Below, one piece after another: positions 1 through 64,000 of a stretch of DNA of 64,000 bases. The DNA is taken from positions 1 through 64,000 of the IMG/VR virus record IMGVR_UViG_3300043464_001630. The stretch is one strand, 5' to 3'. This stretch comes from a virus. Each line of letters opens with the position of its first letter. The stretch's first letter is position 1. Made by a program: the position numbers and the translations under genes. The notes under the pieces are model-generated. The model made no database searches. It saw nothing but the letters and a program-made list of their open reading frames with translations, and was not told where the DNA came from.

Positions 1-2
1 AT

Positions 3-830
3 ATCAATTACAAAGGAGTACCATCGAAAGCTGCTCTAAATTACAAGGATGCTTTCGATAAACACGATCATGATCGTTATCAACAATATATTTCAGATGT
101 AAAAGCAGGAAAAACTACTATTAATTCAGGAACACTATACCCTTATGATCTTGTTGAAAAATGTTTTGCCGGTGATGATTCTACTACTCTCGATGTACTA
201 TGGAATAACCTTCCTGACTACACAAATGGTGATTCTAGTAACGGGATAGCGATTGTAGATAGCTCTGGTAGTATGGCTGGTCGTCCTATGGCAGTTGCTA
301 TCTCTTTAGGAATTTATATTTCGGAACGTAATAATGGTTTGTTTAAAGATCATTTCATTACATTTTCCGAAAGACCAACACTACAAAAAGTAATTGGTAA
401 TAATATCAGAGAAAAGGTCAGTCATCTACAACGAGCTGATTGGGGGATGTCTACTGATCTTGAGGCAGTGTTTAATTTGATTTTGGATACTGCACAGGAA
501 AACAATATTCCAGCTTCCGAAATGCCTACTAAGTTGTATATTACAACAGATATGAATTTCGATGTAGCTTGTAATCCAAGTTTGACCTTATTCCAAACAA
601 TTGAAGAAAAGTATAAAGAAGCAGGATATCAACGTCCTGATATTATTTTCTGGAATGTAAATGCTAGGAACACACAAAGTCCTGTTCGTTTTGACGACAA
701 GGGTACTTGCTTGGTGTCTGGTTGTTCACCCTCTATTCTAAAATCCTTGTTGAATGGAAACATTCTAACTGCGGAACAGGTCATGTTAGATACAATTAAT
801 GTGAGCCGTTACGATTCAGTAACGATCTAA
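3..830 (+). CDS. DUF2828-like protein with von Willebrand A domain, 5' partial
   Basis: The frame is open at the window edge, so the N-terminus lies upstream. From about visible residue 80 there is a von Willebrand A fold: the MIDAS motif DSSGSM (258-275) followed by a T/D pair in GMSTDLEAVF, the arrangement seen in DUF2828 proteins. Such domains bind partners through a divalent metal; the job of DUF2828 is not known. The end of the protein is intact. It is followed after 21 bases by an ART-like gene. The family call is fairly secure, the function is not. Confidence 0.8.
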   Translation: MNYKGVPSKAALNYKDAFDKHDHDRYQQYISDVKAGKTTINSGTLYPYDLVEKCFAGDDSTTLDVLWNNLPDYTNGDSSNGIAIVDSSGSMAGRPMAVAISLGIYISERNNGLFKDHFITFSERPTLQKVIGNNIREKVSHLQRADWGMSTDLEAVFNLILDTAQENNIPASEMPTKLYITTDMNFDVACNPSLTLFQTIEEKYKEAGYQRPDIIFWNVNARNTQSPVRFDDKGTCLVSGCSPSILKSLLNGNILTAEQVMLDTINVSRYDSVTI

Positions 831-851
831 AATTAATAGAAGATAATTCTT

Positions 852-1322
852 GTGATTTTAGATAGACACACTTCTTTTGGAGAAGTATTAGATTCAAAAA
901 AAGTTACTGTGTATCATTCATGTTCTTTCAACGGAGATTTTTTCAAAAGAATTTCTTCCCGACCAGACAAAAACATTCATGCTGGTTCGTTATTTCAAGC
1001 AGTCTGGAGAGCAGACTACAAAGTAAATGACGAAGAAGCGTATCCAGTTTCTTATATTTACGAATTGGTTCTGAAACCAGAACGTATTTATAATCAGCTA
1101 ATTCACGATTCGGGTGAAAATGTAGATCAAGCAGACGAAGATAGTTACAAAGAAAACTATGATCTATTAGTTTATCATAATACAGGAGAAGGTCACGCGA
1201 ATGAATCTAATCTATCTGTAATTATTCTAGATCATGGTATCATCAAATCTGTGAGATTGTATGCATCTATGAACGGCGAAGAGATCGGGAAGTTTATGGA
1301 GGAAAATAGTTTGACATTCTAG
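852..1322 (+). CDS. ADP-ribosyltransferase-fold-like protein
   Basis: This 156-residue protein starts at GTG. Near the N-terminus it has VYHSC followed by NIHAGSLFQAVWRA, a layout like the Y-H-G/x-T start of many small phage proteins with an ADP-ribosyltransferase-like fold. The 3059 gene has the matching pair IVYHVS and NIHAAKDII. No convincing catalytic triad can be assigned by eye, so activity is unproven. A sigma70-like promoter begins inside its last codons. Confidence 0.6.
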   Translation: MILDRHTSFGEVLDSKKVTVYHSCSFNGDFFKRISSRPDKNIHAGSLFQAVWRADYKVNDEEAYPVSYIYELVLKPERIYNQLIHDSGENVDQADEDSYKENYDLLVYHNTGEGHANESNLSVIILDHGIIKSVRLYASMNGEEIGKFMEENSLTF

Positions 1323-1338
1323 TAAGATGTGGTAAAAT
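1311..1338 (+). promoter_or_regulatory. sigma70-like promoter for the structured RNA region
   Basis: TTGACA at 1311-1316, a 16-nt spacer, then TAAAAT at 1333-1338, with TGTGG just before the -10. It overlaps the stop codon of the upstream gene and points into the noncoding stretch that follows. Confidence 0.65.
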
Positions 1339-1349
1339 TCTGTTAAATA

Positions 1350-1665
1350 AGTTTAGGTGCTTGCAGCAAATATTTTCCCCTTGTAATGGAAAAAAGGCAT
1401 CTAGTAAGTTTTAGATACACACAGCAAATATATAATATAATATGCAATTATACATCGTATCTAGTTGTTCTTTGTAATTTCCTCTAGAGGAATGACGTAG
1501 CGGATGTCACCGCAATATATATCTTATCAAGGAGACGGTAGAATTCCGTGTAATGAACTTAGTATTAGTAATCTAATGAAAGATTGAATTCGTCTTGGTA
1601 AGATAAATTTTAGATGCTTACAGCAAATTTTTATACACATGGAAAAAAAGCATCTAGTGATAAAA
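1350..1665 (+). ncRNA. structured noncoding RNA region with three related hairpins
   Basis: No gene fits between 1323 and 1754. Three hairpins share a 7-bp closing stem with base changes that keep pairing: TAGGTGC/GCATCTA (1354-1403), TAGATAC/GTATCTA (1412-1463) and TAGATGC/GCATCTA (1611-1656). Each carries CAGCAAAT a few bases after the 5' stem strand, then an A/T-rich upper stem. Between the second and third lies a long helix (1520-1537 with 1591-1605) and a palindrome, TTCCTCTAGAGGAA (1479-1492). It could be a cis-regulatory array or a free RNA. I do not recognise a known family. Confidence 0.6.
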
Positions 1666-1670
1666 AGTAG

Positions 1671-1699
1671 TTGAAATGGAGTGGAAGGTGTGGTATAGT
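1671..1699 (+). promoter_or_regulatory. promoter of the split tRNA(CAU)
   Basis: TTGAAA at 1671-1676, a 17-nt spacer ending in GTGTGG, and TATAGT at 1694-1699, about 55 bases before the tRNA. It shares the TGTGGTA extended -10 with the promoters at 1311 and 5241. Confidence 0.6.
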
Positions 1700-1754
1700 G
1701 AGAGAGTAAGGTTGGTTGAGATCAATCTTAAAAAGTTCTTTAACAGATTTTAAC

Positions 1755-2053
1755 GGGAGAGAAGCTTAAGCAGGTTATAAGCGTCGGACTTCAGCCCACG
1801 TAAGTGGAACAGGGTCGGCTATTTAGAAATGAATAGTTAGTAAGGTGTATATCGGTGAACGGTTTAAAATCCCAACGCCGAGAGAAACCTCAGTAATGAG
1901 GGACTCGTAGAGACTACCATCACCTACCTAAAGTAGAAATACCAAGGTAAAGGCATAGTCCAGAGCACAAATTTACATAACTTATGTAAAGTGATGAAAA
2001 TCATAGTGTTAGGCATAATCCGAAGACAGTGGATTCGAATTCCACCTCTCCTA
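1755..2053 (+). tRNA. tRNA with CAU anticodon (Met or Ile2), interrupted by a group I intron
   Basis: The exons are 1755-1790 and 2014-2053. Acceptor GGGAGAG pairs with CTCTCCT, the D stem is GCTT/AAGC, the anticodon stem TCGGA/TCCGA, and the T arm GTGGA-TTCGAAT-TCCAC. Removing 1791-2013 restores a 7-nt loop CTCATAA, so the anticodon is CAU. It is not an initiator: position 1 is a paired G. Elongator Met and lysidine-modified Ile2 share this loop; a TilS-like gene at 12647 makes Ile2 worth considering. CCA is not encoded in full. Confidence 0.85.
1791..2013 (+). other. group I intron in tRNA(CAU)
   Basis: The 5' exon ends GACU, which pairs with GGUC at 1812-1816 to give the P1 U-G splice site; the intron ends in G (2013). 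P7 strands GACTA (1912-1916) and TAGTC (1956-1960) pair. CGGTGAACG (1853) and CCAACGCCGAG (1872) recur in the intron at 5350. It is 223 nt long and encodes no protein; a nuclease gene follows the tRNA at 2125. Confidence 0.8.
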
Positions 2054-2061
2054 CCTATGTT

Positions 2062-2097
2062 AAGAGCAGCTAGCTTTTTTAGTTAGCTGCTCTTTTA
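2062..2097 (+). terminator. rho-independent terminator after tRNA(CAU)
   Basis: AAGAGCAGCTA and TAGCTGCTCTT form an 11-bp or longer stem around a T-rich loop and are followed by TT. It lies 9 bases after the tRNA. Confidence 0.85.
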
Positions 2098-2113
2098 TTT
2101 TGAGCTTTAAGAC

Positions 2114-2119
2114 TAAATA
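2114..2119 (+). promoter_or_regulatory. late promoter box
   Basis: TAAATA, 5 nt, then the ATG at 2125. Confidence 0.55.
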
Positions 2120-2124
2120 CTTAC

Positions 2125-2901
2125 ATGGAAACAAACCATGTAAGACCGACTAAATTGTGTACTAAATGTAATTGTAAAATTTCAGATAATAATATAAAAA
2201 AACATTTTGAAAAATGTAATGGAAAACCATCTTATGCTGTACGTAAATCCAACAGAATTCCTATAAATTCAAATTATAATAATGATTTATATAAGTCTAA
2301 ATTAGAAAATTTAAATTGGGAGGAAATACAAGCATTTTATGATGATAATCATTCATTTAGAGATGTACAAAAAAAGTACAATTTGCCAAATAATAGATTA
2401 ACTAAATATATTAAAGAAGGGTTTTTAAAAACTAGATCTTCTCACGAAACGATGAAGCTACGCGGGACTCGCCAAGTTCCGACAATGACTTCAGAAATGA
2501 GAGAAAAAATTAGTAAAGGAATGCGTAAAGCAGTATTAGAAGGCAGACAGAAAACACCAAGACCTTACGGTACATACGGAACTACAATTCATCATACTTC
2601 TTGGTTAGGTAATGACGAAGTATTACACGGTGGATGGGAACTTAAAGTAGCAAAATATATGGATGAGCATAAAATCTATTGGTGTAAATCAAAAGAACAT
2701 TTCACTTATATATTTGAAGAACGCGAACATGAATATTTTCCAGACTTCTATCTAAAAGATTATGACTTATTCATAGAAGTAAAAGGACAAGTAATGCCTA
2801 AAGATCTAGAAAAATGGAAACAATTTCCTCGAAAGCTTTTAATCATTGATCAAAAGACTATTAAACGATTGGACGAGTTTTTCTCTGATATCCAACACTA
2901 A
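2125..2901 (+). CDS. PD-(D/E)XK homing-endonuclease-like protein
   Basis: The 258-residue protein opens with a Cys/His cluster (CTKCNCK, HFEKC) that could bind zinc. In the last 80 residues it has a PD-(D/E)XK nuclease core: YFPDFYL, then FIEVKGQ. It sits directly downstream of the intron-split tRNA(CAU), and a similar nuclease follows the second split tRNA at 5315. Homing nucleases of this fold are known for a cyanobacterial tRNA-fMet intron (I-Ssp6803I). I infer that it promotes spread of the intron or of its own locus. No SD is visible; a TAAATA box precedes it. Confidence 0.7.
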   Translation: METNHVRPTKLCTKCNCKISDNNIKKHFEKCNGKPSYAVRKSNRIPINSNYNNDLYKSKLENLNWEEIQAFYDDNHSFRDVQKKYNLPNNRLTKYIKEGFLKTRSSHETMKLRGTRQVPTMTSEMREKISKGMRKAVLEGRQKTPRPYGTYGTTIHHTSWLGNDEVLHGGWELKVAKYMDEHKIYWCKSKEHFTYIFEEREHEYFPDFYLKDYDLFIEVKGQVMPKDLEKWKQFPRKLLIIDQKTIKRLDEFFSDIQH

Positions 2902-2904
2902 ATA
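2899..2904 (+). promoter_or_regulatory. late promoter box
   Basis: TAAATA, 5 nt, then the ATG at 2910. Its first bases are the end of the preceding gene's stop codon. Confidence 0.55.
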
Positions 2905-2909
2905 CTCAT

Positions 2910-3050
2910 ATGAACAAATTTGATAAATTAGTAGAAAAAATACTAGAAGAACAAAAAAATACTGTTACCGAAGCCTGCTGGAAAAACTACAAACAGGTAG
3001 GCATGAAGAAAAAAGGTAAGAAGAAAGTACCGAATTGCGTACCTAAATAA
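2910..3050 (+). CDS. small phage virion-type protein with GMKKKGKKKVPNCVP tail
   Basis: This 46-residue protein opens with MNKFDKLVEKILEEQ and ends with CWKNYKQVGMKKKGKKKV then PNCVPK. A closely similar basic tail (GMKKKGG...VPNCVP) is common in small T4-like and pelagic phage proteins. The acidic, Leu-rich start with L/I-x-E motifs resembles cleaved head-targeting peptides. Its function is unknown, and the TAAATA box suggests late expression. Confidence 0.75.
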   Translation: MNKFDKLVEKILEEQKNTVTEACWKNYKQVGMKKKGKKKVPNCVPK

Positions 3051-3053
3051 ATA
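3048..3053 (+). promoter_or_regulatory. late promoter box
   Basis: TAAATA, 5 nt, then the ATG at 3059. The TAA doubles as the stop codon of the 2910 gene. Confidence 0.55.
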
Positions 3054-3058
3054 ATCGT

Positions 3059-3958
3059 ATGAATGATTCTTTATTAATCTGGGAAGCTTATCAAAATAGT
3101 ATATCTAATATAGTATATCACGTATCTAGAAAGAAATTTGACGACATCTATGATTGGAGTCATTTTACAAAAAACATACATGCTGCAAAAGATATTATCA
3201 ATACTGATAAATCAGAAGGAAAATATGTCGAAGGCAGCACGTATTATGTTTATAAATATAAAATGAATCCAGATTTAAAACTCATGAGAAGTGTGGATAT
3301 TCATTCCGAACATGTTCCTCAATGGGGTAATTCTGGTAGATCAAATGATTGGAGTAAACATATTCAAGGTATGTTTTATCTTCAGCAAACAGAAGATACA
3401 CAATTTAGAACCTATGTAACAAACGCAGTTTTAAATGAATTAAAAAGTAGATACGACAATAATCCAGAGAGAAAAAAATTATTTGAATTAATTTTAAATT
3501 TTCTTAACAAGAATCCTAAATATATTAAAATCCCAGAAAGCCAAGGAATGGACTCTCATAAGGCTTGGAAACCAGTCCATAATTATTTCATTAAAATTTT
3601 AGATCCAAATAAGACTAAATCCACACGAGAACTCATGAATTTATATAGTACTATGGCGACGATAATAGATTCTCTACAAATGATTCTCATTCGAAACATC
3701 AGTCAAAATGATTATGATAATGTTAAGTTGTGGAAAGTTTGGATTTTTGAATCAGACGATGATAATATTCACGGAAATTTTTTTTACGAAAACCAAATTA
3801 ATAAAAAGTCGTTTATTAATAATCTAATAACGTCATATTATGATGGCGTTGTATATAATAATGAAGTTGAAGGTGGAGGAGATTCTTATATTTTATTTCA
3901 TCCTAAGAGGGATCTACAATTAATAAGCAGAGAGATTTTACAAAATTCAGAAAATTAA
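3059..3958 (+). CDS. LIWEAY-tagged ART-like protein
   Basis: It begins with MNDSLLIWEAYQNS, the N-terminal peptide shared by eleven proteins here. The next segment, NIVYHVSRKKFDDI followed by NIHAAKDII, matches the start of the 852 protein and resembles ADP-ribosyltransferase-fold proteins. The remaining 200 residues are not recognised. It has a late box and no SD, and the 3960 gene follows after one base, so the two are probably co-transcribed. Packaging in the virion is inferred from the tag. Confidence 0.65.
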   Translation: MNDSLLIWEAYQNSISNIVYHVSRKKFDDIYDWSHFTKNIHAAKDIINTDKSEGKYVEGSTYYVYKYKMNPDLKLMRSVDIHSEHVPQWGNSGRSNDWSKHIQGMFYLQQTEDTQFRTYVTNAVLNELKSRYDNNPERKKLFELILNFLNKNPKYIKIPESQGMDSHKAWKPVHNYFIKILDPNKTKSTRELMNLYSTMATIIDSLQMILIRNISQNDYDNVKLWKVWIFESDDDNIHGNFFYENQINKKSFINNLITSYYDGVVYNNEVEGGGDSYILFHPKRDLQLISREILQNSEN

Positions 3959-3959
3959 T

Positions 3960-5054
3960 ATGATAAAGAGAGATAAACAGATTATATGGGAAAGATATTT
4001 AGAGATCCTAAAAGAATCTCGTGTGGAAAGGTATTTGAATATGTATAATAAATTATTCAAAATATTTCCAGATGCAAAAGCCCCAGATAGTGTATATAAT
4101 CCAGCTAATTGCGAATTAGATTCTAGTCATTATAACCATACAAGAACTAGAAATTTAATAGAATTTAATTTTTGTTTAAAAAATGTAATAGATAAACTTA
4201 GAAGAGATGATATTATTCAGTGGTATATTAAAAAAACAATAAATGAAACAATTTGTACAATAATTGATAAAAAAATTTTTAATATTCGTTTAAAAACTAG
4301 AGCAAGTGGTTCAAATATAGAATATTTTTTAAAAACCGAACACCCAGAAATTTATGAAGAGTTCATTAAATTACGTGATCTTAAAACGAGTTTTTTTGAT
4401 ATAGAGTATTACAGTGCAATAGAAGTTGGTACGGAAACTTTATTGGAAAAATTAGAACATTATATTGCGTTAAATATACAAGACATAAACAACTTCCGAT
4501 TTGTTAATCAATCTATCGAAGATGTTTTAGAAAAATTTCAAACAATTGAACGTGAATGGCTTAAATCTATTAATAGTGTAATGGATATTACGGATGATTT
4601 AAAAAGCAAAAGAGTTAAGACACTATTAAAAATTGACGAAAACAACGAATGGCAAATAATAGATAGTTCATTTTGTACAAAAGAAGGAAAAGCAATGGGT
4701 CATTGTGGGAATAATGTAACTGGTGGAATTGATGATAAAAACACGAAGTTACTCAGTTATCGAACTATAACTCATAAAGGAGGTAAAGTTATAGCTAAAC
4801 CACATTTAACTTTTATTTATCATTTAAATGATATGTCTTTGTCTGAAAGAAAAGGAGCACAAAACGATAAACCAGTTGAGAAATATCACGAAGCTATATT
4901 AAAATTGTTAATGTTAAAAAAAGATAATGATTTCTTTATTAAGAAACTTAAAAACGAAGGATATTTGCCGCAAAATAATTTCGAAATATCTGATTTATCC
5001 GAAAATAACAGAAAGATTCTTGAACAAAATAGACCGGATTTATTCGAGGAATAA
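3960..5054 (+). CDS. tag-like N-terminus protein with EGKAMGHC motif
   Basis: The 364-residue protein opens MIKRDKQIIWERYLEIL, a divergent form of the shared tag that keeps I-W-E-x-Y. Near residue 240 it has FCTKEGKAMGHCGNN, like the EG-x-x-M-x-HC motif of PcfJ-like plasmid and phage proteins, followed by a conserved-looking HLTFIYHL. It has no promoter of its own and follows the 3059 gene by one base. Its role is unknown. Confidence 0.6.
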   Translation: MIKRDKQIIWERYLEILKESRVERYLNMYNKLFKIFPDAKAPDSVYNPANCELDSSHYNHTRTRNLIEFNFCLKNVIDKLRRDDIIQWYIKKTINETICTIIDKKIFNIRLKTRASGSNIEYFLKTEHPEIYEEFIKLRDLKTSFFDIEYYSAIEVGTETLLEKLEHYIALNIQDINNFRFVNQSIEDVLEKFQTIEREWLKSINSVMDITDDLKSKRVKTLLKIDENNEWQIIDSSFCTKEGKAMGHCGNNVTGGIDDKNTKLLSYRTITHKGGKVIAKPHLTFIYHLNDMSLSERKGAQNDKPVEKYHEAILKLLMLKKDNDFFIKKLKNEGYLPQNNFEISDLSENNRKILEQNRPDLFEE

Positions 5055-5064
5055 AAATTATAAA

Positions 5065-5070
5065 TAAATA
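5065..5070 (+). promoter_or_regulatory. late promoter box
   Basis: TAAATA, 5 nt, then the ATG at 5076. Confidence 0.55.
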
Positions 5071-5075
5071 ATCGT

Positions 5076-5240
5076 ATGAAGCAAGAATGGCTCGAATTTT
5101 TAAAAGAACAAGATCCCGAATTATATCTACAAGCAAAGAGTTATATCGAAAAACTAGAATCCGAATTAGAAGAAAAGAAGATTATAGTTGAAAGATACCA
5201 AAATCTCATAGCATGTAACGGATTTTTTGATGAGAAATAG
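5076..5240 (+). CDS. small coiled-coil protein
   Basis: A 54-residue, charged, helix-prone protein (KSYIEKLESELEEKK region) with a late box and no SD. No family is recognised. It ends just before the promoter of the split tRNA-Asn. Confidence 0.65.
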   Translation: MKQEWLEFLKEQDPELYLQAKSYIEKLESELEEKKIIVERYQNLIACNGFFDEK

Positions 5241-5268
5241 TTGACAAATTAGGGATATGTGGTAAATT
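5241..5268 (+). promoter_or_regulatory. promoter of the split tRNA-Asn
   Basis: TTGACA (5241-5246), 16 nt ending in TGTGG, then TAAATT (5263-5268). Spacing and extended -10 match the promoter at 1311. Confidence 0.65.
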
Positions 5269-5314
5269 AGTTGTGTAAGTGAAAGCTTACTTGTTCTTTG
5301 AATAGATAAAAAAA

Positions 5315-5577
5315 TCTCCTTTAGCATAGCTGGAAATGCGCCGTCCTGTTTTTTTTTATAAATGGCAGCTTATAGAAGTAATTCTATTTGAAAAATTCCG
5401 CTAAGTCGGTGAACGCTGAAACGCCAACGCCGAGCTAGCAGATCGCAAGATCGGGCAAGTGTAGAGACTTTACACGGAACATCCTTATGGGATGAAGACA
5501 AAGTCCATTCCACAGGAAATAAAACTTGTGGCTTTAAAGTAAGACGAAAAAGCAAGGTTCAAATCCTTGAGGGAGAG
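5315..5577 (+). tRNA. tRNA-Asn(GUU) interrupted by a group I intron
   Basis: The exons are 5315-5349 and 5540-5577. Acceptor TCTCCTT pairs with AGGGAGA, the D stem is GCAT/ATGC, and the T arm is CAAGG-TTCAAAT-CCTTG. Splicing gives the loop CTGTTAA, anticodon GUU, and the discriminator base is G, as expected for tRNA-Asn. The anticodon stem CCGTC/GACGA has one C-A mismatch at its base. CCA is not encoded. Confidence 0.85.
5350..5539 (+). other. group I intron in tRNA-Asn
   Basis: The 190-nt intron follows exon end CUGU, which pairs with GCAG at 5374-5379 (U-G splice site), and it ends in G. P7 strands GACTT (5466-5470) and AAGTC (5501-5505) pair. CGGTGAACG (5407) and CCAACGCCGAG (5424) are identical to the tRNA(CAU) intron, so the two are related. 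No protein is encoded inside. Confidence 0.8.
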
Positions 5578-5595
5578 CTTCTATTTGATTATCAA

Positions 5596-6555
5596 CTACT
5601 TACATAAATTTCTTTCTTTTAGTATTTTCTTATAAATTAATTTTAGATCCGGTACGGTATCAAAATCTATCCATAAGCATTTGTAATTATTTTTATTACA
5701 ATATTCTTCTAATGCTTTCTTTTTATGTGGTATGTGTAAATTGTATTTATGATTAGACTTTGATGTCCATTTTTGTTTAATCTCTACTATATGTGTTTGG
5801 TTATTAATATAACATATAAAATCTGGGTTGTATGTTTTATTTTTAATTCCGTCATTGTAAATTAATATATTTTTAAATCTTTCTATTGATACTGCATTTA
5901 GTTTGTCTATTAAATAGATTAATCCTGCTTTCTCTAAATTAGAATCTACTTCTATTGAAGTATTTTTATATGTAAAATGTTCTCTAGGTGTGGAGAAATT
6001 TCCATTCTTTTCTAAATATTTTTGTCTTTGTATGGAAATACTTAAAAATTTACAAGCTTCGCTACAAGTTTTTCGCTTTTTTTCTTTTGTACTATAAAAT
6101 TGTTTAGAACATACGGAACATACGTATTCTTGATTTGTATATTTTGAATATGTTTTACCTATATTGTTTATCCTTAGATGCTTAGTTGATTCGTATTTCT
6201 TTAATAAAGATTCCGAAGTTTTCTTTTTTGTTTCTTCTGTTATTATTCTGTTGGAATTATTAAATTTAGCTGAACAAGAACTAGAACAAAAGTAATTGTA
6301 AGTTTTTCCTTCTTTTAATTTCATTCTTTTATCTGCTGACTTTTCCAAAAACTTATCATATCCGATAACAATATTACATTGTTTACAGTGTTCTGGAGAT
6401 TCTAGATATTTTAATGTATTCTCTTCCTTTTGTTTTTTCCCGCGTTCTTTTATAAGAATAATATCCAAACCACTTCTTTTTACATGATGTGCTTTGTGTC
6501 CCTGTAAAGCCATTTTTTTATCAAACTCTTTATTACATATTTCGCATTTATACAT
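5596..6555 (-). CDS. zinc-finger PD-(D/E)XK homing-endonuclease-like protein
   Basis: This 319-residue protein begins with a C2H2-like finger (YKCEICNKEF ... HKAHH). More Cys pairs follow (CKQCN, CSSSC, CSVCSKQF, CSEAC). The nuclease core is YNPDFICY then HIVEIKQKW near residue 240-260. It is convergent with the split tRNA-Asn, 18 bases away, mirroring the 2125 gene at the other split tRNA. It probably acts as a freestanding homing endonuclease; the target is unknown. Confidence 0.7.
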   Translation of the reverse strand: MYKCEICNKEFDKKMALQGHKAHHVKRSGLDIILIKERGKKQKEENTLKYLESPEHCKQCNIVIGYDKFLEKSADKRMKLKEGKTYNYFCSSSCSAKFNNSNRIITEETKKKTSESLLKKYESTKHLRINNIGKTYSKYTNQEYVCSVCSKQFYSTKEKKRKTCSEACKFLSISIQRQKYLEKNGNFSTPREHFTYKNTSIEVDSNLEKAGLIYLIDKLNAVSIERFKNILIYNDGIKNKTYNPDFICYINNQTHIVEIKQKWTSKSNHKYNLHIPHKKKALEEYCNKNNYKCLWIDFDTVPDLKLIYKKILKERNLCK

Positions 6556-6562
6556 ACATTAT

Positions 6563-6568
6563 TATTTA
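6563..6568 (-). promoter_or_regulatory. late promoter box (7-nt spacing)
   Basis: TAAATA on the minus strand, 7 nt before the ATG of the 5596-6555 gene; the spacing is longer than usual. Confidence 0.4.
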
Positions 6569-6607
6569 GCTTCAAAACTTATTTAAAGAGCCTTTTAATT
6601 TTTCTCC

Positions 6608-6635
6608 TTGACTTCTTCACCACATATGATAAATT
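6608..6635 (+). promoter_or_regulatory. promoter of the tRNA-Tyr-like RNA
   Basis: TTGACT (6608-6613), 16 nt, then TAAATT (6630-6635), ending 17 bases before the tRNA-like element. Confidence 0.5.
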
Positions 6636-6652
6636 ATTGTAGTTAATTAAAT

Positions 6653-6740
6653 GCATCGGTATACTGCTAAATACGCAGCTTGGACTGTAAATCCAATATC
6701 CTCTAGGATTGGTTAGGAGAGTTACCTAAACGGTGCACCA
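6653..6740 (+). tRNA. tRNA-Tyr(GUA)-shaped RNA with non-canonical D and T loops
   Basis: The geometry is that of a bacterial tRNA-Tyr: acceptor GCATCGG/ACGGTGC (6 pairs plus G-A), D stem CTGC/GCAG, anticodon arm TTGGA-CTGTAAA-TCCAA, long variable arm ATCC-TCTA-GGAT, T stem TTAGG/CCTAA with a 7-nt loop, A73 and an encoded CCA. However, the D loop lacks GG, the linker before the D stem is 4 nt, and the T loop is AGAGTTA rather than TTCRANT. It may be a diverged tRNA or a mimic. Confidence 0.6.
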
Positions 6741-6781
6741 TTAACTTCTTTATATTCAACAACTTACATACATTCGCCATA

Positions 6782-6994
6782 ATGTACCCAATCCACAGAA
6801 TCGACGAAGCACATCTCTACCGTGTTTTTAAAAATAACGGAATGCGTGTATTAGATTTTCTGGTATATTTCAGTCATCCAATCGTCCGCCGAAATTTCGG
6901 TCTCGAAAATGTTGACAGAGAAGACGGTCTTATTATTTTCGAAATAAACGATCAGAAGAAGTTCTTTTTAAAGTGTATAAAGTATGGATTCTAG
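6782..6994 (+). CDS. small protein, KYG C-terminal family
   Basis: A 70-residue protein whose end, INDQKKFFLKCIKYGF, matches a module shared by about 19 small proteins in this window. The N-terminal half (MYPIHRIDEAHLY) is specific to this copy. It is isolated from the other family members and followed by a terminator. Function unknown. Confidence 0.65.
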   Translation: MYPIHRIDEAHLYRVFKNNGMRVLDFLVYFSHPIVRRNFGLENVDREDGLIIFEINDQKKFFLKCIKYGF

Positions 6995-7077
6995 AAACTT
7001 TCAGTAACCACAACCCCACTGGTATATAGGTCTTGTTATGATTGGAATGTAATAACATAGAAATCCTGCTGAAAACT

Positions 7078-7109
7078 AGCCACACATATTAATTTATGTG
7101 TGGCTTTTC
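7078..7109 (+). terminator. rho-independent terminator
   Basis: GCCACACATA and TATGTGTGGC form a perfect stem around a short A/T loop, followed by TTTTCTGTT. It separates the 6782 gene from the DUF1501 gene. Confidence 0.8.
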
Positions 7110-7112
7110 TGT

Positions 7113-7118
7113 TAAATA
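7113..7118 (+). promoter_or_regulatory. late promoter box
   Basis: TAAATA, 5 nt, then the ATG at 7124. This fixes the start over an in-frame GTG at 7100. Confidence 0.6.
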
Positions 7119-7123
7119 ATAAC

Positions 7124-8395
7124 ATGAATCGTAGAGATTTCATTTACACTGGGCTTGTAGGTGGATTAGGATTATCAATGGGTGACATCCTAAAATTACA
7201 AGCAGAATCCTCCTTGACTCCTAAAGCTCAGTCTGTTATTCATATCTTTTTACCGGGGGGTGCGGCATCACATGAAACGTTTGATCCACATCCACTTGCT
7301 CCTTCTGAGTATAGAGGCCCATTAAAAGCTATTCCTACTTCAGTAGTAGGACTACAATTCTCTGAATACTTACAGAAAACGGCAAAAATTGCAGATAAGC
7401 TCACAGTAGTACATTCCATGACACACGGAGAAGCCGCACACGAACGTGGGGTTACTTCTATGTTCACTGGCTATCGTCCATCTCCAGCATTAGAATATCC
7501 ATCATTTGGTTCTGTAATATCTAATCAATTAGGAGATAGAAATAATCTACCAGCATATGTTTGTATTCCACAGAAGATTGGTAACAATGGTAACGATCCA
7601 GCAGATAGTGGGTACTTATCGAAAGCATACGGCCCTTTTAGTTTAGGTTCTGATCCCGCCAACCTTGGATTTAAGGTTCGTGATTTAAATGTAGAAGTAG
7701 GATCAGAACGATTCGAAAGACGTAAATCTATTTTAGACACAGTAGATAGTCATTTTCGTTATTTAGAATCTAGTGATAACTTAGCAGCAATGGATACTTT
7801 CTATCAAAAGGCATTTGATTTAATATCTTCGCCAAAAGCTAAAGAAGCGTTTGCCTTGGATAAAGAACCCCAAGTGATGCGTGAAGCATACGGAATGAAC
7901 CAAGCAGGTCAGAGATTGTTAATGGCTCGTAGATTAGTAGAAGCAGGTGTAAGATTTGTTTCCGTAACTTATGGTGGATGGGATATGCATTCGGGGATTG
8001 CCAACGGAATAGGTAAACAACTACCCTCATTTGATCAGGCTTATGCAACACTCATTAATGATTTAGATCAGAGAGGAATGTTAGATTCAACACTAGTTAT
8101 GATCTCTTCTGAATTTGGTAGAACTCCGAAGATTAACAAAGATGCAGGGCGTGATCATTGGCCTAGAGTATTCTCTGTAGTGTTTGCTGGTGGTGGTTTT
8201 AAACGTGGTTATGTTTACGGTTCTTCTGATGCCACAGGAAGTGATGTAGAAAGTAATCCATTAACAGTAGAAAACCTAGCGGCTACAATGTATAATCAAT
8301 TAGGTATTGATCCAGAAACAAAACTCATGGCGGCAGGTGGAAGACCATCAGCTATTGTAAAAGATGGTACTGTAGTTAAAGATTTGTTAGTATAA
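7124..8395 (+). CDS. DUF1501 protein with twin-arginine-type signal
   Basis: The 423-residue protein opens MNRRDFIYTGLVGGLGLSM, a twin-arginine-like export signal. It continues with DUF1501 hallmarks: FLPGGAASHETFDPHP, THGEAAHERG, VSVTYGGWDMHS, SEFGRTP and GRDHWP. DUF1501 proteins belong to the sulfatase/alkaline phosphatase superfamily and are very common in Planctomycetota; their substrate is mostly unknown. A second copy lies at 54244. The late box suggests expression with virion genes. A planctomycete origin is inference. Confidence 0.88.
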   Translation: MNRRDFIYTGLVGGLGLSMGDILKLQAESSLTPKAQSVIHIFLPGGAASHETFDPHPLAPSEYRGPLKAIPTSVVGLQFSEYLQKTAKIADKLTVVHSMTHGEAAHERGVTSMFTGYRPSPALEYPSFGSVISNQLGDRNNLPAYVCIPQKIGNNGNDPADSGYLSKAYGPFSLGSDPANLGFKVRDLNVEVGSERFERRKSILDTVDSHFRYLESSDNLAAMDTFYQKAFDLISSPKAKEAFALDKEPQVMREAYGMNQAGQRLLMARRLVEAGVRFVSVTYGGWDMHSGIANGIGKQLPSFDQAYATLINDLDQRGMLDSTLVMISSEFGRTPKINKDAGRDHWPRVFSVVFAGGGFKRGYVYGSSDATGSDVESNPLTVENLAATMYNQLGIDPETKLMAAGGRPSAIVKDGTVVKDLLV

Positions 8396-8398
8396 ATA
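8393..8398 (+). promoter_or_regulatory. late promoter box
   Basis: TATAAATA context; TAAATA then 5 nt then the ATG at 8404. Confidence 0.6.
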
Positions 8399-8403
8399 TT
8401 CTA

Positions 8404-9162
8404 ATGAATGATGATGATTTAATATTTGAAGCTTATCAAAATATATACGAAAGTGTAACTTTCAGTGTAGATGGGGGTAATCTATTTAATGTCGATAACA
8501 TTAATAATATCAATGATCTTGGTACTGCATTGCTTTATGGAGACAGAGATATAAAGGGAAGTTCTATTACTGAATTTATTAAATCCAATTTATCCGAACA
8601 AGAGTTTGAAGAATGGAAAAATAATAAAATATATGAATTTATAACAATGGATGGTTCAGAATTTGAAGCAGCAGAAGGAAATATAAATTTTTATACAGTT
8701 GGATTTCCGGAAAAAATAATACCTAAAGTTATATCTTTTATTAAGTATTTTATAGGTGAATACAACTTCAAGCTAACTTCAGAACCATATAAGGAGAGAT
8801 CAAATTTACATGAATCTGATGTTATTAGATTCCCAGTTCAAATAGTAACAAACAAGGAATCCGAAAATATACCAGAAGTAAATTTATCTAATAGAAACGC
8901 ATCTATTATTTTAATTAATATATTAAAATATCCCGAATCTGTTTTAGAAGATCATCAAATAAATTCAAGAGAATTATTAATGAAAATAGAAAACATAGAA
9001 GACAACGAAAAAAAGTTAAAATCTTATGTAGTAAAAAACGTAAATGACCGATTTACGGTTCTTGGATTAAGTGAAGAAAGAATTAAACGAATTTTATTTG
9101 ATTTAAAAAAATTAGCTCAATACGCGGTTGATAATCATTTCACTTATATAAAATTCGGTTAA
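8404..9162 (+). CDS. LIWEAY-tagged protein of unknown function
   Basis: It starts MNDDDLIFEAYQNIYES, the shared tag with F in place of W. The other 235 residues are acidic and AT-rich in codon use and match no family I know. A late box precedes it and there is no SD. Virion packaging is inferred from the tag. Confidence 0.6.
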   Translation: MNDDDLIFEAYQNIYESVTFSVDGGNLFNVDNINNINDLGTALLYGDRDIKGSSITEFIKSNLSEQEFEEWKNNKIYEFITMDGSEFEAAEGNINFYTVGFPEKIIPKVISFIKYFIGEYNFKLTSEPYKERSNLHESDVIRFPVQIVTNKESENIPEVNLSNRNASIILINILKYPESVLEDHQINSRELLMKIENIEDNEKKLKSYVVKNVNDRFTVLGLSEERIKRILFDLKKLAQYAVDNHFTYIKFG

Positions 9163-9165
9163 ATA
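9160..9165 (+). promoter_or_regulatory. late promoter box
   Basis: TAAATA, 5 nt, then the ATG at 9171. Confidence 0.55.
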
Positions 9166-9170
9166 AAATA

Positions 9171-9695
9171 ATGCTCATCGAACCAACAGAAATTCCAGAT
9201 GTTCTTCTCGTTACTCCTAAGGTCTTTAAAGACTCTCGTGGATATTTTCTAGAATCCTTTAATAATAAGCATTTACCATTTAATTTCGTACAAGATAATC
9301 AATCTTTTTCTTTAAAGAATACTATTAGAGGATTACATTATCAAGTAGTAAAACCACAAGGAAAACTAGTAAGAGTAGTTAAAGGTACTATTTTAGATGT
9401 AGCAGTAGACATTCGTAAAGATTCTCCTACATTCGGAGAATACGTAGCAGTAGAACTGTCTAGTGATAATTTTAAACAATTGTACGTTCCTGAAGGTTTT
9501 GCACACGGATTTTCTGTCTTATCAGAAGAAGCAGAAGTTCTTTACAAAACAACCGACTACTGGTACAAAGAATATGAACGTAGTATTAACTACAGTGATC
9601 CAGAATTAAACATAGATTGGAAAATTGAAGGTGTTCCTATGTTATCTGATAAAGATAGAGATGCAGTGTTATTAAAAGATGCTGAATATTTTTAA
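9171..9695 (+). CDS. rfbC: dTDP-4-dehydrorhamnose 3,5-epimerase
   Basis: A full-length 174-residue cupin-type epimerase of the RmlC/RfbC family, which makes dTDP-4-keto-L-rhamnose from the 4-keto-6-deoxyglucose form. Visible signatures are FKDSRGYFLESF, TIRGLHYQ with the catalytic His, VVKGTILDVAVDIR with the paired Asp, VPEGFAHGF, and the Tyr-rich YKTTDYW. Other rhamnose genes are not in the window, so it may work with host enzymes, for example to change surface sugars. It overlaps the next gene by one base (TAATG). Confidence 0.93.
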   Translation: MLIEPTEIPDVLLVTPKVFKDSRGYFLESFNNKHLPFNFVQDNQSFSLKNTIRGLHYQVVKPQGKLVRVVKGTILDVAVDIRKDSPTFGEYVAVELSSDNFKQLYVPEGFAHGFSVLSEEAEVLYKTTDYWYKEYERSINYSDPELNIDWKIEGVPMLSDKDRDAVLLKDAEYF

Positions 9696-10003
9696 TGAAC
9701 ATTTTCTTTTATTTCTATTATTTCTTTGTTTGTTTTGGTTTAGCTTTCGTGAATGTTCATATTCAACGGGGAAACATACCTACATGGTTTACGCTGTTTG
9801 GTAGTTTACTGATGATGTGTGGTGGATATTTTATGTTGCAACTTTCTACTCTTTCCTTGACCCAGCAGTCAGTTCTGATTACGATTTCCACTTCAATCGG
9901 TTATCAGCTTGGACTAAAATACATGGGCGATCAAATTTCAAATATTCAGTGGTTTGGTATTTTTCTGTCAGTAGTTGCAGCAATCTTAGTGAATCACAAA
10001 TGA
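9695..10003 (+). CDS. small four-helix membrane protein, SMR/EamA-like
   Basis: A 102-residue protein with four hydrophobic segments and no large loops, similar in size and pattern to half-size drug/metabolite transporters (VLITISTSIGYQLGLKYMG region). It is translationally coupled to rfbC. In sugar-modification clusters such proteins can move lipid-linked sugars, but that role is only a guess here. Confidence 0.65.
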   Translation: MNIFFYFYYFFVCFGLAFVNVHIQRGNIPTWFTLFGSLLMMCGGYFMLQLSTLSLTQQSVLITISTSIGYQLGLKYMGDQISNIQWFGIFLSVVAAILVNHK

Positions 10004-10122
10004 TTAAATTTTCAAAAGAGATTATGGAATTGGCATTAACAAAAATGCCACTTAACTGTACAAAAACAATTCTCTGTTCTGCTGGAGTTGATAGTATGAT
10101 ATTTAAATTTAATTTTAAATAA
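10000..10122 (+). pseudogene. 5' fragment of a second tilS-like gene
   Basis: The first 33 codons (MIKFSKEIMELALTKM ... AGVDSM) are nearly the same as the start of the 12647 gene, including the P-loop GVDS. Homology then stops and the frame ends in A/T-rich DNA. The rest of the copy reappears at 12374, so an IS607-type element split it. Confidence 0.85.
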
Positions 10123-10162
10123 AAAAGTGTAAAATAATCATAAAAAATTTTACAATTTAGAC

Positions 10163-10168
10163 TAAATA
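10163..10168 (+). promoter_or_regulatory. late-type promoter box in front of tnpA
   Basis: TAAATA, 5 nt, then the GTG start at 10174; same spacing as the phage late genes although it lies inside the element. Confidence 0.45.
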
Positions 10169-10173
10169 ATTAT

Positions 10174-10776
10174 GTGAGACAAAATTATATTAAGATTTCT
10201 AAGCTAGCTAAAGATCTAGGAGTAACTAAACAAACTCTTTGGAACTGGAAATATGCTGGTGAAGTTGATTTTGTTAAAATAGGTGGGTTAAATTGTGTAA
10301 CTAAAGAAACATACAATAATCTATTAGGAATAGAAAACAAGAAAAAAGAATCTGTTGTGATTTATTGTAGGGTTTCTTCGACGGAAAATAAATCTAATAT
10401 AGAAACACAAAAACAAAGATTGTTAAATTATTGCAATGCAAAAGGTTACAAAGTATCTGATGTGATACAAGAGTTTGGTTCTGGTATCAACGATAAGAGA
10501 CCAAAACTCGAAAAATTATTAAAACAGCAAAATTTTACAAAACTAGTAGTAGAACATAAAGATCGTCTAACAAGAGTAGGATTTAATTATATCAATACAC
10601 TGCTAAACTTCAATCATATTGAGATTGAAGTAGTTAATTCTGTTGATGATGATAGAACTGATTTAATACAAGATTTCATATCAATTATTACATCTTATTG
10701 TGCTAGAATTTACGGCAACAGAAGATCAAAAAGAAAAACTGAACAATTAATAAAGGAGCTTGAATCCAATGAGTAG
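10174..10776 (+). CDS. tnpA: IS607-family serine recombinase TnpA
   Basis: A 200-residue transposase with a GTG start. Residues 5-50 form the MerR-like DNA-binding helix-turn-helix (ISKLAKDLGVTKQTLWNW), and the recombinase domain starts with VVIYCRVSST, whose Ser is the expected nucleophile. VVEHKDRLTRVGF is the conserved E-x-x-DRL-x-R segment. It moves the element through a circular intermediate with little target specificity. Its end overlaps tnpB. Confidence 0.95.
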   Translation: MRQNYIKISKLAKDLGVTKQTLWNWKYAGEVDFVKIGGLNCVTKETYNNLLGIENKKKESVVIYCRVSSTENKSNIETQKQRLLNYCNAKGYKVSDVIQEFGSGINDKRPKLEKLLKQQNFTKLVVEHKDRLTRVGFNYINTLLNFNHIEIEVVNSVDDDRTDLIQDFISIITSYCARIYGNRRSKRKTEQLIKELESNE

Positions 10777-12355
10777 ATGCACAAAGAGTTATTCTTTCTA
10801 CTCGAAAGATCTTAACATAGGCAAATTCAATCTCTTTTTGAAGAAAGCCGAAGCAGTCAGAGATTATAAGAATGCTTTATCTGTCGAAATTTCATCTAAT
10901 CTCTTGAAGTACACTGAAGTTTCTAAGTTTGATTTCCTTAAAATGTTTGGTACGAAAACTAATTATTTGAATCCTAGCTCATTAATGAGAGGAAACGAAA
11001 TACAAAAAGCTGTAGCGGATGTGTTTGAAGCTTATCAAAATAAAATAACACAAATTAAACAAAAAATGTCTTTCTTTGTTCAAAAAGGAAAAGAGGTAGA
11101 ATTTTACAAAAGAAACACAAAAAATAATAAAAAAGGTGATGTTAGAAGTTATGAAATAAAAACTAAAAATACTCCATTGACAAAAACAATCACATTTCTA
11201 TCTCGTTATGGTTCCGAAAACACACTAGATTATGTCAATAAAAGAGCGAATCAAAATGATGACAAACAAGATTTCTATAAGACACTAAAAATACATATTC
11301 AAAAGTTTGGCTTAGAAAGATTGTCGAAACTTGCTTACAGCAAAAGAACACAAGTTCTAAATAAGTATAATTATCCAATCACATTCACCTCTCTATCTTA
11401 TCGTTCTGCTCTTCAGACGAACGATCCTTTGATTCAAAATTCCAAGAACAAAACATTTTCAAATGGAACTATTTCAATACCAAGCTTTAATGGAAAACAT
11501 ATGTTTGTTCCGACTACATTCAATGTAAAACATCATGGTCATTTGAATCAATATAAATCAAAAGAGTATATAATTTGTATCGAACAAAAGCGAAAAAGAA
11601 TCAGACTGATTACTACAAAAGAAACAGAAGAAACTATTTCTCCAGAAGGAATAAATTATTTAGGTGTTGACACCAACGTCAAACATAATCTATTTGCTAC
11701 TTCAGATGGAATGAATATTGACATGGACAGAGATTTGTTTCATGGTTATATTGCTTTTCTAAAGAAATACCAAGACAAGAAAGAACATACTTCTGGAGAA
11801 GATCAACAATTTGAACTATGGCAAGAACGTGTTCAGTGTATGCTCAAAAAGAAAGCTAGAGAGTTAGTTGATGTGGCTATAGCTTCTGGTAAGAATCATA
11901 TCATCATGGAAGATCTTGGTAACTTTGGTAAATCTTACACTAAATCAGAAGAGTTCGAAGGATTCAAATATTCTAGATTAACACGATTACTCAATCTTTC
12001 TTCTCTAAACAAAATTGTTAAAGGCATTTGTAAGAAGCTTGGTGTTAGACTAACTCTCATTCCTTCTCATTATACATCTCAGTGGTGCTTTGACTGTGGA
12101 CACATAGACAAAGCTAACAGAACCACCCAAGAAATTTTCCAATGTGTTTGTTGCAATGTAACAGCAAATTCAGACTTTCATTCTTCACGAGCCATCCTTA
12201 GGATAGGTTCTTCAGACGTTCTGAAGAGCAATATGCTCGTGATGGATAAATCATTCGATTGGATTCCTAAGAAACTCTCAAAAGGTTTCATAAGAAAACA
12301 ATTGGAAGAAATAATTCCTAAAACAACTTTTCAGTTGAATTGTCAAACTTTATAG
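10769..12355 (+). CDS. tnpB: TnpB RNA-guided endonuclease of the IS607 element
   Basis: ATG at 10769 is preferred over an in-frame TTG at 10760 because AAAGGAG at 10752-10758 is placed for it. The protein (528 residues) has the RuvC-like nuclease motifs GVDTNVKHNLFA (Asp), IIMEDLGNFGKS (Glu) and NSDFHSSRAI (Asp), with a zinc ribbon CFDCGH ... CVCC between the last two. All catalytic residues are present. TnpB proteins are guided by an omega RNA from the element's 3' end and favour its retention. That RNA should overlap the tnpB end. Confidence 0.95.
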   Translation: MSRCTKSYSFYSKDLNIGKFNLFLKKAEAVRDYKNALSVEISSNLLKYTEVSKFDFLKMFGTKTNYLNPSSLMRGNEIQKAVADVFEAYQNKITQIKQKMSFFVQKGKEVEFYKRNTKNNKKGDVRSYEIKTKNTPLTKTITFLSRYGSENTLDYVNKRANQNDDKQDFYKTLKIHIQKFGLERLSKLAYSKRTQVLNKYNYPITFTSLSYRSALQTNDPLIQNSKNKTFSNGTISIPSFNGKHMFVPTTFNVKHHGHLNQYKSKEYIICIEQKRKRIRLITTKETEETISPEGINYLGVDTNVKHNLFATSDGMNIDMDRDLFHGYIAFLKKYQDKKEHTSGEDQQFELWQERVQCMLKKKARELVDVAIASGKNHIIMEDLGNFGKSYTKSEEFEGFKYSRLTRLLNLSSLNKIVKGICKKLGVRLTLIPSHYTSQWCFDCGHIDKANRTTQEIFQCVCCNVTANSDFHSSRAILRIGSSDVLKSNMLVMDKSFDWIPKKLSKGFIRKQLEEIIPKTTFQLNCQTL

Positions 12356-12373
12356 TTTTTGATAGTTTTTAGT

Positions 12374-12511
12374 TATTATGGCACTTGGAATATTTTTCAT
12401 TTCAATCACCAACAAAGATCACAAAATGATTTGATGGAACAACGTTATCTCGAATTTGGTTATGATCACAACATATCATTCTATTTCTTGACTAGTGAGT
12501 ACTACACCTAG
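12374..12511 (+). pseudogene. internal fragment of the split tilS-like copy
   Basis: The frame reads YYGTWNIFHFNHQQRSQN and on to EFGYDHNIS, matching KYGSWGIMHFNHEQRQQN and NFGYNYGIP of the 12647 protein. About 35 codons are recognisable before homology is lost near 12478, where a remnant on the other strand begins. It is the continuation of the 10000-10122 fragment. Confidence 0.85.
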
Positions 12512-12616
12512 CACATCAATATACGCTCTTCTTATAATATAAGGATCATCGGAATCAGTTACCTCTTTTAAGTTTAAAAAAAAAATAGCCAGCAAGAAAC
12601 AAATTAATTTTCTCAC
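12476..12616 (-). pseudogene. truncated DUF1549-like gene remnant
   Basis: A 46-codon frame from GTG reads MRKLICFLLA and later PYIIRRAYIDVLG then TSQEIE before a stop. It lines up with the start of the 21742-22323 protein (MRKFICFFLA, FYIKRAYLD, TIEEIE). The late box (12622-12627) is kept, but the gene ends at the junction with the tilS fragment. Confidence 0.75.
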
Positions 12617-12621
12617 ATAAG

Positions 12622-12627
12622 TATTTA
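12622..12627 (-). promoter_or_regulatory. late promoter box of the truncated gene
   Basis: TAAATA on the minus strand, 5 nt before the GTG at 12616. Confidence 0.45.
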
Positions 12628-12646
12628 TCCAAAAAGGCTTTGCATT

Positions 12647-13357
12647 ATGATTAAATTCTCAAAAGAGATTATGGAATTGGCATTATCAATGATGCCGCGT
12701 TGTGATCTCGTTAAGGTTATGTGCTCAATGGGAATAGACAGTCTTGCTGTTTCTCATTTCTTCGAAAAGAAAATTAAAGACAAATACGGTTCTTGGGGCA
12801 TAATGCACTTCAATCATGAACAGAGACAACAAAATTATTTGATGGAAGAAAGTTATTGTAATTTTGGTTATAACTATGGTATTCCTAGATATTCTCCGGT
12901 TCGTTTAAAATCCGGAGGCTATTATGGCAGTTCTCTAGAACCAACCGAAGATAACTTCAGGGAAGCTAGACTTAATTATATTAAAAGAAGTCAGCATATT
13001 AATACAATCTTCATTACTGCTCATCATTTAGACGATGCCGCAGAAAGCTATATGCTGAATGTTTTGCGGGGTAAAGAAGGATTCTTACCCATTCCATTCA
13101 TTACAGAAGTAGGACGTAACTTAATTGTTCATCCTTTTCTTTTTACGAAGAAGAAAGATTTCAGGGAATATGCAGAAAAGAACAATCTCATGAAATATGT
13201 CGTAGAGGATGAGACTAATAAGGTAACTAAAGGAAGCAGAAGAAACTTTATTAGAAACGAGATTATGCCTCTTATTCAAAGAGAGAAGATGGGACTCGAC
13301 ACAATCGTTAAAAAGAAAATGAAAGAACGATTGATGTTGGAAATTATAAAATCTTGA
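12647..13357 (+). CDS. tilS: TilS-like tRNA(Ile)-lysidine synthase / PP-loop ATPase
   Basis: A 236-residue N-type ATP pyrophosphatase. The PP-loop is CSMGIDSLAV rather than SGGxDS, so two glycines are changed. TilS-like motifs follow: HFNHEQR, ITAHHLDDAAES, and RRNFIRNEIMPLI. TilS converts the CAU wobble C of tRNA-Ile2 to lysidine so that it reads AUA. The C-terminal tRNA-binding domains of long TilS proteins are absent, as in short forms. The split tRNA(CAU) at 1755 is an obvious candidate substrate. The altered P-loop leaves activity open. Confidence 0.8.
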   Translation: MIKFSKEIMELALSMMPRCDLVKVMCSMGIDSLAVSHFFEKKIKDKYGSWGIMHFNHEQRQQNYLMEESYCNFGYNYGIPRYSPVRLKSGGYYGSSLEPTEDNFREARLNYIKRSQHINTIFITAHHLDDAAESYMLNVLRGKEGFLPIPFITEVGRNLIVHPFLFTKKKDFREYAEKNNLMKYVVEDETNKVTKGSRRNFIRNEIMPLIQREKMGLDTIVKKKMKERLMLEIIKS

Positions 13358-14033
13358 TTTTATCAGGCGGAATGTTTTGGAAAGTGAACAAAGCAGTGTA
13401 ATTAGGTTTATCATCAAAATTAGGATCAATATAAAATTCCAATTCAGTAGGATCTATTTCTAAAACAACCATATCGTTTATACTATATTTTTTATCTCTT
13501 GCTATTGTTTGTTTCAGCGCATTCATGATATTAGGACTATCGGATGCCATTAAATATATTCTATTTCCATCATGCGATAAGCTAGTTTGACTAGTTTTCG
13601 GAGTTAATCCAATTCTTTTTATTTTCTCTAAATGTTTAATATGTGTAGTATGGAAGAACCTTTTGTTCTTTAGATATTTTGGTTCTACTATGAACGGAAA
13701 CTTAGGTTCGATGAATAATAATTTTTGGGAATCTTTATCATCTACATAACTTATGAAGTAGCCATACACTAATAAGTCTTTCGATATCTGCTTTCTCAAT
13801 TCATCGTTGTAATTATTTTTATTAACGTATAAAAATATTCCGCTAGTTTTTGTTTTGCCTTTATCAGATTTAATAGGATAAACTTCTAATTTACTAATTA
13901 TACTTTTATGTTTTAAATTTAACATAGTTAACACATTAGTAAATGGATACGAAGTAATCAATCCTTCTGTTAAGATTTCATTTTCTTTTTCTATTTTTTC
14001 TAGAATTCTTCCGAACAAACCGAATTCGCTCAT
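13344..14033 (-). CDS. ART-fold-like protein
   Basis: I take the ATG at 14033 as the start because a TAAATA box sits 5 nt upstream; an in-frame TTG start at 14117 would ignore it. The 229-residue protein begins MSEFGLFGRILEKIEKE. Its C-terminal half has FFHTTHIKHLEKIKRIGLTP, RIYLMAS and NMVVLEIDPTELEFYIDPN-like order (NDMVVLEID), the layout of ADP-ribosyltransferase-fold proteins with an H-T start. Its 3' end overlaps the convergent tilS end by 14 bases. Confidence 0.65.
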   Translation of the reverse strand: MSEFGLFGRILEKIEKENEILTEGLITSYPFTNVLTMLNLKHKSIISKLEVYPIKSDKGKTKTSGIFLYVNKNNYNDELRKQISKDLLVYGYFISYVDDKDSQKLLFIEPKFPFIVEPKYLKNKRFFHTTHIKHLEKIKRIGLTPKTSQTSLSHDGNRIYLMASDSPNIMNALKQTIARDKKYSINDMVVLEIDPTELEFYIDPNFDDKPNYTALFTFQNIPPDKIKIL

Positions 14034-14038
14034 AGAGA

Positions 14039-14044
14039 TATTTA
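14039..14044 (-). promoter_or_regulatory. late promoter box
   Basis: TAAATA on the minus strand, 5 nt before the ATG at 14033; it decides that start. Confidence 0.5.
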
Positions 14045-14056
14045 AGAATTTTCGGA

Positions 14057-14062
14057 TAAATA
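14057..14062 (+). promoter_or_regulatory. late promoter box
   Basis: TAAATA, 5 nt, then the ATG at 14068. Confidence 0.55.
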
Positions 14063-14067
14063 ACAAC

Positions 14068-14253
14068 ATGGCTTCTGAATTCTTAAATTTAATTGAATAT
14101 GTTTTAAACGAGCACAAAGGCGACGAGGCAATGGATCAGAAGCTAAAGAAAACTTTCAAAAAGATCGTCACCAAGAAAATAGACGACGATAAGAAAGTAG
14201 AAGAATTGTTTAAAGCCGTTCAGCGGCACTTAAAAGCTAGCGGGCAACAGTAA
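14068..14253 (+). CDS. small Lys-rich protein
   Basis: A 61-residue, highly charged helical protein (KLKKTFKKIVTKKIDDDKK). No family is recognised. It is divergent from the 14033 gene, and the two late boxes lie 12 bases apart. Confidence 0.6.
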   Translation: MASEFLNLIEYVLNEHKGDEAMDQKLKKTFKKIVTKKIDDDKKVEELFKAVQRHLKASGQQ

Positions 14254-14258
14254 TTCAC

Positions 14259-14264
14259 TAAATA
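14259..14264 (+). promoter_or_regulatory. late promoter box
   Basis: TAAATA, 5 nt, then the ATG at 14270. Confidence 0.55.
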
Positions 14265-14269
14265 ATGTA

Positions 14270-15502
14270 ATGAATGATTGTGAATTGATCTGGGAATCTT
14301 ATTTAAATAAGATTTTATTAGAGAATGACGGAATTACTGATTTAACCTCAGATTACGTTAATAAGTTAAAGCACGATTACGAAGTTTTAATTAAAAACAT
14401 TAATAATAAATTAACTCCAGAAAACGCTTCAAAACTAAAAAATGCGTTTGATATTTCAGCAGACGATTACGACAACAAAACCACATTAATTTATAAATGG
14501 GGCGATAAAAAACGCGAAGATACTGAATATGTAAGAATTCCTATGTGGAATTTACATATAAACTTAGGAAGAATGCAGAATATTTTAGGAGAATATAGCA
14601 AAAATAAAGACGAATCAAGTTTAAAGAAATTAATTAATTTAAAAAAATCTACCACAAAAATAGCTAATGATGTATGGAATAAATTAAATCTGTTTATTTC
14701 TAATAATCCAAACATGGATTTGAAATTAAATCCAGAACAATACGTTTTAAAATTAGAAGGAATTCCTTTCACATTTATAGGTTTAACTGAAAAAAACAAA
14801 TCAAGGTTACCCAGATTAAAATATTATGTAAACAAATACATAGAAAGAGCTAAAAAAGTAGCTCCTTTAATGATAAAATATAGCTTACCAGTAGAAATTC
14901 ATATGGAATTTGATACTCATGATAGTGGTGATGCTGCTGGTCTGTACTATTTCAATAAAATAATATTAACTGCATGGGCTTCTAAAAGAGAAGACGAACG
15001 TTCATTCGTCAAAACATTAGCACATGAAATGGGTCATCATATTTATAAATCTTTATCAGAAAATAGTAGGCAATTTTGGTACGATTTCATAATCAGCGAT
15101 AAAATAGAAATAGATGTAGAAGAAATCATTAATATGATGCATGAAAATGAACTTCCTCGTCATTTCGAAAATCGAATGAAAAATGAAAATCCAATGTTAT
15201 ACATTCAAGCAGAAACTTTATTCCATACAAATAATTCAATGAATGTGTATGATTTGCAATCATTGATTGATGCATACAAAGAAAATAGAATACCGAAAAG
15301 CGTAGTCGTTCCAAACACACCAATTACTGGATATGCTGCTAAAAATTCAGAAGAAGCATTTTGCGAGGCATTAGGAATGTATGTTGCTTACGGAAATAGA
15401 GCAGTACCCGAGAAAATAAAAAACATTCTGAATGTAATCCTAGCACCAAGTGAAAAATTCCGACTTGGAGAATCCACAATTCTCCACAAAAAAGTTGACT
15501 AG
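14270..15502 (+). CDS. LIWESY-tagged zinc metalloprotease-like protein
   Basis: The 410-residue protein opens with the shared tag MNDCELIWESYLNKILLE. Near residue 250 it has the zincin motif KTLAHEMGHHIYKSL, and about 120 residues later SEEAFCEALGMYVAYG, which could supply the third zinc ligand. This makes it a probable metallopeptidase. If the tag directs packaging, the enzyme would be delivered to the host at infection; that part is inferred. Confidence 0.72.
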   Translation: MNDCELIWESYLNKILLENDGITDLTSDYVNKLKHDYEVLIKNINNKLTPENASKLKNAFDISADDYDNKTTLIYKWGDKKREDTEYVRIPMWNLHINLGRMQNILGEYSKNKDESSLKKLINLKKSTTKIANDVWNKLNLFISNNPNMDLKLNPEQYVLKLEGIPFTFIGLTEKNKSRLPRLKYYVNKYIERAKKVAPLMIKYSLPVEIHMEFDTHDSGDAAGLYYFNKIILTAWASKREDERSFVKTLAHEMGHHIYKSLSENSRQFWYDFIISDKIEIDVEEIINMMHENELPRHFENRMKNENPMLYIQAETLFHTNNSMNVYDLQSLIDAYKENRIPKSVVVPNTPITGYAAKNSEEAFCEALGMYVAYGNRAVPEKIKNILNVILAPSEKFRLGESTILHKKVD

Positions 15503-15528
15503 TCTTAATTTCTGAGTAGAGTACCCAC

Positions 15529-16404
15529 ATGTTTAAGAACCGTTTGGGTGTTTGTTGTATTACTCTTGGAGAAAAGTCTAACTTCAAGACACTTCAGTTG
15601 AATCGCACAAAAGACTTGTCTAATAAACAAGACAAGATCTTTGATGTTTATCGGCATAATCTAGCTGAACTTTGTAAAGTTCTAAAGTATCTGACTAGTA
15701 AGAATATTCGTCACTATCGAATTTCTTCTAACATGTTTCCTTTGTCTGATCATCCAGACTTCGAACAGTATTGGAATCTGTTCTGTTCTAAAGAAGTGTT
15801 TTGGGTGTATGCCAAAAAAGTAGTCAAAGAATACCTAGACAACGGCGGACGACTGTCTACTCATCCTGATCAGTTCTGTATCATTTCTTCGTTTCGTCAT
15901 GATGTGAATATTAACGGTGTTCGTAATCTAGAGTATCATGCCAAGATGTTTGATATGCTTGGTATTCCCCAGTCACACTTCTGTCCTATTAACATTCATG
16001 TTAGTAATGGCAACAATCCAGAAATCGCCATCGAACAAACGAATCATAATCTGACCAGACTGTCGGACAGTGTCATGAAACGTTTGGTGTTCGAGACAGA
16101 AGACAAGTCATTCTGGAAGTATCAGAATCTCCATAAGCACTTTCCAAACATTCCTATCACACTTGATTATCATCATCGTTTGATTAATAACGATGGAGAA
16201 TCTGAAGAAACTGCACACGAAGTTTGTGCGAGTACATGGAAAGATGTAGTTCCTTTGTTTCATCATAGTGAAGGCAAGGAACATCGTTTGGATCGTGCTC
16301 ATTCTGATTATATCAATAATCTACCACAATGTGCGGTTGGTGTAGATATCGAGATCGAAGCAAAGCAAAAAGATCTTGCAGTTCTTAAACTGATGTTTTC
16401 GTGA
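15529..16404 (+). CDS. uvdE: UV-damage endonuclease UvdE/UVDE
   Basis: A 291-residue TIM-barrel DNA repair enzyme that nicks 5' of UV photoproducts. Family signatures are LGVCCITL, HYRISSNMFPLSDHP, GGRLSTHPDQF, the HDVN...NLEYHAKMFDMLG segment, and TLDYHHRL with metal-binding His. Length matches the family. It has no TAAATA box and its promoter is not obvious. Confidence 0.93.
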   Translation: MFKNRLGVCCITLGEKSNFKTLQLNRTKDLSNKQDKIFDVYRHNLAELCKVLKYLTSKNIRHYRISSNMFPLSDHPDFEQYWNLFCSKEVFWVYAKKVVKEYLDNGGRLSTHPDQFCIISSFRHDVNINGVRNLEYHAKMFDMLGIPQSHFCPINIHVSNGNNPEIAIEQTNHNLTRLSDSVMKRLVFETEDKSFWKYQNLHKHFPNIPITLDYHHRLINNDGESEETAHEVCASTWKDVVPLFHHSEGKEHRLDRAHSDYINNLPQCAVGVDIEIEAKQKDLAVLKLMFS

Positions 16405-16408
16405 AAAA

Positions 16409-16414
16409 TAAATA
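16409..16414 (+). promoter_or_regulatory. late promoter box
   Basis: TAAATA, 5 nt, then the ATG at 16420. Confidence 0.5.
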
Positions 16415-16419
16415 ATTCC

Positions 16420-16497
16420 ATGAAATTAAAAATAATTAGGTGGTTTTGTTTATTTCTTATTGATATCTGCCCGTTTCTTAGAGAAAAGGACTTTTAG
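16420..16497 (+). CDS. very small hydrophobic peptide
   Basis: A 25-residue frame, MKLKIIRWFCLFLIDI and a short tail, preceded by a correctly spaced late box. One membrane segment is likely. The promoter context supports it; the short length limits certainty. Confidence 0.45.
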   Translation: MKLKIIRWFCLFLIDICPFLREKDF

Positions 16498-16579
16498 TGC
16501 TGCATAAAAAATGCGGATTACTAGCCATAAAATTGATTCATAAATATAAAGTGCCTGTCTGGAACCAAATTGATTTTAA

Positions 16580-16852
16580 ATGAATGAAACAGAATTCGAA
16601 CTTCCTTATGACATAGCTGCAAAGTGGATAAATTTTGGAGTAACAGAAATAATTTTTAGATTCGATTTAAAACCACCAAAAGGATATCCGAATTATCCTT
16701 ATTATTGCTTCGTTAAGAAAAATAACAATCGATACTTTAGAAAACATTTGGGATTCTCTTTTGGAAGAATAAAAGGAAATTTTAAATGTCTTAGAATTAA
16801 AATAACAGATTATAAAAAATTAATGGTTTTCCGATTGAAATATGACATCTGA
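16580..16852 (+). CDS. small protein, divergent KYG family member
   Basis: A 90-residue basic protein ending ITDYKKLMVFRLKYDI, which keeps the spacing of the family's C-terminal module but with D for G. The last codons contain the ATG of the next gene (16842), so translation is likely coupled. Function unknown. Confidence 0.55.
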   Translation: MNETEFELPYDIAAKWINFGVTEIIFRFDLKPPKGYPNYPYYCFVKKNNNRYFRKHLGFSFGRIKGNFKCLRIKITDYKKLMVFRLKYDI

Positions 16853-17054
16853 TAATATCAAACCGCCAACTTTACACGAATTGTCTGAGATATTTCACGA
16901 AAAAAAGTTAGGAACACCTTACGGTGATTACTATATACCAGAAAAATGGCACAATTTTTTGGAAGAATGTGGAATCATTCATGCTACTATGGAAAGAGTT
17001 AAAATAGTAGATAAACAAAAATACTTCTTAGCCAAAATCAAATACGGTTTTTAA
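16842..17054 (+). CDS. small protein, KYG C-terminal family
   Basis: A 70-residue protein ending VDKQKYFLAKIKYGF. It starts 11 bases inside the preceding gene. The N-terminal part is unlike other members. Confidence 0.65.
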   Translation: MTSDNIKPPTLHELSEIFHEKKLGTPYGDYYIPEKWHNFLEECGIIHATMERVKIVDKQKYFLAKIKYGF

Positions 17055-17057
17055 ACA

Positions 17058-17063
17058 TAAATA
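17058..17063 (+). promoter_or_regulatory. late promoter box
   Basis: TAAATA, 5 nt, then the ATG at 17069. Confidence 0.55.
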
Positions 17064-17068
17064 GTTAA

Positions 17069-17998
17069 ATGAACTATTCATTTGGTTGTGAGCCAGACAG
17101 TCACGATGAACGTGATTATCGTTTAAAGTCTGTTTTAGATCCTGTCTTTAAAGATTCTGTGGATCTAACTCACGATCCACAAACCAGATGGTGGATTGGT
17201 GAAGCGCACGATCAAGGTACATTGGGATCATGTACAGCATTTGCCACAAATGACATGGTTCGTTATGTTCGTTATAAGACGAAACTATCTAGTTGGCCTA
17301 CTTCACAGTTGTTTACTTATTATGCAACTAGAAAATTACGCGGATCAACTGAGGAAGATTCTGGAGCTACTGCCAGAGAAGCACTAAAAGCTACTGTTGA
17401 TTATGGTGTTACTAAGAACGAATTATGGCCGTATGACATAGCTAAGTTCAAAGAAGAACCACCTAAAGAAGCATGGGTTGATGCAGAAAAGCATCAGTCT
17501 CTTTCTTATTTTCGTTTAGATCAAACTGAAGATGATATAATTGGATGTTTATCCGATGGATATCCATTTATCTTTGGAATGAAGATATATCAATCTTTCT
17601 TTAATTATAAAGAATCAGCTATGTTTGATGTAGTAATGCCATTTCCAAAACCCACAAAAGAAAAGTATTATGGTGGGCATTGTATGTTAGCAGTAGGTTA
17701 CTACAAACAAAACGGAAAATACATTATTATAATCAGAAATTCTTGGGGAGTTGAGTTTTGTAGCTCTGGATATATCCATGCTCCTCTGGATTTGTTATTA
17801 GATTCTAATTTCTGTTTTGATTTGTGGACGCTTCGTACTTCAGAAGACGAAAGACCAAAACAGGAACCGATCAAGCCAACAGTCTTTGTAGAACCACCAC
17901 TACCTCCAGAACCTGTTGTTCCGTTGTGGAAAAGTAAGAACTTCTATTTCTTGCTTGGATTTGGAGTTCTTGTGCTTCTCTTTTTGTTGTTGAAGTAA
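17069..17998 (+). CDS. papain-family (C1A) cysteine protease with C-terminal membrane anchor
   Basis: A 309-residue protein. The catalytic Cys is in HDQGTLGSCTAFA (about residue 52), the His in GGHCMLAVGYY, and the Asn in IIIRNSWG, all in the C1A order. There is no long propeptide or N-terminal signal. After the domain comes a Pro-rich linker and a C-terminal transmembrane helix (NFYFLLGFGVLVLLFLLLK). The late box suggests it is made late, so it may be a virion or lysis-time enzyme. Confidence 0.88.
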   Translation: MNYSFGCEPDSHDERDYRLKSVLDPVFKDSVDLTHDPQTRWWIGEAHDQGTLGSCTAFATNDMVRYVRYKTKLSSWPTSQLFTYYATRKLRGSTEEDSGATAREALKATVDYGVTKNELWPYDIAKFKEEPPKEAWVDAEKHQSLSYFRLDQTEDDIIGCLSDGYPFIFGMKIYQSFFNYKESAMFDVVMPFPKPTKEKYYGGHCMLAVGYYKQNGKYIIIIRNSWGVEFCSSGYIHAPLDLLLDSNFCFDLWTLRTSEDERPKQEPIKPTVFVEPPLPPEPVVPLWKSKNFYFLLGFGVLVLLFLLLK

Positions 17999-18040
17999 AA
18001 AGTTCTTGATCATCTGTTGTGTGTGTTCTAGAGTCGTAGC

Positions 18041-18259
18041 ATGGAATCCATGCACAGAAACGAAGCTGTCATTGTCGAGAAAGATGGAAGGAAGTACGCA
18101 TTTTTGCCTCTTACCATATTTAACGACATGCCGATAAAGGACAGAGACGAGAAAATTTTAGAACAATTTGGTCTCAAAGATTTGATTTGTAGTAAATCTC
18201 TGTACGAAATCGTTGACGAAAAGAAGCTAATGTTAGCTAAAATCAAATATGAAATTTAA
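18041..18259 (+). CDS. small protein, KYG C-terminal family
   Basis: A 72-residue protein ending VDEKKLMLAKIKYEI, the shared module with E for G. Its last codons contain the ATG of the 18249 gene. Upstream there is no TAAATA or CTAAAG box, so it is probably read through from upstream. Confidence 0.6.
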   Translation: MESMHRNEAVIVEKDGRKYAFLPLTIFNDMPIKDRDEKILEQFGLKDLICSKSLYEIVDEKKLMLAKIKYEI

Positions 18260-18410
18260 TCACGAATGGTTTAGCGAAAGAACGGAAAATTTCTGCTTTT
18301 GGTTATTCGAACTTTTTGTGAATTTTCTTATTTTCTTTATGAAGATAACTGCTAAAATAATGCTCTTCATTTTAGCATGTCAAATGATTTACGTGTTTTT
18401 TAAATGGTGA
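18249..18410 (+). CDS. small membrane protein
   Basis: A 53-residue frame starting within the end of the 18041 gene and ending 7 bases into the 18404 gene. It has a long hydrophobic stretch (CFWLFELFVNFLIFFM, then IMLFILACQMIYVFF). The tight overlaps on both sides support it as a real gene. Confidence 0.6.
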   Translation: MKFNHEWFSERTENFCFWLFELFVNFLIFFMKITAKIMLFILACQMIYVFFKW

Positions 18411-18595
18411 TGGAACTAGAAACAATACAAATTACAGATGAAACCTTAAAAAGATTACATCGCCTTGGCGTGGTAAATTGGTTTGAACTGGGTTTACGAT
18501 TTTCTGAAAAGAATACTTGGAAAGGTGAGTTTTGGATTTTGGATGTAACGAACAAAGAGAAATACTTTTTGGCAAAAATACATTATGGATTTTAA
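18404..18595 (+). CDS. small protein, KYG C-terminal family
   Basis: A 63-residue protein (or 61 from the second Met) ending TNKEKYFLAKIHYGF. The codons for HYGF contain the ATG of the 18585 gene. Function unknown. Confidence 0.65.
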   Translation: MVMELETIQITDETLKRLHRLGVVNWFELGLRFSEKNTWKGEFWILDVTNKEKYFLAKIHYGF

Positions 18596-18815
18596 AATCA
18601 ACAAAAGACTTAGAATAAAGATTAACGTTAATAAGTTACTCGAACTGAAAAACGAAACAAATTACGAATATCTTTATCAGTTTTTATCGGAATTTTGTAA
18701 AAATTCGGGCTTGAAAAGAACTTCCGTTCAATTCAAAAACGGCAAGCGACTTTACTATTTCCAAATCCTAGACAAGCATAAATACTTTCTAGCTAAAATT
18801 AATTATGGAATCTGA
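18585..18815 (+). CDS. small protein, KYG C-terminal family
   Basis: A 76-residue basic protein ending LDKHKYFLAKINYGI, with the ATG of the next gene inside the last codons. It is one link in a chain of overlapping genes from 18041 to 19254. Confidence 0.65.
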   Translation: MDFKINKRLRIKINVNKLLELKNETNYEYLYQFLSEFCKNSGLKRTSVQFKNGKRLYYFQILDKHKYFLAKINYGI

Positions 18816-19254
18816 TCTCGAAGAGAATTATAAAAAGAATGCTTTCATTCATGCCATCAAAACTGGAAAAGTTCCCGCTCGTTCTGGTTTAGGTTCCAGA
18901 CTTTATTTGTTGGCTGGATTCAGTCATGATCGTGTTCCCTACTGTACACTAGAAAATTGTGATTTTCCCAAAGAATATCCAGATAAGACAAATTTAACAA
19001 AACGATTAGCTTATAATAGATATGTTTATAGCATAAAAGAATCATCATTTGATGATGCCATTTCTTCGAAAGACATGCGGAACGTATTTGATAAGTATCT
19101 GAAGGATTATGAAATAATTCATCACTGGAATTATATATTTGTTTATTTCGATCCGACGAATATGCCTTCGTGGGCGGTTCTGGATAATGATTTAAAACTT
19201 AAATATCCGAATAATCATAGAGTTGACAAACGTGGATTTGTGTATTATAAATAG
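18805..19254 (+). CDS. hypothetical protein
   Basis: 149 residues, starting inside the preceding gene. It lacks the KYG module. The sequence (AGFSHDRVPYCTLENC, and WNYIFVYFDPTNMPSWAVLD near the end) matches no family I recognise. Confidence 0.65.
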   Translation: MESDLEENYKKNAFIHAIKTGKVPARSGLGSRLYLLAGFSHDRVPYCTLENCDFPKEYPDKTNLTKRLAYNRYVYSIKESSFDDAISSKDMRNVFDKYLKDYEIIHHWNYIFVYFDPTNMPSWAVLDNDLKLKYPNNHRVDKRGFVYYK

Positions 19255-19257
19255 GCG

Positions 19258-19590
19258 ATGTCATATAATTTATCGTCCGCCACTAACAATTCAGCAGCAT
19301 TACAAAATGCATTGAATTCAATTTCTAATATTTCTAATGCTAGTGTTGGTAATGTACCTTTCATTACAAACAACACTTCTACGAATGCATCGTATTCATT
19401 TCCATCGAGTTTATCTCCTGTATTTAAAATGGAATTTTATAAATCAGAAAATGGCGGATTCGTTTTAAATCTTATCAAACCAAATGTAGATACATACTCA
19501 GAAAAAGCTAAATTATTCACTCTAAAGGATGTGGAGAACATCGGAAGAGATATACAGAATATCCTGTTAGTGGAAATTTTAAAACAGTAA
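19258..19590 (+). CDS. hypothetical Ser/Asn-rich protein
   Basis: 110 residues; the first 50 are rich in Ser, Asn and Ala (SSATNNSAALQNALNS), the rest is an ordinary mixed sequence. It follows the previous gene by 3 bases. Unknown function. Confidence 0.6.
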   Translation: MSYNLSSATNNSAALQNALNSISNISNASVGNVPFITNNTSTNASYSFPSSLSPVFKMEFYKSENGGFVLNLIKPNVDTYSEKAKLFTLKDVENIGRDIQNILLVEILKQ

Positions 19591-19592
19591 TT

Positions 19593-19949
19593 ATGCCAAA
19601 ACTTCCTGATGAAACCATTTACATGAAGGTGGATGGTAAGTTCAAAGCAGTCGGAAAAATCTATGACCGTGACACCATCGGTTATGGTAATTATTTTGTA
19701 TATAGTAACAAATACTCAAAAGGTGTAAGAAAAATATCAGCATCACCTGATCCTGACTTTATCGGTTTAGAATCTGCCATAGAAGAATCTCGTGAGAATT
19801 TAGAAAAAGAAATTATAGACATATTCAATAAAACTCGAAATTCAGGAGAATACATTTTTTATTACAAAGTCTGCGATGACATCATTCAAGCAATCCGAAA
19901 AACTTTTCTTGACAAAAAGAAAGAAATGCTTAATATTATAAACAAATGA
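19593..19949 (+). CDS. hypothetical protein
   Basis: 118 residues with a charged helical C-terminal half. It overlaps the next gene by 4 bases (ATGA). No family recognised. Confidence 0.65.
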   Translation: MPKLPDETIYMKVDGKFKAVGKIYDRDTIGYGNYFVYSNKYSKGVRKISASPDPDFIGLESAIEESRENLEKEIIDIFNKTRNSGEYIFYYKVCDDIIQAIRKTFLDKKKEMLNIINK

Positions 19950-20134
19950 GAAAAAGTTACATTTGCAGTTGTTGCGGTGGAAAAGATTTAAGCTTCGATG
20001 CTTCTGGAAAGTGGAACGAAGCCAAGCAAGAATTCGAGTTTGAACTGAGTTCTTTTTATTTCATAGAAGAAAATCTCACTTATTGTAATGTTTGCGATAA
20101 CTGGACAGATTTTAAAGAAACAGAAGAGGAATAA
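19946..20134 (+). CDS. small two-CxxC zinc-binding protein
   Basis: 62 residues with CSCCGG near the start and CNVCDNW near the end, a plausible zinc ribbon. It overlaps the previous gene by ATGA, so it is translationally coupled. Confidence 0.65.
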   Translation: MRKSYICSCCGGKDLSFDASGKWNEAKQEFEFELSSFYFIEENLTYCNVCDNWTDFKETEEE

Positions 20135-20138
20135 TTAT

Positions 20139-20744
20139 ATGATGCATCGAATCGAATTTCATGGTTACGGCGAAGAGATTATCGTTGGATCTTGTACAGA
20201 AAAAATGTACAAGCACTTCAAAGAAAACGGAATTGACGTTACTGATCACATGTGCGGAAACATGGAAGATGAACTTCCCGAAGAAATCCACGAAGGTTTG
20301 ACAGAAGAAACGAAATACGAGAATGACGAATTTTATCATATTTCGATGCCTCATTTTAATTCGGATGTAATCATGAAGGTTTTCGATGAAAACGAAGTAG
20401 AAGTCTATTCTTCCAGCATGGAGTACAAAACGGGAGATCTCTGGAATAGTGAGTGTATCGAAGAAACTGTTTTTAGTGATTTCGATTCACCCTATATCAT
20501 GGTAGGTCGTGAGTTTTGCAAAGGTTATCAAGCAGAATATATTTTAGAATTGAAAGAAGGAAAAAAATTTGATCCATCTAAACTTACGATTCTCTTCGAA
20601 GATGTGGATGAAATGATCGAAATCATTACAGGACTGAAATATGATGATGTTGAATTAGAATGTACTGGAGAACTTTCTACTATAGGAAAATCCGCCTGTT
20701 GGTTCATTCGTGACACAGAAACAAACGAAGAAACTTATTACTGA
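20139..20744 (+). CDS. hypothetical acidic protein
   Basis: About 200 residues from the MMHRIEFHGYGEE start; an earlier in-frame ATG at 20088 lies inside the previous gene and is less likely. Strongly acidic, with no recognised motif. It abuts the 20744 gene (TGATG). Confidence 0.65.
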   Translation: MMHRIEFHGYGEEIIVGSCTEKMYKHFKENGIDVTDHMCGNMEDELPEEIHEGLTEETKYENDEFYHISMPHFNSDVIMKVFDENEVEVYSSSMEYKTGDLWNSECIEETVFSDFDSPYIMVGREFCKGYQAEYILELKEGKKFDPSKLTILFEDVDEMIEIITGLKYDDVELECTGELSTIGKSACWFIRDTETNEETYY

Positions 20745-21046
20745 TGAGTAGCAGACAAGTGATTCTAAACAAAAGTGAAGTTGTGAATTTGTTTTCTAAA
20801 CTAGAAACTGATCACAAATTCAATAACATGGACGAATATATAAATCACATGAAAAATGTTCATGGTTTGTCTCCTTATAAAAAAGATATCAGAAAATGTG
20901 TATACACTTTTTATGGATTAGGAGAAGGCGAAAACAAAATGAATCATTATTCTATCAAGAAAGAAGGTTTATTCACAGAAAGATATCGCTATTATATTGT
21001 TAATAAACAAAAATGGTTTCTCACTAAAATTAATTACGGATTATGA
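20744..21046 (+). CDS. small protein, KYG C-terminal family
   Basis: 100 residues ending VNKQKWFLTKINYGL; one of the longer members, with a basic N-terminal half. It overlaps the next gene by 4 bases. Confidence 0.65.
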   Translation: MSSRQVILNKSEVVNLFSKLETDHKFNNMDEYINHMKNVHGLSPYKKDIRKCVYTFYGLGEGENKMNHYSIKKEGLFTERYRYYIVNKQKWFLTKINYGL

Positions 21047-21210
21047 AAAGCGAAAAGACTTCCAATCTAGATATTGATCTGAGTTCTCTAGATAAAGAAC
21101 AGTTGATAACTCTCATTCTTTATGCTCACAAGCGAGATATTACATTCAATCAAGCATTCGTAGAAATCTTGGAGAAAATAGTAGAACACAACGAAAATCA
21201 AAATGGCTAA
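21043..21210 (+). CDS. small phage protein
   Basis: 55 residues with the pattern DLSSLDKEQLITLILYAHKRDIT and on to EILEKIVEHN, typical of short regulatory or structural phage peptides with a Leu-rich helix. It overlaps neighbours on both sides (4 and 8 bases). Confidence 0.65.
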   Translation: MKSEKTSNLDIDLSSLDKEQLITLILYAHKRDITFNQAFVEILEKIVEHNENQNG

Positions 21211-21427
21211 ATTTATACAACTTCCAGTTTACGAGCATCCTTACAGAAAATACTGTCCAGTAGATAAACAATTAATTAATGTCAATTATATTATAAGAGT
21301 GTATAATTCAAACAATTACGAGTATGATAGCGACACGTTTATAGAAACAACTCGTCAATTTAATGTTAACGAGCCGTTAAGAATTGCTCTGAATTATGAT
21401 GAAGTTGTGAAAATCATCAACTCGTGA
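21203..21427 (+). CDS. hypothetical protein
   Basis: 74 residues, no recognised motif. Its start lies in the last codons of the preceding gene and it overlaps the GTG start of the next. Confidence 0.6.
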   Translation: MAKFIQLPVYEHPYRKYCPVDKQLINVNYIIRVYNSNNYEYDSDTFIETTRQFNVNEPLRIALNYDEVVKIINS

Positions 21428-21741
21428 ACTTGAAAGATCCAGAAAATACCACACTATTAGTAGTAGGTTGGAATATTGACAGAATTATTTTAAATCTAAA
21501 AACATCTCCGTATCCTGCTGTTTCTTTAAGAAAAATCGGATTAAAGAGTTTAAATTTTAGAAAAAGAAAGCCAAAATTCAAATCAGACATCGCAGTTTCT
21601 TATTTAAAACAAAGAAACGAGGTATTAGATCTTCGAGTAACTACTGATAAAAACGATCCGCTTTACGAATGGTGGTACACAGTCTATGAGATAACAGACA
21701 AACCTAAATTCTTCTTAGCAAGAATTAAACTTGGTTTTTAG
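21424..21741 (+). CDS. small protein, KYG C-terminal family
   Basis: 105 residues from a GTG start that overlaps the previous stop (GTGA). It ends ITDKPKFFLARIKLGF. Its stop abuts the stop of the convergent 21742-22323 gene. Confidence 0.62.
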   Translation: MNLKDPENTTLLVVGWNIDRIILNLKTSPYPAVSLRKIGLKSLNFRKRKPKFKSDIAVSYLKQRNEVLDLRVTTDKNDPLYEWWYTVYEITDKPKFFLARIKLGF

Positions 21742-22323
21742 TTATTTCGTCTTCACATCTTCAAATTCCAGAATAGCATTCAACACATCTAACCATGTGT
21801 CGTTTTCGTTTTTTCTGGATTCTTTGATGATTTTGGATAATATATTGTTCTCTTCTAGATTCGTGGATCGGCACATTAACGAATTTGCCATGTAATCCAT
21901 GATTTCGGTTTCGGTTCCGCCACATTCAATAGCCATTTTAATTAAACTTAACTTGGCTATTTCTACGTTTTCTATTGTTGGTTCTTGATCCATACCTACT
22001 ACATATAGTAGATTTTTTCTAACCTGTAATTTATCCAGTAACATTTTGGGTAAATTATGATAATCCTTAGAAAGTAATAAAATTTTGGCATATTCTTTCG
22101 GAATATTCCATTTATAATCTTTATTTTGCACTAGCCAGTCTACGGCTAATTTATAACCTTCTGTGTTATATACGAGATACCATTCTATTTCTTCTATGGT
22201 TGGTATCTTTTCTATTGTGTCAAGGTAAGCTCTTTTGATGTAAAAAGACTCATCTTCGTTTGCGTTTACCTTATTTGTTACTAAGAACGAACAAGCCAGA
22301 AAGAAACAGATAAACTTTCTCAC
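21742..22323 (-). CDS. secreted DUF1549-like N-domain protein
   Basis: 193 residues from GTG. An N-terminal signal peptide (RKFICFFLACSFLV) precedes FYIKRAYLDTIEKIPTIEE, which resembles the R-x-Y-L-D ... P-T-x-E-E start of DUF1549, a Planctomycetota protein domain often encoded beside DUF1501. Only this part is recognisable. A truncated paralogue lies at 12476-12616. The similarity is by eye and moderate. Confidence 0.6.
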   Translation of the reverse strand: MRKFICFFLACSFLVTNKVNANEDESFYIKRAYLDTIEKIPTIEEIEWYLVYNTEGYKLAVDWLVQNKDYKWNIPKEYAKILLLSKDYHNLPKMLLDKLQVRKNLLYVVGMDQEPTIENVEIAKLSLIKMAIECGGTETEIMDYMANSLMCRSTNLEENNILSKIIKESRKNENDTWLDVLNAILEFEDVKTK

Positions 22324-22328
22324 CTAAG

Positions 22329-22334
22329 TATTTA
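22329..22334 (-). promoter_or_regulatory. late promoter box
   Basis: TAAATA on the minus strand, 5 nt before the GTG at 22323. Confidence 0.5.
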
Positions 22335-22395
22335 TCTTAAAACGGGTTACGGAACTTAAATTCTACCTTTTATCTCTGTGAAAGAAAAAAATTTC

Positions 22396-22426
22396 TAAAG
22401 AAATCCGAGGGATCTACCGATTACTT
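22396..22426 (+). promoter_or_regulatory. CTAAAG/CGAT promoter
   Basis: CTAAAG, 14 nt, TACCGATTACTT; about 30 bases before the ATG at 22455. It is the leftmost copy of this class. Confidence 0.6.
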
Positions 22427-22454
22427 CTATGTACGAGTAAACCACCGAAATCAC

Positions 22455-22811
22455 ATGAAAAAAGACATCGAAAAAGAAATGACCCGACTTGCCTTCAAAC
22501 TGGCAGAATCTATCATCACACGGAACATTATTGATCACAAAGGTCTAGTTCATAAGAATACTCCATACGTTCAAGACATTGACGAAGAAGTTCTCGCAGA
22601 AGTACCAAAAATGTGGGGTCGTGATGCCGCACTTCATGACATTGAACTTTTCAACGACATTCTCTGTAATGTTATCGAAAAGCGACTGGATTGGTATCAT
22701 GCAGAAGGATTTACAGAAGAACTAGAAGATTGTTATCGTTTCTTCTCAAACGAAGAAATCAAAGAAAAAAACGACGAACTTTACGGAGACGACAACTACA
22801 GTCAGGACTAA
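22455..22811 (+). CDS. hypothetical acidic protein
   Basis: 118 residues, acidic and helical, no recognised family. First gene after the leftmost CTAAAG-type promoter. Confidence 0.65.
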   Translation: MKKDIEKEMTRLAFKLAESIITRNIIDHKGLVHKNTPYVQDIDEEVLAEVPKMWGRDAALHDIELFNDILCNVIEKRLDWYHAEGFTEELEDCYRFFSNEEIKEKNDELYGDDNYSQD

Positions 22812-22812
22812 T

Positions 22813-23130
22813 ATGCACAAAATTCTATTAGAATCTAAAAAGTTTGATAATTATTATGCGATTTTTATTAGCCGCGAATCTAGTTCTTTTTTTGGTGATT
22901 ATCTTTCAACTAAAGAGTGGCGCACCAATTATGGAATACGCATTATTGATGCCGAGTTTCAACAAGATTTGTCGTGCATTTTGATTCCAAATAAACTGGA
23001 TTATAAACTATTCGAAGCCGATCTTTTAAATTTTAAGAGAACACATAAAAATAAAGCGGTAAAGAATTCACAGTTTTGGGGGCAGAATAATGTCGGATAC
23101 GAAAATAAGCATTGGACATTTTTCATATGA
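22813..23130 (+). CDS. hypothetical protein
   Basis: 105 residues, one base after the previous gene and overlapping the next by ATGA. No motif recognised. Confidence 0.65.
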   Translation: MHKILLESKKFDNYYAIFISRESSSFFGDYLSTKEWRTNYGIRIIDAEFQQDLSCILIPNKLDYKLFEADLLNFKRTHKNKAVKNSQFWGQNNVGYENKHWTFFI

Positions 23131-23360
23131 CAAAAGAAAACACGGTAGTTATCAGAATGGAGAATTTCGATAAGGCTTATAGGAAGTTTTTGATCAACTA
23201 CAGAATCCACCGTTCTACGAAGCAAGTAACGCCTGTAGCGTTCGAGACATACCTTGGCATAGTCCATGTAGCGGATTGGAGAAATGAGGACGTTTTTCGT
23301 GAATATAGAATCGCCAATAAAGAACGGTTCGATTACGGCAAAGTTAAATTCGGATTGTGA
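23127..23360 (+). CDS. small protein, KYG family (divergent)
   Basis: 77 residues from the ATG that overlaps the previous stop. The end, IANKERFDYGKVKFGL, is a loose match to the shared module. Confidence 0.55.
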   Translation: MTKENTVVIRMENFDKAYRKFLINYRIHRSTKQVTPVAFETYLGIVHVADWRNEDVFREYRIANKERFDYGKVKFGL

Positions 23361-23437
23361 ATAAGAAACTTATCCAATAAAATCACGAGTTTATTAAATT
23401 TGCGATTTTCTGATAAACTTTTGTTTTTAAAATTTGC

Positions 23438-23466
23438 TTGACATAGTTATTTTAATAATGTATAAT
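23438..23466 (+). promoter_or_regulatory. consensus sigma70 promoter
   Basis: TTGACA (23438-23443), exactly 17 nt, TATAAT (23461-23466); 19 bases before the ATG at 23486. Confidence 0.8.
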
Positions 23467-23485
23467 ACATTTATTAGTAATTAAA

Positions 23486-23746
23486 ATGTTTAATTTAACT
23501 TTATTAAAAGATATTAATCTAACAAAAGAAGGTTTAATAGTAAATTATGGTACAGTAGAACAAACTAATATTAAAGTAGATATTATTATAAGTGACAATA
23601 CATTAAAGTTATCTTATTACGATATTAATGGTATTTACAATGTAAATAAAACATCATTACATAAATACACATTTTTACGTAAATTCGGCAGTGATGAAAT
23701 TATTGGAATATTACCACTTGACAGTGATTGGTACTTATGTTGGTGA
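23486..23746 (+). CDS. hypothetical protein
   Basis: 86 residues with alternating beta-type sequence (VDIIISDNTLKLSYYDINGIY). It is the first gene after a consensus sigma70 promoter and probably heads a unit with the two KYG-family genes that follow. Confidence 0.65.
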   Translation: MFNLTLLKDINLTKEGLIVNYGTVEQTNIKVDIIISDNTLKLSYYDINGIYNVNKTSLHKYTFLRKFGSDEIIGILPLDSDWYLCW

Positions 23747-23752
23747 CATTAT

Positions 23753-23959
23753 ATGTTTGTAAGACTTACAGAAAAAAGTTTGCTGAAAATGATCGAAGTT
23801 TATTCTAGTGATGAAGCTTTAGGAATAAAATATGATTGCGGAGTTGAACATTATGAAATAATCGACGAGAAAGTGTTCTTTTTGGCAGTGATTACTCACG
23901 AACTAGAATTCAGCGAAATTTATTACGAATCTAGAAGATGGAAACCGATTAATTCTTAA
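23753..23959 (+). CDS. small protein, KYG family, extended type
   Basis: 68 residues: LGIKYDCGVEHYEIIDEKVF then FLAVITHELEF and a 14-residue tail. It resembles the next gene closely enough to be a tandem duplicate. Confidence 0.65.
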   Translation: MFVRLTEKSLLKMIEVYSSDEALGIKYDCGVEHYEIIDEKVFFLAVITHELEFSEIYYESRRWKPINS

Positions 23960-23961
23960 AA

Positions 23962-24192
23962 ATGTTTATTAAGCTCACCTACAGAGGGCTTTGGGCAATG
24001 GTGAAAACGAACAGAAGTCCAGCAGCATTTGGACTGGAGTATGACAATGAAATTTTACATTACAAAGTTGTTGACGAGCCGTTGTTTTTCTTATCTGTTC
24101 TTAAACTCGATATAGAGTTCGATGTAGTAACCAAAGAATCCAGAGCAGCAGTTCAGCGAGAAATTCTCGAACAATTTTATAGACAAACCTAA
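23962..24192 (+). CDS. small protein, KYG family, extended type
   Basis: 76 residues: FGLEYDNEILHYKVVDEPLF then FLSVLKLDIEFD and a charged tail. Tandem paralogue of the 23753 gene, 2 bases downstream. A hairpin (AAGGTGT/ACACCTT, 24196-24221) follows. Confidence 0.65.
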   Translation: MFIKLTYRGLWAMVKTNRSPAAFGLEYDNEILHYKVVDEPLFFLSVLKLDIEFDVVTKESRAAVQREILEQFYRQT

Positions 24193-24268
24193 AAAAGGTG
24201 TGCTACATTGCTAACACCTTCGAAGTTCTCCTCTGAACACAGAGACAGAAAGAAAAAGGGAAAAAAAA

Positions 24269-24299
24269 CTAAAGTCGGTCAGAAAAAAGCCGATTAGTA
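24269..24299 (+). promoter_or_regulatory. CTAAAG/CGAT promoter
   Basis: CTAAAG, 13 nt, AGCCGATTAGTA. A short hairpin, CCAGT-GAAA-ACTGG (24306-24319), begins at the predicted RNA 5' end. The leader to the ATG at 24368 is about 65 nt. Confidence 0.65.
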
Positions 24300-24367
24300 T
24301 GTACGCCAGTGAAAACTGGTAGCAGCAAAACAAAAAACAAAAACAAAGAAAACAGAAAGACAACGAT

Positions 24368-25378
24368 ATGCACGGACTAACACAACGCGAAGACGGACGG
24401 ACTGAATTTTTCAGCGCAGTCACACGCGGATATCATCAACTGGGTCAGCTCAGTGATCGTCAGTTGACAGCAGAAGAGGCGATCAAGGAATCGCTTCTAA
24501 ACTGGGAAGTCGAGCAGGTTCCGGTCTATCACCGTAATCCAGTAGACGAAGAACTCATGGAAGTTCCTGATCAGTTCCTCGTTCGTAGGACTGACAACTA
24601 CAATCCGCTGAAAGTTATGAGTGCTCGCTACACGCCGATTCAGAATCTCGAAGCATTCACATTCTTCGACGAAATTATTGGTTCTGGTCGAGCATGTTGG
24701 GACACTGCTGGTTCTTTGAAAGGTGGTCGTATTGTTTTCATGCAGGCTGAGTTGGAAGGATCATTGTTTTTGAATTCCAATCCAGATGACAAGACAGTAA
24801 AGAAGATTTTGTTCTTTACAAGTCACGATGGATCGAAAGCTTTGACAGGGCTTCTAACTCCATACCGCACAATTTGCGAAAATTCGTTTAACGCGGCTTT
24901 GCGAAATAATACAAATTGTTTCAAGATTTATCATCGCAAGAACTTCGCAGAAAAGAAGCACGAAGCATCTAAGGTTCTTGGATTTGCAAATGCGTTTTAC
25001 GATGATCTCCAACACGTTATGAATCAGTTTGCTGAAGAAGAAGTATCCAAGTCTTATGTCGAAGGATTCATAAATACTCTAGTTCCCGCTGAGTTGAATC
25101 CAGAAACTGGTCGTATTTCGACTCGTACCAGTAATCGTCGAAATGACATTGCAACCTTGTTTACTTCTGGTAAGGGTAACAACGGACGCACCAAGTGGGA
25201 TCTGTTCAATGCAGTCACTGAATATGTTGATCATCATCAAGGTGGTCGTCTCACCGAATCCCGTAAGAACCGTTCAGAGGAAGGAGTTTCCATCGAAGCA
25301 GAAGCACGTTTCGAACGAGCGATCCTTGGATCAGGTGCTCGAATGAAGCAAGAAGCAATGAACCTCTTGCTCAACTAA
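24368..25378 (+). CDS. DUF932 phage/plasmid-like protein
   Basis: 336 residues of the DUF932 family, common in large phages and plasmids and of unknown role. Typical segments are FLVRRTDNYNPLKVMSARY, IFFTSHDGSKAL-like (ILFFTSHDGSKALTG) and TPYRTICENSFNAAL. It has its own promoter, a long purine-rich leader and a strong terminator, so it is a single-gene unit and is probably well expressed. Codon use is more GC-rich than in the neighbours. Confidence 0.88.
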   Translation: MHGLTQREDGRTEFFSAVTRGYHQLGQLSDRQLTAEEAIKESLLNWEVEQVPVYHRNPVDEELMEVPDQFLVRRTDNYNPLKVMSARYTPIQNLEAFTFFDEIIGSGRACWDTAGSLKGGRIVFMQAELEGSLFLNSNPDDKTVKKILFFTSHDGSKALTGLLTPYRTICENSFNAALRNNTNCFKIYHRKNFAEKKHEASKVLGFANAFYDDLQHVMNQFAEEEVSKSYVEGFINTLVPAELNPETGRISTRTSNRRNDIATLFTSGKGNNGRTKWDLFNAVTEYVDHHQGGRLTESRKNRSEEGVSIEAEARFERAILGSGARMKQEAMNLLLN

Positions 25379-25387
25379 AAATCCCTT

Positions 25388-25424
25388 AAAGGAGGGATTC
25401 CGTAAAAAAGAATCCCTCCTTTAT
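25388..25424 (+). terminator. rho-independent terminator
   Basis: AAAGGAGGGATTC pairs perfectly with GAATCCCTCCTTT over a loop of CGTAAAAAA, ending the DUF932 unit. Confidence 0.9.
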
Positions 25425-25467
25425 AAACACAAAAACAAACCCAACAAACAATTAAATTAGTCTAATT

Positions 25468-25665
25468 ATGAACGCAAACATCAATACCGAAATCCAGCAG
25501 AATCCTCAGTACAAGATTGGTTATCATACAGCAATGGACGAAGTTCGTTATATTGTAGATAATCTTATGCGTGAACAAGAAAAAACAGAACTTGGAGTTG
25601 CGATTCGAGGTGTATTGAATAAGGTTTCTATTCGTGTCAAAGCTCTTGAAGTTGAACAAGGCTAA
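25468..25665 (+). CDS. small helical protein
   Basis: 65 residues, helix-prone, no family recognised. First of three closely spaced genes after the DUF932 terminator; no promoter motif is clear. Confidence 0.65.
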   Translation: MNANINTEIQQNPQYKIGYHTAMDEVRYIVDNLMREQEKTELGVAIRGVLNKVSIRVKALEVEQG

Positions 25666-25667
25666 GA

Positions 25668-25829
25668 ATGAAAGAAAAAGAAACCGAAAAAGAACCACCG
25701 TCAAAGATGACGCTCGAACAAGCAACTGTTTATCTTAAAAAGTTGGGTGAATGGGAAAATTCTTGGAAGTTTGATAGAGATACTATTATTAAGTGGGCAG
25801 AGTTTTTGAAGAGCAAGAACGCAAAGTGA
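25668..25829 (+). CDS. small charged protein
   Basis: 53 residues starting 2 bases after the previous stop; MKEKETEKEPPSK then a Trp-containing helical part. Unknown. Confidence 0.6.
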   Translation: MKEKETEKEPPSKMTLEQATVYLKKLGEWENSWKFDRDTIIKWAEFLKSKNAK

Positions 25830-25830
25830 C

Positions 25831-26136
25831 ATGACTAAGTATATTTTAATTGCTAGTTTAATTGGAGTTACTGCACTTTTAGCAGTACAAGAAAAAAGTG
25901 TAGTAAAGCAGAAACCAGAATATCCAAAAGTAATTCTAAATTCGCCTGATTCTTCACAAAGAATTATGACTGAATGTCCTAGGAATCTTCCTAAGAGTTA
26001 CGAATCCGTCTTCGCGGAAGATGGACAAACTCCAGAAATGGCAAAGCATTGTCCAAAATGTAGCATCGGAGTATATTCTCTACATGAGAATGAAGAGTTC
26101 GCAAGATGCACTTGGTGCGGTGACAAGGAAAAATAA
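25831..26136 (+). CDS. membrane-anchored zinc-ribbon protein
   Basis: 101 residues: an N-terminal hydrophobic segment (YILIASLIGVTALLA) and a C-terminal CPKCS ... CTWCG pair that could bind zinc. One base after the previous gene. Unknown role. Confidence 0.65.
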   Translation: MTKYILIASLIGVTALLAVQEKSVVKQKPEYPKVILNSPDSSQRIMTECPRNLPKSYESVFAEDGQTPEMAKHCPKCSIGVYSLHENEEFARCTWCGDKEK

Positions 26137-26158
26137 AGAGTAATTTGGTGCAAAAAAG

Positions 26159-26200
26159 ATCGGGAGAACCTAAAAAAAGACTAATGGTTCTCCCGATTTT
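26159..26200 (+). terminator. terminator overlapping the next promoter
   Basis: ATCGGGAGAACC pairs with GGTTCTCCCGAT, followed by TTTT. The 3' arm is also the spacer of the promoter at 26181. Confidence 0.75.
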
Positions 26201-26212
26201 GCCGATATATAG
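26181..26212 (+). promoter_or_regulatory. CTAATG/CGAT promoter (variant)
   Basis: CTAATG replaces CTAAAG; then 13 nt and TGCCGATATATA. Drives the SprT-like gene at 26231. Confidence 0.55.
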
Positions 26213-26230
26213 GTAGGTCAAAAAACTACC

Positions 26231-26707
26231 ATGCGTACTCAAGCCGCTTCTACCGTCGCAGAGATTGTCATTCGTAAAATGGCACATGAATTGATGGGTC
26301 ATTACAATCTATCACAAACTGGTTGGGAGTTTTATTTCAACGACAACCGCTCCAGACTGGGAGTTTGTAAAGATTATAATAAATCTATCGAGTTGAGCGT
26401 TTGGCATGTTAATAACAGTCCTTTTGAATCAGTAAAAAATACTTTACTGCATGAAATAGCACATGCTATCGTTGGTTGTGGTCATCAGCACAATCATGTT
26501 TGGCGTAGAAAAGCAATAGAAATCGGTTGTGACGGTGAACGGTGCGGTACAATGAATGCTCCGTACAAATATACTGCAATCTGTTCTAACTGCGAAACCA
26601 CATATCAAACCAACAGAGCATCAAATAAAGCTTGTGGTAGGTGCTGTAAAAAGTTTAACTCAGGCAGATATTCATCTGAATACAAATTTATCTTTAACAG
26701 AAACTAA
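26231..26707 (+). CDS. SprT-like zinc metalloprotease-fold protein
   Basis: 158 residues. LLHEIAHAIVG is the HExxH metal site, with HNHVWRRKAIEIG downstream as in SprT, and a C-terminal zinc ribbon CSNCETTY ... CGRCCKKF. SprT/Spartan-type proteins act on DNA-protein crosslinks in eukaryotes; the phage role is unknown. A paralogue lies at 28236. Confidence 0.88.
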   Translation: MRTQAASTVAEIVIRKMAHELMGHYNLSQTGWEFYFNDNRSRLGVCKDYNKSIELSVWHVNNSPFESVKNTLLHEIAHAIVGCGHQHNHVWRRKAIEIGCDGERCGTMNAPYKYTAICSNCETTYQTNRASNKACGRCCKKFNSGRYSSEYKFIFNRN

Positions 26708-26708
26708 A

Positions 26709-27458
26709 ATGAAATTTCAACACAAACTTCTTGTCATTCCAGACATTCATACTCATTATGAAAAAGCTGAACGTATTATTCAGAAGTTTAATAAAACCCA
26801 TAAGTTTATATTTCTGGGTGATTACTTCGATCAGTTTGGCGATACACCAGAAATTAATAGCGATACAGCTCATTGGCTTAAAGTGACAATGAATAGTTAT
26901 CCTGATTGGGTATACATACTTGGGAATCATGATTTGTCTTACATGCCGCAGTTTTCCTTAATGTGCAGTGGTTTTTCTACACAAAAGAAAACGGCTATTA
27001 ATGAAGTCTTGTTAATAGAAGATTGGAATAAACTAAAATATTTTCATTTCGAAAATGATCATTGGTTTTCACATGCTGGTATTACGAAGCATTGGTTTCA
27101 ACATCCGATGCGAGAAAAGATTTCGGTTGACAACGTACAAAGAATCATCGACGATGCGGTAATTAAGTTAAAAACTGGTGATGATGATAATGCGATCTGG
27201 GCGGCATCTTCAAGGAGAGGTGGAAGTAGTCCAGTCGGATCAATCGTTTGGCATGATTGGAGCGAACTTGAACTCATTCCCGAAATGTCTCAAGTAGTAG
27301 GACATAGTCCAGTTTCAAGAATTATTACGATTTCGGACGATAACACAAAATCTTCTATCACAAATGTTGACACAAGTGCATCAAGAGTGTACATGACCGA
27401 ACTATTAGAGATTGATGAGAACGGAAAGCGCAAAAAAATCGACACAAGTTTCATTTAA
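26709..27458 (+). CDS. calcineurin-like metallophosphoesterase
   Basis: 249 residues from ATG 26709, one base after the SprT-like gene; an upstream in-frame ATG at 26556 lies inside that gene. Metal-binding motifs are in order: LVIPDIHTH, FLGDYFDQFG, ILGNHDL, WFSHAGI and VVGHSP. It could act on a nucleotide, protein or RNA phosphate ester; the substrate cannot be read from the sequence. Confidence 0.9.
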   Translation: MKFQHKLLVIPDIHTHYEKAERIIQKFNKTHKFIFLGDYFDQFGDTPEINSDTAHWLKVTMNSYPDWVYILGNHDLSYMPQFSLMCSGFSTQKKTAINEVLLIEDWNKLKYFHFENDHWFSHAGITKHWFQHPMREKISVDNVQRIIDDAVIKLKTGDDDNAIWAASSRRGGSSPVGSIVWHDWSELELIPEMSQVVGHSPVSRIITISDDNTKSSITNVDTSASRVYMTELLEIDENGKRKKIDTSFI

Positions 27459-27460
27459 AG

Positions 27461-27491
27461 CTAAAGTGCCACACAGAATCTGCCGATTACT
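27461..27491 (+). promoter_or_regulatory. CTAAAG/CGAT promoter
   Basis: CTAAAG, 14 nt, TGCCGATTACTT; 8 bases before the ATG at 27499. It decides that start over an in-frame ATG at 27412. Confidence 0.65.
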
Positions 27492-27498
27492 TAGTACC

Positions 27499-27867
27499 AT
27501 GAATAAAACCGAATGTCTTGATCTGCTGGAAAATGTTCTGAAGAACATCGAAAACCACAATTGGGAAGCACAAGTGGAAGACAGTAGTTTTCTTTTGGAT
27601 CACGAAGATTTGAAAGGTTATCTAGCTGACTTTGATCTACCAGAAGCAAAGATGAACAAGAATGTTTGTGTCGGTCTTCCGAAAGATTGGTTGCCTAATG
27701 TTTCTATTGAGTCGGAAGATTATGCAGAAGTATTAGAAAAGTACGAAGATGTTTATCATTTCCTTCGTACAGAAGCTTCAAGAGAAGTAGAAGCTCTTAA
27801 TTATATGGATGAATGTGACGAGAAAGATATGAACAATCAATTTTTTAGTGATTGCGGTGTGTACTAA
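27499..27867 (+). CDS. hypothetical acidic protein
   Basis: 122 residues, strongly acidic, no recognised family. The promoter at 27461 places the start at MNKTECLDLLENVLK. Confidence 0.65.
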   Translation: MNKTECLDLLENVLKNIENHNWEAQVEDSSFLLDHEDLKGYLADFDLPEAKMNKNVCVGLPKDWLPNVSIESEDYAEVLEKYEDVYHFLRTEASREVEALNYMDECDEKDMNNQFFSDCGVY

Positions 27868-27900
27868 AACAAACAAATAAACAACAAAATTATTAATATT

Positions 27901-28233
27901 ATGACAAAATATATCATTTCCAACGATCTAGATTCACGCGAAAAGTACACGTTTACTGCCGCAACGGAATTGGATAATCCATTCGAACTCGCTCTAGAAA
28001 CACTTGGTTATCATCTGAATCACAAAACCGATGACGGTAATGTACACGAATATGTATTGATCGAAAACGAAACTCGTAAGTCTTCATATCAATTCATGGA
28101 ATATATGTACTACCGTGCTTGTTTCGAGGCACTTAGCGAATTGGGATATTCTTGTGAGAAGGAGGAAGATTACTTTGAAATCGAAAAACAAAGATTTTTG
28201 AAAGCAAGTAATATTGTTCCGTTCGAATTGTAA
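27901..28233 (+). CDS. hypothetical protein
   Basis: 110 residues, acidic, no recognised family; follows a short A-rich leader and precedes the second SprT-like gene by 2 bases. Confidence 0.65.
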   Translation: MTKYIISNDLDSREKYTFTAATELDNPFELALETLGYHLNHKTDDGNVHEYVLIENETRKSSYQFMEYMYYRACFEALSELGYSCEKEEDYFEIEKQRFLKASNIVPFEL

Positions 28234-28235
28234 GA

Positions 28236-28694
28236 ATGATAACGGAAAGTTATCTCCAGTTGTGCGATGATTTATTCAAAAAATATAAGTTGCACAACTG
28301 GAGTTGCTCGATAAACCGAGAGCATAACGAATGGTCTGCTATCTGTAGACATTCATCTAAAAGAATAGAACTGTCTCATTATCTTTTTCGTTGCAGTAAC
28401 GAATACATTATTGATACAATCTTACATGAAGTTGCTCATGCTATTGCTGGATATGATGCGAAACACGGATCAACTTGGCTAAAGATAGCAAAAGAAATCG
28501 GATGCTCTGGAGAAATTCATGGATATAATATTTTTGAAAAATATCTGGCAATTTGTGGATCATGTGGCTACCATCACACACGAAACGATCTGCCGAATCA
28601 TAAACTTTCTTGCGTTTTTTGTTGCGAAAAATTCTCGAATGGTTCGTATGATTCAAAATTTAGGTTAAACTACAAAACAAACACAAACAAATAA
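28236..28694 (+). CDS. SprT-like zinc metalloprotease-fold protein, second copy
   Basis: 152 residues. ILHEVAHAIAG is the metal site, HGSTWLKIAKEIG the downstream His segment, and CGSCGYHH ... CVFCCEKFSNG the zinc ribbon. It parallels the 26231 protein along its length, so the two arose by duplication and then diverged. Confidence 0.88.
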   Translation: MITESYLQLCDDLFKKYKLHNWSCSINREHNEWSAICRHSSKRIELSHYLFRCSNEYIIDTILHEVAHAIAGYDAKHGSTWLKIAKEIGCSGEIHGYNIFEKYLAICGSCGYHHTRNDLPNHKLSCVFCCEKFSNGSYDSKFRLNYKTNTNK

Positions 28695-28695
28695 A

Positions 28696-29574
28696 ATGAA
28701 CAAAACCACTAATAAACCAAATAACTTCGATAACTTCTTCCAATCATTGCCGATGGATATTTTCAATCGAAATGATAATAACAACTGGCTAATTAGCAGT
28801 ACGCCAAAGAGCAGGTTAGTGACTATTACTCCTCAATTAGGCGAAGAACTTATTAGCAGAAATATCGGAAACCGTAATCTTAGTCTTGGTGAAGTTTCCA
28901 AGCTGAGAGAAGAAATTCGTAGAGGTAATTTCGTGACAACTGGTCAAGGGCTAAGTGTAAACACGCAAGGAATTCTTGTAGATGGACAGCATCGTCTATA
29001 TGCTCTAAAGGCTGAAGGTTGGCCGAATGTAAAGATGTTTGTGATGACTGGTATTGCTGATGAAGCAAAGATGTACTTTGATCAACATCGCATCAGGCGC
29101 GAAAAAGATATCTTTGACATCGAACATCCTTCTGCAAAGGTTAAGAGTCGGTTCTTTTCTGTACTAAATTATATTATTCAGTACAATAATAAGTGGAACC
29201 GCATAGGTAGGACGAAGCTTGTCAACTCAGAAAAGAAAGAAATGATTCCAATCTACAAAAATGAGATTGACAACGTAGTAGATATTGGCTCCCCGAAGGC
29301 ATTCTTTGCTTCTCCGCATTATGCTGGCTTTGTTGTAGTTGCACACGAAACTGGTCGGTTATCAGAAGTTTGTGATTTTGTCAAACAAGTAGCAGATGGA
29401 ATCAACCTTACGGACAAGATGCCAGCGTATCACCTTCGTAACTTCGTTTCAATGCAACGCGGAGGAAGCGGTTCGAATATTCATCAAGAACGAATGATGA
29501 AATCTATCGCAGCTACAAGAGCATTTCTTGACAAGAAGGAGATGAAGCTTTTGCGAGCTTCGTACAGTATTTAA
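28696..29574 (+). CDS. ParB/Srx-fold-like protein
   Basis: 292 residues. The centre has TTGQGLSVNTQGILVDGQHR, the D-G-x-H-R pocket typical of ParB N-terminal and related nucleotide-binding domains, followed by an R-x-E-x-D-I helix and a long C-terminal part. No ParB-type helix-turn-helix is obvious. Similar stand-alone proteins occur in many phages with unknown role. It is followed by a strong terminator. Confidence 0.75.
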   Translation: MNKTTNKPNNFDNFFQSLPMDIFNRNDNNNWLISSTPKSRLVTITPQLGEELISRNIGNRNLSLGEVSKLREEIRRGNFVTTGQGLSVNTQGILVDGQHRLYALKAEGWPNVKMFVMTGIADEAKMYFDQHRIRREKDIFDIEHPSAKVKSRFFSVLNYIIQYNNKWNRIGRTKLVNSEKKEMIPIYKNEIDNVVDIGSPKAFFASPHYAGFVVVAHETGRLSEVCDFVKQVADGINLTDKMPAYHLRNFVSMQRGGSGSNIHQERMMKSIAATRAFLDKKEMKLLRASYSI

Positions 29575-29595
29575 GTCTTTGATTTGCAGTAGTTT

Positions 29596-29636
29596 ACTAG
29601 GAGAGTGATTTTATTTTCACTCTCCTAGTATTTTTT
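29596..29636 (+). terminator. rho-independent terminator
   Basis: ACTAGGAGAGTGA pairs perfectly with TCACTCTCCTAGT, followed by ATTTTTT. The next promoter starts 2 bases later. Confidence 0.92.
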
Positions 29637-29637
29637 C

Positions 29638-29667
29638 CTAAAGTTCTTCTAGGAACTGCCGATTAAC
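29638..29667 (+). promoter_or_regulatory. CTAAAG/CGAT promoter
   Basis: CTAAAG, 13 nt, TGCCGATTAACT, then the ATG at 29672. Confidence 0.65.
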
Positions 29668-29671
29668 TCTT

Positions 29672-30010
29672 ATGAGAAAATTATTGTTCTTGTTCCTTCT
29701 CTTCCCTGTGGTTTCTGAAGCTTCTTATACACAGGTCGGAATTGCTTCTTGGTACGGAAAGGAAAACACAAAATCTTCTACTGGTAAGAAGCTATCGAAA
29801 CATCTTCCAGCGGTGGCTCATAAAACCCTTCCTATGGGCTCGAAGGTGAAAATCACCTCTCACCGCACCAAGAAGAGTGTAGTGGCCGTGGTGGAGGATA
29901 GAGGCCCTTACACAAAAGGACGCATCGTTGACTTGAACATCGTAGCAGCTAAAAAGCTAGGCATCACAAAATCTGGAATTGCAAAGGTGACTCTAGAAAA
30001 AATTAACTAA
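29672..30010 (+). CDS. rlpA: RlpA-like double-psi beta-barrel protein
   Basis: 112 residues: a signal peptide (RKLLFLFLLFPVVSEA) then the RlpA core, GIASWYG, LPAVAHKTLPMGSKVKIT, and VEDRGPYTKGRIVDLN, with the conserved Asp. RlpA proteins are septal-ring lytic transglycosylases acting on denuded peptidoglycan. There is no SPOR domain, so this is the catalytic core alone. A role in wall degradation or division interference is plausible. Confidence 0.92.
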   Translation: MRKLLFLFLLFPVVSEASYTQVGIASWYGKENTKSSTGKKLSKHLPAVAHKTLPMGSKVKITSHRTKKSVVAVVEDRGPYTKGRIVDLNIVAAKKLGITKSGIAKVTLEKIN

Positions 30011-30037
30011 AGTTCCGCAAAAAACTGCCGATATATA
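30007..30037 (+). promoter_or_regulatory. CTAAAG/CGAT promoter
   Basis: CTAAAG overlaps the rlpA stop; 13 nt; TGCCGATATATA. The ATG at 30072 lies about 34 bases on. Confidence 0.65.
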
Positions 30038-30071
30038 GTGTAGTCGGTCGAACCACTAAAAACCTAAAATT

Positions 30072-30341
30072 ATGAGCGAAAAATATAAAGCTTCTTACTA
30101 CCGCACCTCCCAATATTCTTCCTATGAAGAGGCAGAGAAAAATGGTGGAGTGAACTACTGGTGCGAAACTTACGGATACGCTTCCACGATGGATAGTCTC
30201 ACGAATGTCAGGAATATTCTGGATTGTTGTGATCCAGAACTGAAGAAAGAGTTTCGCTTTATCTGGAATATCGACGGAGTGAATTATCCCGAATGTTCAT
30301 TCGCAGAATCTTATGATCTTTTGGATCGAAGCTGTAACTAA
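30072..30341 (+). CDS. hypothetical protein
   Basis: 89 residues, Tyr- and Cys-rich (FRFIWNIDGVNYPECSF). No family recognised. Its end overlaps the convergent 30338 gene by 4 bases. Confidence 0.65.
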   Translation: MSEKYKASYYRTSQYSSYEEAEKNGGVNYWCETYGYASTMDSLTNVRNILDCCDPELKKEFRFIWNIDGVNYPECSFAESYDLLDRSCN

Positions 30342-30715
30342 ATTTTATTAGTTTTAGAACGAACAGAAATGGTCGGACGCTTCTTCTTTCTATTAGAAGA
30401 AGCGTTCTTCTTTGAAGCTTTTACTTTTTCTGTAAACTGTTCGTATTGCCAGAGAGATAGCCAAAAGAATGTTATCGACATTCCGCAATTTAAAATAATT
30501 TCGGTTTTCGCTGGCGTGTTTAATGTGAGTACGTTACTTACTGCGCCGCAAATTATTACGGATAAACCAAACTTAGCTAACCAAGCTTGTAATTTGTTAT
30601 TCCAAATAAGGTTATCAGGATCACCGAAAATATGAATTAATAGTCCAATGGCGGACATTGCGATTGTACAATTTGAAATTGCATTGATTAGTGTAAGTAA
30701 GTTTATTTGTAGCAT
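30338..30715 (-). CDS. small membrane protein
   Basis: 125 residues with three or four hydrophobic segments and a very basic C-terminus (NRKKKRPTISVRSKTNK). A TAAATA lies 8 nt upstream. Together with the next gene it could form a holin or membrane pair; that is only suggested by topology. Confidence 0.6.
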   Translation of the reverse strand: MLQINLLTLINAISNCTIAMSAIGLLIHIFGDPDNLIWNNKLQAWLAKFGLSVIICGAVSNVLTLNTPAKTEIILNCGMSITFFWLSLWQYEQFTEKVKASKKNASSNRKKKRPTISVRSKTNKI

Positions 30716-30722
30716 AATTCAA

Positions 30723-31085
30723 TTATTTACGTTTACGTGTTCTAGTAACTTTAGGTTTAATTAAAGTTTCATCACTTAGATGATCTGGTATTATCTTTCT
30801 ACTAAAATAATCAATACCTTTTAATCCAGCATAACCTAAAATAAATGCTATAGAATAGTGATAGTGATTTTCATCTAATTTTGTTATACTTATGATCACA
30901 GGCGTGATGTAATTAGCAGATGCCGCTCCGCCTACTAAAGATGTTACGGTTCTAGTGAGATTTAGTGCTCCGTCTTTACTGGTTAAAAGAATCGCCCCGA
31001 AAAGCCCAGAAATTAATAGACCGATATCAATTCCATATTGTTTCAAATTTAATGGCGTTTGCGGTTCCACATAACTATTTAGCAT
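30723..31085 (-). CDS. holin-like membrane protein
   Basis: 120 residues with hydrophobic segments (IGLLISGLFGAILLTS, then SLVGGAASANYITPVI, and a third near residue 85) and a basic tail (KPKVTRTRKRK). The size, topology and charged C-terminus fit a phage holin. It is the upstream partner of the 30338 gene on the minus strand, next to rlpA. Function inferred. Confidence 0.5.
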   Translation of the reverse strand: MLNSYVEPQTPLNLKQYGIDIGLLISGLFGAILLTSKDGALNLTRTVTSLVGGAASANYITPVIISITKLDENHYHYSIAFILGYAGLKGIDYFSRKIIPDHLSDETLIKPKVTRTRKRK

Positions 31086-31130
31086 AATTTACATAAACAA
31101 AGAAACTTACGAAAAATTAATTATCATTAT

Positions 31131-31292
31131 ATGAATTCGATTGACATGGAAGAGTACAGCAAAAAACTCAGTCAAGTACAAAATGGGATTATTTCCGAGG
31201 ATACTTGGATGGAATATTGCGCGGAATTGATGAAGCAAGTTCTGGAAGATGCTAAAGATGTAATGGTTCGAATGAAAGAAAGAGGCGATTAA
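31131..31292 (+). CDS. small acidic protein
   Basis: 53 residues, helical (MEEYSKKLSQVQNGIISED), no family recognised. First of a long series of plus-strand small genes. Confidence 0.6.
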   Translation: MNSIDMEEYSKKLSQVQNGIISEDTWMEYCAELMKQVLEDAKDVMVRMKERGD

Positions 31293-31304
31293 TTTAAAAA
31301 ATTC

Positions 31305-31335
31305 CTAAAGTTCCTCTTCTAAACTGCCGATTATT
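31305..31335 (+). promoter_or_regulatory. CTAAAG/CGAT promoter
   Basis: CTAAAG, 14 nt, TGCCGATTATTA, 3 nt, then the ATG at 31340. Confidence 0.7.
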
Positions 31336-31339
31336 ACGC

Positions 31340-31504
31340 ATGAAAACGATTTCATTTGAAATTCAACCAGATGGTGATGTTTACTACATCAGTTGTGAAG
31401 CAATGAAGTTCTCTTCTTACACAAATGATCCCAAAAAACTCATAAAAGAGTTGTTTGAAGAATGGTTTGATGCCGATATGGGAGAAGCATTTCTTCCAGT
31501 TTAA
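31340..31504 (+). CDS. small hypothetical protein
   Basis: 54 residues (MKTISFEIQPDGDVYYISC start). No family recognised. Predicted leaderless, with the ATG at the expected RNA start. Confidence 0.62.
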   Translation: MKTISFEIQPDGDVYYISCEAMKFSSYTNDPKKLIKELFEEWFDADMGEAFLPV

Positions 31505-31511
31505 AAAATCC

Positions 31512-31541
31512 CTAAAGTTCTTACCAAAACTACCGATTACT
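31512..31541 (+). promoter_or_regulatory. CTAAAG/CGAT promoter
   Basis: CTAAAG, 13 nt, TACCGATTACTA, then the ATG at 31546. Confidence 0.7.
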
Positions 31542-31545
31542 AAAT

Positions 31546-31803
31546 ATGAGCACAACAAAAAACGAAACAATCTTGATCGAGTGGAACGAAACACTTTTCA
31601 GCGAAAATATCTTCGCATGGTTCGAGAGTGGCATGGTTCCTGTATTTTCCAACAACCTCGAAGATTTAATGCTGCCAGATGATTATGTGCTGGAGAAGCA
31701 CGAGAGCGGTTCTTATGAACTTTTTGCTCACGATTCTGATTGTGATGAGTATCTTTATGTTGGAAGGCTTTTTACTCCGAAAGGAAAACCACTTGAAGAA
31801 TAA
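31546..31803 (+). CDS. small acidic protein
   Basis: 85 residues, acidic, no family recognised (IEWNETLFSENIFAWFESG). Own promoter, predicted leaderless. Confidence 0.65.
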   Translation: MSTTKNETILIEWNETLFSENIFAWFESGMVPVFSNNLEDLMLPDDYVLEKHESGSYELFAHDSDCDEYLYVGRLFTPKGKPLEE

Positions 31804-31811
31804 AAAAATTT

Positions 31812-31842
31812 CTAAAGTTCTTCCCAGATCTGCCGATATATA
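31812..31842 (+). promoter_or_regulatory. CTAAAG/CGAT promoter
   Basis: CTAAAG, 13 nt, TGCCGATATATA; the leader to the ATG at 31878 is about 35 nt. Confidence 0.7.
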
Positions 31843-31877
31843 GGTACAGTAGAGAATCCCAAACAGAAAGAAATAAA

Positions 31878-32087
31878 ATGAAAACTACCAAAATTAAAGG
31901 TTATAAAGTTGAATTCACAATCACCGACGATTCTTCGAACTGCTTCATCGAAAAAGGCAACTTTTTCTCAAGCCTTGCGGTTCTCAGTGATTTTGGATAT
32001 CTCGAAAGTCGTAGTGGCTCACAACATAAGGTGAATCCAGATACTATCGAAGAAATCTACGAGTGGGCAGTCGAACAAGGTTATTAA
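31878..32087 (+). CDS. small hypothetical protein
   Basis: 69 residues with a beta-rich start (KIKGYKVEFTITDDSS). No family recognised. Confidence 0.65.
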   Translation: MKTTKIKGYKVEFTITDDSSNCFIEKGNFFSSLAVLSDFGYLESRSGSQHKVNPDTIEEIYEWAVEQGY

Positions 32088-32096
32088 AAAAATATG

Positions 32097-32126
32097 CTAA
32101 AGTTCCTTCCAGAACTGCCGATTACT
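32097..32126 (+). promoter_or_regulatory. CTAAAG/CGAT promoter
   Basis: CTAAAG, 13 nt, TGCCGATTACTA, 3 nt, then the ATG at 32131. Confidence 0.7.
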
Positions 32127-32130
32127 ATTT

Positions 32131-32343
32131 ATGACAAAACATCAGGCTGAGTACAACCGAGCAGTAACGATGAAGCTCGACGCATGGGTGCCCGCGTGCG
32201 GCGGAACTGAAGAGATTTTTGTTGCAAGAAATAAGAGGATTCTGTATGTCTATAATCCGAAAACTAAGAAACACGCATTTCTTGATGTTGACTCCGACAT
32301 GATAATGACGGACGAAGAATATTTCGCTCTTATTGCAAAATAA
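32131..32343 (+). CDS. small hypothetical protein
   Basis: 70 residues, no family recognised (KKHAFLDVDSDMIMTDEEY). Own promoter, predicted leaderless. Confidence 0.62.
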   Translation: MTKHQAEYNRAVTMKLDAWVPACGGTEEIFVARNKRILYVYNPKTKKHAFLDVDSDMIMTDEEYFALIAK

Positions 32344-32345
32344 TT

Positions 32346-32376
32346 CTAAAGAAATCCTAAAATCTGCCGATTACTA
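32346..32376 (+). promoter_or_regulatory. CTAAAG/CGAT promoter
   Basis: CTAAAG, 13 nt, TGCCGATTACTA, 3 nt, then the ATG at 32380. Confidence 0.7.
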
Positions 32377-32379
32377 GAC

Positions 32380-32673
32380 ATGACAACGAAACGTACCGCT
32401 AACATCAACGGAACTTCACTTGTAGGAACCATCGAAACTACCTACAACAAGCTTGTAGAAGTGTTTGGTGAGCCTTGTTTGAATGATCCACCTTCAGAAC
32501 ATGAAAAGGTCACCACTGAATGGGATCTCGAATTTCCTTGCGGAACGGTCGCCACAATCTATAACTGGAAGAATTATGGAATTGATCCAGAACCGTATGA
32601 AAACTACTACTGGCATGTTGGTGGATATAATTTCACTGCGTTTGCTTTGGTGAGTGACGCACTAAAAAACTAA
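32380..32673 (+). CDS. hypothetical phage protein
   Basis: 97 residues. GTIETTYNKLVEVFGEP, TEWDLEF and TIYNWKNYG are a pattern I associate with small phage proteins that start with an S-L-x-G-x-I-x-x-x-Y-x-x-L stretch; the function is unknown. Confidence 0.68.
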   Translation: MTTKRTANINGTSLVGTIETTYNKLVEVFGEPCLNDPPSEHEKVTTEWDLEFPCGTVATIYNWKNYGIDPEPYENYYWHVGGYNFTAFALVSDALKN

Positions 32674-32680
32674 AAAAGTT

Positions 32681-32712
32681 CTAAAGTTCTCCCCAGAACT
32701 GCCGATATATAA
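32681..32712 (+). promoter_or_regulatory. CTAAAG/CGAT promoter
   Basis: CTAAAG, 13 nt, TGCCGATATATA; leader about 35 nt to the ATG at 32748. Confidence 0.7.
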
Positions 32713-32747
32713 GTACGATAGTTAATAACAACCAACCGAAAACCAAA

Positions 32748-33092
32748 ATGAACACGATCATCCTCAACGCAGAAACCGCCGCCAATACTTATCTTACCGT
32801 TATGATGGATTTAATTAACGGTGATATGAAGTACAATACGGTTCTAGATACAGCAGAATCGCTCGCAGAGCTTGGAAAGGATCTCCAAGATTTGCTCTCT
32901 ACGACTCCTAGTGTGGCTTTTAATGCCTTTCGTAACCAGTTCCGCTCTGGTTCTACTATGTGCTTTGTTTCGGAAGAAATCAGCAAGAATCTAGAAATTT
33001 GGAACGATAGAAACGAAGAGTTTCAGATTGCAATCTTCCGCAATGACGGTCAGCCTGTGGGATTGTACGGCAAGGACGTTCTCTCTTGGTAG
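32748..33092 (+). CDS. hypothetical protein
   Basis: 114 residues, mixed alpha/beta, no family recognised. Confidence 0.65.
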   Translation: MNTIILNAETAANTYLTVMMDLINGDMKYNTVLDTAESLAELGKDLQDLLSTTPSVAFNAFRNQFRSGSTMCFVSEEISKNLEIWNDRNEEFQIAIFRNDGQPVGLYGKDVLSW

Positions 33093-33113
33093 TTTGTAAA
33101 CAAAAAAATTGTT

Positions 33114-33245
33114 ATGCAAATTTTGATCACTGCTACACTTTTGTTCATATTTTGGTTGTTTTTCGGATCGCACCTATATATGATTGGTATTGTTACCGCT
33201 GGAGTTGTTTTGGGAAACACTATCTATCATAAATTGATTCATTAA
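33114..33245 (+). CDS. small membrane protein
   Basis: 43 residues that are almost all hydrophobic (ITATLLFIFWLFF, then MIGIVTAGVVLG). Two membrane spans. It abuts the next gene by one base. Confidence 0.6.
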   Translation: MQILITATLLFIFWLFFGSHLYMIGIVTAGVVLGNTIYHKLIH

Positions 33246-33246
33246 A

Positions 33247-33453
33247 ATGAAAGAAATTGAACCAGAAATCACTTATCTTATTGGATACATAGTTGATGAA
33301 GAATTCTATGCTTCACACGAAGCAAAAACAAAACAAGATGCAATAGAAACTCGTGATGTGCTAGAAAAGAATCGTAAAGACACAAAGCCAAAAGTTAGTG
33401 ACGAACCATACACAATTTTTGTCAAAAAAGTAACATACACTGAACTTATCTAA
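33247..33453 (+). CDS. small hypothetical protein
   Basis: 68 residues, charged, no family recognised (LIGYIVDEEFYASHEAKTK). Confidence 0.62.
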   Translation: MKEIEPEITYLIGYIVDEEFYASHEAKTKQDAIETRDVLEKNRKDTKPKVSDEPYTIFVKKVTYTELI

Positions 33454-33454
33454 T

Positions 33455-33661
33455 ATGAAAATCGACTACAAAAACGGAAGAATCGTAAGCAAGCAAGTAG
33501 ATTTTGACGGAGAAACGGAAGATGGTAGGACATTCACAATCGACGCCAACTGGAATGATTGGGAGCAGTGGAGCGTGGACGGAATCTCTTGGGATGATGC
33601 AGAAGGCACAGAAGAGGAAGAAGAAGAAATTAAAGAAAAGTTCTTGTCAGAGATGAACTGA
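33455..33661 (+). CDS. small acidic protein
   Basis: 68 residues with a Glu-rich C-terminus (DAEGTEEEEEEIKEK). One base after the previous gene and followed by a hairpin. Confidence 0.62.
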   Translation: MKIDYKNGRIVSKQVDFDGETEDGRTFTIDANWNDWEQWSVDGISWDDAEGTEEEEEEIKEKFLSEMN

Positions 33662-33676
33662 CACTACACAATGATT

Positions 33677-33705
33677 GAACGCTACACTGAGTGGGTGTAG
33701 CGTTC
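33677..33705 (+). terminator. hairpin, probable terminator
   Basis: GAACGCTACAC pairs with GTGTAGCGTTC over TGAGTGG; only a weak T run follows (TAGTTT). Confidence 0.6.
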
Positions 33706-33728
33706 TAGTTTGGTGTATCTTCTCTTTT

Positions 33729-34145
33729 ATGAAATGTGACAATCTCAAACTCATTCTGATCCGTGGAATCTCTGGATCGGGCAAAACTACATATGCCAAG
33801 AATCTACAAGCAGAATGCCCCGTCCTGTCGCATTACGAAGCTGATATGTTCTTCGAAAAGAACGGAGAATATAAGTTTGATCCGACGAAACTCAAAGATG
33901 CTCACAAGTGGTGCAAAGCTCAAACTGAGATTGACTTGATGTTTGGTAGATCGGTAATTGTTTCAAACACTTTCACCCAGAAATGGGAAATTGAGCCATA
34001 CATCGAACTAGGTAAAAAATACGGTGCTGAAGTGATTATCAAAAAAGCAACTGGAAACTACCAAAATGTTCACGGAGTTCCTCAGGAAGCACTAGAACGA
34101 ATGCTCTCACGTTGGGAAGAACTCGAAGGCGAAGAGAATATTTAG
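33729..34145 (+). CDS. P-loop nucleotide/polynucleotide kinase-like protein
   Basis: 138 residues from ATG 33729; an earlier in-frame ATG at 33675 overlaps the hairpin. Walker A is LILIRGISGSGKTTYA, with HYEADMFF as the expected D in the second motif, and VIVSNTFTQKWEIEPYI as in AAA-type 5' kinases related to T4 PseT N-domains. Substrate unknown; RNA repair is one possibility. Confidence 0.82.
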   Translation: MKCDNLKLILIRGISGSGKTTYAKNLQAECPVLSHYEADMFFEKNGEYKFDPTKLKDAHKWCKAQTEIDLMFGRSVIVSNTFTQKWEIEPYIELGKKYGAEVIIKKATGNYQNVHGVPQEALERMLSRWEELEGEENI

Positions 34146-34151
34146 AAAGTT

Positions 34152-34182
34152 CTAAAGTTCTGCTGGAATTAGCCGATATATA
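34152..34182 (+). promoter_or_regulatory. CTAAAG/CGAT promoter
   Basis: CTAAAG, 13 nt, AGCCGATATATA; leader about 30 nt to the ATG at 34213. Confidence 0.7.
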
Positions 34183-34212
34183 AGGTACACCTCAGTAACC
34201 AGAAAACATATT

Positions 34213-34401
34213 ATGAGCGGATACTACGACGACAACTTCGGACGGTGGGAGGACATGAACGATCCAGAAATGGTAGACTTCTATCACCAAGTTCAGAAAG
34301 AATCTGAATGGAAAACTTGCAAACAGTGCGAAGAACGTGTATTCTTGCGGCGGAATTATGTCATTTGTAATTCTTGTGCCGATCAAAACGAAAGGTTCTA
34401 A
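34213..34401 (+). CDS. small zinc-ribbon protein
   Basis: 62 residues; CKQCEERVF and CNSCADQ near the C-terminus make a CxxC/CxxC site. Acidic N-terminus. Unknown role. Confidence 0.68.
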   Translation: MSGYYDDNFGRWEDMNDPEMVDFYHQVQKESEWKTCKQCEERVFLRRNYVICNSCADQNERF

Positions 34402-34436
34402 ATAGAATTAATTAATTATGTTTAGATGTGTTTAAA

Positions 34437-34442
34437 TAAATA
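34437..34442 (+). promoter_or_regulatory. late promoter box
   Basis: TAAATA, 5 nt, then the ATG at 34448; a second overlapping TAAATA starts 4 bases earlier. Confidence 0.6.
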
Positions 34443-34447
34443 TCCTC

Positions 34448-34819
34448 ATGAACGACGAACAATTGATTTGGGAGGCATATGAAAACAATAATCAGTTTTT
34501 ATATCATGCCACATACAAGCCACATTTGAAGAAGATAATGCAGTATGGCTTGGGAGGATCGCCAAAGATTAGAAAGAATTGGGAGGATTCTAAACAAGGC
34601 GTGGTGTATTTAGCTTATGATGCAAATGTAGCAGAATCTTATGCTGAAAGTTCTGATGATGTACCAGAATCCTATTTAGATAATATCATCATATTAAGAA
34701 TTGATACTTCTAAACTAGATAGAAATAATCTAAAGAGAGATCAGAATGTAATTGACGGAGAAGATACATTAGAGTATCACGGGATTATACCACCGGACGC
34801 AATAGAAAGAATTAAATAA
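34448..34819 (+). CDS. LIWEAY-tagged ART-fold protein
   Basis: 123 residues: the tag MNDEQLIWEAYENN, then FLYHATYKPHLKKIMQYGLGG, GVVYLAYDANVAESYA, IIILRIDTSKLD and YHGIIPPDAIERI. This is the layout of small ADP-ribosyltransferase-like or RNA phosphotransferase-like phage domains. The domain follows the tag directly, so the tag is clearly a separate module. Confidence 0.78.
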   Translation: MNDEQLIWEAYENNNQFLYHATYKPHLKKIMQYGLGGSPKIRKNWEDSKQGVVYLAYDANVAESYAESSDDVPESYLDNIIILRIDTSKLDRNNLKRDQNVIDGEDTLEYHGIIPPDAIERIK

Positions 34820-34850
34820 TCCCGAAAGTATTAAAACTAATTATTAAGTT

Positions 34851-35225
34851 ATGGCAAATGAAGTCGTTCTCAAACCGAATTCAAATAATGGAGTATCACA
34901 AATAAGTCAGAATATTCCAGCATCACCAGTAGCATCACCAGCACCAACAGCACCTCCTCCTGCTACGCCGCCGAATCCTCCCAAGTCCACGAAATTTCCG
35001 AATAAGATACCAAAAACGGCATGTGCTACTCCTTATCCTTCTCTTATTCGAGAATTGGTATTTACTTATTTACAGCGGGAATATTCCAGCACGGCTCAAA
35101 TGGCTAGGATCATGCATCATGCCAAGAAAAAAGGATTGATTAAAAATCCAAAAGAGTTTAGAAAATGGATGTTAAAAGAAATCTGTAAATCTATTAATGC
35201 TATTGATAAATGGATACAAATGTAG
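34851..35225 (+). CDS. Pro-rich N-terminus protein
   Basis: 124 residues. Residues 20-50 are Pro/Ala/Ser-rich (SPVASPAPTAPPPATPP), a likely flexible linker, followed by a basic helical domain. No SD or TAAATA box close to the start; probably read with the upstream gene. Unknown. Confidence 0.62.
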   Translation: MANEVVLKPNSNNGVSQISQNIPASPVASPAPTAPPPATPPNPPKSTKFPNKIPKTACATPYPSLIRELVFTYLQREYSSTAQMARIMHHAKKKGLIKNPKEFRKWMLKEICKSINAIDKWIQM

Positions 35226-35243
35226 TGAATTGGCGAGAAATAT

Positions 35244-35492
35244 ATGAAATGTAAAATATCTACAAATATTGTTAGAGAAAGATTGATGCCTTGGTACAAG
35301 CAACAAGTAGATGCGTGTAATATGACATGGGAGGCACTAGAACCTCTTACTAATAAATTAGGATTGAGTTATATTAATTGTGTGATAGTGGACGGAAAAT
35401 ATAATGATGAATATTTTTTGTTTAGAATTATAGACAAAGAACTATTCTTTCTTGCGGCAATTAGCCATGGCATTGCATTCGTGGAGGCATGA
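35244..35492 (+). CDS. small protein, KYG family, extended type
   Basis: 82 residues with FRIIDKELFFLAAISHGIAF near the end, a clear copy of the module. N-terminal half unique. Confidence 0.66.
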   Translation: MKCKISTNIVRERLMPWYKQQVDACNMTWEALEPLTNKLGLSYINCVIVDGKYNDEYFLFRIIDKELFFLAAISHGIAFVEA

Positions 35493-35522
35493 CAAAAAAA
35501 TTTCATGTAGATAGAAAAAGTT

Positions 35523-35553
35523 CTAAAGAACCCGCAGGTTTTGTCCGATTATA
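35523..35553 (+). promoter_or_regulatory. CTAAAG/CGAT promoter
   Basis: CTAAAG, 13 nt, TGTCCGATTATA (one extra base); leader about 50 nt to the ATG at 35608. Confidence 0.6.
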
Positions 35554-35607
35554 GTATACGCCAGTTAAAAATTGATAAAGAATTGCACAAAAAAATCAAG
35601 TGTAATC

Positions 35608-35811
35608 ATGACAACTACAAAAACTACTTACAAAGTAAAGAACCTTGTTGATGGTTGGACTTCCCTGCCTCATACTACTCTGGAAGAAGCTCAGACTGAT
35701 CTTGTGCGTTTGCGGGATCGTGTTGGCATGATGGAATGGAAGACCAGACCACCACACAATTATGTAGTGGTGATGGAAGTTGTCACAACCAAACAAACCA
35801 TAATCGAGTAG
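35608..35811 (+). CDS. small hypothetical protein
   Basis: 67 residues from MTTTKTTYKVKNLVDGW; an in-frame start at 35572 falls in the leader and is less likely. No family recognised. Confidence 0.62.
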   Translation: MTTTKTTYKVKNLVDGWTSLPHTTLEEAQTDLVRLRDRVGMMEWKTRPPHNYVVVMEVVTTKQTIIE

Positions 35812-35836
35812 GTCTGAGTGACAAGTGATTGAATAG

Positions 35837-36025
35837 ATGTATAAAAACATGTTTATTAGAATTACTGATTGGGGTAATGGTTCTCATTCGCTCTTTAGTT
35901 CTCAACTTGGTTTAAGAATGATCGAGCCTATTTGTTTAGATAATGCTCATAATTATATTATAATAAATAAACCTCTATTCATGCTATCAGTGATCAAATA
36001 TGGTATAAGGTTTGATGAAGTATGA
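35837..36025 (+). CDS. small protein, KYG family, extended type
   Basis: 62 residues ending IIINKPLFMLSVIKYGI then RFDEV. It overlaps the next gene by ATGA. First of four chained paralogues (35837-36633). Confidence 0.68.
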   Translation: MYKNMFIRITDWGNGSHSLFSSQLGLRMIEPICLDNAHNYIIINKPLFMLSVIKYGIRFDEV

Positions 36026-36300
36026 GAATATTGATTGATTCTACACATTACTATGCTAGAGCAGGATCATGTTATGGTGTACAGTACGATGATAAAACAG
36101 GCGCATTTTACCATGTTACGAATGGACCAATTTTAGAAGAAAACACTGACATTCCCAGTACACTTGGATTAAAGCATCTCGAAACAGATGCAAGGCTTAA
36201 TTATATATTTGAAGTAATTAATAAAAAGCTATTCTTTCTATCTGTGTTTAAATATGGTTTAGAGTTCGAATTAATAAATGAAGAAAGAGATGATTGTTGA
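36022..36300 (+). CDS. small protein, KYG family, extended type
   Basis: 92 residues with LGLKHL, then FEVINKKLFFLSVFKYGLEF. The next gene starts 23 bases before its end. Confidence 0.68.
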   Translation: MRILIDSTHYYARAGSCYGVQYDDKTGAFYHVTNGPILEENTDIPSTLGLKHLETDARLNYIFEVINKKLFFLSVFKYGLEFELINEERDDC

Positions 36301-36463
36301 TATACGAAAATGGGGTTCAGCAGAACTGCTCGATATTCCCTCATGGGAGTTTGGGCTTGTCGTCCCTAAGTTTAAAACATCAGTTTATGTATGGGAAGTA
36401 TTTGATAAAAAGTTATTCTTTTTAATGGTAATCAAATATGGTATACAATTCGAGGAAGTATGA
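36278..36463 (+). CDS. small protein, KYG family, extended type
   Basis: 61 residues: WEFGLVV, then WEVFDKKLFFLMVIKYGI and QFEEV. Overlaps neighbours on both sides. Confidence 0.68.
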   Translation: MKKEMIVDIRKWGSAELLDIPSWEFGLVVPKFKTSVYVWEVFDKKLFFLMVIKYGIQFEEV

Positions 36464-36633
36464 AGATACACATAACCGATTTCGGAGATTGTCTTTTATG
36501 GATTATTGATGCGGAAGAAATTGGATTGAATTCGCCTCCATATATAGATGCAAAGTTTGAGGTAATAGATGAGAAAAAGTTCTTCCTATCAGTAATCAAA
36601 TATGGTATAAAATACGAGGAAGCATTAAATTAA
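36460..36633 (+). CDS. small protein, KYG family, extended type
   Basis: 57 residues starting at the ATGA overlap with the previous gene: EIGLNSPPYID, then FEVIDEKKFFLSVIKYGI and KYEEALN. Short enough to be missed by length cut-offs, but the family match is strong. Confidence 0.68.
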   Translation: MKIHITDFGDCLLWIIDAEEIGLNSPPYIDAKFEVIDEKKFFLSVIKYGIKYEEALN

Positions 36634-36636
36634 AAA

Positions 36637-36770
36637 CTTCCCAGAGAGAGTGGGCGAAACTACCCTGTAATGTAGTGATTACACATTACTTGTTTACGCG
36701 AGTCCTGCTTGGGGTAGTGCTGTTGGGGCTCCTCACTAAGGAGTGAACCACTCTCTCTCTGGGAAGGTTT
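36637..36770 (+). ncRNA. multibranched structured RNA
   Basis: A long closing helix pairs CTTCCCAGAGAG-AGTGG (36637-36653) with CCACTCTCTCTCTGGGAAG (36748-36766). Inside, ACTACCC (36659-36665) pairs with GGGTAGT (36712-36718), enclosing GTAATGT/ACATTAC (36667-36688), and CTCC/GGAG makes a third arm (36729-36742). It follows the KYG gene chain and ends in TTTT. It could be a terminator-like 3' element or a free RNA; no known family is recognised. Confidence 0.65.
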
Positions 36771-36836
36771 TAAAATTCTCTATATAAAGAGAAAAAAAAT
36801 TACACAATCAACAACAATTAAGTAATATTAAAAAAT

Positions 36837-37256
36837 ATGAGTAACAAAATATATGTAGAAATCGGTCAAGATTCCAAAGAACTATACTTGATGTATAAAA
36901 ATTTCTGCGAATCCAATCAAATTAAAATCAAGACTCAAAAACATTTCGATTCTGAAGACGAAGAAATGGAAAAGAAATTCTGCGAGAAATTTGGAAGTAC
37001 TGAAGAAGCAGACGAGAAGATGTTTGAAATGCACGGGGTGAAATATGGAACATCATATAATCATCCTCTCGATGAATATAGATGGATCACTGCATTTGAA
37101 GTAGTGAACAAGGAAGCCTTTGAAAAGACTCCTTGTTATGAATACTTGAAGAAGAAACAATATGATGGCGATGATGTCTATATTACGGAGAAAAGAGTAC
37201 AGAACAGAAAGCACTCTTTCAAACAACGAGTAGATGCTTTTTTCGGAGATGACTAA
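36837..37256 (+). CDS. hypothetical acidic protein
   Basis: 139 residues, acidic, helical, after an A/T-rich leader. No family recognised (WITAFEVVNKEAFEK hints at a loose match to the small-family module, but no FLxxxKYG follows). Confidence 0.65.
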   Translation: MSNKIYVEIGQDSKELYLMYKNFCESNQIKIKTQKHFDSEDEEMEKKFCEKFGSTEEADEKMFEMHGVKYGTSYNHPLDEYRWITAFEVVNKEAFEKTPCYEYLKKKQYDGDDVYITEKRVQNRKHSFKQRVDAFFGDD

Positions 37257-37290
37257 AGAATGAATAAATGCTCCATGTAAGGAGAAAAAG

Positions 37291-37332
37291 ATGTTGACAG
37301 CACAAAGCCAGTGTCCTATCATAAACACATGA
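37291..37332 (+). CDS. possible leader peptide
   Basis: A 13-codon frame (MLTAQSQCPIINT) behind a strong SD (AAGGAGA at 37279-37285). Its stop overlaps the ATG of the 37329 gene (ATGA), so it could couple translation of that gene. Confidence 0.4.
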   Translation: MLTAQSQCPIINT

Positions 37333-37949
37333 AAACAAAAAAGCGTTACGTTGATTCGGGAAGAATATTCGAATACAAATCAAAGTATATGAATGATGAT
37401 CCTAATCATATTCTGTCTGTATTCAAAAACTTCCTTGAAGAAATGAAGGAATTTAAAAAGATTAAGAACCTTGTTTATGGTATAAAGTATCAATCAAACT
37501 ATACTCGCGTATTAGAATCTGATGAGGTATACGAAAAAAGAGTAGCCGAATATAAAGAAGAATTGGCTAAAAAGCGGATTGTTCTAGAAGAACAGGCAAA
37601 AGAAATGGGCTTGAAGCTCAAGCCAGTAAAGGATGTTGTTCCTAGAAGAGAATATGTTGTGGTGCGCTATCCAGATCTGCCAAGTGATGTTCCTTTCAAG
37701 ACATTCTGCGAAAACATAATCAATCATTTAGAAAAGCACTGGGACATTGATACAGAAGAACATTATCTTACGATGAACTTCTTTATTGAATTCAACGGTC
37801 AGAGACTAGAAAATGATTATGAATTCAACAGACGGGTGTATCACGAACGACTCGAAAATACCAAGCTCAAGCGCACAGAAAAGGAAAACAAGCTCAGAGA
37901 ACTCAAATCTCTGGCAAGACAGATGGGCGTGGAATTGGTTAAGGCATAA
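37329..37949 (+). CDS. hypothetical coiled-coil protein
   Basis: 206 residues from the ATG that overlaps the leader frame. Two long Lys/Glu-rich helices (around residues 70-100 and 175-205), each ending with a similar phrase, EQAKEMGLKLKPV and SLARQMGVELVKA, which suggests an internal duplication. Unknown function. Confidence 0.65.
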   Translation: MKTKKRYVDSGRIFEYKSKYMNDDPNHILSVFKNFLEEMKEFKKIKNLVYGIKYQSNYTRVLESDEVYEKRVAEYKEELAKKRIVLEEQAKEMGLKLKPVKDVVPRREYVVVRYPDLPSDVPFKTFCENIINHLEKHWDIDTEEHYLTMNFFIEFNGQRLENDYEFNRRVYHERLENTKLKRTEKENKLRELKSLARQMGVELVKA

Positions 37950-37977
37950 ACAAAAATGTTCGATGTAGGGAGAAAAG

Positions 37978-38250
37978 ATGAACATTGCATTGTATAAACT
38001 AGGAGATTATATGTGGTCTTCTCCTCGTCTTTCTGAAGATTTGGGAGTAATCATGGAACACATCGTACCAGAAGATACACGATCTCCTTGTTATTCTCGT
38101 GTTTGTGATAAACAAAAATTCTTTCTTGCCGTGGTAAAGTATGGAATAGTCTTTAAAGAGTTATCTGATGATGATATGGAAAGAATGAAAGCGGATTATC
38201 TACAAGAATCTGCGAGAAGGCGTAATTTCTTTTATGCTTCGTGGATATAA
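37978..38250 (+). CDS. small protein, KYG family, extended type
   Basis: 90 residues with SRVCDKQKFFLAVVKYGI then VFKEL and a charged 22-residue tail. SD AGGGAGA at 37968-37974, one of the few strong SDs here. Confidence 0.68.
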   Translation: MNIALYKLGDYMWSSPRLSEDLGVIMEHIVPEDTRSPCYSRVCDKQKFFLAVVKYGIVFKELSDDDMERMKADYLQESARRRNFFYASWI

Positions 38251-38278
38251 AAGCTAGATGTAGATATCGGAAGATGAT

Positions 38279-38284
38279 TAAATA
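38279..38284 (+). promoter_or_regulatory. late promoter box
   Basis: TAAATA, 6 nt, then the ATG at 38291. Confidence 0.55.
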
Positions 38285-38290
38285 AGTATC

Positions 38291-38725
38291 ATGAATGACG
38301 AAGAACTGATATGGGAAGCTTATAAAGCACAGGAAGATATAGAACTAGGTATTGATGACCTTGTGCTTCGTAAACGTAAGCTCAGAGGAGAAGGAATCAG
38401 TTACGTCATTTACGATAAAAAACAAACACCTACGAAGATGCTAGGACATCTCAGTGGCTTTGAGGATAAGTTTGGTAAGCACGATGGAATGTTCCATCTA
38501 TACAAGACTGAACTGACCGAAGCGACTCGTAATGATCCACAGTACCAGAACCGTGGAATATACAGAATTGCTGTACAAAAGGTAGCTAACCTTTATCCGA
38601 ATGGATTATATGTGAGTCAATTCGAAGCATCGCCACAATTAAGGAATTCATTAAAACGAATGAGTACATATGAGTTCTTAAATGATGATCGTTATATAGA
38701 TGTGTTACATATCAAGCCAGAATAA
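38291..38725 (+). CDS. LIWEAY-tagged protein, GNAT-like C-domain
   Basis: 144 residues: tag MNDEELIWEAYKAQED, then a domain with NRGIYRIAVQKVANLYPNG and SPQLRNSLKRM that resembles the later strands and helices of GNAT acetyltransferases. The acetyl-CoA loop is not clear, so the fold call is tentative. Confidence 0.58.
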   Translation: MNDEELIWEAYKAQEDIELGIDDLVLRKRKLRGEGISYVIYDKKQTPTKMLGHLSGFEDKFGKHDGMFHLYKTELTEATRNDPQYQNRGIYRIAVQKVANLYPNGLYVSQFEASPQLRNSLKRMSTYEFLNDDRYIDVLHIKPE

Positions 38726-38728
38726 ATA
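38723..38728 (+). promoter_or_regulatory. late promoter box
   Basis: TAAATA, 6 nt, then the ATG at 38735; it overlaps the previous stop codon. Confidence 0.55.
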
Positions 38729-38734
38729 ATCGTT

Positions 38735-39301
38735 ATGAACGACGAAGAATTGATATGGGATAATTATTACAAATCTATTTTAACCGAGGGATTTGATAGC
38801 GATAACATAAAAGTTTTGGATAGATTTTTAAGAACTTATTATTCCGAAAGCCGCGTTGTTCTCACAGGAGAAGAAGAAATAATAAATTTTAATATAAAAC
38901 AAGTCGAAAGACATCCAAACTTTAATCCAAAGCCACAAGGATTATGGTACAGCAAAGGAAACGAATGGGCTGATTTTCTAAAATACGATCCAGCTAATTG
39001 GGCAGACACATATAACAATGTATTTCTTTTAGATATTGATCTCAAGAAGATACTAAAAATAGATTCTTATGAAAAGCTTCTTTCGTTTAGCAGGAAGTAT
39101 TCAGACGGCAAGGAATATGTCGATTGGGAAGCAGTTGAGAATTTAGGATATCATGGAGTAGAAATTATACCGTACCAAGGAGAAGCCAGACATAACATAC
39201 CTTGGTATTACAGATGGGATGTTGCTTCTGGTTGCATATGGAATACCGATTGTATTTTAAAATCTACGAAGGTTTATCCAAGAACAAAGAACAAAAGGTA
39301 A
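38735..39301 (+). CDS. LIWDNY-tagged protein with KPxGLW-type domain
   Basis: 188 residues: tag MNDEELIWDNYYKSILTEG, then KPQGLWYSKGNEWADF, VFLLDIDLKKILKI and YHGVEIIPYQGEARH. The KP-x-GLW-x-S...W layout occurs in toxin-like phage domains related to ADP-ribosyltransferases; the link is by eye only. Confidence 0.6.
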   Translation: MNDEELIWDNYYKSILTEGFDSDNIKVLDRFLRTYYSESRVVLTGEEEIINFNIKQVERHPNFNPKPQGLWYSKGNEWADFLKYDPANWADTYNNVFLLDIDLKKILKIDSYEKLLSFSRKYSDGKEYVDWEAVENLGYHGVEIIPYQGEARHNIPWYYRWDVASGCIWNTDCILKSTKVYPRTKNKR

Positions 39302-39442
39302 TTGATATATAATAGAGGATCTACTATTATACTTAAATACGATTAATAACTACTAATAGACAATCCTCTATTAATAAACTAGCTACAATAAGTCTGATTC
39401 TTGTATAATCACTCTTAATAAATACAGAAAACCGCTCCACTT

Positions 39443-39508
39443 TTAGACAAAAAGTCCGGACTAGAGACAACGGATTGTCTAGTATCGTGATAAGTATTAA
39501 ATAGTAAT
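39443..39508 (+). repeat. conserved leader element, copy 1
   Basis: Shares GGACTAGAGACAACG, TGTCTAGTATCG and TAAGTATTAAATA, in the same order and spacing, with 40592-40666. ACTAG/CTAGT and ACAA/TTGT form a hairpin just upstream of the late box. Confidence 0.65.
39498..39503 (+). promoter_or_regulatory. late promoter box
   Basis: TAAATA, 6 nt, then the ATG at 39510. Confidence 0.55.
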
Positions 39509-39509
39509 C

Positions 39510-39971
39510 ATGAATGACGAAGAATTGATTTGGGAGGCATACAATAATATTGGAATCCATATTAAGGACAAGGTTAAGGGTAAGGTGTATGACTTCACTG
39601 GAAAGATTCTCAGGGGGGAGAAGACCATAGAAACTCGTCCAGCCCCAACCCTGAGTCCGTATATCGGTCAACGAGTGGGAATCATCAGCACTGGCACCAG
39701 CAAGGGCACACCCGCGAAATCTTACCTTGTGGGGTCTGCGATCATTGGCGAACCAATAGTCTACCACAACGAGGAAGAGTTCGACAGGGACTACGACAAG
39801 CACCTAGTGGGCAAGGATGATAAAGATTTCTATATTAAGACAGGGAAGGTAAAGTACGGCTATCCTATGCTCGATGTCAGACGCATGGAACCCGTGGAAC
39901 TGACAGCACCTACTGACCGGAAAGCGGCAGGCTTTAGCATAATTAGAAGACGAATAGATTACGAATTGTAA
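39510..39971 (+). CDS. LIWEAY-tagged ASCH/PUA-like domain protein
   Basis: 153 residues: tag MNDEELIWEAYNNIG, then ILRGEKTIETRPAPTLSPYIG, RVGIISTGTSKGTPA and YLVGSAIIGEP, the K-x-x-E-x-R and G-x-x-x-x-I pattern of ASCH domains, which bind RNA or nucleotides. From about 39590 to 39950 the DNA is clearly more GC-rich than the tag and its surroundings, which suggests that the domain was acquired separately and joined to the tag. Confidence 0.72.
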   Translation: MNDEELIWEAYNNIGIHIKDKVKGKVYDFTGKILRGEKTIETRPAPTLSPYIGQRVGIISTGTSKGTPAKSYLVGSAIIGEPIVYHNEEEFDRDYDKHLVGKDDKDFYIKTGKVKYGYPMLDVRRMEPVELTAPTDRKAAGFSIIRRRIDYEL

Positions 39972-39979
39972 ATCTCTAA

Positions 39980-40096
39980 ATGATTATTAGTTTATTATGT
40001 GCTGAGTGGTCGTATCCAAATCCTAAACCTTATGTTTTAGGCATTAAATACAGAAACGATATCGAAAGAAATTATGCACCGTATGGAGAATGTTAA
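39980..40096 (+). pseudogene. truncated KYG-family relative
   Basis: A 38-codon frame, MIISLLCAEWSYPNPKPYVLG then IKYRNDIE, resembles the N-terminal half of the 40125 protein (AEWKSPH ... IGIRYNSEI) but stops before the C-terminal module. Either a decayed copy or a short variant. Confidence 0.5.
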
Positions 40097-40124
40097 TTGT
40101 ATAAGGCATACGGTTTAAAATGCT

Positions 40125-40319
40125 ATGAATATAGTCTTATGGAAAGCTGAATGGAAAAGCCCGCATGTTACAAGTTTGGAAATAGGAATTAGATATAATT
40201 CTGAAATTACTAAAAGATTTAAATTAAAAAATGTCTCGATTTATGAAATAATTGATGAGCAACTATTCATGTTAGCAGTCATCAAGCACAATATAGACTT
40301 TGAGAAGGTAGAGTTATAG
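40125..40319 (+). CDS. small protein, KYG family, extended type
   Basis: 64 residues: IGIRYNSEI, then YEIIDEQLFMLAVIKHNI and DFEKVEL. It follows a truncated relative at 39980. An SD-like AGGGAGAAAG and ATG come just after it (40323-40337), but that ATG is followed at once by a stop, so a further copy may have been lost. Confidence 0.66.
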   Translation: MNIVLWKAEWKSPHVTSLEIGIRYNSEITKRFKLKNVSIYEIIDEQLFMLAVIKHNIDFEKVEL

Positions 40320-40591
40320 ATGTAGGGAGAAAGATGTAGTAATAAAGAATACTATTAACTTTTATGTCCTAGACACATGCCTGTTATCTGTTATCTGATT
40401 AATAACAGAAGATCTAAAGAGGAATAAACTAATAGAAGATCCTCTATTACTTAAATATCTACTAATATCTACTAATAAACAATCCTCTATTAATTATTAG
40501 TATCCATCTATTGTGTTATTCCTTTAAACTAACACATAATACTAGATAATAGTATTAAAAACTACGAATAATTAGGGATAGCGCCCCACTT

Positions 40592-40666
40592 TGCCCCACT
40601 TTGAGACAAAAAGGCTGGACTAGAGACAACGAACTGTCTAGTATCGGCGTAAGTATTAAATAATCG
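40592..40666 (+). repeat. conserved leader element, copy 2
   Basis: GGACTAGAGACAACG, TGTCTAGTATCG and TAAGTATTAAATA match copy 1 at 39443; the hairpin loop differs. Upstream of a tagged late gene in both cases. Confidence 0.65.
40657..40662 (+). promoter_or_regulatory. late promoter box
   Basis: TAAATA, 5 nt, then the ATG at 40668. Confidence 0.55.
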
Positions 40667-40667
40667 T

Positions 40668-41090
40668 ATGAACGACGAGCGGTTGATATGGGAAGCCTAC
40701 AAAAGTAGAGAGGTAGAAACTATGGAATTTCCTATGTTATCTAAACCTAATGGAGTGTCGTATCGAGGCAAACCAGATTGGAAAAAATTTAAAGTAAATG
40801 GCTATTACAGGGATGGTGATGTATTAAGATACATATATTCACAACACAAAGAATTCGAAGACGACCACCGAGTAAAAAGAATTTATAAATTAATATCAAT
40901 AGATCCAAATAAATTAGAACCCAGCGAATGGGAAATAGATGATTATAAAGTAGAAGATTTGTCTAAGTCTAATGAACCATATCCTCCAATCGTAATCAAT
41001 AAAAACAAATCTATCGTAGATGGCGGACACAGATTAGAAGCAGCAAAAGTTAGAGGAGATAAAGAAATTCTAGTATTCTTACAACAATAA
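40668..41090 (+). CDS. LIWEAY-tagged ParB-like domain protein
   Basis: 140 residues: tag MNDERLIWEAYKSRE, a middle part, then YPPIVINKNKSIVDGGHRLE near the C-terminus, the D-G-x-H-R signature of the ParB/Srx fold. The domain is short and lacks DNA-binding additions. Function unknown; packaging inferred from the tag. Confidence 0.7.
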   Translation: MNDERLIWEAYKSREVETMEFPMLSKPNGVSYRGKPDWKKFKVNGYYRDGDVLRYIYSQHKEFEDDHRVKRIYKLISIDPNKLEPSEWEIDDYKVEDLSKSNEPYPPIVINKNKSIVDGGHRLEAAKVRGDKEILVFLQQ

Positions 41091-41747
41091 GAATTCGGTA
41101 GTGTATAAACTAATAGAGGATTCTTTATTATTTAAATAACAAGAAATATCTACTAATAAACTATACCTAAAATAATAGACAATCCTCTATTAGTACTAAA
41201 CAGACTAATGATATACTTATCAACTAGGCAAAATTTGCCTAGTAAGATACAAAAATAGTCGTTATTATTCATTTTTTTGTAGTAAACCAGAAAAAAATTC
41301 CTGTTTTTGTTACGAATGTTTGTATATTGTATACAATACATAACGAAATAACATCGTGAAGGTACACGGTGTTTACTCTGTTGGAGGGATAAATATCGAG
41401 TCTTTTTATTTACAAACGATAAAAACTTGTAAAAAGAATAAAAGTGTCGACACTCTATAAAGTTGAACTCGTCCAAAATTATTTTTTATCAAAAGTCAAG
41501 TAAATTTTTAAAGTCCTCCTTCTAGGCGATTTTAGGTTGTGTACAGAGAGAACAGATATTTCTTTACTATTTTACTAGAAGATCCTCTATTCCTTTGATC
41601 CCAAAAAACGACAGATCCTTATATGTCAATAAAAAAATGCTAGCTCTAGCATCAAAAAGATGTTTTACAGAGAGAACAGAAAGTCAACACAAAAATTTCC
41701 CCAATAAAAAAACTAAAGAATCCTCTACAACTCACCGATATATTCTT
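41091..41747. repeat. gene-free, repeat-rich stretch
   Basis: No convincing gene. It contains AATCCTCTATTA-type repeats (41110-41200), a perfect inverted repeat ACTAGGCAAA/TTTGCCTAGT (41223-41243), the palindrome ATTGTATACAAT (near 41325), and two copies of ACAGAGAGAACAGA (41555 and 41660). It separates late genes from the CTAAAG-driven genes to the right. Confidence 0.55.
41713..41743 (+). promoter_or_regulatory. CTAAAG/CGAT promoter
   Basis: CTAAAG, 13 nt, TCACCGATATATT, then the ATG at 41748; this places the start there and not at an in-frame ATG at 41595. Confidence 0.65.
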
Positions 41748-41918
41748 ATGACCGAAACATTATTTGAACTTTGGGTAGAGCGGCAGATCGACAGAATCGA
41801 CCGTGAATACATGAACGACCAGTTATCAGAAGAAGAGTACACTAATAAAATGAAAGAATTGAATAAGATGGAAGAAGAGTTCATCAATAATCTCGTACTA
41901 GAAAAATGCACTCTCTAG
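41748..41918 (+). CDS. small acidic helical protein
   Basis: 56 residues, two Glu/Lys-rich helices (IDRIDREYMNDQLSEEEY). Predicted leaderless. No family recognised. Confidence 0.62.
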   Translation: MTETLFELWVERQIDRIDREYMNDQLSEEEYTNKMKELNKMEEEFINNLVLEKCTL

Positions 41919-42090
41919 TAACAAAAACATGTACGCTTGTTATATTCATTTGTATATTAGAACGGTTACTATAAACTCGTGAATATAATAAACTCGTGAC
42001 TCTATGAGAAAAGTTTCGTTCTCGGGCAGAAGTCTCGCTCCCCCACACAAACGCTACGCTTCCACTCCAGAGTCCAGCACCAAATAGTAG

Positions 42091-42118
42091 TTGACACCTT
42101 CTATCTACAGTATATTAT
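42091..42118 (+). promoter_or_regulatory. sigma70-like promoter
   Basis: TTGACA (42091-42096), 16 nt, TATTAT (42113-42118); about 45 bases before the ATG at 42164. Confidence 0.6.
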
Positions 42119-42163
42119 ACAGTAGTAATAAAAGATCCTCTATAACTCACAGAATTAACAAAT

Positions 42164-42430
42164 ATGAATAACCTTATTGATCCTCTCAAAATTATCAAAT
42201 CCACGAATGGCAAGTTCTTCAGTATCTCTTATACTAATAAGAAGGGAGAGACGAAAGATTACATTTGTCGTATAGGCGTAAAGAAGCACCTGCGTGGAGG
42301 CGAAAAGTACTTTGTGCCCGATAGTGTTACTGTTTATTCTGTTACTAATAGTAATAAAGGATACAAGACATTTGTAAGAGAACAAATAAACAGTATTAAA
42401 GTGGGTACTACCCTGTGGAGTGGAGTGTAA
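42164..42430 (+). CDS. DUF2693-like small protein
   Basis: 88 residues. FFSISYTNKKGETKDYICRIG, GVKKHLRGG and an ending INSIKVGTTLW follow the K-x-G-x-x-R ... GVKK-x-x-x-GG layout of small SH3-like proteins in plasmids and phages. Function unknown. Confidence 0.65.
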   Translation: MNNLIDPLKIIKSTNGKFFSISYTNKKGETKDYICRIGVKKHLRGGEKYFVPDSVTVYSVTNSNKGYKTFVREQINSIKVGTTLWSGV

Positions 42431-42465
42431 AGGTAATTTGTCAGGGTCACCTCTCTTCTCTCCTT

Positions 42466-42481
42466 TGTTCCATGTGGAACA
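42466..42481 (+). promoter_or_regulatory. parS-like palindrome, copy 1
   Basis: TGTTCCATGTGGAACA, a perfect 7-bp inverted repeat around TG; the other copies have CA at the centre, that is, the opposite orientation. Confidence 0.6.
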
Positions 42482-42542
42482 TTCTCCAACGGAGAGAAGA
42501 GAGGATTCTGGGGAGAGTATAGTGGTTATGTTTAGAATGAAT

Positions 42543-42660
42543 ATGTTCTTATGCACATAATGCATAATGATTATTAGATATGCTTATAATGCATAAGAAC
42601 TATTAGATATGCACATAATACATGTGTGTTATTAGGTATGCTTAAATTGCATATTAGTTT
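42543..42660 (+). repeat. iteron-like AT-rich direct repeats
   Basis: Repeating TTATTAGATATGCTTATAAT and variants, each with GCAT and TTAT. A similar sequence in the opposite direction lies at 46310-46365. Confidence 0.55.
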
Positions 42661-42688
42661 CGCTTATCTGGGGTTTTCTCGTGGTTTA

Positions 42689-42720
42689 GGTCAGACCCTC
42701 CCCCCACCTCAAGGTTAATA
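42689..42720 (+). repeat. ACCCTCCC...AGGTTAATA element 1
   Basis: GGTCAGACCCTCCCCCC, then ACCTCAAGGTTAATA. One of seven copies between 42.6 and 46.7 kb. Confidence 0.65.
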
Positions 42721-42776
42721 AGAATCCTCTACTAATGGAAGGTTTATTTTCACTTTTTTTGGGTTTGTTTAGAAAA

Positions 42777-42810
42777 GGTCAGACCCTCCCCCCGTACCTC
42801 TAGGTTAGTA
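42777..42810 (+). repeat. ACCCTCCC...AGGTTAGTA element 2
   Basis: GGTCAGACCCTCCCCCC, then ACCTCTAGGTTAGTA; preceded by GGTTTATTTTCACTTTTTTT, which also precedes element 6. Confidence 0.65.
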
Positions 42811-42919
42811 TGCGATCCAGTATTTTAGCAAGAAAAAAGAAAAATAAAAATAGTGCTAAAGAAAAAAGATTTTCAGTTTTTCCTAAAGAGTTTTTTTCAA
42901 ATGCCTATTAAAAGGAGCC

Positions 42920-43798
42920 ATGCAATTTACAAATTCCATTTGCTTAGAGTTAGCTACCCTTGCCTCTCTCAATCAGTTAGAGAAGCTCGCCGAGCGCCTG
43001 ACTGAATTGCAGCCCTTAGTTAAACAGGGACGCGGAACATGGGGGGAGAATATTGAAAAGATGTTGGCTTTTCTCTCTGACCGAAAGCCCCGCTTCTCCA
43101 TCTTTGCCAAGGGAAACGGAAAACTGCCGTTTGCTGCGTTTTCTGTGCTTCCGCTTGTTTCCTGCCCCGGTTCTGGTGCTTGTAAAAACTGGTGCTATTC
43201 TCTGAAAGCATGGCGATATCCAGCGGCTTTCTTTCGCCAGTTGCAGAACCTAATTCTTTTGATGTCCCCAGAGGGGCGGAAAACTGTCGCAGAGGCATGG
43301 AACAAGCTCCGCAAGGGGGCGCATGTTCGGTTGTACGTTGATGGGGACATTCACTCTCTTGAGATTCTAGAATATTGGCAGAACCTTTGTCGCCAGCGTT
43401 CAGATTTGCAGGTTTATGGGTATTCTAAAAGCTGGGGAATATTCTTGCGTTTCGATGGAGAATGGGCGTCGAACTATACTCTCAACCTTTCAAGCGGTTC
43501 GAAGTTTGTAAACAGCCCTAAAGTAAAAGAACAAATTTCCGCCCTTCCGATTGTGCGGGGTGAGTTTGTGGCTGTTCCCGTGGCTTCGAAGGCTCCAAAG
43601 CGCAACCTTAAAACGGGTCAGCCTCTGAACCCCGCAGCATGGCAGTCTCATAGGTTAGAGGTTCTAGCCGCTGCAAAGAAGCTAGGAATGGGTAAAGTGT
43701 TTGTTTGTCCGGGTTTGTGTGGATTCTGTGCAAACGGAAAACACGCTTGTGGCAATCGTGCATTTAACGGAATTCCGATTGTGATTGGAATCCATTAA
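42920..43798 (+). CDS. GP88-like phage protein
   Basis: 292 residues. CPGSGACKNWCYSLKAWRYP near residue 85 and CPGLCGFCANGKHACGNRAF at the C-terminus are Cys clusters like those of the phage GP88 family (mycobacteriophage gene product 88), with HVRLYVDGDIHS and FLRFDGEW between them. Function is unknown; the Cys sets suggest a metal or Fe-S site. It is GC-richer than most of the window and has SD AAAGGAG at 42910. Confidence 0.75.
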   Translation: MQFTNSICLELATLASLNQLEKLAERLTELQPLVKQGRGTWGENIEKMLAFLSDRKPRFSIFAKGNGKLPFAAFSVLPLVSCPGSGACKNWCYSLKAWRYPAAFFRQLQNLILLMSPEGRKTVAEAWNKLRKGAHVRLYVDGDIHSLEILEYWQNLCRQRSDLQVYGYSKSWGIFLRFDGEWASNYTLNLSSGSKFVNSPKVKEQISALPIVRGEFVAVPVASKAPKRNLKTGQPLNPAAWQSHRLEVLAAAKKLGMGKVFVCPGLCGFCANGKHACGNRAFNGIPIVIGIH

Positions 43799-43805
43799 AA
43801 TAGTT

Positions 43806-43836
43806 CTAAAGAATCCTCTATTCTTTGCCGATTAGT
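43806..43836 (+). promoter_or_regulatory. CTAAAG/CGAT promoter
   Basis: CTAAAG, 14 nt, TGCCGATTAGTA; the predicted RNA starts at the hairpin at 43841. Confidence 0.7.
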
Positions 43837-43840
43837 ATAT

Positions 43841-43865
43841 ACCGGAAGGTTCGATCCCTTCCGGT
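43841..43865 (+). promoter_or_regulatory. 5'-terminal leader hairpin
   Basis: ACCGGAAGG pairs with CCTTCCGGT. Two more leaders (44935, 45163) have the same hairpin; in 44935 both strands change (ACCAGAAGG/CCTTCTGGT), keeping the pairs. Confidence 0.75.
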
Positions 43866-43890
43866 TCACTCAGAAACCCAAAAAACAGCC

Positions 43891-44133
43891 ATGATGCTCA
43901 AAGCCAAAAAATCGAAAAAGTCACAAAAAATTGTAATTGCATTCCCGATTGCAAACACTAATGGTCAAATGGTTTCGATTCATACAACCGTTGGAAAGTA
44001 TTCTTTTATTCTTGATTACTGGGCTGGTGATGCCGTCGAAAACGCTCTCAAGAGAATCGAGGAAGAGAATGTCACCGGAATCGGTTTTACGACAGCAAAC
44101 GGAACACCGATTCAAGTAAGGTTGCTAGATTAG
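43891..44133 (+). CDS. small basic protein
   Basis: 80 residues from MMLKAKKSKKSQK; an in-frame ATG at 43825 lies in the promoter and is rejected. Beta-rich middle, no family recognised. Confidence 0.63.
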   Translation: MMLKAKKSKKSQKIVIAFPIANTNGQMVSIHTTVGKYSFILDYWAGDAVENALKRIEEENVTGIGFTTANGTPIQVRLLD

Positions 44134-44183
44134 CAGGTTTTAGAGAATCCCCTACTCTTTACGAAGGGCGGGGGATTCTCCGT

Positions 44184-44199
44184 TGTTCCACATGGAACA
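44184..44199 (+). promoter_or_regulatory. parS-like palindrome, copy 2
   Basis: TGTTCCACATGGAACA, perfect 7-bp inverted repeat around CA. Confidence 0.6.
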
Positions 44200-44217
44200 T
44201 TATAGGAACAGATAATA

Positions 44218-44252
44218 GGTTAAACCCTCCCGTCCTTCCTCTAGGTTAATAA
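44218..44252 (+). repeat. ACCCTCCC...AGGTTAATA element 3
   Basis: GGTTAAACCCTCCCGTCC, then CCTCTAGGTTAATAA. Confidence 0.65.
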
Positions 44253-44327
44253 GGATTCTCTATTACTACAACAGAAAAGAAAAAAAAGTTTCTGCTAAAG
44301 TTTTCTAGAAACCTGTTACTGATTCTT

Positions 44328-44343
44328 TGTTCCACATGGAACA
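44328..44343 (+). promoter_or_regulatory. parS-like palindrome, copy 3
   Basis: TGTTCCACATGGAACA, identical to copy 2. Confidence 0.6.
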
Positions 44344-44360
44344 TTCCAGAATCTAGTGAG

Positions 44361-44395
44361 TATACAAACCCTCCCGTCACACCTATAGGTTAATA
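44361..44395 (+). repeat. ACCCTCCC...AGGTTAATA element 4
   Basis: TACAAACCCTCCCGTCAC, then ACCTATAGGTTAATA. Confidence 0.65.
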
Positions 44396-44439
44396 GAGAA
44401 TCCTCTATTCTTACAACCTTTTTCTTTTTTATTTTTCTG

Positions 44440-44470
44440 CTAAAGTCTTTCACCTTTCTTGCCTATTAGT
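44440..44470 (+). promoter_or_regulatory. CTAAAG/CGAT promoter (variant)
   Basis: CTAAAG, 14 nt, TGCCTATTAGTA, then the ATG at 44475. Confidence 0.6.
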
Positions 44471-44474
44471 AGTT

Positions 44475-44666
44475 ATGCCGAAACATTCCTCTGACATTGC
44501 TTACGAGTTGACAAACCTCTTGAAGTTTGAAAGCATGAAAAGCGTTGGCGAATTTAGTGAAGCCTACGTCATCGGATACTTGAGCAGTATCTTGAAGAAT
44601 CTTGCAAAGTATCCTGAGGTTCAGCGTGAACTGGAAAAAGAAGTAGAAAGAATAAAAAAGTACTAA
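44475..44666 (+). CDS. small helical protein
   Basis: 63 residues, helical, no family recognised (YLSSILKNLAKYPEVQREL). Predicted leaderless. Confidence 0.62.
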   Translation: MPKHSSDIAYELTNLLKFESMKSVGEFSEAYVIGYLSSILKNLAKYPEVQRELEKEVERIKKY

Positions 44667-44692
44667 AGACGCTCTGCTGAAAAACCGACTAC
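44663..44692 (+). promoter_or_regulatory. CTAAAG/CGAT promoter
   Basis: CTAAAG overlaps the previous stop codon; 13 nt; AAACCGACTACT, then the ATG at 44698. Confidence 0.62.
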
Positions 44693-44697
44693 TCTGT

Positions 44698-44904
44698 ATG
44701 ACTGTAAAACTGATCAACGCCGCAATCAAACACCTCAACCTCGAAATCATCAAAGGAAGCGGATACGTTTATTTTCTTGACTTGACTACTGGATATCAGG
44801 TGGGCGACTCTGTGCATATTGCATACCTCAATCATGTCAGCTTGGATCGGTGGATCGAAGAAGCCGAAGGTGCAAGAAAAGACGAAGAAGTAAAAAAGTT
44901 CTAA
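44698..44904 (+). CDS. small hypothetical protein
   Basis: 68 residues, no family recognised (YVYFLDLTTGYQVGDSVHI). Own promoter, predicted nearly leaderless. Confidence 0.62.
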   Translation: MTVKLINAAIKHLNLEIIKGSGYVYFLDLTTGYQVGDSVHIAYLNHVSLDRWIEEAEGARKDEEVKKF

Positions 44905-44932
44905 AGAATCCTCTACAAATACCGACTACTAT
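44901..44932 (+). promoter_or_regulatory. CTAAAG/CGAT promoter
   Basis: CTAAAG, 13 nt, TACCGACTACTA; overlaps the preceding stop codon. Confidence 0.68.
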
Positions 44933-44934
44933 AT

Positions 44935-44959
44935 ACCAGAAGGTCCAATCCCTTCTGGT
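44935..44959 (+). promoter_or_regulatory. 5'-terminal leader hairpin
   Basis: ACCAGAAGG pairs with CCTTCTGGT; a two-sided change relative to the hairpins at 43841 and 45163. Confidence 0.75.
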
Positions 44960-44982
44960 TCACTCAGAAACCTTAGTACATT

Positions 44983-45132
44983 ATGGAAAAACTCACCTTG
45001 GAAGAAATCACCCGCATTGCTGAAAAACTGGGAGTCAAGTTGGACGGGAATCCAACGCCAGCGCAGAAAGCCGAAATCGCAAACATACTTGTCACCCTTT
45101 TGGAAGTTGAAGCGAAACTGAAAAAGAACTAA
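44983..45132 (+). CDS. small helical protein
   Basis: 49 residues (MEKLTLEEITRIAEKLGVK, then a Leu/Glu-rich helix). Its stop overlaps the next CTAAAG box. No family recognised. Confidence 0.6.
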   Translation: MEKLTLEEITRIAEKLGVKLDGNPTPAQKAEIANILVTLLEVEAKLKKN

Positions 45133-45160
45133 AGTCTCTCCGAGAAAAACCGATTACTAT
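45129..45160 (+). promoter_or_regulatory. CTAAAG/CGAT promoter
   Basis: CTAAAG, 13 nt, AACCGATTACTA. Confidence 0.68.
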
Positions 45161-45162
45161 AT

Positions 45163-45187
45163 ACCGGAAGGTTCCAGTCCTTCCGGT
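45163..45187 (+). promoter_or_regulatory. 5'-terminal leader hairpin
   Basis: ACCGGAAGG pairs with CCTTCCGGT around a 7-base loop. Confidence 0.75.
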
Positions 45188-45215
45188 TCTCAACCCAAAA
45201 ACCAAACTACATTCT

Positions 45216-45641
45216 ATGATCACCAAAAACGAAAACGGCACACTCTCAATCGGCGACATTCAAATCGTTTCTTCTTATAACAAAGAAACAAAGCAGCATA
45301 CCTTCAATCTGCTTAAAGCGGGTTGTGTTCCCGTTCAGCATATCGGGAATCACCTGACGCTCCGAAACAATATCACGAAACTGGTGGAACAAGTAGAAGC
45401 TACCTACGTTGAGGAAGTGGCCTCAGAAGTGGCCTCAGAATCGTTCAGCGAGACTATTCTGGACATTACAGAATTCGTTCAGATTCCAGTCGACGACAAC
45501 GCCCCCACTTCTGAGTCAGAAGATTATAACCTCTTCAAGGATTATCTAAAGAAATTCTCCGAAGCTACCGGAGAGGAACGGGAGAAATTTGCGGAGATTG
45601 CCAGTCAGATTCTCCTTGGCATGAACATTCAAGCGGTGTAA
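45216..45641 (+). CDS. hypothetical acidic protein
   Basis: 141 residues; basic first third, then an acidic Ser/Glu-rich stretch with a short direct repeat (EVASEVASE) and a helical C-terminus. No family recognised. Confidence 0.65.
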   Translation: MITKNENGTLSIGDIQIVSSYNKETKQHTFNLLKAGCVPVQHIGNHLTLRNNITKLVEQVEATYVEEVASEVASESFSETILDITEFVQIPVDDNAPTSESEDYNLFKDYLKKFSEATGEEREKFAEIASQILLGMNIQAV

Positions 45642-45653
45642 AGAATCCCCCCG

Positions 45654-45702
45654 CCACACTCACTAGAGACTCCCCCCTATCTAGTGAGTGTGGTATCTTT
45701 TT
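45654..45702 (+). terminator. rho-independent terminator
   Basis: CCACACTCACTAGA pairs perfectly (14 bp) with TCTAGTGAGTGTGG over a C-rich loop, then TATCTTTTT. Confidence 0.92.
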
Positions 45703-45855
45703 CACTTCTCTATTAAAAATGAATTTATAGCATATTCGTTTTTATATCATCGAGTCGTGAGTCAACCAAAAAAATCCCGCTCTCCCCTAAAAACGCTAGG
45801 CTCCTACACACAAGCGTAGGACTCCCACAAAAATAATACGGGGGCGCAAATAGTT

Positions 45856-45886
45856 CTAAAGAATCCTCTACAGTTGCCGATAGATA
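45856..45886 (+). promoter_or_regulatory. CTAAAG/CGAT promoter
   Basis: CTAAAG, 13 nt, TGCCGATAGATA; leader about 30 nt to the ATG at 45922. Rightmost clear copy of this class. Confidence 0.68.
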
Positions 45887-45921
45887 TAGTGTCAGCGTAG
45901 TAAACCTTAAATTCACTTCTT

Positions 45922-46224
45922 ATGTTCCAAGCAAACCTTGTCAAAGCTGTCTCTCACTACCCGCTCTCCAAGTTGATCCCTGATTCTATCGGAAACGAAA
46001 AAGACGAAGGTCTCTATGACTATTTTATCGACAGTCTTTCCGAAGGACGTATTGTGGGAGCAGGAGCTACTTTTATGCTTCTCGAACCCAAACTGTTCAG
46101 GAAGCACCTAATGAGTGCTCTAGAATTCGGCGAATTCAATCTCGCCGCTCTTGAGATTGAAGATATCCTAAGAACAACTGACACTCTGATTCTCCGCGAC
46201 ATTCACGTTTCATTGGCAGAGTAA
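45922..46224 (+). CDS. hypothetical protein
   Basis: 100 residues, helical, no family recognised. More GC-rich than the small genes to the left. Confidence 0.65.
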   Translation: MFQANLVKAVSHYPLSKLIPDSIGNEKDEGLYDYFIDSLSEGRIVGAGATFMLLEPKLFRKHLMSALEFGEFNLAALEIEDILRTTDTLILRDIHVSLAE

Positions 46225-46275
46225 AGAAGAAAGAAGTAGTCCCCTATGCTCTACGGAGTGTAGGGGATTCTCTAT

Positions 46276-46291
46276 TGTTCCACATGGAACA
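46276..46291 (+). promoter_or_regulatory. parS-like palindrome, copy 4
   Basis: TGTTCCACATGGAACA, identical to copies 2 and 3. Confidence 0.6.
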
Positions 46292-46442
46292 TTCGGGAAT
46301 AGTAAGATACACTATAAGCATATCTTATATGCATTATGATGTATAAGCATAACTTCTAATAATAATATATAAGAACCTCCGCCCTCCCCCCTCCCTTTCA
46401 GTATATCACACTTGTCAAGCCCCAGTTTTGAGAGACTGGAAT

Positions 46443-46475
46443 AGGCCAAACCCTCCCCCCGCCTCTAGGTTAATA
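46443..46475 (+). repeat. ACCCTCCC...AGGTTAATA element 5
   Basis: GGCCAAACCCTCCCCCC, then GCCTCTAGGTTAATAA. Confidence 0.65.
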
Positions 46476-46536
46476 AAGAAACAAGTGGTTTGTGAAGGTT
46501 TATTTTCACTTTTTTTCTGAGCTTTTACAATTCCAG

Positions 46537-46566
46537 ACAGACCCTCCCTTCCGCCTCTAGGTTAGT
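46537..46566 (+). repeat. ACCCTCCC...AGGTTAG element 6
   Basis: ACAGACCCTCCCTTCC, then GCCTCTAGGTTAG; preceded by the GGTTTATTTTCACTTTTTTT block also found at element 2. Confidence 0.65.
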
Positions 46567-46615
46567 TTGAAAATAATAGTTCTGTCAATCCCTTTTTTTG
46601 CAGAAAAAAAGAAAA

Positions 46616-46648
46616 GGTCATACCCTCCCGTCACGCCGATAGGTTAGT
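46616..46648 (+). repeat. ACCCTCCC...AGGTTAG element 7
   Basis: GGTCATACCCTCCCGTCA, then GCCGATAGGTTAGTC. Confidence 0.65.
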
Positions 46649-46969
46649 CCGCAAAACAGGGGGCAGTCAAATTTATTTTCATTTATTTTTAACCTGTGTA
46701 AATCGTTGAGAATCATTAACTTACGAAGTTTTCGCGTTTAAAGGCGATTCTAGGGGGGTTTCTACCGTGTCAGCTATGATCACCCTACCGGCAATAGAAA
46801 GGGGATCAGAACGGGATTCTTGGCGATTCCAGAGTGGGTTCCTGTATTAGGTTCCGGTGAGCTTTTTCCCTACCGGCGAACCCTACCGACGAACCGTTGA
46901 AAACTTTTTTGCTAGTGTAACTTTCGGAAATATAGGGACTTATAAAATTATTTAAAAAAAGAGCTTAAG

Positions 46970-47262
46970 GGATTTGCCATTTCGTTCGAATACTAGGGTA
47001 GGTCAGCGAGATTCCGCTGGCTTGGCCGCGAGAGGCAAGGGAAGTCTCCGCTAGGGCTGGAACCTATGGTTACCAGAGTTGATGGTGCTCTCTGAAGAGG
47101 CTCGCAGAGGAATGTCCGATAGAATACGGGACGGTTCCGGTTGCTCAGGCTAGTACCCTGAGTGGCTACCAGCGAAGGTACACAGTATTTGTGGGGTTTG
47201 TCGCCAGCGTTTTACGGTTACCGAGATAGGGAATCCGAGAATAGAGCGTTGGCAATCAAACA
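46970..47262 (+). ncRNA. GC-rich structured RNA candidate or structured leader
   Basis: Hairpins include CAGCG/CGCTG (near 47003), CTCAGG/CCTGAG (near 47140) and a closing GCCAGCG/CGTTGGC (47202-47255), and no reading frame persists. It ends just before the ATG at 47275. It may be a long leader of that gene or a separate RNA. No known family is recognised. Confidence 0.5.
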
Positions 47263-47274
47263 CTAATTAAGATT

Positions 47275-47607
47275 ATGAAAATAACAAATGCCGTTTCCGC
47301 CGCTAATTCTAGTGATTTTGTTTATTCGGAAAATGTTAGGTACGTTTTTATCTGTAAAATGATCGAATCCCGAATCTCTTCACGACTTTTTCTGATTGAT
47401 GATTCGAAAGAACAAAAGTTACAGGATATAATTAATGGCGATTGGCGCAAAACCTTGGGATGTATTGATGAGCAGATTAAAAATCTAGAAAAAGAGCGGA
47501 TTCCTTTGGAGAAATGGCTCCGCGACAACGGAGCAAACGACGACGATTTAGACCATAGTTTGTGGTGCGACGACACAGATTGGAGAGCATGGGTAAATGA
47601 GGATTAG
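47275..47607 (+). CDS. hypothetical protein
   Basis: 110 residues, acidic C-terminus (DHSLWCDDTDWRAW), no family recognised. It follows the structured GC-rich stretch. Confidence 0.63.
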   Translation: MKITNAVSAANSSDFVYSENVRYVFICKMIESRISSRLFLIDDSKEQKLQDIINGDWRKTLGCIDEQIKNLEKERIPLEKWLRDNGANDDDLDHSLWCDDTDWRAWVNED

Positions 47608-47616
47608 GTATTGTGT

Positions 47617-47730
47617 TCAGCCCCTTACACAATTCGGTGTAGGGGGCGCGGTTATAAGTGTTTTGCTTTCAGCCTTTTGTCAGTCCCGCTGTAGGGCACT
47701 GAGTTCACAAAGGGTTGAATAACAGTACAC
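47617..47730 (+). promoter_or_regulatory. structured leader of the helicase gene
   Basis: Two hairpins in the gap before 47741: GCCCCTTACAC/GGTGTAGGGGGC, and a longer one pairing CAGCCTTTTGT with ACAAAGGGTTG around AGTCCC/GGGCACT. The first may terminate the previous transcript. Confidence 0.5.
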
Positions 47731-47740
47731 TAATTAAATT

Positions 47741-49273
47741 ATGACCCCATCAAAGTATCAAACCGCTGCAATCAACTGGATGACAAGCGGAAGCGGAAAC
47801 GCAGTTATTAGCGCAGTAGCAGGAAGCGGAAAGACGACTCTTTTGCTCATGATGCTGAAAGAGTTGTTCAAAGAAGGAAAGTGTCCCTCAGTGGCTTGCC
47901 TAGTGTTTGCGAAGAAAAACCAAGTGGAAATGGACTATAAGCTCAAAAGGGAAGGGATTCCCGCCGAGTCTTATACGGTTCACTCGCTTTGCCTCAGGGC
48001 ATATAGGAAGTTTGTTCCTAACTTCAAACTCGAAGGAAGGAAAGTGAGACTAATCCTCGAAGAAAACCTATCGTCTGAGGACTTTAGTCTCTATGCAACC
48101 GCTTGCGAAAAACTGGTTAAGTTCGCAAAGGACGACGGGGCCGGAATTTTTTGGCCCATTGCGGATGCTGCTCAATGGCAGCGCCTTATGGCGCATCATG
48201 ATGTCGAACTAGAGAACGATGCCACGATGGATCGGGCGATTGAGATTTGTCAGAAAACCTTAGAAGCGAACAATAAAGAGAAAATCTTTATAGATTTCTC
48301 TGATATGATTTATCTTACTCTGTTGAACGGGTACACTTTACCGAAGTTTGACTGGGTACTGGTGGACGAAGCGCAGGATTTAAGTCCCCTTAGACAAGCG
48401 GTTTGCTTTGCTTTGAAGGGAGAAAACACTCGCTTCGTTTTCCCCGGCGATAGAATCCAAGCAGTGTTTGGGTTCACTGGCGCGGATGCGGAGTCTCTGG
48501 ACAATATCAAATCCGCTTACAACGCTACAGAGCTACCGTTGTCAGTGTGTTACCGCTGTTCAAGCTCAGTGGTGAACCACGCAAAGCAATGGAATCCCGT
48601 AATTGAATCAGCACCAAACGCTGAAACGGGAAGCGTTACCGAAATGCCCTACACCGCGCTGACGGAAAAGCCTGAGTCTCTTAACCTTTCGTACAAAGAC
48701 GCGATCCTTTGCCGGACTAATGCGCCTTTGATGCGCACCGCGTTTTCTCTGATCAAAAAGGGAATCCCGTGCAGAATTGAGGGGCGGGACATCGCTCAGG
48801 GGCTCATTAACGTAATCGGAAAATGGAAAGTTAAGACACTGGACGCTCTCGAAAACCGCCTTTCCGATTACTTGGATCGCGAAACGCAAAAGGCTCAGAC
48901 TAAGGGTAATGAGGCTTTGGTAGGCGTCATAACCGATAAGGTGGATTGCATTAGGGCTTGCATGGAAAAGTGCTACCTCGAAGGCAAGACCCGCGTTGAC
49001 GACCTCAAAGCATTGATTGATAGCATGTTCTCGAACGCGGACGATAAGACAACCCGCCGCGACTTGCTCACCCTTTGCTCTGTCCACAAATCAAAGGGGC
49101 TGGAATGGGAACGAGTCTTTCTACTTGGGCGTCAAGACTTTATGCCTTCCAAGTGGGCAAAGAAAGACTGGATGAAGGTTCAGGAAACTAACCTTATCTA
49201 TGTAGCTATCACCCGCGCCAAGAGAGACTTAGTCGAAGTCACCGGAGTGTCTGAGTACCTCAAAGGCAAGTAG
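47741..49273 (+). CDS. UvrD/Rep-type superfamily 1 DNA helicase
   Basis: 510 residues with all SF1A motifs in order: Q-like SKYQTAAINWM, Walker A SAVAGSGKTT, LVDEAQDLS (II), FPGDRIQAVFGFTGAD (III), YRCSSSVV (IV), SVHKSKGLEWERVFLLG (V) and LIYVAITRAKRDLVEV (VI). Shorter than cellular UvrD, since the accessory 1B/2B domains are reduced. It probably acts in phage replication or recombination, similar in role to T4 Dda; that role is inferred. GC-rich compared with the rest of the window. Confidence 0.95.
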   Translation: MTPSKYQTAAINWMTSGSGNAVISAVAGSGKTTLLLMMLKELFKEGKCPSVACLVFAKKNQVEMDYKLKREGIPAESYTVHSLCLRAYRKFVPNFKLEGRKVRLILEENLSSEDFSLYATACEKLVKFAKDDGAGIFWPIADAAQWQRLMAHHDVELENDATMDRAIEICQKTLEANNKEKIFIDFSDMIYLTLLNGYTLPKFDWVLVDEAQDLSPLRQAVCFALKGENTRFVFPGDRIQAVFGFTGADAESLDNIKSAYNATELPLSVCYRCSSSVVNHAKQWNPVIESAPNAETGSVTEMPYTALTEKPESLNLSYKDAILCRTNAPLMRTAFSLIKKGIPCRIEGRDIAQGLINVIGKWKVKTLDALENRLSDYLDRETQKAQTKGNEALVGVITDKVDCIRACMEKCYLEGKTRVDDLKALIDSMFSNADDKTTRRDLLTLCSVHKSKGLEWERVFLLGRQDFMPSKWAKKDWMKVQETNLIYVAITRAKRDLVEVTGVSEYLKGK

Positions 49274-49284
49274 CCTTCAGAGTT

Positions 49285-49320
49285 GCGGCTCAGGGGAGTT
49301 CAATCCTCTCCTGAGCCCTT
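49285..49320 (+). terminator. hairpin after the helicase gene
   Basis: GGCTCAGGGGAG pairs with CTCTCCTGAGCC; only a short T run follows. Confidence 0.65.
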
Positions 49321-49522
49321 CGCGTTTAAATGCCCTTTAAAAGGCTCCACCCCCTTCGTCAGTATCTCCACCGCCCCCCGCCCCCTATAGGCCATTAGAA
49401 ACCCCCGTAGCGTTCCGCCATTAGGGGATCATGATTGTCCCCTCAGTTCCGTTCACACAATAAACTCACGTTGGTAATAGATTCGCGTTCACATTACACA
49501 CTCAACCCACTCTAATAAACTC

Positions 49523-49840
49523 ATGAGAGACACACACTTCCCTAACTTTGTTCACCTTATCCTTTCCAATAATCCTTCAGCCTATGCCAAGCAAGTGCTT
49601 ATTAGAGAGTCTAGTCTGTACTACAGAGACTTCTATTCCTCTTGCTACGTCCTGACTCTGGACGAAAAAGACTTCGCCATTAACAGAGCGGTGGAAAGGT
49701 TCTCTGAGTATGTAAACCTTTCGAAATCAACGCTAGACTCACTGGACGCGGTTAAGACTGCTGTCGCTCAGGTGCTTCAAGAATCTTATACTGAGTCTAT
49801 TCAAAGAACTTTCAAAGCTAAGGGGTTGGCTATGGTATAG
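49523..49840 (+). CDS. hypothetical protein
   Basis: 105 residues, helical, with no recognised family. About 250 bases of C-rich, gene-free DNA separate it from the helicase. Confidence 0.63.
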   Translation: MRDTHFPNFVHLILSNNPSAYAKQVLIRESSLYYRDFYSSCYVLTLDEKDFAINRAVERFSEYVNLSKSTLDSLDAVKTAVAQVLQESYTESIQRTFKAKGLAMV

Positions 49841-50160
49841 GCGACCTCTCCTAATACGGGGCTCCCTTTTTCGGAAGGGGGTTCCCGTTTCAGGAAGCGT
49901 GCCACCTAGCGAAAAAGAAAGTTTTATTTTCTACTAAAGTTTTTGGGAGAACGGGGCTCTTCTATGCAGGTCGAGCATTTTAATTTGCGGCTTGCGTAAG
50001 TTGCATGACTGGTCGGGTGAGGGGGCATTGCCAAAATTTTTTTTGCAAATTTCTGGAAATTTTACTAAAGGCGATTTTTTAATATACAATCCTCTATTAT
50101 TTCCAGATCTTTTTTTGATATTTTAATTTTATATTTTTGTTGAGTAAAATATACGAAATT
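49841..50160. other. gene-free stretch with terminator hairpin
   Basis: A strong hairpin at 49854-49886 (ACGGG ... CTCCCTT / AAGGGGG ... CCCGT) ends the 49523 unit. The rest is A/T-rich with one decayed CTAAAG (49918) and an AATCCTCTATTA copy (50090). No gene is seen. Confidence 0.5.
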
Positions 50161-50541
50161 CTAATTTTCCATTCTACTACTCCATCCGTCTACGTCGTCG
50201 GTTAATCTTGGGATATATCCGCCTATGCTTTGTGCGAACTGTTCTCCTTCGTATGATCGTCTGGAAGAATGTTCTGGTACTGGTTGATCGTTTTGTTCTG
50301 CCCATTCTGTGGCAGTTTCCCATATATGCGTAGCTACTCCTTGTCTCCTATACGGTTCGCCTACATATAACCTTTCTACTTCTCCATCATCTTTAGACCA
50401 TTCAATAAATCCCACGGCTCCCTTCTTATTAAAGAAATCTATTCTGTTATTATATTCGGTTTCTGAATGTTTAAATCTTAACGTATCCCAGTCTAATGCT
50501 ATTTTTTTATAACTCTCCCATATCATTTGTTCGTCATTCAT
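50161..50541 (-). CDS. LIWESY-type tagged GNAT acetyltransferase
   Basis: 126 residues: tag MNDEQMIWESYKKIA, then a GNAT core, VGFIEWSKDDGEVERLYVGE, PYRRQGVATHIWETA with the R-x-x-G-x-A acetyl-CoA loop, and QFAQSIGGYIPR. Its substrate is unknown. If the tag targets the head, this enzyme would enter the host with the DNA. Confidence 0.78.
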   Translation of the reverse strand: MNDEQMIWESYKKIALDWDTLRFKHSETEYNNRIDFFNKKGAVGFIEWSKDDGEVERLYVGEPYRRQGVATHIWETATEWAEQNDQPVPEHSSRRSYEGEQFAQSIGGYIPRLTDDVDGWSSRMEN

Positions 50542-50596
50542 AATTTTATTTAACCTTTAAACTATAATAATTTTATTTAACCTTTAAACTATATCG
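50542..50596. repeat. tandem duplication of the late promoter region
   Basis: ATAATTTTATTTAACC and TTTAAACTATA occur twice in tandem, giving two TAAATA boxes on the minus strand upstream of the 50541 gene; the second copy runs to the end of the 50584 gene. Confidence 0.7.
50547..50552 (-). promoter_or_regulatory. late promoter box
   Basis: TAAATA on the minus strand, 5 nt before the ATG at 50541. Confidence 0.55.
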
Positions 50597-51561
50597 TATA
50601 GTATATCACCTATGCAATTTTCTATGGCCGTGTCGATTTGATCAGCTATATATTCTTCGATGTTTATTAGATTTTTTATATTAAAATCAGCGAACCAAGA
50701 TTCCATCTTTTTAAACATCTTTTCGTCTATCATTTGGTTAAAGGTTATTTTTCCGGTTTGCATTAACTGAGCTACTAATTCTTCTTTCATGTCAGATACT
50801 ATTAATTGTTTATTTCTTGCCGAGCCGAATGTAAAAAAGTCCATGTAAAAATTTTCTGGATCTCTATAGTATTTTCCAGCATGTATGTTATTTGTTGTTA
50901 TATTTTTTAAAATTGGATAATCGTATAGGTTTATCGAAGGATCGCCATATATTGATAAGGATTCTTTAAACATGGTATGATAATCTTTGAGTACCTTTCT
51001 TATATTATTATCGATATCTACGTTTTCCCTATGTGCTAGAATAGCATGTCCGCATTTGTGTGATCGTATCCAAGAAGAAAAAGCCATAATACCCGATCTT
51101 TCTTCTTGACCAGAAGGTGTCATTATTACGGTAATTCCGTTTGGACTCGATAATCTCTTTTTTATTGATGGATCTCCTTCTACTAAATTTTGAATATCAG
51201 ATTTGTTTATGATATGTTTGATACCAGAATCGTACTTAGATTCTTTTTCTAAATTAGCATCTATCAGTCTCCATAATAAAGGAGGTTTTCCTTGGGTTTG
51301 TCTTCTGCGGTCTAAGCCTTTTGCCGTTCCGGTTTGTACCGTGGATTTCATCAGTTCTCTGGCTTTTTCGCTGCTCCATGCATTTATATCAGTTTTTCTT
51401 GATTTAGGCTCGTTAATTATTTTTCTTGAATTTTTTTGTACAGGTTTATATTCGGATTTTAATTTATCAGTTATTTCTGGATCGTCGCCCATGAATTCCA
51501 GAGTAGCGGGAACTTCAGATATTAACTTATATCTTTCCCAGATCATTTGTTCGTCATTCAT
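50584..51561 (-). CDS. LIWERY-type tagged protein of unknown function
   Basis: 325 residues: tag MNDEQMIWERYKLISE, a Lys/Arg-rich segment, then a region with MAFSSWIRSHKCGHAILAHR, whose H-x3-GHA-x3-H spacing recalls metal-binding sites. The C-terminal part is helical. No family recognised. Longest unassigned member of the tagged set. Confidence 0.65.
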   Translation of the reverse strand: MNDEQMIWERYKLISEVPATLEFMGDDPEITDKLKSEYKPVQKNSRKIINEPKSRKTDINAWSSEKARELMKSTVQTGTAKGLDRRRQTQGKPPLLWRLIDANLEKESKYDSGIKHIINKSDIQNLVEGDPSIKKRLSSPNGITVIMTPSGQEERSGIMAFSSWIRSHKCGHAILAHRENVDIDNNIRKVLKDYHTMFKESLSIYGDPSINLYDYPILKNITTNNIHAGKYYRDPENFYMDFFTFGSARNKQLIVSDMKEELVAQLMQTGKITFNQMIDEKMFKKMESWFADFNIKNLINIEEYIADQIDTAIENCIGDILYDIV

Positions 51562-51566
51562 AGGAT

Positions 51567-51572
51567 TATTTA
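51567..51572 (-). promoter_or_regulatory. late promoter box
   Basis: TATAAATA on the minus strand (TAAATA 5 nt before the ATG at 51561); full T4-like octamer. Confidence 0.6.
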
Positions 51573-51588
51573 TATAAACAGAAAATTC

Positions 51589-51617
51589 TTGACGTTTCTG
51601 AAAAAAGAAATTATAAT
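51589..51617 (+). promoter_or_regulatory. sigma70-like promoter
   Basis: TTGACG (51589-51594), 17 nt, TATAAT (51612-51617); the GTG start of the next gene is 6 bases on, so the RNA should be leaderless. Confidence 0.72.
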
Positions 51618-51623
51618 AAATCT

Positions 51624-52112
51624 GTGATTAAAATAGATATAGATAATAAAGTAATTTACGATTCTATATTAAAATCAAAAAGTATGGGAGAGTTGAAAGA
51701 TTCCATACGTAATGGAAAAGGTAACCTAATAGGATTTATAGGTGAATACTCTGTACAGTCTATATTAAAAGATTCAATAATATCCAACACATACGATTAT
51801 GATTTAATTTACAATGATAAAAAGTATGATATCAAATCAAAACAAACATCAGTAATTCCTTCTATGGATTATGAATGTAGTGTAGCTGATTATAATACGA
51901 GACAAAAATGCGATTATTATGTTTTTACTCGTGTTTTATGGAAAAAAGGAAGTATTCGCCCAGAATGTGTGTACATCATGGGATATTACGAAAAAGAAAA
52001 ATACTTCAAAGATGCAAGATTCTTGAAGAAAGGAGATATCGACGGTTCTAATGGATTTGTAGTGCGAGCCGATTGTTGGAATATGAAATATTCCGAATTA
52101 AACTCCTTTTAA
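51624..52112 (+). CDS. PD-(D/E)XK nuclease-like protein
   Basis: 162 residues from GTG. LIGFIGEYSV supplies a conserved Glu, and YDYDLIYNDKKYDIKSKQTS has the D ... D-x-K core of the PD-(D/E)XK fold. Likely a phage endonuclease for host DNA breakdown, repair or modification-dependent cleavage; the exact role cannot be told. Its 3' end overlaps the convergent 52109 gene by 4 bases. Confidence 0.72.
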   Translation: MIKIDIDNKVIYDSILKSKSMGELKDSIRNGKGNLIGFIGEYSVQSILKDSIISNTYDYDLIYNDKKYDIKSKQTSVIPSMDYECSVADYNTRQKCDYYVFTRVLWKKGSIRPECVYIMGYYEKEKYFKDARFLKKGDIDGSNGFVVRADCWNMKYSELNSF

Positions 52113-52402
52113 ATACCCGGAGTTGTACCGTAATACTGTGTACGGAAATAAACCACACCCCCATTAGTACCATTTGCACTAAGTTCTGATATATTTGTTA
52201 ATCCACGAAATGTCATTTCTTCTCCACTGAGCATCCCAAATCCAACACTTGGATTCATGGGATCAAAAATTTCTACGTTAGTTCTTGATCTTGCAACTAC
52301 TTCTGTGCATTCTTGAGATCCTAATACTGACGATAAATTTTGCATAGAACCATTACAAGTTAATTTAAAAGTTTTGCAAATGTTTCTATTGTAGAATGGC
52401 AT
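52109..52402 (-). CDS. small late protein, possibly virion
   Basis: 97 residues, Asn/Thr/Gly-rich with beta-type sequence, typical of structural proteins (SELSANGTNGGVVYFRTQYY). Late box present. No family recognised. Confidence 0.65.
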   Translation of the reverse strand: MPFYNRNICKTFKLTCNGSMQNLSSVLGSQECTEVVARSRTNVEIFDPMNPSVGFGMLSGEEMTFRGLTNISELSANGTNGGVVYFRTQYYGTTPGI

Positions 52403-52407
52403 AACAT

Positions 52408-52413
52408 TATTTA
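52408..52413 (-). promoter_or_regulatory. late promoter box
   Basis: TAAATA on the minus strand, 5 nt before the ATG at 52402. Confidence 0.55.
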
Positions 52414-52480
52414 TTAAATATAAAAATTTTTAATAAAACACTTTTTATTAATTTCTGTAATATTTGATAAATATGATTAT

Positions 52481-52669
52481 ATGAGTACTTCTAAACAAAG
52501 TCAAGGAAAAATTAAATATACTATGTGTTCTAATAAAACATGCTGTCCTGTGTTGTCTGAGACAGATGATAGTAATTTCACAATTACAGATGATTACAAC
52601 GGTAAAGTAATTTTAACAAAAGAAGAACTATTACTATTAAAGAACTTTCTTAAAGATAACTTAGAATAA
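52481..52669 (+). CDS. small hypothetical protein
   Basis: 62 residues with CSNKTCCPVLSETDD, followed by DYNGKVILTKEELLLL, a pattern seen in small phage proteins of unknown role. TAAATA lies 7 nt upstream. Confidence 0.65.
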   Translation: MSTSKQSQGKIKYTMCSNKTCCPVLSETDDSNFTITDDYNGKVILTKEELLLLKNFLKDNLE

Positions 52670-52681
52670 TAATTATTAAAA

Positions 52682-53275
52682 ATGAATAAGAAAGATTTAT
52701 CAAATTTATCCAAGATTTATATTGAACAGGTAATAGAAGAAATCAATATAAATCCCGAAAGCGATTTCGGAGACAGAGAAGACGGTAAATTTGGTAGATA
52801 CAAAGGTAGACACTTTAAAAAGCCTCCGATTCCACAGTCTAGAAAAGATTACGTAGGATCTTCAGAAAGCGAAACTGATCTTTTTTCTGGCTCAGAGTAT
52901 CCAGAGATTTATGGAAACGAAGAGGAAGAAGACGAAGGAGTAGGTTTAAATACTTTATCTTCTATAGATTTAAATAAATTACAGAAAGACGAAAGAAGAG
53001 AATATATAACAAGATTAGCAATTTTGAGATCTGAAATAGATGAACTCAAAAACGAAAGCCAACAAATAGCGGCATTATCTGTTAATAGAAGTTTAATGGA
53101 TGAAATATTATTTAAATTAGTTTCTAATTTCGGAAAGGGTAATATGAGTCTAAAATACGTTGCTAATAACGGAGATCCTATTTTCTCCACAGACTCTGAG
53201 CATATTCAAGTTTCTATTCCTCTTGGTTCACGAACGAATCCAGAAGATGTGACCATTAAAAAAGTAAATATTTAA
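52682..53275 (+). CDS. acidic virion-type protein
   Basis: 197 residues. The start MNKKDLSNLSKIYIEQVIEEI resembles the Leu/Glu-rich leaders of T4-like internal head proteins with I-x-E sites. A GRYKGRHFKKPP segment and an acidic stretch (NEEEEDEGVG) follow. No family recognised. Confidence 0.63.
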   Translation: MNKKDLSNLSKIYIEQVIEEININPESDFGDREDGKFGRYKGRHFKKPPIPQSRKDYVGSSESETDLFSGSEYPEIYGNEEEEDEGVGLNTLSSIDLNKLQKDERREYITRLAILRSEIDELKNESQQIAALSVNRSLMDEILFKLVSNFGKGNMSLKYVANNGDPIFSTDSEHIQVSIPLGSRTNPEDVTIKKVNI

Positions 53276-53587
53276 ATGATGGTATTTTATTGGATAAGCA
53301 GTATCGGATTTTGTTTAGTAGTTAAACACGGAAGTATATTAGAAAGTTTCCGTGAAAAGACTTCTGAGCTTTTTCCTTTTCTAAAAAAACTATACAAGTG
53401 TTGTTTATGTATGGGATTCTGGGTAGGAATGAGTATGATACCCTTTCTTTACGTTATCGAAGGATTTGGTATTGAACTCGTATGGTATCCTTTCTCCACT
53501 TCTGCTCTGTGTTGGATAGCCGATAGCGTGTTAAGTTTAATTCATTCCTTAACTATTTTAGTAGATAAGAAAATCGACGAAGAATAG
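53276..53587 (+). CDS. membrane protein with CCLCMGFWVG motif
   Basis: 103 residues with two or three hydrophobic segments and LYKCCLCMGFWVGMS, a motif also found in DUF1360-type and phage membrane proteins. It abuts the preceding gene. Role unknown. Confidence 0.68.
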   Translation: MMVFYWISSIGFCLVVKHGSILESFREKTSELFPFLKKLYKCCLCMGFWVGMSMIPFLYVIEGFGIELVWYPFSTSALCWIADSVLSLIHSLTILVDKKIDEE

Positions 53588-53591
53588 AGAA

Positions 53592-53957
53592 TTACTTTTT
53601 CTTCTTTTTCTCGACTTCTTCTGCGGAATTTGTTGACAAAAGATGATCAAGTAATTCTCCGAATTTATTTTTTGTTTCTTGATTGAACTTTCCGTTATCA
53701 ATTTCGTCTCTGAGAAACTCTATGAGTAAATTTTTCTTATCTTCGTTAGAAATTTCTTGATCTTTCGGAAACATTACTTTACTATCAAAGTTGTTGGGGC
53801 TGGTGTCGGTGGCACCTGTGGTTTTTCCGTGTCCCGGACCACTAAAAGAACCAGAAAATTGTGAAGAATTTTTAATATCTTCTACTGGGCTGTTATACTC
53901 TCTGAGTAATACTTTATCTCGATAAACATCTCCCAGATGATAGTTACTAATATTCAT
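53592..53957 (-). CDS. hypothetical late protein
   Basis: 121 residues: MNISNYHLGDVYRDKVLLREY, a Ser/Gly-rich middle and a Lys-rich end (EEVEKKKKK). Divergent from the 53982 gene, with which it shares a palindromic promoter. Confidence 0.62.
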   Translation of the reverse strand: MNISNYHLGDVYRDKVLLREYNSPVEDIKNSSQFSGSFSGPGHGKTTGATDTSPNNFDSKVMFPKDQEISNEDKKNLLIEFLRDEIDNGKFNQETKNKFGELLDHLLSTNSAEEVEKKKKK

Positions 53958-53962
53958 ACGAT

Positions 53963-53976
53963 TATTTAGCTAAATA
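53963..53976. promoter_or_regulatory. palindromic divergent late promoter
   Basis: TATTTAGCTAAATA, a perfect 14-base palindrome. Each half is a TAAATA box exactly 5 nt from a start codon, 53957 on the minus strand and 53982 on the plus strand. Confidence 0.65.
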
Positions 53977-53981
53977 TCTCT

Positions 53982-54239
53982 ATGAAGTTTGACGATATAG
54001 TAAAACAGATATTAGAAGATTATAATTATTCTTACAACTCTGGAAATTACCAAACAGGAACAGTACAAGCAAGTAGTAAAGAAGGTATCTTAAATACACT
54101 ACGACCATTTGATGGCTCGATGGGTGGAGCTAATCAACCAATTGGCCGTGGTATGTTTCCCCAGAAGAAAGATTACACGACCAAGAACAAGAACAAACTC
54201 AAGAAACTCGAAAGAAAACTAAAAAACAAAAATAAATAA
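53982..54239 (+). CDS. small virion-type protein
   Basis: 85 residues opening MKFDDIVKQILEDYNYSYNS, an acidic leader like those of T4-type internal proteins, then a Gly/Gln-rich middle and a very basic tail (NKNKLKKLERKLKNKN). Late box present. Possibly a DNA-binding head protein; inferred from composition. Confidence 0.63.
   Translation: MKFDDIVKQILEDYNYSYNSGNYQTGTVQASSKEGILNTLRPFDGSMGGANQPIGRGMFPQKKDYTTKNKNKLKKLERKLKNKNK
54233..54238 (+). promoter_or_regulatory. late promoter box
   Basis: TAAATA, 5 nt, then the ATG at 54244; it overlaps the previous stop codon. Confidence 0.58.
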
Positions 54240-54243
54240 GATT

Positions 54244-55608
54244 ATGGCTGACTGTGGAAATCATAACAACGAATACAGAACCCGTAGAGATTTCCTGAAT
54301 AATTTCGGATGGGGTATAGGAGGATTATCTTTAGCATCTATCTTGGGTGTAGATCCCGTAACTGCTGAAGCAGTTTCTCCTCTTGCCGCTAAAGCTTCAC
54401 ACTTTCCAGTTAAAGCAAAAGCAGTTATTCAACTATTTGCTTCTGGTGCTCCGTCTCATGTAGATACTTTTGATTATAAACCAGAACTTCAAAAGCGTGA
54501 TGGACAAAAAGGAGATTATGGTAATCTTCTCGCTTCTCCGTTCAACTTTCCCCAGTTTGGAAAATCTGGTTTACATATATCTGAAGTTTGGTCGAAATTA
54601 GGCCAACATGCGGATAATATGGCAATCATAAATTCCATGCAAACAGACGTTCCTGATCATGGAATTGCTGCAAAAATGTTTAATACAGGTTCTACACAAC
54701 TTCCAAAACCAAGTCTGGGTAGTTGGTTAACCTATGGTTTAGGTTCCTTGAACCAAAACATGCCAGCTTTTATATCTTTAAACGGTGCGCCAGAATGGAG
54801 ACAGTGTGCATTCTTGCCGGGGATGTTTCAAGGCTGTAATGTGCAATACAGAACTGGTATGAGAGCAGAAGAGATTCTTTCTAATATCCGAAGTGAATTC
54901 TCTTCTTTAGATCGCCAAAGACGCCAAATTGACTTTTCTAAGTTTTTGAATTATGATCACATGAGTAAGTTGCAAAAAGATACGCAACTAGAAGCCAGAA
55001 TTGAATCTTTCGAAACCGCATTTAAAATGCAAACCGAAGCAACAGATGCTTTTGATGTCTCTAAAGAACCAGAGAACATTAAAGATCTATATGGTCGTAA
55101 CGAAGAAGGTAATAAAATGATAGTGGCTCGTCGTTTGGTTGAGCGTGGAGTACGTTTTGTACAGGTTAATGTGGGTGGCTATGATCATCATAGTGATATC
55201 AAAACCGCCATGACGAATACCACAATGCGTTACGACACAGCTTTTAGTGGATTACTAACTGATCTTAAACAACGAGGGTTGTTAGATTCTACACTAGTTA
55301 TTTGGGGTGGTGAATTTGGACGTACTGTGACCGCTGGAGGAGGTGCTGGTGCTCCGGGTCGTGATCATAATGGTAAAGCATTTTCAGTATGGATGGCAGG
55401 AGGAAACATTAAAGGCGGACAGCGTTACGGAGAAACCGACGAAACCGGCGGAAGATCGGTTAAAGATATTGTACATATTCATGATTTACATGCGACGATT
55501 CTTCATTTAATGGGATTTGATCACACGAAATTAACTTACAATTACAACGGAAGAGAGTTCCGTCTCACTGATAACTTCGGAAACGTTATAAAAGAACTTA
55601 TTAGTTAA
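54244..55608 (+). CDS. DUF1501 protein with twin-arginine-type signal, second copy
   Basis: 454 residues. RTRRDFLNNFGWGIGGLSLA is a twin-arginine-like signal; DUF1501 motifs are QLFASGAPSHVDTFDYKP, DVPDHGIAAKMF, VQVNVGGYDHHSDI, IWGGEFGRT, GRDHNGKAFSVWMAGG and IHDLHATILHLMG. It differs clearly from the 7124 copy, so the two were acquired separately or duplicated long ago. It sits among virion genes. Family role is mostly unknown. Confidence 0.9.
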   Translation: MADCGNHNNEYRTRRDFLNNFGWGIGGLSLASILGVDPVTAEAVSPLAAKASHFPVKAKAVIQLFASGAPSHVDTFDYKPELQKRDGQKGDYGNLLASPFNFPQFGKSGLHISEVWSKLGQHADNMAIINSMQTDVPDHGIAAKMFNTGSTQLPKPSLGSWLTYGLGSLNQNMPAFISLNGAPEWRQCAFLPGMFQGCNVQYRTGMRAEEILSNIRSEFSSLDRQRRQIDFSKFLNYDHMSKLQKDTQLEARIESFETAFKMQTEATDAFDVSKEPENIKDLYGRNEEGNKMIVARRLVERGVRFVQVNVGGYDHHSDIKTAMTNTTMRYDTAFSGLLTDLKQRGLLDSTLVIWGGEFGRTVTAGGGAGAPGRDHNGKAFSVWMAGGNIKGGQRYGETDETGGRSVKDIVHIHDLHATILHLMGFDHTKLTYNYNGREFRLTDNFGNVIKELIS

Positions 55609-55635
55609 GAGACAGATTCTTCTTGAACAGAGAGG

Positions 55636-55657
55636 AAACTGTGGTAGTATAGAGAAA
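55636..55657 (+). promoter_or_regulatory. possible TGTGGTA-type promoter
   Basis: CTGTGGTAGTAT shortly before the ATG at 55657, with TTGAAC 16 nt upstream of TAGTAT. It resembles the promoters of the RNA loci at 1311, 1671 and 5241, but is weaker. Confidence 0.4.
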
Positions 55658-56001
55658 TGTCTCATAAACTTACCTGTGTAATTACAGGAAAAACAATAAC
55701 TGTAGGAAACGAATACTACGATAAAAAAGTAGCACAGTTTGGAACAGAGGATAAGTTCAACTCTTTGTATGTTTCTCGTCAAGTAAAAAGTCTACTTAAA
55801 CGTGGTTACAAGGTTAAAGAAATTAAGGATCTCCTAAAAGTAGACAGAGAAGATCTACCCGAAATTACTGATAAAACAGTAAAAGAGATTCTTAAAATTA
55901 ATGACGACGATGGATTTAATCCCGAATATATCAGTGTAAAAAAGTCAGATCCAGAAGTAGCTGAATATATTAGAAATATACGAGAGACGTTTTTAATATA
56001 A
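55657..56001 (+). CDS. hypothetical phage protein
   Basis: 114 residues with VITGKTITVGNEYYDKKVAQFG, then SRQVKSLLKRGYKVKEIKDLL, a pattern of conserved T4-like phage proteins without known function. One CxxT near the start, no metal site. Confidence 0.68.
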   Translation: MSHKLTCVITGKTITVGNEYYDKKVAQFGTEDKFNSLYVSRQVKSLLKRGYKVKEIKDLLKVDREDLPEITDKTVKEILKINDDDGFNPEYISVKKSDPEVAEYIRNIRETFLI

Positions 56002-56019
56002 ACATGCTAAACTCTTATT

Positions 56020-56478
56020 ATGGATTTTTCGAAATTAATTCAAAAGATGTTAAAATCTAGATCTTATAAAGATTTAATATCCTCGTCATATTTAGAAGAT
56101 GTAATTCGTTCATTGAAAGAATACAGATTAGATGTAAATTTAAAAGATCCTATAATAGATGTCGATTACGAAGATCATCATTATAATTCAGTTTCTTACG
56201 AAAAGATAGTAAACACTTTTGAATATATTAATCAAGTGAATATAAATTCACAAGATTTAAATCTGTTTAAAAAAGAAAAAGACAACATTACTTATGACGT
56301 ATACGGGAACGATTCTTTAGTAAGAATGTATGTTATCTACGATAAAAATGGAATTATAGATTACTGGGAACCTATAACGGACGATGTTCTATTTTTAGAA
56401 TATCTTAAAGATACTGATTCCTTCAGAAAGAAGTTTAAGTCCGTAATTCCTGCTTATATAAAAGATCTCTATAACTGA
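56020..56478 (+). CDS. hypothetical protein
   Basis: 152 residues, MDFSKLIQKMLKSRSYKDL start, charged. No family recognised. Lies between virion-type genes and nrdB. Confidence 0.63.
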   Translation: MDFSKLIQKMLKSRSYKDLISSSYLEDVIRSLKEYRLDVNLKDPIIDVDYEDHHYNSVSYEKIVNTFEYINQVNINSQDLNLFKKEKDNITYDVYGNDSLVRMYVIYDKNGIIDYWEPITDDVLFLEYLKDTDSFRKKFKSVIPAYIKDLYN

Positions 56479-56561
56479 TCAAAAACTGTAACTATTTATC
56501 TTGCGGATTCATTTAAAAGGTGCTACATTGGCAACTCATTTTTATTATAAATATATAGGCT

Positions 56562-57533
56562 ATGATATTTGACGAACAAATTTCCCGTAAACCAAACCAT
56601 TATCCTTGGACAGATAAATTTATCGAAGCCATGCATAATGGTTTCTGGACAGACAAAGAATTTAATTTCAGTTCGGATATTCAAGACTTTAAGGTCAATC
56701 TTTCTGAAAAAGAAAAGGAGATTATTATTAGAACTCTTTCTGCTATCGGTCAAATAGAGATAGCAGTAAAGACATTCTGGGCTAAATTAGGCGAGAATTT
56801 ACCCCATCCTAGCCTCTCTGATCTAGGGTATGTAATGGCTAATGTTGAAGTTATACATAATAATGCCTACGAACGATTAATTTCTGTATTAGGATTAGAG
56901 AATGTATTCGAAGAGAATCTTAAATTAAGCTGGATTGAAGGAAGAGTTAAGTATCTTCGTAAATACACTCACCGCTTCTATAAAGATAGTAAGAAACAAT
57001 ATCTATATGCATTAATTCTTTTCACTTTGTTTGTAGAAAATGTGTCTCTTTTTAGCCAATTCTATATTATTAATTGGTTTGCAAGATACAAAAATGTATT
57101 AAAAGATACCGATCAACAAGTACGTTATACTCGTAATGAAGAAAATATTCATGCTTTAGTAGGTATTAGGATCGTTAATACTATTCGTGAAGAGTATCCA
57201 GAATTGTTTGATGAAGAACTTACGGATAAAATTGTAAAAGAAGCAAAAGAAGCATTTGAATCAGAATCAGCAATTATTGATTGGATGATTAATGGCATTC
57301 AAGAAGAAGGCTTAAATGCAATTACATTGAAGGAATTTGTTAAAGATAGAATTAATAATTCTATGGAACAAATAGGATTTCCTCAAGTCTTTGTTGTAGA
57401 CAAAAATATTTTATCTGCTACTATGTGGTTTCAGGAAGAATTATTGGGCAATAATATGACTGATTTTTTCAAGTCAAAACCAACGGAATACTCTAAAAAA
57501 TCACAATCATTCGACGAAGACGATTTATTTTAA
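56562..57533 (+). CDS. nrdB: ribonucleotide reductase class Ia, beta subunit
   Basis: 323 residues. Diiron ligands are in NVEVIHNNAYERL (E, H, and the radical-type Tyr), FVENVSLFSQF (E) and RNEENIHALVG (E, H). The subunit holds the Tyr radical that NrdA needs to reduce ribonucleotides to deoxyribonucleotides. It is 3 bases upstream of nrdA. Length is normal for phage NrdB. Confidence 0.96.
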   Translation: MIFDEQISRKPNHYPWTDKFIEAMHNGFWTDKEFNFSSDIQDFKVNLSEKEKEIIIRTLSAIGQIEIAVKTFWAKLGENLPHPSLSDLGYVMANVEVIHNNAYERLISVLGLENVFEENLKLSWIEGRVKYLRKYTHRFYKDSKKQYLYALILFTLFVENVSLFSQFYIINWFARYKNVLKDTDQQVRYTRNEENIHALVGIRIVNTIREEYPELFDEELTDKIVKEAKEAFESESAIIDWMINGIQEEGLNAITLKEFVKDRINNSMEQIGFPQVFVVDKNILSATMWFQEELLGNNMTDFFKSKPTEYSKKSQSFDEDDLF

Positions 57534-57536
57534 ATT

Positions 57537-59180
57537 ATGAGCAATATATATTGGCTAAACAAAGACTCTAGAACTTTCCTAGAGAGAGGGTATCTTCTTA
57601 AAGATGAAACTCCGGAACAACGCATTTTAGATATTGCTAATGCCGCTAAACAATATTTAGGCGAAGATTATTATAATAAATTTATTGAGTATATTTCTAA
57701 AGGCTATTACTCGTTAAGTAGTCCTCTGTGGAGTAATTACGGAAGAGAAAGAGGATTGCCTATTAGTTGTTTTGGATCATATATTCCAGATACTATGGAA
57801 GGTATTCTAGAAAAAGCTGCCGAAGTTGGAATGATGACTAAAGGTGGCGGTGGAACATCTGGATATTTTGGGGATGTTCGTGGAAGAGGAACTGCTATTT
57901 CTTCTGGAGGAGTTTCTACTGGAGCGGTCCATTTCATGGAAATTTACGATACCTTAATGAAGGTAGTTTCTCAGGGAAATGTACGTCGGGGATCGTTTGC
58001 TGCGTATCTTCCAATAGATCATACTGATATCGAAGAATTCTTGAAAATTAAATCAGAAGGAAATCCAATTCAGGATATTTCTATCGGAGTGACTGTATCT
58101 GATGAGTGGATGAAATCGATGTTAGAAGGAGACAAACAGAAAAGAAAAGTATGGGGTGATGTTATCAAAAAACGCTTTGAAAGTGGATATCCATATGTGT
58201 TCTTTTCTGATAATGCAAATAATAATGCTCCTCAAGTTTATAAAGATAAAGGAATGAAAATTCTACACAGTAACTTGTGTTCTGAAATCTTTCTTCCTAA
58301 CAAACAAGACGAATCTTTTGTTTGTAATTTAGCTTCTATGAATCTCGAACAATGGGATGAATGGAAGAATACCGATGCTGTTCAAGTAATGATACATTTT
58401 CTTGATGCTGTCATGACTGAATTTATCGATAAAACCGAAAATGATAAGTACATGCAAGCTCCTAGAAACTTTGCTATTAATCATAGAGCACTAGGATTGG
58501 GTGTATTAGGATGGCATTCTCTTCTTCAAAAGAAGAATATCGCATTCGAAAGTATGAATGCCAAATTTCTAAACGTAGAAGTATGGAAATTTATCAGATC
58601 CGAATCGGATAAGGCTACATGTGATTTGGCTGAAAAATTTGGCGAAGCTCCTTTATTAAAAGGATATGGACGTAGAAATACTACAACATTAGCCGTGGCT
58701 CCTACTACTTCTAGCTCATTTATTCTAGGACAAGTATCTCCTAGTATAGAACCACTTAATAGTAATTATTATGTTCGTGATTTGGCTAAAGGCAAATTTA
58801 CATACAGAAATCCTTATTTAAAATCTTTACTTAGTAGTAAAGATATGGATACTGAAGAAGTATGGAAAAGTATATTAATTCGCGGTGGGTCGGTTCAGCA
58901 CTTAGAATTCTTATCACAAGAAGAAAAGGATGTTTATAAGACTTTTAGTGAAATTAGTCAGAAAGAAATTGTCATTCAAGCCTCACAAAGGCAGAAATAC
59001 ATCGATCAAGGACAAAGTTTAAATTTCATGATTCCGCCGACTACAAAGCCAAAAGAAGTAAACGAACTTATGATTTTTGCTTGGGAAATGGGAATTAAGA
59101 GTTTATACTACCAACGTAGCGCAAACCCAGCCCAAGAGCTTGCCCGAAGTATTCTAAATTGTACAAATTGCGAAGCCTAA
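57537..59180 (+). CDS. nrdA: ribonucleotide reductase class Ia, alpha subunit
   Basis: 547 residues. Active-site Cys are in LPISCFGSY, HSNLCSEIFLP and SFVCNLASMNL, the phosphate loop in TLAVAPTTSSSFILGQVSP, and the redox pair in the last residues, NCTNCEA. The N-terminal ATP-cone is absent, so the enzyme is about 200 residues shorter than E. coli NrdA and should escape dATP inhibition, as seen in other phages. It supplies dNTPs with NrdB and ThyX. Confidence 0.96.
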   Translation: MSNIYWLNKDSRTFLERGYLLKDETPEQRILDIANAAKQYLGEDYYNKFIEYISKGYYSLSSPLWSNYGRERGLPISCFGSYIPDTMEGILEKAAEVGMMTKGGGGTSGYFGDVRGRGTAISSGGVSTGAVHFMEIYDTLMKVVSQGNVRRGSFAAYLPIDHTDIEEFLKIKSEGNPIQDISIGVTVSDEWMKSMLEGDKQKRKVWGDVIKKRFESGYPYVFFSDNANNNAPQVYKDKGMKILHSNLCSEIFLPNKQDESFVCNLASMNLEQWDEWKNTDAVQVMIHFLDAVMTEFIDKTENDKYMQAPRNFAINHRALGLGVLGWHSLLQKKNIAFESMNAKFLNVEVWKFIRSESDKATCDLAEKFGEAPLLKGYGRRNTTTLAVAPTTSSSFILGQVSPSIEPLNSNYYVRDLAKGKFTYRNPYLKSLLSSKDMDTEEVWKSILIRGGSVQHLEFLSQEEKDVYKTFSEISQKEIVIQASQRQKYIDQGQSLNFMIPPTTKPKEVNELMIFAWEMGIKSLYYQRSANPAQELARSILNCTNCEA

Positions 59181-59181
59181 T

Positions 59182-59406
59182 ATGATCCATACACACAAAC
59201 TAAAACGATTATCCGACGAAGAAATTGATATTCTTTTATTTTGCGTAAATGATGGGAATATCGAAACACCCAAGATAGATAGAACAAGTCTATCTTGGGT
59301 TAGGATAGAATACGCATTTCGTATGTTAAACGAGTATGCGGCGAAAGTAGAAGGAGACAAACGCAATCATTTACAACAAATTGCTGATAAAATTACAAAT
59401 CCATGA
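59182..59406 (+). CDS. hypothetical small protein
   Basis: 74 residues, one base after nrdA and overlapping the next gene by 4 bases. Helical, with no recognised family (LSDEEIDILLFCVNDG). Probably co-expressed with nrdBA. Confidence 0.65.
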   Translation: MIHTHKLKRLSDEEIDILLFCVNDGNIETPKIDRTSLSWVRIEYAFRMLNEYAAKVEGDKRNHLQQIADKITNP

Positions 59407-59561
59407 GTAATATTTGGAAAATATGGTGCAGAACCATGGGAGGAAAGATATCAGAAGACGAAACAGAAGCTGATATCGCCGCCTATATACGAACGTTTTG
59501 GTGGTTCATGCATATAATTACTTGTTTCTTTATTATTGCCGGTGTCATAAGACACTGGTAA
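59403..59561 (+). CDS. small T4-like membrane protein
   Basis: 52 residues: WCRTMGGKISEDETEADIAA and then a membrane helix (TFWWFMHIITCFFIIAG). Very similar small proteins are conserved in T4-like cyanophages beside nucleotide-metabolism genes. Overlaps the previous gene (ATGA). Followed by a terminator. Confidence 0.78.
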   Translation: MSNIWKIWCRTMGGKISEDETEADIAAYIRTFWWFMHIITCFFIIAGVIRHW

Positions 59562-59581
59562 CTATAAAGTCTCTCTAGAGA

Positions 59582-59613
59582 AGAGTTTAGGAAACCCCTA
59601 AACTCTTTTTTTG
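59582..59613 (+). terminator. rho-independent terminator
   Basis: AGAGTTTAGG pairs with CCTAAACTCT, followed by TTTTTT; ends the nrd unit. Confidence 0.92.
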
Positions 59614-59626
59614 TATCCATTTTGGA

Positions 59627-59632
59627 TAAATA
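59627..59632 (+). promoter_or_regulatory. late promoter box
   Basis: TAAATA, 5 nt, then the ATG at 59638; this rules out an in-frame start at 59611. Confidence 0.58.
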
Positions 59633-59637
59633 ATAAT

Positions 59638-59874
59638 ATGGGAAAATACAATTTATATTTCAGAATGGGTGCGTATGTATTTGTTACTACTGTAATAACA
59701 TTCGTAACTCTACTAGATACTATAGAGGGACGTAATTTTTCCGATATATCTAACTTAGAATGGGTAAAATTATGCTTAAAATCATTATTGCCCGGCTTTG
59801 TTTCTCTGAAAGCATTCTTAGATACCACTATTAATAGCGATAAAAAATCAGAATCTGAAGTATTACAAGGATAG
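59638..59874 (+). CDS. small membrane protein
   Basis: 78 residues with a hydrophobic N-terminal half (RMGAYVFVTTVITFVTLLD) and a second segment around LCLKSLLPGFVSLKAF. Probably two membrane spans, holin-like in size. Late box. Confidence 0.65.
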   Translation: MGKYNLYFRMGAYVFVTTVITFVTLLDTIEGRNFSDISNLEWVKLCLKSLLPGFVSLKAFLDTTINSDKKSESEVLQG

Positions 59875-59879
59875 CGGAT

Positions 59880-60443
59880 ATGAAAATAAATTTGGAATTT
59901 TTAGAATCCCATTTGGGTACTGTGTATACCATTTTAGCTATTATTGGTATATTGTATGGTTTTTATAGATTTGTCGTAAAAACATTCAAAAAAACTGATT
60001 CTTATAATTTAATCAAATTATTAAACGAAACCCCCGGAATGATACTTGAAATCAAAGAGGGACAGAAAGAAATTTACAACGAAATCAAACTTCAAGGAAA
60101 AGTAGTCAATACCATACTAGACACATTAGAATTAGCACAATTTGTTTGTGATTCGGAAGGTAAATGTATAAAAGTTAATAGCAAATGGATATCCCTCACT
60201 GGATTATCCGAAGAAGAAGCACATGGGCATAATTGGTTATTATCTGTACACATAGAAGATCGTCAAGAAGTACAGAAGAAATGGCATAATATGATTGCAT
60301 ACAATACTCCATTTGAGGAAATATTTCGTTATCATCATCGTGTTACTGGTTTAATAACAAATGTTAAGTGTACTGCTACTGATGTAACAGATGAAAATGA
60401 AAACCGAATTTTCATACTTGGACTTTCTCGTGTTTTGATCTAA
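59880..60443 (+). CDS. membrane-anchored PAS-domain protein
   Basis: 187 residues: an N-terminal membrane helix (VYTILAIIGILYGFYRFVV), a short helical linker, and a PAS domain from about residue 85 (FVCDSEGKCIKVNSKWISLT, LSEEEAHGHNWL, VHIEDRQEV, RVTGLITNVKC). No kinase or other output domain follows. It could sense a ligand or work as a structural module; the reason for a PAS protein in a phage is unclear. Confidence 0.82.
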   Translation: MKINLEFLESHLGTVYTILAIIGILYGFYRFVVKTFKKTDSYNLIKLLNETPGMILEIKEGQKEIYNEIKLQGKVVNTILDTLELAQFVCDSEGKCIKVNSKWISLTGLSEEEAHGHNWLLSVHIEDRQEVQKKWHNMIAYNTPFEEIFRYHHRVTGLITNVKCTATDVTDENENRIFILGLSRVLI

Positions 60444-60446
60444 ATA
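60441..60446 (+). promoter_or_regulatory. late promoter box
   Basis: TAAATA, 5 nt, then the ATG at 60452; it overlaps the previous stop codon. Confidence 0.58.
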
Positions 60447-60451
60447 ATTAC

Positions 60452-61084
60452 ATGAGAAAATACTGGGGGTCGGAGGAAAACGAGGAAGAATCTTTAAGAG
60501 AATTACCACAATCGTTACCGACTTCGGATCTATTGCTTCCTGCTGGATCTATCAAAGTATTAGATAATAGTATACAATTCTATGCAGAAATCTCTGGTTC
60601 TACTTGTAGCGAACTGAATCGTTTACTCAGAGAACTAGATACCCGAATGCAACATGCTAAGATCACTATGAACGACAGTTCTTTTGATCCAGTAATTCAT
60701 TTAAGAATGCACAGTTACGGAGGAGATGTATTGGCTGGATTAGCATCAGTAGATACAATCAGAAGCCTCAAGACAAAAGTATATACATACGTAGAGGGTG
60801 CTGCTGCAAGTGCCGCTACAATCATCAGTATTGCTGGTAAAAAGCGTCACATAGGAAAGAATAGCTTTATGCTTATTCATCAATTAAGTTCAGTCTGTGC
60901 TGGAACTTTTGAACGTTTAGAAGACGAACAAGAAAACAATCGTAGAATGATGAATACTATCAAATCTTTGTATAAAGAATACACAAAGATTCCTATGAAA
61001 GAATTAGATAATATTCTAAAGCGTGATATCTGGTTTGATGCCGCTACTTGCTTAAAGTACGGATTAGTGGATGAAGTGTTGTAA
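60452..61084 (+). CDS. ClpP-like serine protease (S14)
   Basis: 210 residues with the ClpP catalytic triad: Ser in VEGAAASAATIIS, His in FMLIHQLSS and Asp in ILKRDIWFDAATCLKYGLVDEV. HSYGGDVLAGL is the substrate-strand segment. No ATPase partner is in the window. ClpP-like proteins serve as head-maturation proteases in many phages; the late box fits, and it is a candidate for processing the tagged proteins, which is inference. Confidence 0.9.
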   Translation: MRKYWGSEENEEESLRELPQSLPTSDLLLPAGSIKVLDNSIQFYAEISGSTCSELNRLLRELDTRMQHAKITMNDSSFDPVIHLRMHSYGGDVLAGLASVDTIRSLKTKVYTYVEGAAASAATIISIAGKKRHIGKNSFMLIHQLSSVCAGTFERLEDEQENNRRMMNTIKSLYKEYTKIPMKELDNILKRDIWFDAATCLKYGLVDEVL

Positions 61085-61123
61085 TTTTCTTTACAAATAT
61101 ATCGTAGCTGATATCATGTAAAA

Positions 61124-61948
61124 ATGATCTCAGCTAAAATCATTGCCGATTCAGTTTGTTCCGAAAGTACATCAAAGCGTATTACTTCTTTCGTATTAAC
61201 ATATCCACGATTCATTCATGCGGAACTGCTTACGCATCGAGCACTTACAAGGAATGCGGCGAGTTCCAGAGCAATCCCCGTCTCTAAATTCATTGAAGAT
61301 GTATTAACCGATCCAGCAATGCCTGTACATTGGGGAGCTAACCAAAAAGGAATGCAAGCCGATAATGAAGTAAGCGAAGAAGCCAAAACCAAAGCAATGA
61401 TGATTTGGAACTCCGCTAGAGACGCAGCAGTCGAACATGCAAAACAATTAAACGAACTTGGTTTACATAAACAAGTAGTTAATCGTATTATGGAACCGTT
61501 CTTTCATATTACTACTTTGTTAACTGCTACTGAATTCAAGAACTTCTTTAAGCTACGAGCACATAAAGCTGCTCAACCAGAAATTAGAGAATTAGCATAT
61601 AAAATGTTAGAGTTATACGAATCTAACAAACCAGTAGAGAAAGGAATTGGTGAATGGCATATTCCATTTGGAGACAAATATCTAGATGGTCTGAGTACTC
61701 GACAAAAGTTAAAGATCGCAACAGCAAGAGCAGCTAGAGTTTCTTATAAGAATTTTGATGGAGTAGTAGATTATGATAAAGATTACAGTCTACATGATGA
61801 TTTAGTAAAAGAAGGACATTGGAGTCCATTCGAACATTCTGCAATTTGTGATTTTGGTGTTCATGATAATTTTGATGGATGGCGTTCTTATAGAAATATT
61901 CTTTCTAAACAAAACTGGAGTGAAGAAGCATGGCAACAAATAAAGTAG
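61124..61948 (+). CDS. thyX: flavin-dependent thymidylate synthase
   Basis: 274 residues. THRALTRNAASSRAIP is the ThyX signature (RHRxxSxNxxSxR type), and an upstream FVLTYPRFIHAEL and downstream RVSYKNFDG and HWSPFEHSA complete the fold. It methylates dUMP to dTMP using FAD and methylene-THF. With NrdAB it gives the phage its own dNTP supply. The 3' end overlaps the 61930 gene. Confidence 0.94.
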   Translation: MISAKIIADSVCSESTSKRITSFVLTYPRFIHAELLTHRALTRNAASSRAIPVSKFIEDVLTDPAMPVHWGANQKGMQADNEVSEEAKTKAMMIWNSARDAAVEHAKQLNELGLHKQVVNRIMEPFFHITTLLTATEFKNFFKLRAHKAAQPEIRELAYKMLELYESNKPVEKGIGEWHIPFGDKYLDGLSTRQKLKIATARAARVSYKNFDGVVDYDKDYSLHDDLVKEGHWSPFEHSAICDFGVHDNFDGWRSYRNILSKQNWSEEAWQQIK

Positions 61949-62148
61949 TTCTTTCGTTCTATAAACAATACGAACCCGCAATGGTTCAAAGTTTGGGTAA
62001 TTCTTCACCTAAATTAGAATATTCATTTAATGAAGAATTAGGATTAAAAGTAATAAATGTACATGAAATGGGTCATGACGATTATTGCGAGTTCGAAATT
62101 GTTGATGAAAAGCTTTGGATGTTAGCAGTTGTTAAATATGGCTTCTAA
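61930..62148 (+). CDS. small protein, KYG C-terminal family
   Basis: 72 residues ending FEIVDEKLWMLAVVKYGF. It starts 19 bases inside thyX, or later at an in-frame ATG at 61981. It is the only family member in the right-hand third of the window and its stop overlaps that of the convergent 62145 gene. Confidence 0.66.
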   Translation: MATNKVVLSFYKQYEPAMVQSLGNSSPKLEYSFNEELGLKVINVHEMGHDDYCEFEIVDEKLWMLAVVKYGF

Positions 62149-63197
62149 GCCGTAGGAGTTTTGTATCCGTGCTGAATTGGGGCTGCTGTACCTATATTGC
62201 CAGAATTCAGTACGGATGCTCTAGCTCTCATTTGTTCATTACCCGTAGTGAATGAAAGTGGTATATTATTGAACGGATGTTGATGAGGAAGAACAAATAC
62301 CGAATATTCTGGATTTTTATGACTTCCTCCGTTACCAGCACTAGATGCTACGCTAGTTCCTCCGTCTGATAAAACCAAAACAGGAACCTTGTCGGGGCCT
62401 GTCCAAGGAGATTTTGGAGCACCGATACTATTATACAAATTTTTAATATAACTTACATCAGCATATGCAATAATAGCAGTTCCTCCTCCACCTTTTCCGT
62501 CTCCGTTTATTCCACTAGAAGACATTAACTGTCCAAAACTACCAATACCTCCTCCTGTGTATTGAACTTCTGCTGGACAAGTGATATGGTTTACATAAAC
62601 TTCTCCATCAATAAATGCACATCCATTGATAATTGCATTTTTAGCCACTCCTAAATTAGAATTAACTACAACCTGATTTGGAGTTTCGAGATTCATAGAA
62701 TCTGATTTCAATGATATATTATTACCAGATCTAATATTAACATTTCCTTCCGAAGCTACGTTCATTTCTTCCGAAGCAGAAATGATACTTCTTCCGCCAG
62801 AACCTAATCGCATGTTTCCAGCAGTTGCTATACTAGCACCTCCTGCTCCTACAGAAACATCATACTTATTTCCAATATTTAAAGAATAAGTTCCGCAAGG
62901 AAATTTACTATTTTCTACTTCTTCTGTATAAGGAACTGGTTCGTTTTTTACGAAAGATCCTTTTCCTTCGATATCTACAGACTTGGGTCTGAATTCTCCT
63001 TTAACATCTTTTCTAATATGAGGAAAAGTATTTGTGGCTGCACCTATGTGTTCTTGTTTATCTTTTTCGTAAGAAATTATTTGATTTCCTCCTGCCTTGA
63101 TATTGCTTTCAATTGGAATCAAATTTTCACAAACTTTTGCTAAAACTTCACCTTGATTTGATTTATCAAATTTTTGTGTATTCGTTACGTCTGGCAT
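62145..63197 (-). CDS. baseplate spike / gp5 C-terminal-like protein
   Basis: 350 residues. The centre has repeating short beta strands of the kind G-x-x-x-I-x-S-x-x-x-M-x-x (NVNIRSGNNISLKSDSMNLE), as in trimeric beta-helix spikes and VgrG-like tails. A HQHPF cluster near the C-terminus could bind metal. It follows the gp5-like gene by 12 bases on the same strand, so together they may form the cell-puncturing hub. Confidence 0.78.
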   Translation of the reverse strand: MPDVTNTQKFDKSNQGEVLAKVCENLIPIESNIKAGGNQIISYEKDKQEHIGAATNTFPHIRKDVKGEFRPKSVDIEGKGSFVKNEPVPYTEEVENSKFPCGTYSLNIGNKYDVSVGAGGASIATAGNMRLGSGGRSIISASEEMNVASEGNVNIRSGNNISLKSDSMNLETPNQVVVNSNLGVAKNAIINGCAFIDGEVYVNHITCPAEVQYTGGGIGSFGQLMSSSGINGDGKGGGGTAIIAYADVSYIKNLYNSIGAPKSPWTGPDKVPVLVLSDGGTSVASSAGNGGSHKNPEYSVFVLPHQHPFNNIPLSFTTGNEQMRARASVLNSGNIGTAAPIQHGYKTPTA

Positions 63198-63209
63198 ATT
63201 ATTTTATAT

Positions 63210-64000
63210 TTAAGCAGGTTTTACTCCTAATTCAACATGCTGAACCTTTTTCATATATTTACTAGGATTCATACCCTTTAACAGATTTGTCCAATTTGTA
63301 GACAATGTTAATTGATTTGATGGATGAGAAAAGGTATTGTTTGCGTTTCCCTTAGATGCGCCACTCTTTGTGGGGTCTGTTATTTTTCTTTCTTTTTGTG
63401 AAAATTGTGCAGATTGAGCAAATGCAGGTGCTGCGGTTTCTACCCATTCGTCGTAGTACGTTTTGTTATCAGGATCTCCGTATGTTAAATAATGATCTCC
63501 TTCGTACCTTTCGTGATTATCTCCCATCACACGAATTGCGCGATCACCTTTTACTGTGTGGGTTTCTTGCTGATTAACAACAGAGATTTTATTTTCTACT
63601 GCAACTTCTGCGGTTACGTGATTTGAAATTTCATAAAAAGAACCGCTATAATGTGATATTTTTATTTTTTCAAAATCATCAGTTTCAATAAATTCTAATG
63701 ATCCTGCTTTTGAATTGAAAACTGTTTTTCCTGTAAAGAAAAAAGGTTCGCCATCTTGCATGTTTTCGCTTCCTGCTGGATAATGTAAGTCTGGATTACT
63801 TCCTTGTGTATTCATTACACTATTCCAATCTGACTTGTCGAATACATATCCGATATATACAGGATAATCTAAACTACCATTTTCGAAAAATACCCAAACT
63901 TGCGATCCAACACGAGGAACCGAAAACATTCCTTTTGTTGCATTGTTAATTGGTGATGGTGCTAATGTTTGATTATAAACATCACATATTCCAGTTTTAT
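63210..64000 (-). CDS. gp5-like baseplate hub protein, 5' partial
   Basis: The frame continues past the window edge; the ATG at 63929 is internal, since upstream codons (GICDVYNQTLAPSPINNATKG) belong to the same domain. GMFSVPRVGSQVWVFFENGS then YPVYIGYVF is the OB-fold of gp5/VgrG spike proteins. The later part (AVRIMGD-like RAIRVMGDNHERYEGDHYLT) is the start of a beta-repeat region. No lysozyme domain is seen in the visible part. Confidence 0.85.
   Translation of the reverse strand, partial: KTGICDVYNQTLAPSPINNATKGMFSVPRVGSQVWVFFENGSLDYPVYIGYVFDKSDWNSVMNTQGSNPDLHYPAGSENMQDGEPFFFTGKTVFNSKAGSLEFIETDDFEKIKISHYSGSFYEISNHVTAEVAVENKISVVNQQETHTVKGDRAIRVMGDNHERYEGDHYLTYGDPDNKTYYDEWVETAAPAFAQSAQFSQKERKITDPTKSGASKGNANNTFSHPSNQLTLSTNWTNLLKGMNPSKYMKKVQHVELGVKPA

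What the first reader, a model, noticed from the sequence alone, without database searches (positions are those of the whole stretch)
3059..51561. Eleven unrelated proteins share an N-terminal MNDEELIWEAY-type peptide: candidate head-targeting tag for ejected effectors
Seen: the genes at 3059, 3960 (divergent), 8404, 14270, 34448, 38291, 38735, 39510, 40668, 50161-50541 and 50584-51561 all begin with close variants of M-N-D-x-x-L/M-I-W-E-x-Y and then diverge into different domains (ART-like, metalloprotease, GNAT, ASCH, ParB-like, unknown). All but 3960 have a TAAATA late box 5-6 nt before the start. Known: T4 internal proteins and Alt carry short N-terminal capsid-targeting peptides, cleaved by the prohead protease after an I/L-x-E motif. 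I-W-E fits that rule. Inference: this is a tag that loads a set of effectors into the head for ejection into the host.
Basis: partly seen in the sequence, partly recalled or inferred. Interest (0 to 1): 0.85.

Follow-up and report, generated by a model that had tools for sequence, protein, structure and literature searches.

The report
Head-loading tag on phage effector candidates
A giant T4-like virus of bacteria puts the same short address label on the front of at least 13 otherwise unrelated proteins, and several independent sequence tests indicate that the label sends them into the virus head, as in phage T4, probably so that they are injected into the next host.

Summary
All eleven window proteins carry the N-terminal peptide at the stated coordinates. 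Thirteen predicted proteins of the 236-kb genome have it near residue 1, where 0.05 is expected. It is selected as a peptide: third codon positions vary. The same peptide (M-x2-6-[DE]-x-x-L-I-[FWY]-E-x-Y) recurs on dozens of unrelated proteins in uncultured T4-like phages, after TAAATA about 5 nt before ATG.

It behaves like a T4 capsid-targeting sequence. The genome has the S77 prohead protease, gp23 and a gp22-like gene; the gp23 [LI]xE|A-type site is conserved in most relatives. A matrix built only from relatives' tags, run on all T4 N-termini, ranks scaffold gp22 first, internal proteins IPIII and IPII fifth and sixth, and gp24 eleventh. Homologous bodies carry either this tag or an IP-like one, joined at the same xE|xP junction. 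A tagged gene with a variable body lies 75 bp from the protease gene in close relatives.

Not shown: presence in virions, cleavage, ejection, effector activity. Many tags carry a second [LI]xE site, so cleavage after IWE is not general. The ART-like label is unconfirmed. New variant of a known kind, with an unusually large set of tagged cargo.

The parts
3059..3958 (+). Tagged protein, 299 aa, MNDSLLIWE|AYQNS; body of unknown function; late box 5 nt before ATG
3960..5054 (+). Divergent tag, 364 aa, MIKRDKQIIWERYLEILKE|S; no late box, follows 3059 directly; homologous to an untagged protein of relative G001 (E=5e-18)
8404..9162 (+). Tagged protein, 252 aa, MNDDDLIFE|AYQNIYE|S; unknown body
14270..15502 (+). 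Tagged HExxH zinc metalloprotease-like protein, 410 aa, MNDCELIWESYLNKILLE|N; homologue in a 485-kb phage aligns only from residue 30, after the tag
34448..34819 (+). Tagged protein, 123 aa, MNDEQLIWE|AYENN; ART-like label not confirmed
38291..38725 (+). Tagged protein, 144 aa, MNDEELIWE|AYKAQ; unknown body
38735..39301 (+). Tagged protein, 188 aa, MNDEELIWDNYYKSILTE|G (Asp in place of Glu, with second site); body matches phrog_8582 (E=4e-12, function unknown) and untagged actinobacteriophage proteins
39510..39971 (+). Tagged protein, 153 aa, MNDEELIWE|AYNNI; weak ASCH match (E=0.1, below cut-off)
40668..41090 (+). Tagged protein, 140 aa, MNDERLIWE|AYKSR; weak ParB-like match (E=0.001)
50161..50541 (-). 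Tagged GNAT acetyltransferase, 126 aa, MNDEQMIWE|SYKKI
   Evidence: PF00583 E=1.7e-8, over cut-off
50584..51561 (-). Tagged protein, 325 aa, MNDEQMIWERYKLISE|VP; body homologous to proteins with IP-like N-termini (G000 234506-235279 and, through it, G011 10370-11143)
53982..54239 (+). Possible second-class (T4-IP-like) N-terminus MKFDDIVKQILE|D with late box; tentative

Best explanation
The peptide is a capsid-targeting propeptide of the T4 kind. Tagged proteins are made late from TAAATA promoters set right before the start codon (inferred from sequence). The N-terminus M..D..LI[W/F/Y]E.Y docks them on the prohead core (inferred from T4). The S77 protease encoded beside gp22-like and gp23 genes then cuts after an [LI]-x-E: either LIWE|A itself or a second [LI]xE a few residues further on (inferred from the conserved sites). 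The mature bodies stay in the head with the DNA and are ejected into the next host (inferred from T4 IPs and Alt). This phage has used one tag to load at least 13 unrelated cargo proteins: a zinc protease-like protein, an acetyltransferase, a PcfJ-like protein, a weakly ParB-like one, and others of unknown function.
For: S77 protease, gp23 and portal in the same genome. gp23 [LI]xE|A-type site conserved in most of 80 relatives. Matrix from 72 relatives' tags ranks T4 gp22 #1, IPIII #5, IPII #6, gp24 #11 of 263 (p=3e-4). Tag exchanged with IP-like N-termini (MQSFKQFFTE|AP, MNFDKLVKRLTE|AP) on homologous bodies, twice. Tagged gene with variable body 75 bp from the protease gene in close relatives. 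9 of 11 large tag-bearing contigs encode S77, against 1 of 4 controls. Second [LI]xE enriched 2-5 residues after the tag, 9.5% against 1.7% per position. Constraint is on the peptide, not the DNA. T4 background: L/I-x-E rule; ten residues suffice; Asp at P1 blocks cleavage but not targeting (PMC9026906).
Against: No virion or cleavage data. T4 IPI, gp23 and gp68 rank low in the matrix test. The compensation between Ala after IWE and a second site is not significant after clustering (p=0.38). 50161 has neither Ala after IWE nor a second site (IWE|S). N-terminal LxE enrichment in late-box genes is not seen in every relative. Two large tag contigs lack S77, though they may be fragments.
Confidence: 0.8

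Rival explanations
1. The tag does load proteins into the prohead, but they are mainly core, scaffold or DNA-condensing components rather than effectors that act in the next host.
For: The strongest T4 match of the tag is the scaffold gp22, not an effector. A tagged gene sits beside the protease gene in close relatives. Some tagged families in relatives are small Ala/Lys-rich proteins.
Against: In this genome the bodies include a GNAT enzyme, an HExxH protease-like protein and a PcfJ-like protein, are mostly accessory and lack homologues even in close relatives, which suits effectors better than head parts.
Confidence: 0.25
2. The peptide is a docking motif for another partner (a chaperone, polymerase or other phage complex), and its likeness to prohead protease sites is incidental.
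For: A short shared N-terminal helix can serve many docking roles; not all tags have Ala or Ser after the Glu, and no physical data exist.
Against: The blind ranking of T4 N-termini puts gp21 substrates at the top; the tag is exchanged with IP-like tags that share the xE|xP junction; it co-occurs with S77 and lies by the protease gene.
Confidence: 0.12
3. The conserved stretch is a DNA or RNA element, an extension of the late promoter or start region, or a recently copied 5' cassette, with no function as a peptide.
For: TAAATA lies about 5 nt before ATG on most tagged genes.
Against: The box is shared by about 77 genes, most of them untagged. Mean third-position entropy is 1.04 bits against 0.46 and 0.39 at positions 1 and 2. 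The peptide is kept across many distant contigs.
Confidence: 0.03

Closest known systems
T4 internal-protein capsid-targeting sequence (IPII/IPIII, MKTYQEFIAE|A; IPI; Alt propeptide)
   Same: Short N-terminal peptide shared by otherwise unrelated late proteins, ending in an [LI]-x-E site for an S77 protease encoded in the head cluster (PMC9026906)
   Different: Different consensus (MND..LIWE.Y), often with a second site further on; at least 13 tagged proteins here against four in T4 (IPI-III and Alt); packaging not demonstrated
T4 scaffold gp22 N-terminus (MLKEQLIAE|AQK)
   Same: Best match of the tag among 263 T4 N-termini in a blind ranking; same LI-x-E|A core at the same distance from Met
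   Different: gp22 is the core scaffold itself and is cut into many pieces; the tagged proteins are diverse cargo. The gp22-like protein of this phage begins MATEITKLLKEA and does not carry the tag
Propeptides of giant-phage head and ejection proteins (SPN3US, phiKZ)
   Same: N-terminal propeptides removed after x-x-E by a gp21-like protease (PMC5694885)
   Different: Mostly over 100 residues and cut at A/S-x-E; here short and [LI]-x-E

Membership tests
T4-type capsid-targeting sequence | N-terminal peptide of 10-20 residues shared by proteins with unrelated bodies | tested here: met
   13 proteins against 0.05 expected; about 50 body clusters among 84 tags in relatives
T4-type capsid-targeting sequence | [LI]-x-E cleavage site of the prohead protease at the end of the peptide | tested here: met
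   LIWE or a second [LI]xE in nearly all; 50161 has only IWE|S, and 38735 has IWD plus ILTE|G. Presence of the site, not cutting, was tested
T4-type capsid-targeting sequence | S77 (gp21-type) prohead protease and gp23 in the same genome | tested here: met
   PF03420 E=3e-29, PF07068 E=2e-88; 9 of 11 large tag contigs
T4-type capsid-targeting sequence | Sequence likeness to known T4 targeting peptides | tested here: met
   Blind matrix ranks gp22 #1, IPIII #5, IPII #6, gp24 #11 of 263; IPI and gp23 rank low
T4-type capsid-targeting sequence | Late expression | tested here: inconclusive
   TAAATA 5-6 nt before ATG on all but 3960; a gp55-like factor is present. No expression data
T4-type capsid-targeting sequence | Peptide is sufficient for packaging and is removed in the virion | not testable with these tools
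   Needs virion proteomics or tag-GFP fusions
Ejected effectors (T4 IPs, Alt) | Protein is found processed inside virions and delivered to the host | not testable with these tools
   Needs virion proteomics of a cultured relative and tracking in newly infected cells
Alt/ModA-like ADP-ribosyltransferase (34448) | Sequence or fold match to an ART domain | tested here: inconclusive
   No Pfam or PDB match; weak match to a PHROG of unknown function; model pLDDT 45, not searched

The most novel reading that the evidence does not exclude
A clade of uncultured T4-like phages uses two exchangeable head-address tags as a general effector-loading system. Cargo genes turn over freely (including a variable slot beside the head protease) while the address is fixed, so the tag alone reads out the candidate ejected proteins of each phage.
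Probability: 0.55. Interest if true: 0.85.

Novelty: new variant of a known kind. Interest (0 to 1): 0.7.

Why it matters
Ejected effectors are hard to recognise from their bodies alone. A recognisable head-address tag would let anyone list the candidate injected proteins of many uncultured T4-like phages directly from sequence, and it predicts exact mature N-termini that mass spectrometry can check. It would extend the T4 principle of a few internal proteins to a phage with at least 13 tagged proteins.

Tried and rejected
AlphaFold models of 34448-34819 and 38735-39301 had pLDDT 45 and 37, so no fold search was run. tblastn of a 20-residue tag consensus found nothing in isolate phages. Viral-contig searches with two tagged proteins found no relatives. 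The exact MND pattern hit one contig only; a looser late-box pattern hit over 100 stretches. Pelagibacter phage HTVC008M (two thirds scanned) showed no tag. The compensation test (Ala after IWE against a second site) did not survive clustering of bodies. Enrichment of N-terminal LxE in late-box genes holds in G000 and some relatives, not all. A PDB sequence search with 34448 gave nothing useful. An early comparison with T4 using a hand-picked tag was replaced by the matrix test. A DNA-level explanation was rejected by synonymous variation.

Full report
OBSERVATION. Ten have TAAATA ending 5-6 nt before ATG; 3960 has neither the box nor the MND form and starts right after the stop of 3059. The window is bases 1-64,000 of a 236,391-bp uncultured virus record, G000. 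Across the whole record the pattern [LIMV][IV][WFY][ED]xY starts in the first nine residues of 13 of 351 predicted proteins, against one internal match in 68,610 positions (0.05 expected, tail 6e-28). Clear extra copies lie at 66790-67440(-) and 81633-83222(-), with looser ones at 73397-74422(+), 75365-77521(-) and 217373-219007(+). In the eleven MND tags, codon third positions vary more (mean 1.04 bits) than first and second positions (0.46, 0.39), so the peptide and not the DNA is kept.

THE SETTING. The genome encodes an S77 prohead protease at 72662-73333(-) (PF03420, E=3e-29), gp23 at 69427-70983(-) (PF07068, E=2e-88), a gp22-like protein between them (assigned by position and by its many [LI]xE sites, as in T4 gp22), and a portal protein. 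All gp23 matches in isolate phages are under 60% identical. The TAAATA box ends exactly 5 nt before ATG in 53 genes, including head genes. A gp55-like late sigma factor is present. In the 80 relatives fetched the gp23 propeptide mostly ends in an [LI]xE|A-type site such as CLREAN, CLNEAN or CIQEAN, though some lines read CFEAN.

THE TAG IN RELATIVES. The strict MND pattern hit one other contig. After removing near-duplicates 84 tags remain, in about 50 body clusters. Of eleven large contigs with in-frame tags, nine encode S77; of four contigs that matched only out of frame, one does. One of the two exceptions carries a piece of gp23 at its edge and so is cut off there. G000 has 13 strict tags; its long relatives have 0-3, so the expansion is special to this lineage.

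LINK TO THE HEAD. (1) A matrix built from 72 relatives' tags, with no T4 or G000 input, ranked all T4 N-termini: gp22 first, IPIII fifth, IPII sixth, gp24 eleventh of 263 (p=3e-4 for four of ten gp21 substrates in the top eleven). (2) Tags are exchanged. The body of 50584-51561 is homologous to G000 234506-235279 (E=2e-5), which begins MNFDKLVKRLTE|AP; that in turn is homologous to G011 10370-11143 (E about 1e-60), which begins MQSFKQFFTE|AP. All align at an xE|xP junction. A second family does the same (L239 and L229 against L114). (3) Homologues of 14270 (in a 485-kb phage) and of 38735 (in actinobacteriophages) align only downstream of the tag. (4) In close relatives a tagged gene whose body varies lies about 75 bp divergent from the protease gene; G000 has 73397-74422 in that place. 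(5) A second [LI]xE is enriched 2-5 residues after the tag (9.5% against 1.7% per position, one member per body cluster).

MECHANISM. In T4, gp21 cuts after L/I-x-E; the first ten residues of IPIII suffice for packaging, residues 4 and 7 matter for targeting and 8 and 10 for cleavage, and Asp at position 10 blocks cleavage but not targeting (PMC9026906). The tag fits: 38735 has IWD in place of IWE and keeps a second site, ILTE|G. Shown here: the shared peptide, its constraint as a peptide, the protease gene, the conserved capsid site, the exchange with IP-like tags. Inferred: late expression, docking on the core, cleavage, retention with the DNA, ejection and action in the host. T-even internal proteins are described as a highly diverse set of defence proteins with only a conserved targeting sequence in common (PMC3012670), which is the closest precedent.

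CARGO. A GNAT acetyltransferase (50161-50541, Pfam over cut-off), an HExxH protease-like protein (14270-15502), a PcfJ-like protein with leucine-rich repeats outside the window (G000 81633-83222), and weak ParB-like and ASCH-like matches. The ART-like reading of 34448 found no support, and its model was unusable.

CAVEATS. The idea that tags lacking Ala after IWE gain a second site is significant in this genome (p=0.035, post hoc) and over all tags (p=0.02) but not after clustering (p=0.38). N-terminal LxE enrichment in box genes holds in G000 (p=3e-5) and in some relatives only. IPI and gp23 of T4 rank low in the matrix test. No virion data exist for this phage.

NOVELTY. A known kind (T4 targeting sequences) in a new variant: a different consensus, a second exchangeable class, and at least 13 tagged proteins in one phage. 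The literal string LIFEAY was not found in the paper library, which does not hold subscription journals or preprints.

Noticed in passing
G000 103528-105030(+), outside the window: The gp55-like late sigma factor is split by a roughly 330-residue insert with a weak intein splicing-domain match (Pfam PF14890 E=7e-6, below cut-off), so the factor that should switch on the tagged genes may need protein splicing.
   Followed up: partly
G000 whole record; 53 genes: TAAATA ends exactly 5 nt before ATG in 53 genes, with few Shine-Dalgarno-like sites (24 of 320 predicted genes); if TAAATA is the -10 box as in T4, late mRNAs would be leaderless or nearly so. The same spacing recurs in relatives.
   Followed up: partly
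window 7124-8395 and 54244-55608: Two DUF1501 proteins with TAT-like N-termini (Pfam E=3e-114 and 8e-132), unusual cargo for a phage; similar N-termini occur in relatives G001 and G006.
   Followed up: no
window 10760-12355: TnpB-like protein (Cas12f1-like TNB domain, Pfam E=3e-9; PHROGs transposase) among the accessory genes.
   Followed up: no
window 60452-61084: ClpP-like protease (Pfam E=5e-28) beside ribonucleotide reductase and thymidylate synthase genes; PHROGs label it a head maturation protease, but it is separate from the S77 enzyme.
   Followed up: no
G000 53982, 99994, 202881, 219032, 227553, 234506: A second group of late-box genes with T4-IP-like N-termini (MKFxxLVxxILxE and similar), a possible second head tag.
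   Followed up: partly

Follow-up and report, generated by a model that had tools for sequence, protein, structure and literature searches.

A phage tRNA-Tyr gene with putatively rewired elbow contacts, and its relatives among phage tRNAs

The tRNA gene and its surroundings

The window, namely the whole stretch of 64,000 nucleotides analysed here (positions 1 to 64,000 of the IMG/VR virus record IMGVR_UViG_3300043464_001630), carries at positions 6653-6740 of the plus strand a gene of 88 nt including CCA, the coordinates and original observation of which were confirmed (table 1). From the 5′ end it reads GCATCGG, TATA, CTGC-TAAATAC-GCAG, C and TTGGA-CTGTAAA-TCCAA, followed in the 3′ half by TATCCTCTAGGATTGG, which is the variable arm of 16 nt, TTAGG-AGAGTTA-CCTAA, ACGGTGC, A and CCA. 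As originally predicted, the layout is that of a class II tRNA-Tyr with the GUA anticodon, a long variable arm, A73 and CCA encoded in the gene. The acceptor stem is of 7 bp, with a 7/5 layout of the acceptor and T stems, and the anticodon stem is of 5 bp with a 7-nt loop containing U33 and A37, the sole non-standard stem pair of the gene being G7.A66. The linker between the acceptor and D stems, which is of 4 nt (UAUA) rather than 2, had been overlooked; the acceptor and anticodon stems are 20 nt apart. The D-loop (TAAATAC) lacks G18G19, and the T-loop (AGAGTTA), in which A54, G55, A56 and U58 correspond to positions 6718, 6719, 6720 and 6722, lacks T54T55C56. The predicted fold is a cloverleaf; its energy lacks significance, since 27 of 200 shuffles do as well (z = -1.1), so that the case for a tRNA rests on homologues.

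Rejection by standard finders had also been anticipated, and both ARAGORN and Rfam were indeed blank at the site. ARAGORN detected no tRNA anywhere in the window, Rfam detected none in the window nor, at E ≤ 10, in 6500-6900, and RF00005 gave zero matches across the whole 236,391-base viral record. In a scan of the record nothing else of the same kind as the window gene turned up, and RF00005 and the family search revealed no further tRNA in the 236 kb.

Table 1. Position, strand and supporting evidence of features in the window.
Feature	Position	Strand	Basis
Candidate promoter TTGACT-16-TAAATT, 18 nt before the tRNA	6608..6635	+	consensus match only
tRNA-Tyr(GUA) gene, putatively rewired elbow, CCA encoded	6653..6740	+	layout, fold, covariation, model score
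Acceptor 5′ strand GCATCGG (partner 6730-6736; 7-66 is G.A)	6653..6659	+	sequence, covariation
Linker UAUA, 4 nt (2 nt in ordinary tRNAs)	6660..6663	+	UA invariant in 32/32 aligned members
D arm CTGC, loop TAAATAC, GCAG (A18 = 6671, U19 = 6672)	6664..6678	+	alignment, covariation
Anticodon arm, loop CTGTAAA (GUA = 6687-6689)	6680..6696	+	sequence, covariation
Long variable arm, 4-bp stem ATCC/GGAT	6697..6712	+	sequence, fold
T arm TTAGG, loop AGAGTTA, CCTAA	6713..6729	+	alignment, covariation
Acceptor 3′ strand, A73 and encoded CCA	6730..6740	+	sequence
Second structured RNA, conserved, downstream; possibly transcribed with the tRNA	6998..7076	+	same element near tRNA genes at six loci
Intrinsic-terminator-like hairpin, 11 bp, ending the tRNA/RNA segment	7078..7105	+	sequence
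MNDxxLIWExY-type motif proteins	3059, 3960, 8404, 14270, 34448, 38291, 38735, 39510, 40668, 50541(-), 51561(-)

The second structured RNA is of approximately 75 nt (AACCACAA-CCCACTGGTA-TAGG-...-ATTGGAA-GTA-...-CCTGCT), precedes the terminator-like hairpin in the window, and shows, by eye, covariation in its closing and internal stems. Counterparts are found near tRNA genes at loci L005, L006, L007, L083, L088 and L095, Rfam being blank for the element in the window and in L005, where the copy seems to begin a longer RNA, of approximately 300 nt. At 7124-8395 there is a DUF1501 family protein (382.8 bits), close relatives of which are common in viral contigs, and at 54244-55608 a second protein that is DUF1501-like by eye. 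The region 10174-12355 encodes a transposase of the IS607 family and, after it, a TnpB-like protein, for which the top NCBIfam match is Cas12f2, below cut-off. The product of 12647-13357 is a PP-loop protein closest to the tRNA lysidine synthetase TilS (TIGR02432, 86.1 bits, just below cut-off); no tRNA-Ile was detectable in this phage. Many unrelated proteins of the window share an N-terminal MNDxxLIWExY-type motif, which we take to recall the capsid-targeting prepeptides of injected phage proteins.

Homologues and elbow pairs of the tRNA-Tyr family

A BLAST search among phages with the window region as query returned only short chance matches, and relatives were reached through the neighbouring DUF1501 gene, which led to related viral contigs. 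The homologue at locus L006 is flanked by tRNA-Asn and tRNA-Cys, the corresponding cluster at L005 contains an ordinary tRNA-Tyr instead, and L002 has a homologue that is less altered. A pattern scan leaving positions 18 and 19 free gave 15 stretches, mostly tRNA-bearing, and scans keyed on the T-loop approximately 200 more, about half of the cloverleaf type and the remainder forming a second RNA class; a scan without the anticodon requirement returned chance matches for the most part. The search for homologues in related phages that had been suggested thus found them in many phages, mostly in tRNA clusters: the majority of members are located within arrays of ordinary tRNAs, and the CTGTAAA anticodon loop, A73 and, mostly, CCA are retained. 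The proposal of a tRNA mimic as an isolated case was rejected, homologues existing and the gene belonging to a broad family of phage tRNAs. Cultured phages also have members or close variants that lack annotation, namely Vibrio phage CHOED (KJ192399, 56549-56634, 86.3 bits), the Lactobacillus phages LP65 (AY682195, 50917-51002, minus strand) and Satyr, the Caulobacter phages CcrColossus (JX100810, 68365-68450) and CcrPW, the Brevundimonas phages Kabachok and Domovoi, and the Rhizobium phages RHph_TM16 and RHph_X66.

In an alignment of 32 diverse members, 95.8% of the paired cells are indeed paired, compared with 65.3% with shuffled partners, and sliding the partners cuts pairing to 33-46%. Instead of the scattered stem-breaking changes that the original prediction regarded as fatal to it, changes on both sides were found in 20 of the 23 pairs tested. 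A covariance model built without the three members with AU at positions 18 and 19 (window, L096 and L387) scored the window gene at 81.5 bits (E = 8e-21), cellular tRNA-Tyr peaking at about 43 bits in 295 genomes of one bacterial phylum. That the gene is a decaying tRNA pseudogene could be supposed from the disappearance of conserved loop bases, the G7.A66 mismatch and the absence of a second detected tRNA in the record. However, no helix is disrupted and many changes with respect to homologues are paired ones, the 7-66 pair is non-standard in 19 of 32 relatives, and the loop bases that disappeared have matching substitutes. Decay was rejected because both stems and elbow covary, in agreement with the initial argument against simple decay, and is very improbable. 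A copied host tRNA type was unsupported, no such cellular gene being found in 295 and 392 genomes of one bacterial phylum. A single match in a MAG (L098) lies on a 31-kb contig, the large hypothetical ORFs of which look phage-like by eye.

By taking into account bases 18/19 with 55/56, three elbow classes can be distinguished: GG/UC (L002, L006, L085, L089, L091 and others), AG/GC, which is the majority, and AU/GA, which is limited to the window, L096 and L387. With respect to the canonical contacts, the window gene has U-A in place of G-C at 19-56, A.G in place of G.U at 18-55, and A.U in place of U.A at 54-58. In the 32-sequence alignment the 19-56 pair is G-C in 29 members, U-A in 3 and broken in none; a broken pair, U19 opposite C56, is found in L249, which lies outside this alignment. 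Among 48 nearly non-redundant sequences the 18-55 pair is A.G in 41 and G.U in 6, the remaining one being a chance parse. The observed coupling was matched by none of 10,000 label shuffles for 18-55 and by 1 of 10,000 for 19-56. The 54-58 pair is A.U in most members and U.A in L098. The Caulobacter relatives provide another paired change (GG with TTC in BL47, AG with TGC in CcrColossus). A scan for T-loops with A54 and a base other than C at 56 gave L096 and L387 as the only true matches, so that the AU/GA type is rare, and since the window gene and L096 have an identical D arm, no more than one or two independent origins of it are sure.

From these comparisons, the canonical elbow pairs would be replaced rather than lost. 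The initial statement that the elbow bases are missing is correct as to the canonical G18G19 and T54T55C56, but not as to the elbow itself, for which compensatory changes appear to substitute. A18.G55 is a non-standard pair of putative geometry. The exchange of the elbow contacts for other, matching ones also explains why the window gene is overlooked by standard finders.

Matched changes in other phage tRNAs and a pseudoknotted class

A search with the T arm only (TAGGAGCRTTACCTA) led to 82 parsed tRNAs, 52 of which are tRNA-Tyr and 30 of other isotypes; on inspection, A precedes G in the D-loops of all 30. Ordinary tRNA genes are present in 107 of 113 loci of this search, and ARAGORN made calls at 12 of 114 sites. 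The coupling was also determined on 2,340 unique phage tRNAs that ARAGORN had called in the collected loci and that cover many isotypes, by scoring the dinucleotide as present anywhere in the D-loop, with no alignment placement. T-loops of the UC class are accompanied by GG in 99% of cases, GC by AG in 96%, UU by GA in 100% and UA by GU in 92%, with background values within the UC class of 19% for AG, 27% for GA and 65% for GU, and GG at 0-6% outside the UC and CC classes (classes with more than 3 members); the loci having been selected for odd tRNAs, it is the coupling that counts, and these frequencies are not population estimates. On this comparative basis, similar matched elbow swaps are carried by hundreds of phage tRNAs. 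Other types in these loci, besides A18.G55, are A19-U56 (31) and U19-A56 (13). In phage f2b1 (L501), a T-loop match at 501-528 corresponds to an unannotated tRNA-Phe-like gene with T-loop AGCGTTA and, by eye, the anticodon GAA.

The RNAs of the second class are of approximately 88 nt and lack a D arm. They have an 8-bp acceptor carrying CCA, an anticodon arm with GUA, and a T stem of 4 bp with the loop AGCGTTA. Between the 5′ strand and the variable region there is a helix of 6 bp, which crosses another helix in that region, so that a pseudoknot is generated. The two helices were tested by direct parsing, the MAFFT alignment having misplaced the variable region: in 20 nearly non-redundant sequences helix 1 is 99% paired compared with 77% with shuffled partners, and helix 2 89% compared with 65%. 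L306 has GG with TTC and the other members AG with AGC, which is the same coupling in a different topology. The class is conserved, its crossing helices covary, and it looks like a new tRNA topology. Its loci are L216 (9936, plus strand), L219, L221, L306, L326 and approximately 100 more on viral contigs.

Proposed function and comparison with known systems

The best explanation is that the window gene encodes a functional phage elongator tRNA-Tyr charged by the host TyrRS, which is considered highly probable. Sequence comparison shows the cloverleaf, the conserved identity features of tRNA-Tyr and the coupling of the elbow changes, and transcription, charging and use by the ribosome are what we infer for it. 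Transcription from the phage, for which the candidate promoter at 6608-6635 and the terminator-like hairpin at 7078-7105 speak, would be followed by processing, with CCA already in the gene. The host tyrosyl-tRNA synthetase would recognise the long variable arm, GUA, A73 and G1-C72 for charging, and the tRNA would decode UAU and UAC. The D- and T-loops would still dock, with A18.G55 for G18.U55, U19-A56 for G19-C56 and A54.U58 for U54.A58, and the lengthened linker between the acceptor and D stems would accompany the replaced contacts. A change of identity, to another amino acid or a special function, could be suggested by the altered core, the 4-nt linker and the precedent of tRNA-Pyl for noncanonical D- and T-loops (PMC7609411), but is hardly credible, since the gene retains GUA, A73 and G1-C72 as well as a variable arm of class II, and no candidate synthetase stood out among the ORFs of the window.

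According to the extracts of PMC11555353 and PMC13096335 considered here, retron-Eco7 and Septu cut tRNA-Tyr in the variable loop, and phage tRNA-Tyr (T5, SP15, T6) restores phage growth against the tRNA-Tyr-cutting PtuAB, the resistance of T5 tRNA-Tyr being attributed to its variable loop. The same extracts, in which tRNA-Tyr is the target of retron-Eco7 and Septu and phage tRNA-Tyr can serve as a supplement or a decoy, would also suit a decoy or mimic acting outside translation by binding and occupying a host factor, such as TyrRS or a defence nuclease that cuts tRNA. The window gene being the sole tRNA found in the 236-kb record, which makes codon-usage supply a weak motive, points in the same direction. 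Nevertheless, a decoy is improbable: the anticodon loop, A73 and mostly CCA are preserved, most members belong to ordinary tRNA arrays, and identical elbow swaps occur in many isotypes, which favours tRNAs working as tRNAs.

For a functional tRNA-Tyr, it is conceivable, with rather low confidence, that the purpose is a tRNA-Tyr pool poorly handled by host enzymes that read U54U55C56 or the normal core of tRNA-Tyr, including the retron-Eco7/Septu PtuAB. By analogy, escape of the window gene from tRNA-Tyr-cutting defences (retron-Eco7, Septu) is plausible, and a lone tRNA-Tyr in a phage with no other detectable tRNAs, together with the wide radiation of altered tRNA-Tyr, fits defence pressure. 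The main alternative is simple tRNA supply with a relaxed elbow constraint, which may suffice given the elbow swaps in other isotypes. A more general proposal, somewhat more doubtful still, is that selection makes phages keep alternative elbow codes in their tRNAs (GG/UC, AG/GC, GA/UU, GU/UA and AU/GA) that would be functional on the ribosome and evade host enzymes reading the universal elbow or the normal core of tRNA-Tyr, above all tRNA-Tyr-cutting defences; if so, the pseudoknotted tRNA-Tyr class would be an extreme form of the same escape.

The 19-56 and 18-55 contacts are treated as near-invariant in cellular tRNAs, where they are read by the ribosome, RNase P and many enzymes, and are called conserved in reviews dealing with the elbow and with noncanonical tRNAs (PMC4810234, PMC7609411), term searches of which showed phages to be unmentioned. 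No earlier report of phage elbow swaps was found in the literature searched, most subscription journals being outside its scope. The matched phage swaps provide comparative evidence for the elbow tertiary pairs, and phage tRNAs are a natural source of elbow variants that presumably work. It is also evident that annotations miss many phage tRNA genes, above all tRNA-Tyr, cultured phages included.

Bacterial class II tRNA-Tyr(GUA) shares with the window gene the cloverleaf, the 7-bp acceptor, GUA, U33, A37, A73, CCA and the long variable arm, whereas the absence of G18G19 and T54T55C56, the 4-nt linker, the compensated elbow and the negative RF00005 and ARAGORN results set the latter apart. The bromovirus tRNA-like structure is also viral and of the tyrosine type, being charged with tyrosine, but is a 3′-end genome element with a pseudoknotted acceptor, whereas the cloverleaf of the window gene is free-standing and has a true anticodon arm. 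The 8- or 9-bp acceptor of tRNA-Sec and allo-tRNA (8/5, 9/4, 8/4, 9/3) differs from the 7/5 layout found here. The anticodon of tRNA-Pyl is CUA, and neither this, nor an elongated anticodon stem, nor a 3-nt variable arm is present in the window gene. tRNA-Pyl also lacks G18G19 and T-Psi-C, but with a short D-loop, a small variable arm and an elongated anticodon stem (PMC7609411), whereas the window gene is of class II, with GUA and coupled swaps. The anti-defence tRNA-Tyr of T5, SP15 and T6 is likewise a phage tRNA-Tyr, a parallel taken solely from the literature, and differs from the window gene in that no elbow change is found in the extracts of PMC11555353 and PMC13096335. Finally, the canonical D- and T-loop bases are likewise not kept in metazoan mitochondrial tRNAs without elbow motifs, but these lose the contact between the D- and T-loops, whereas the family of the window gene appears to replace it by covarying ones (PMC7609411, PMC4810234).
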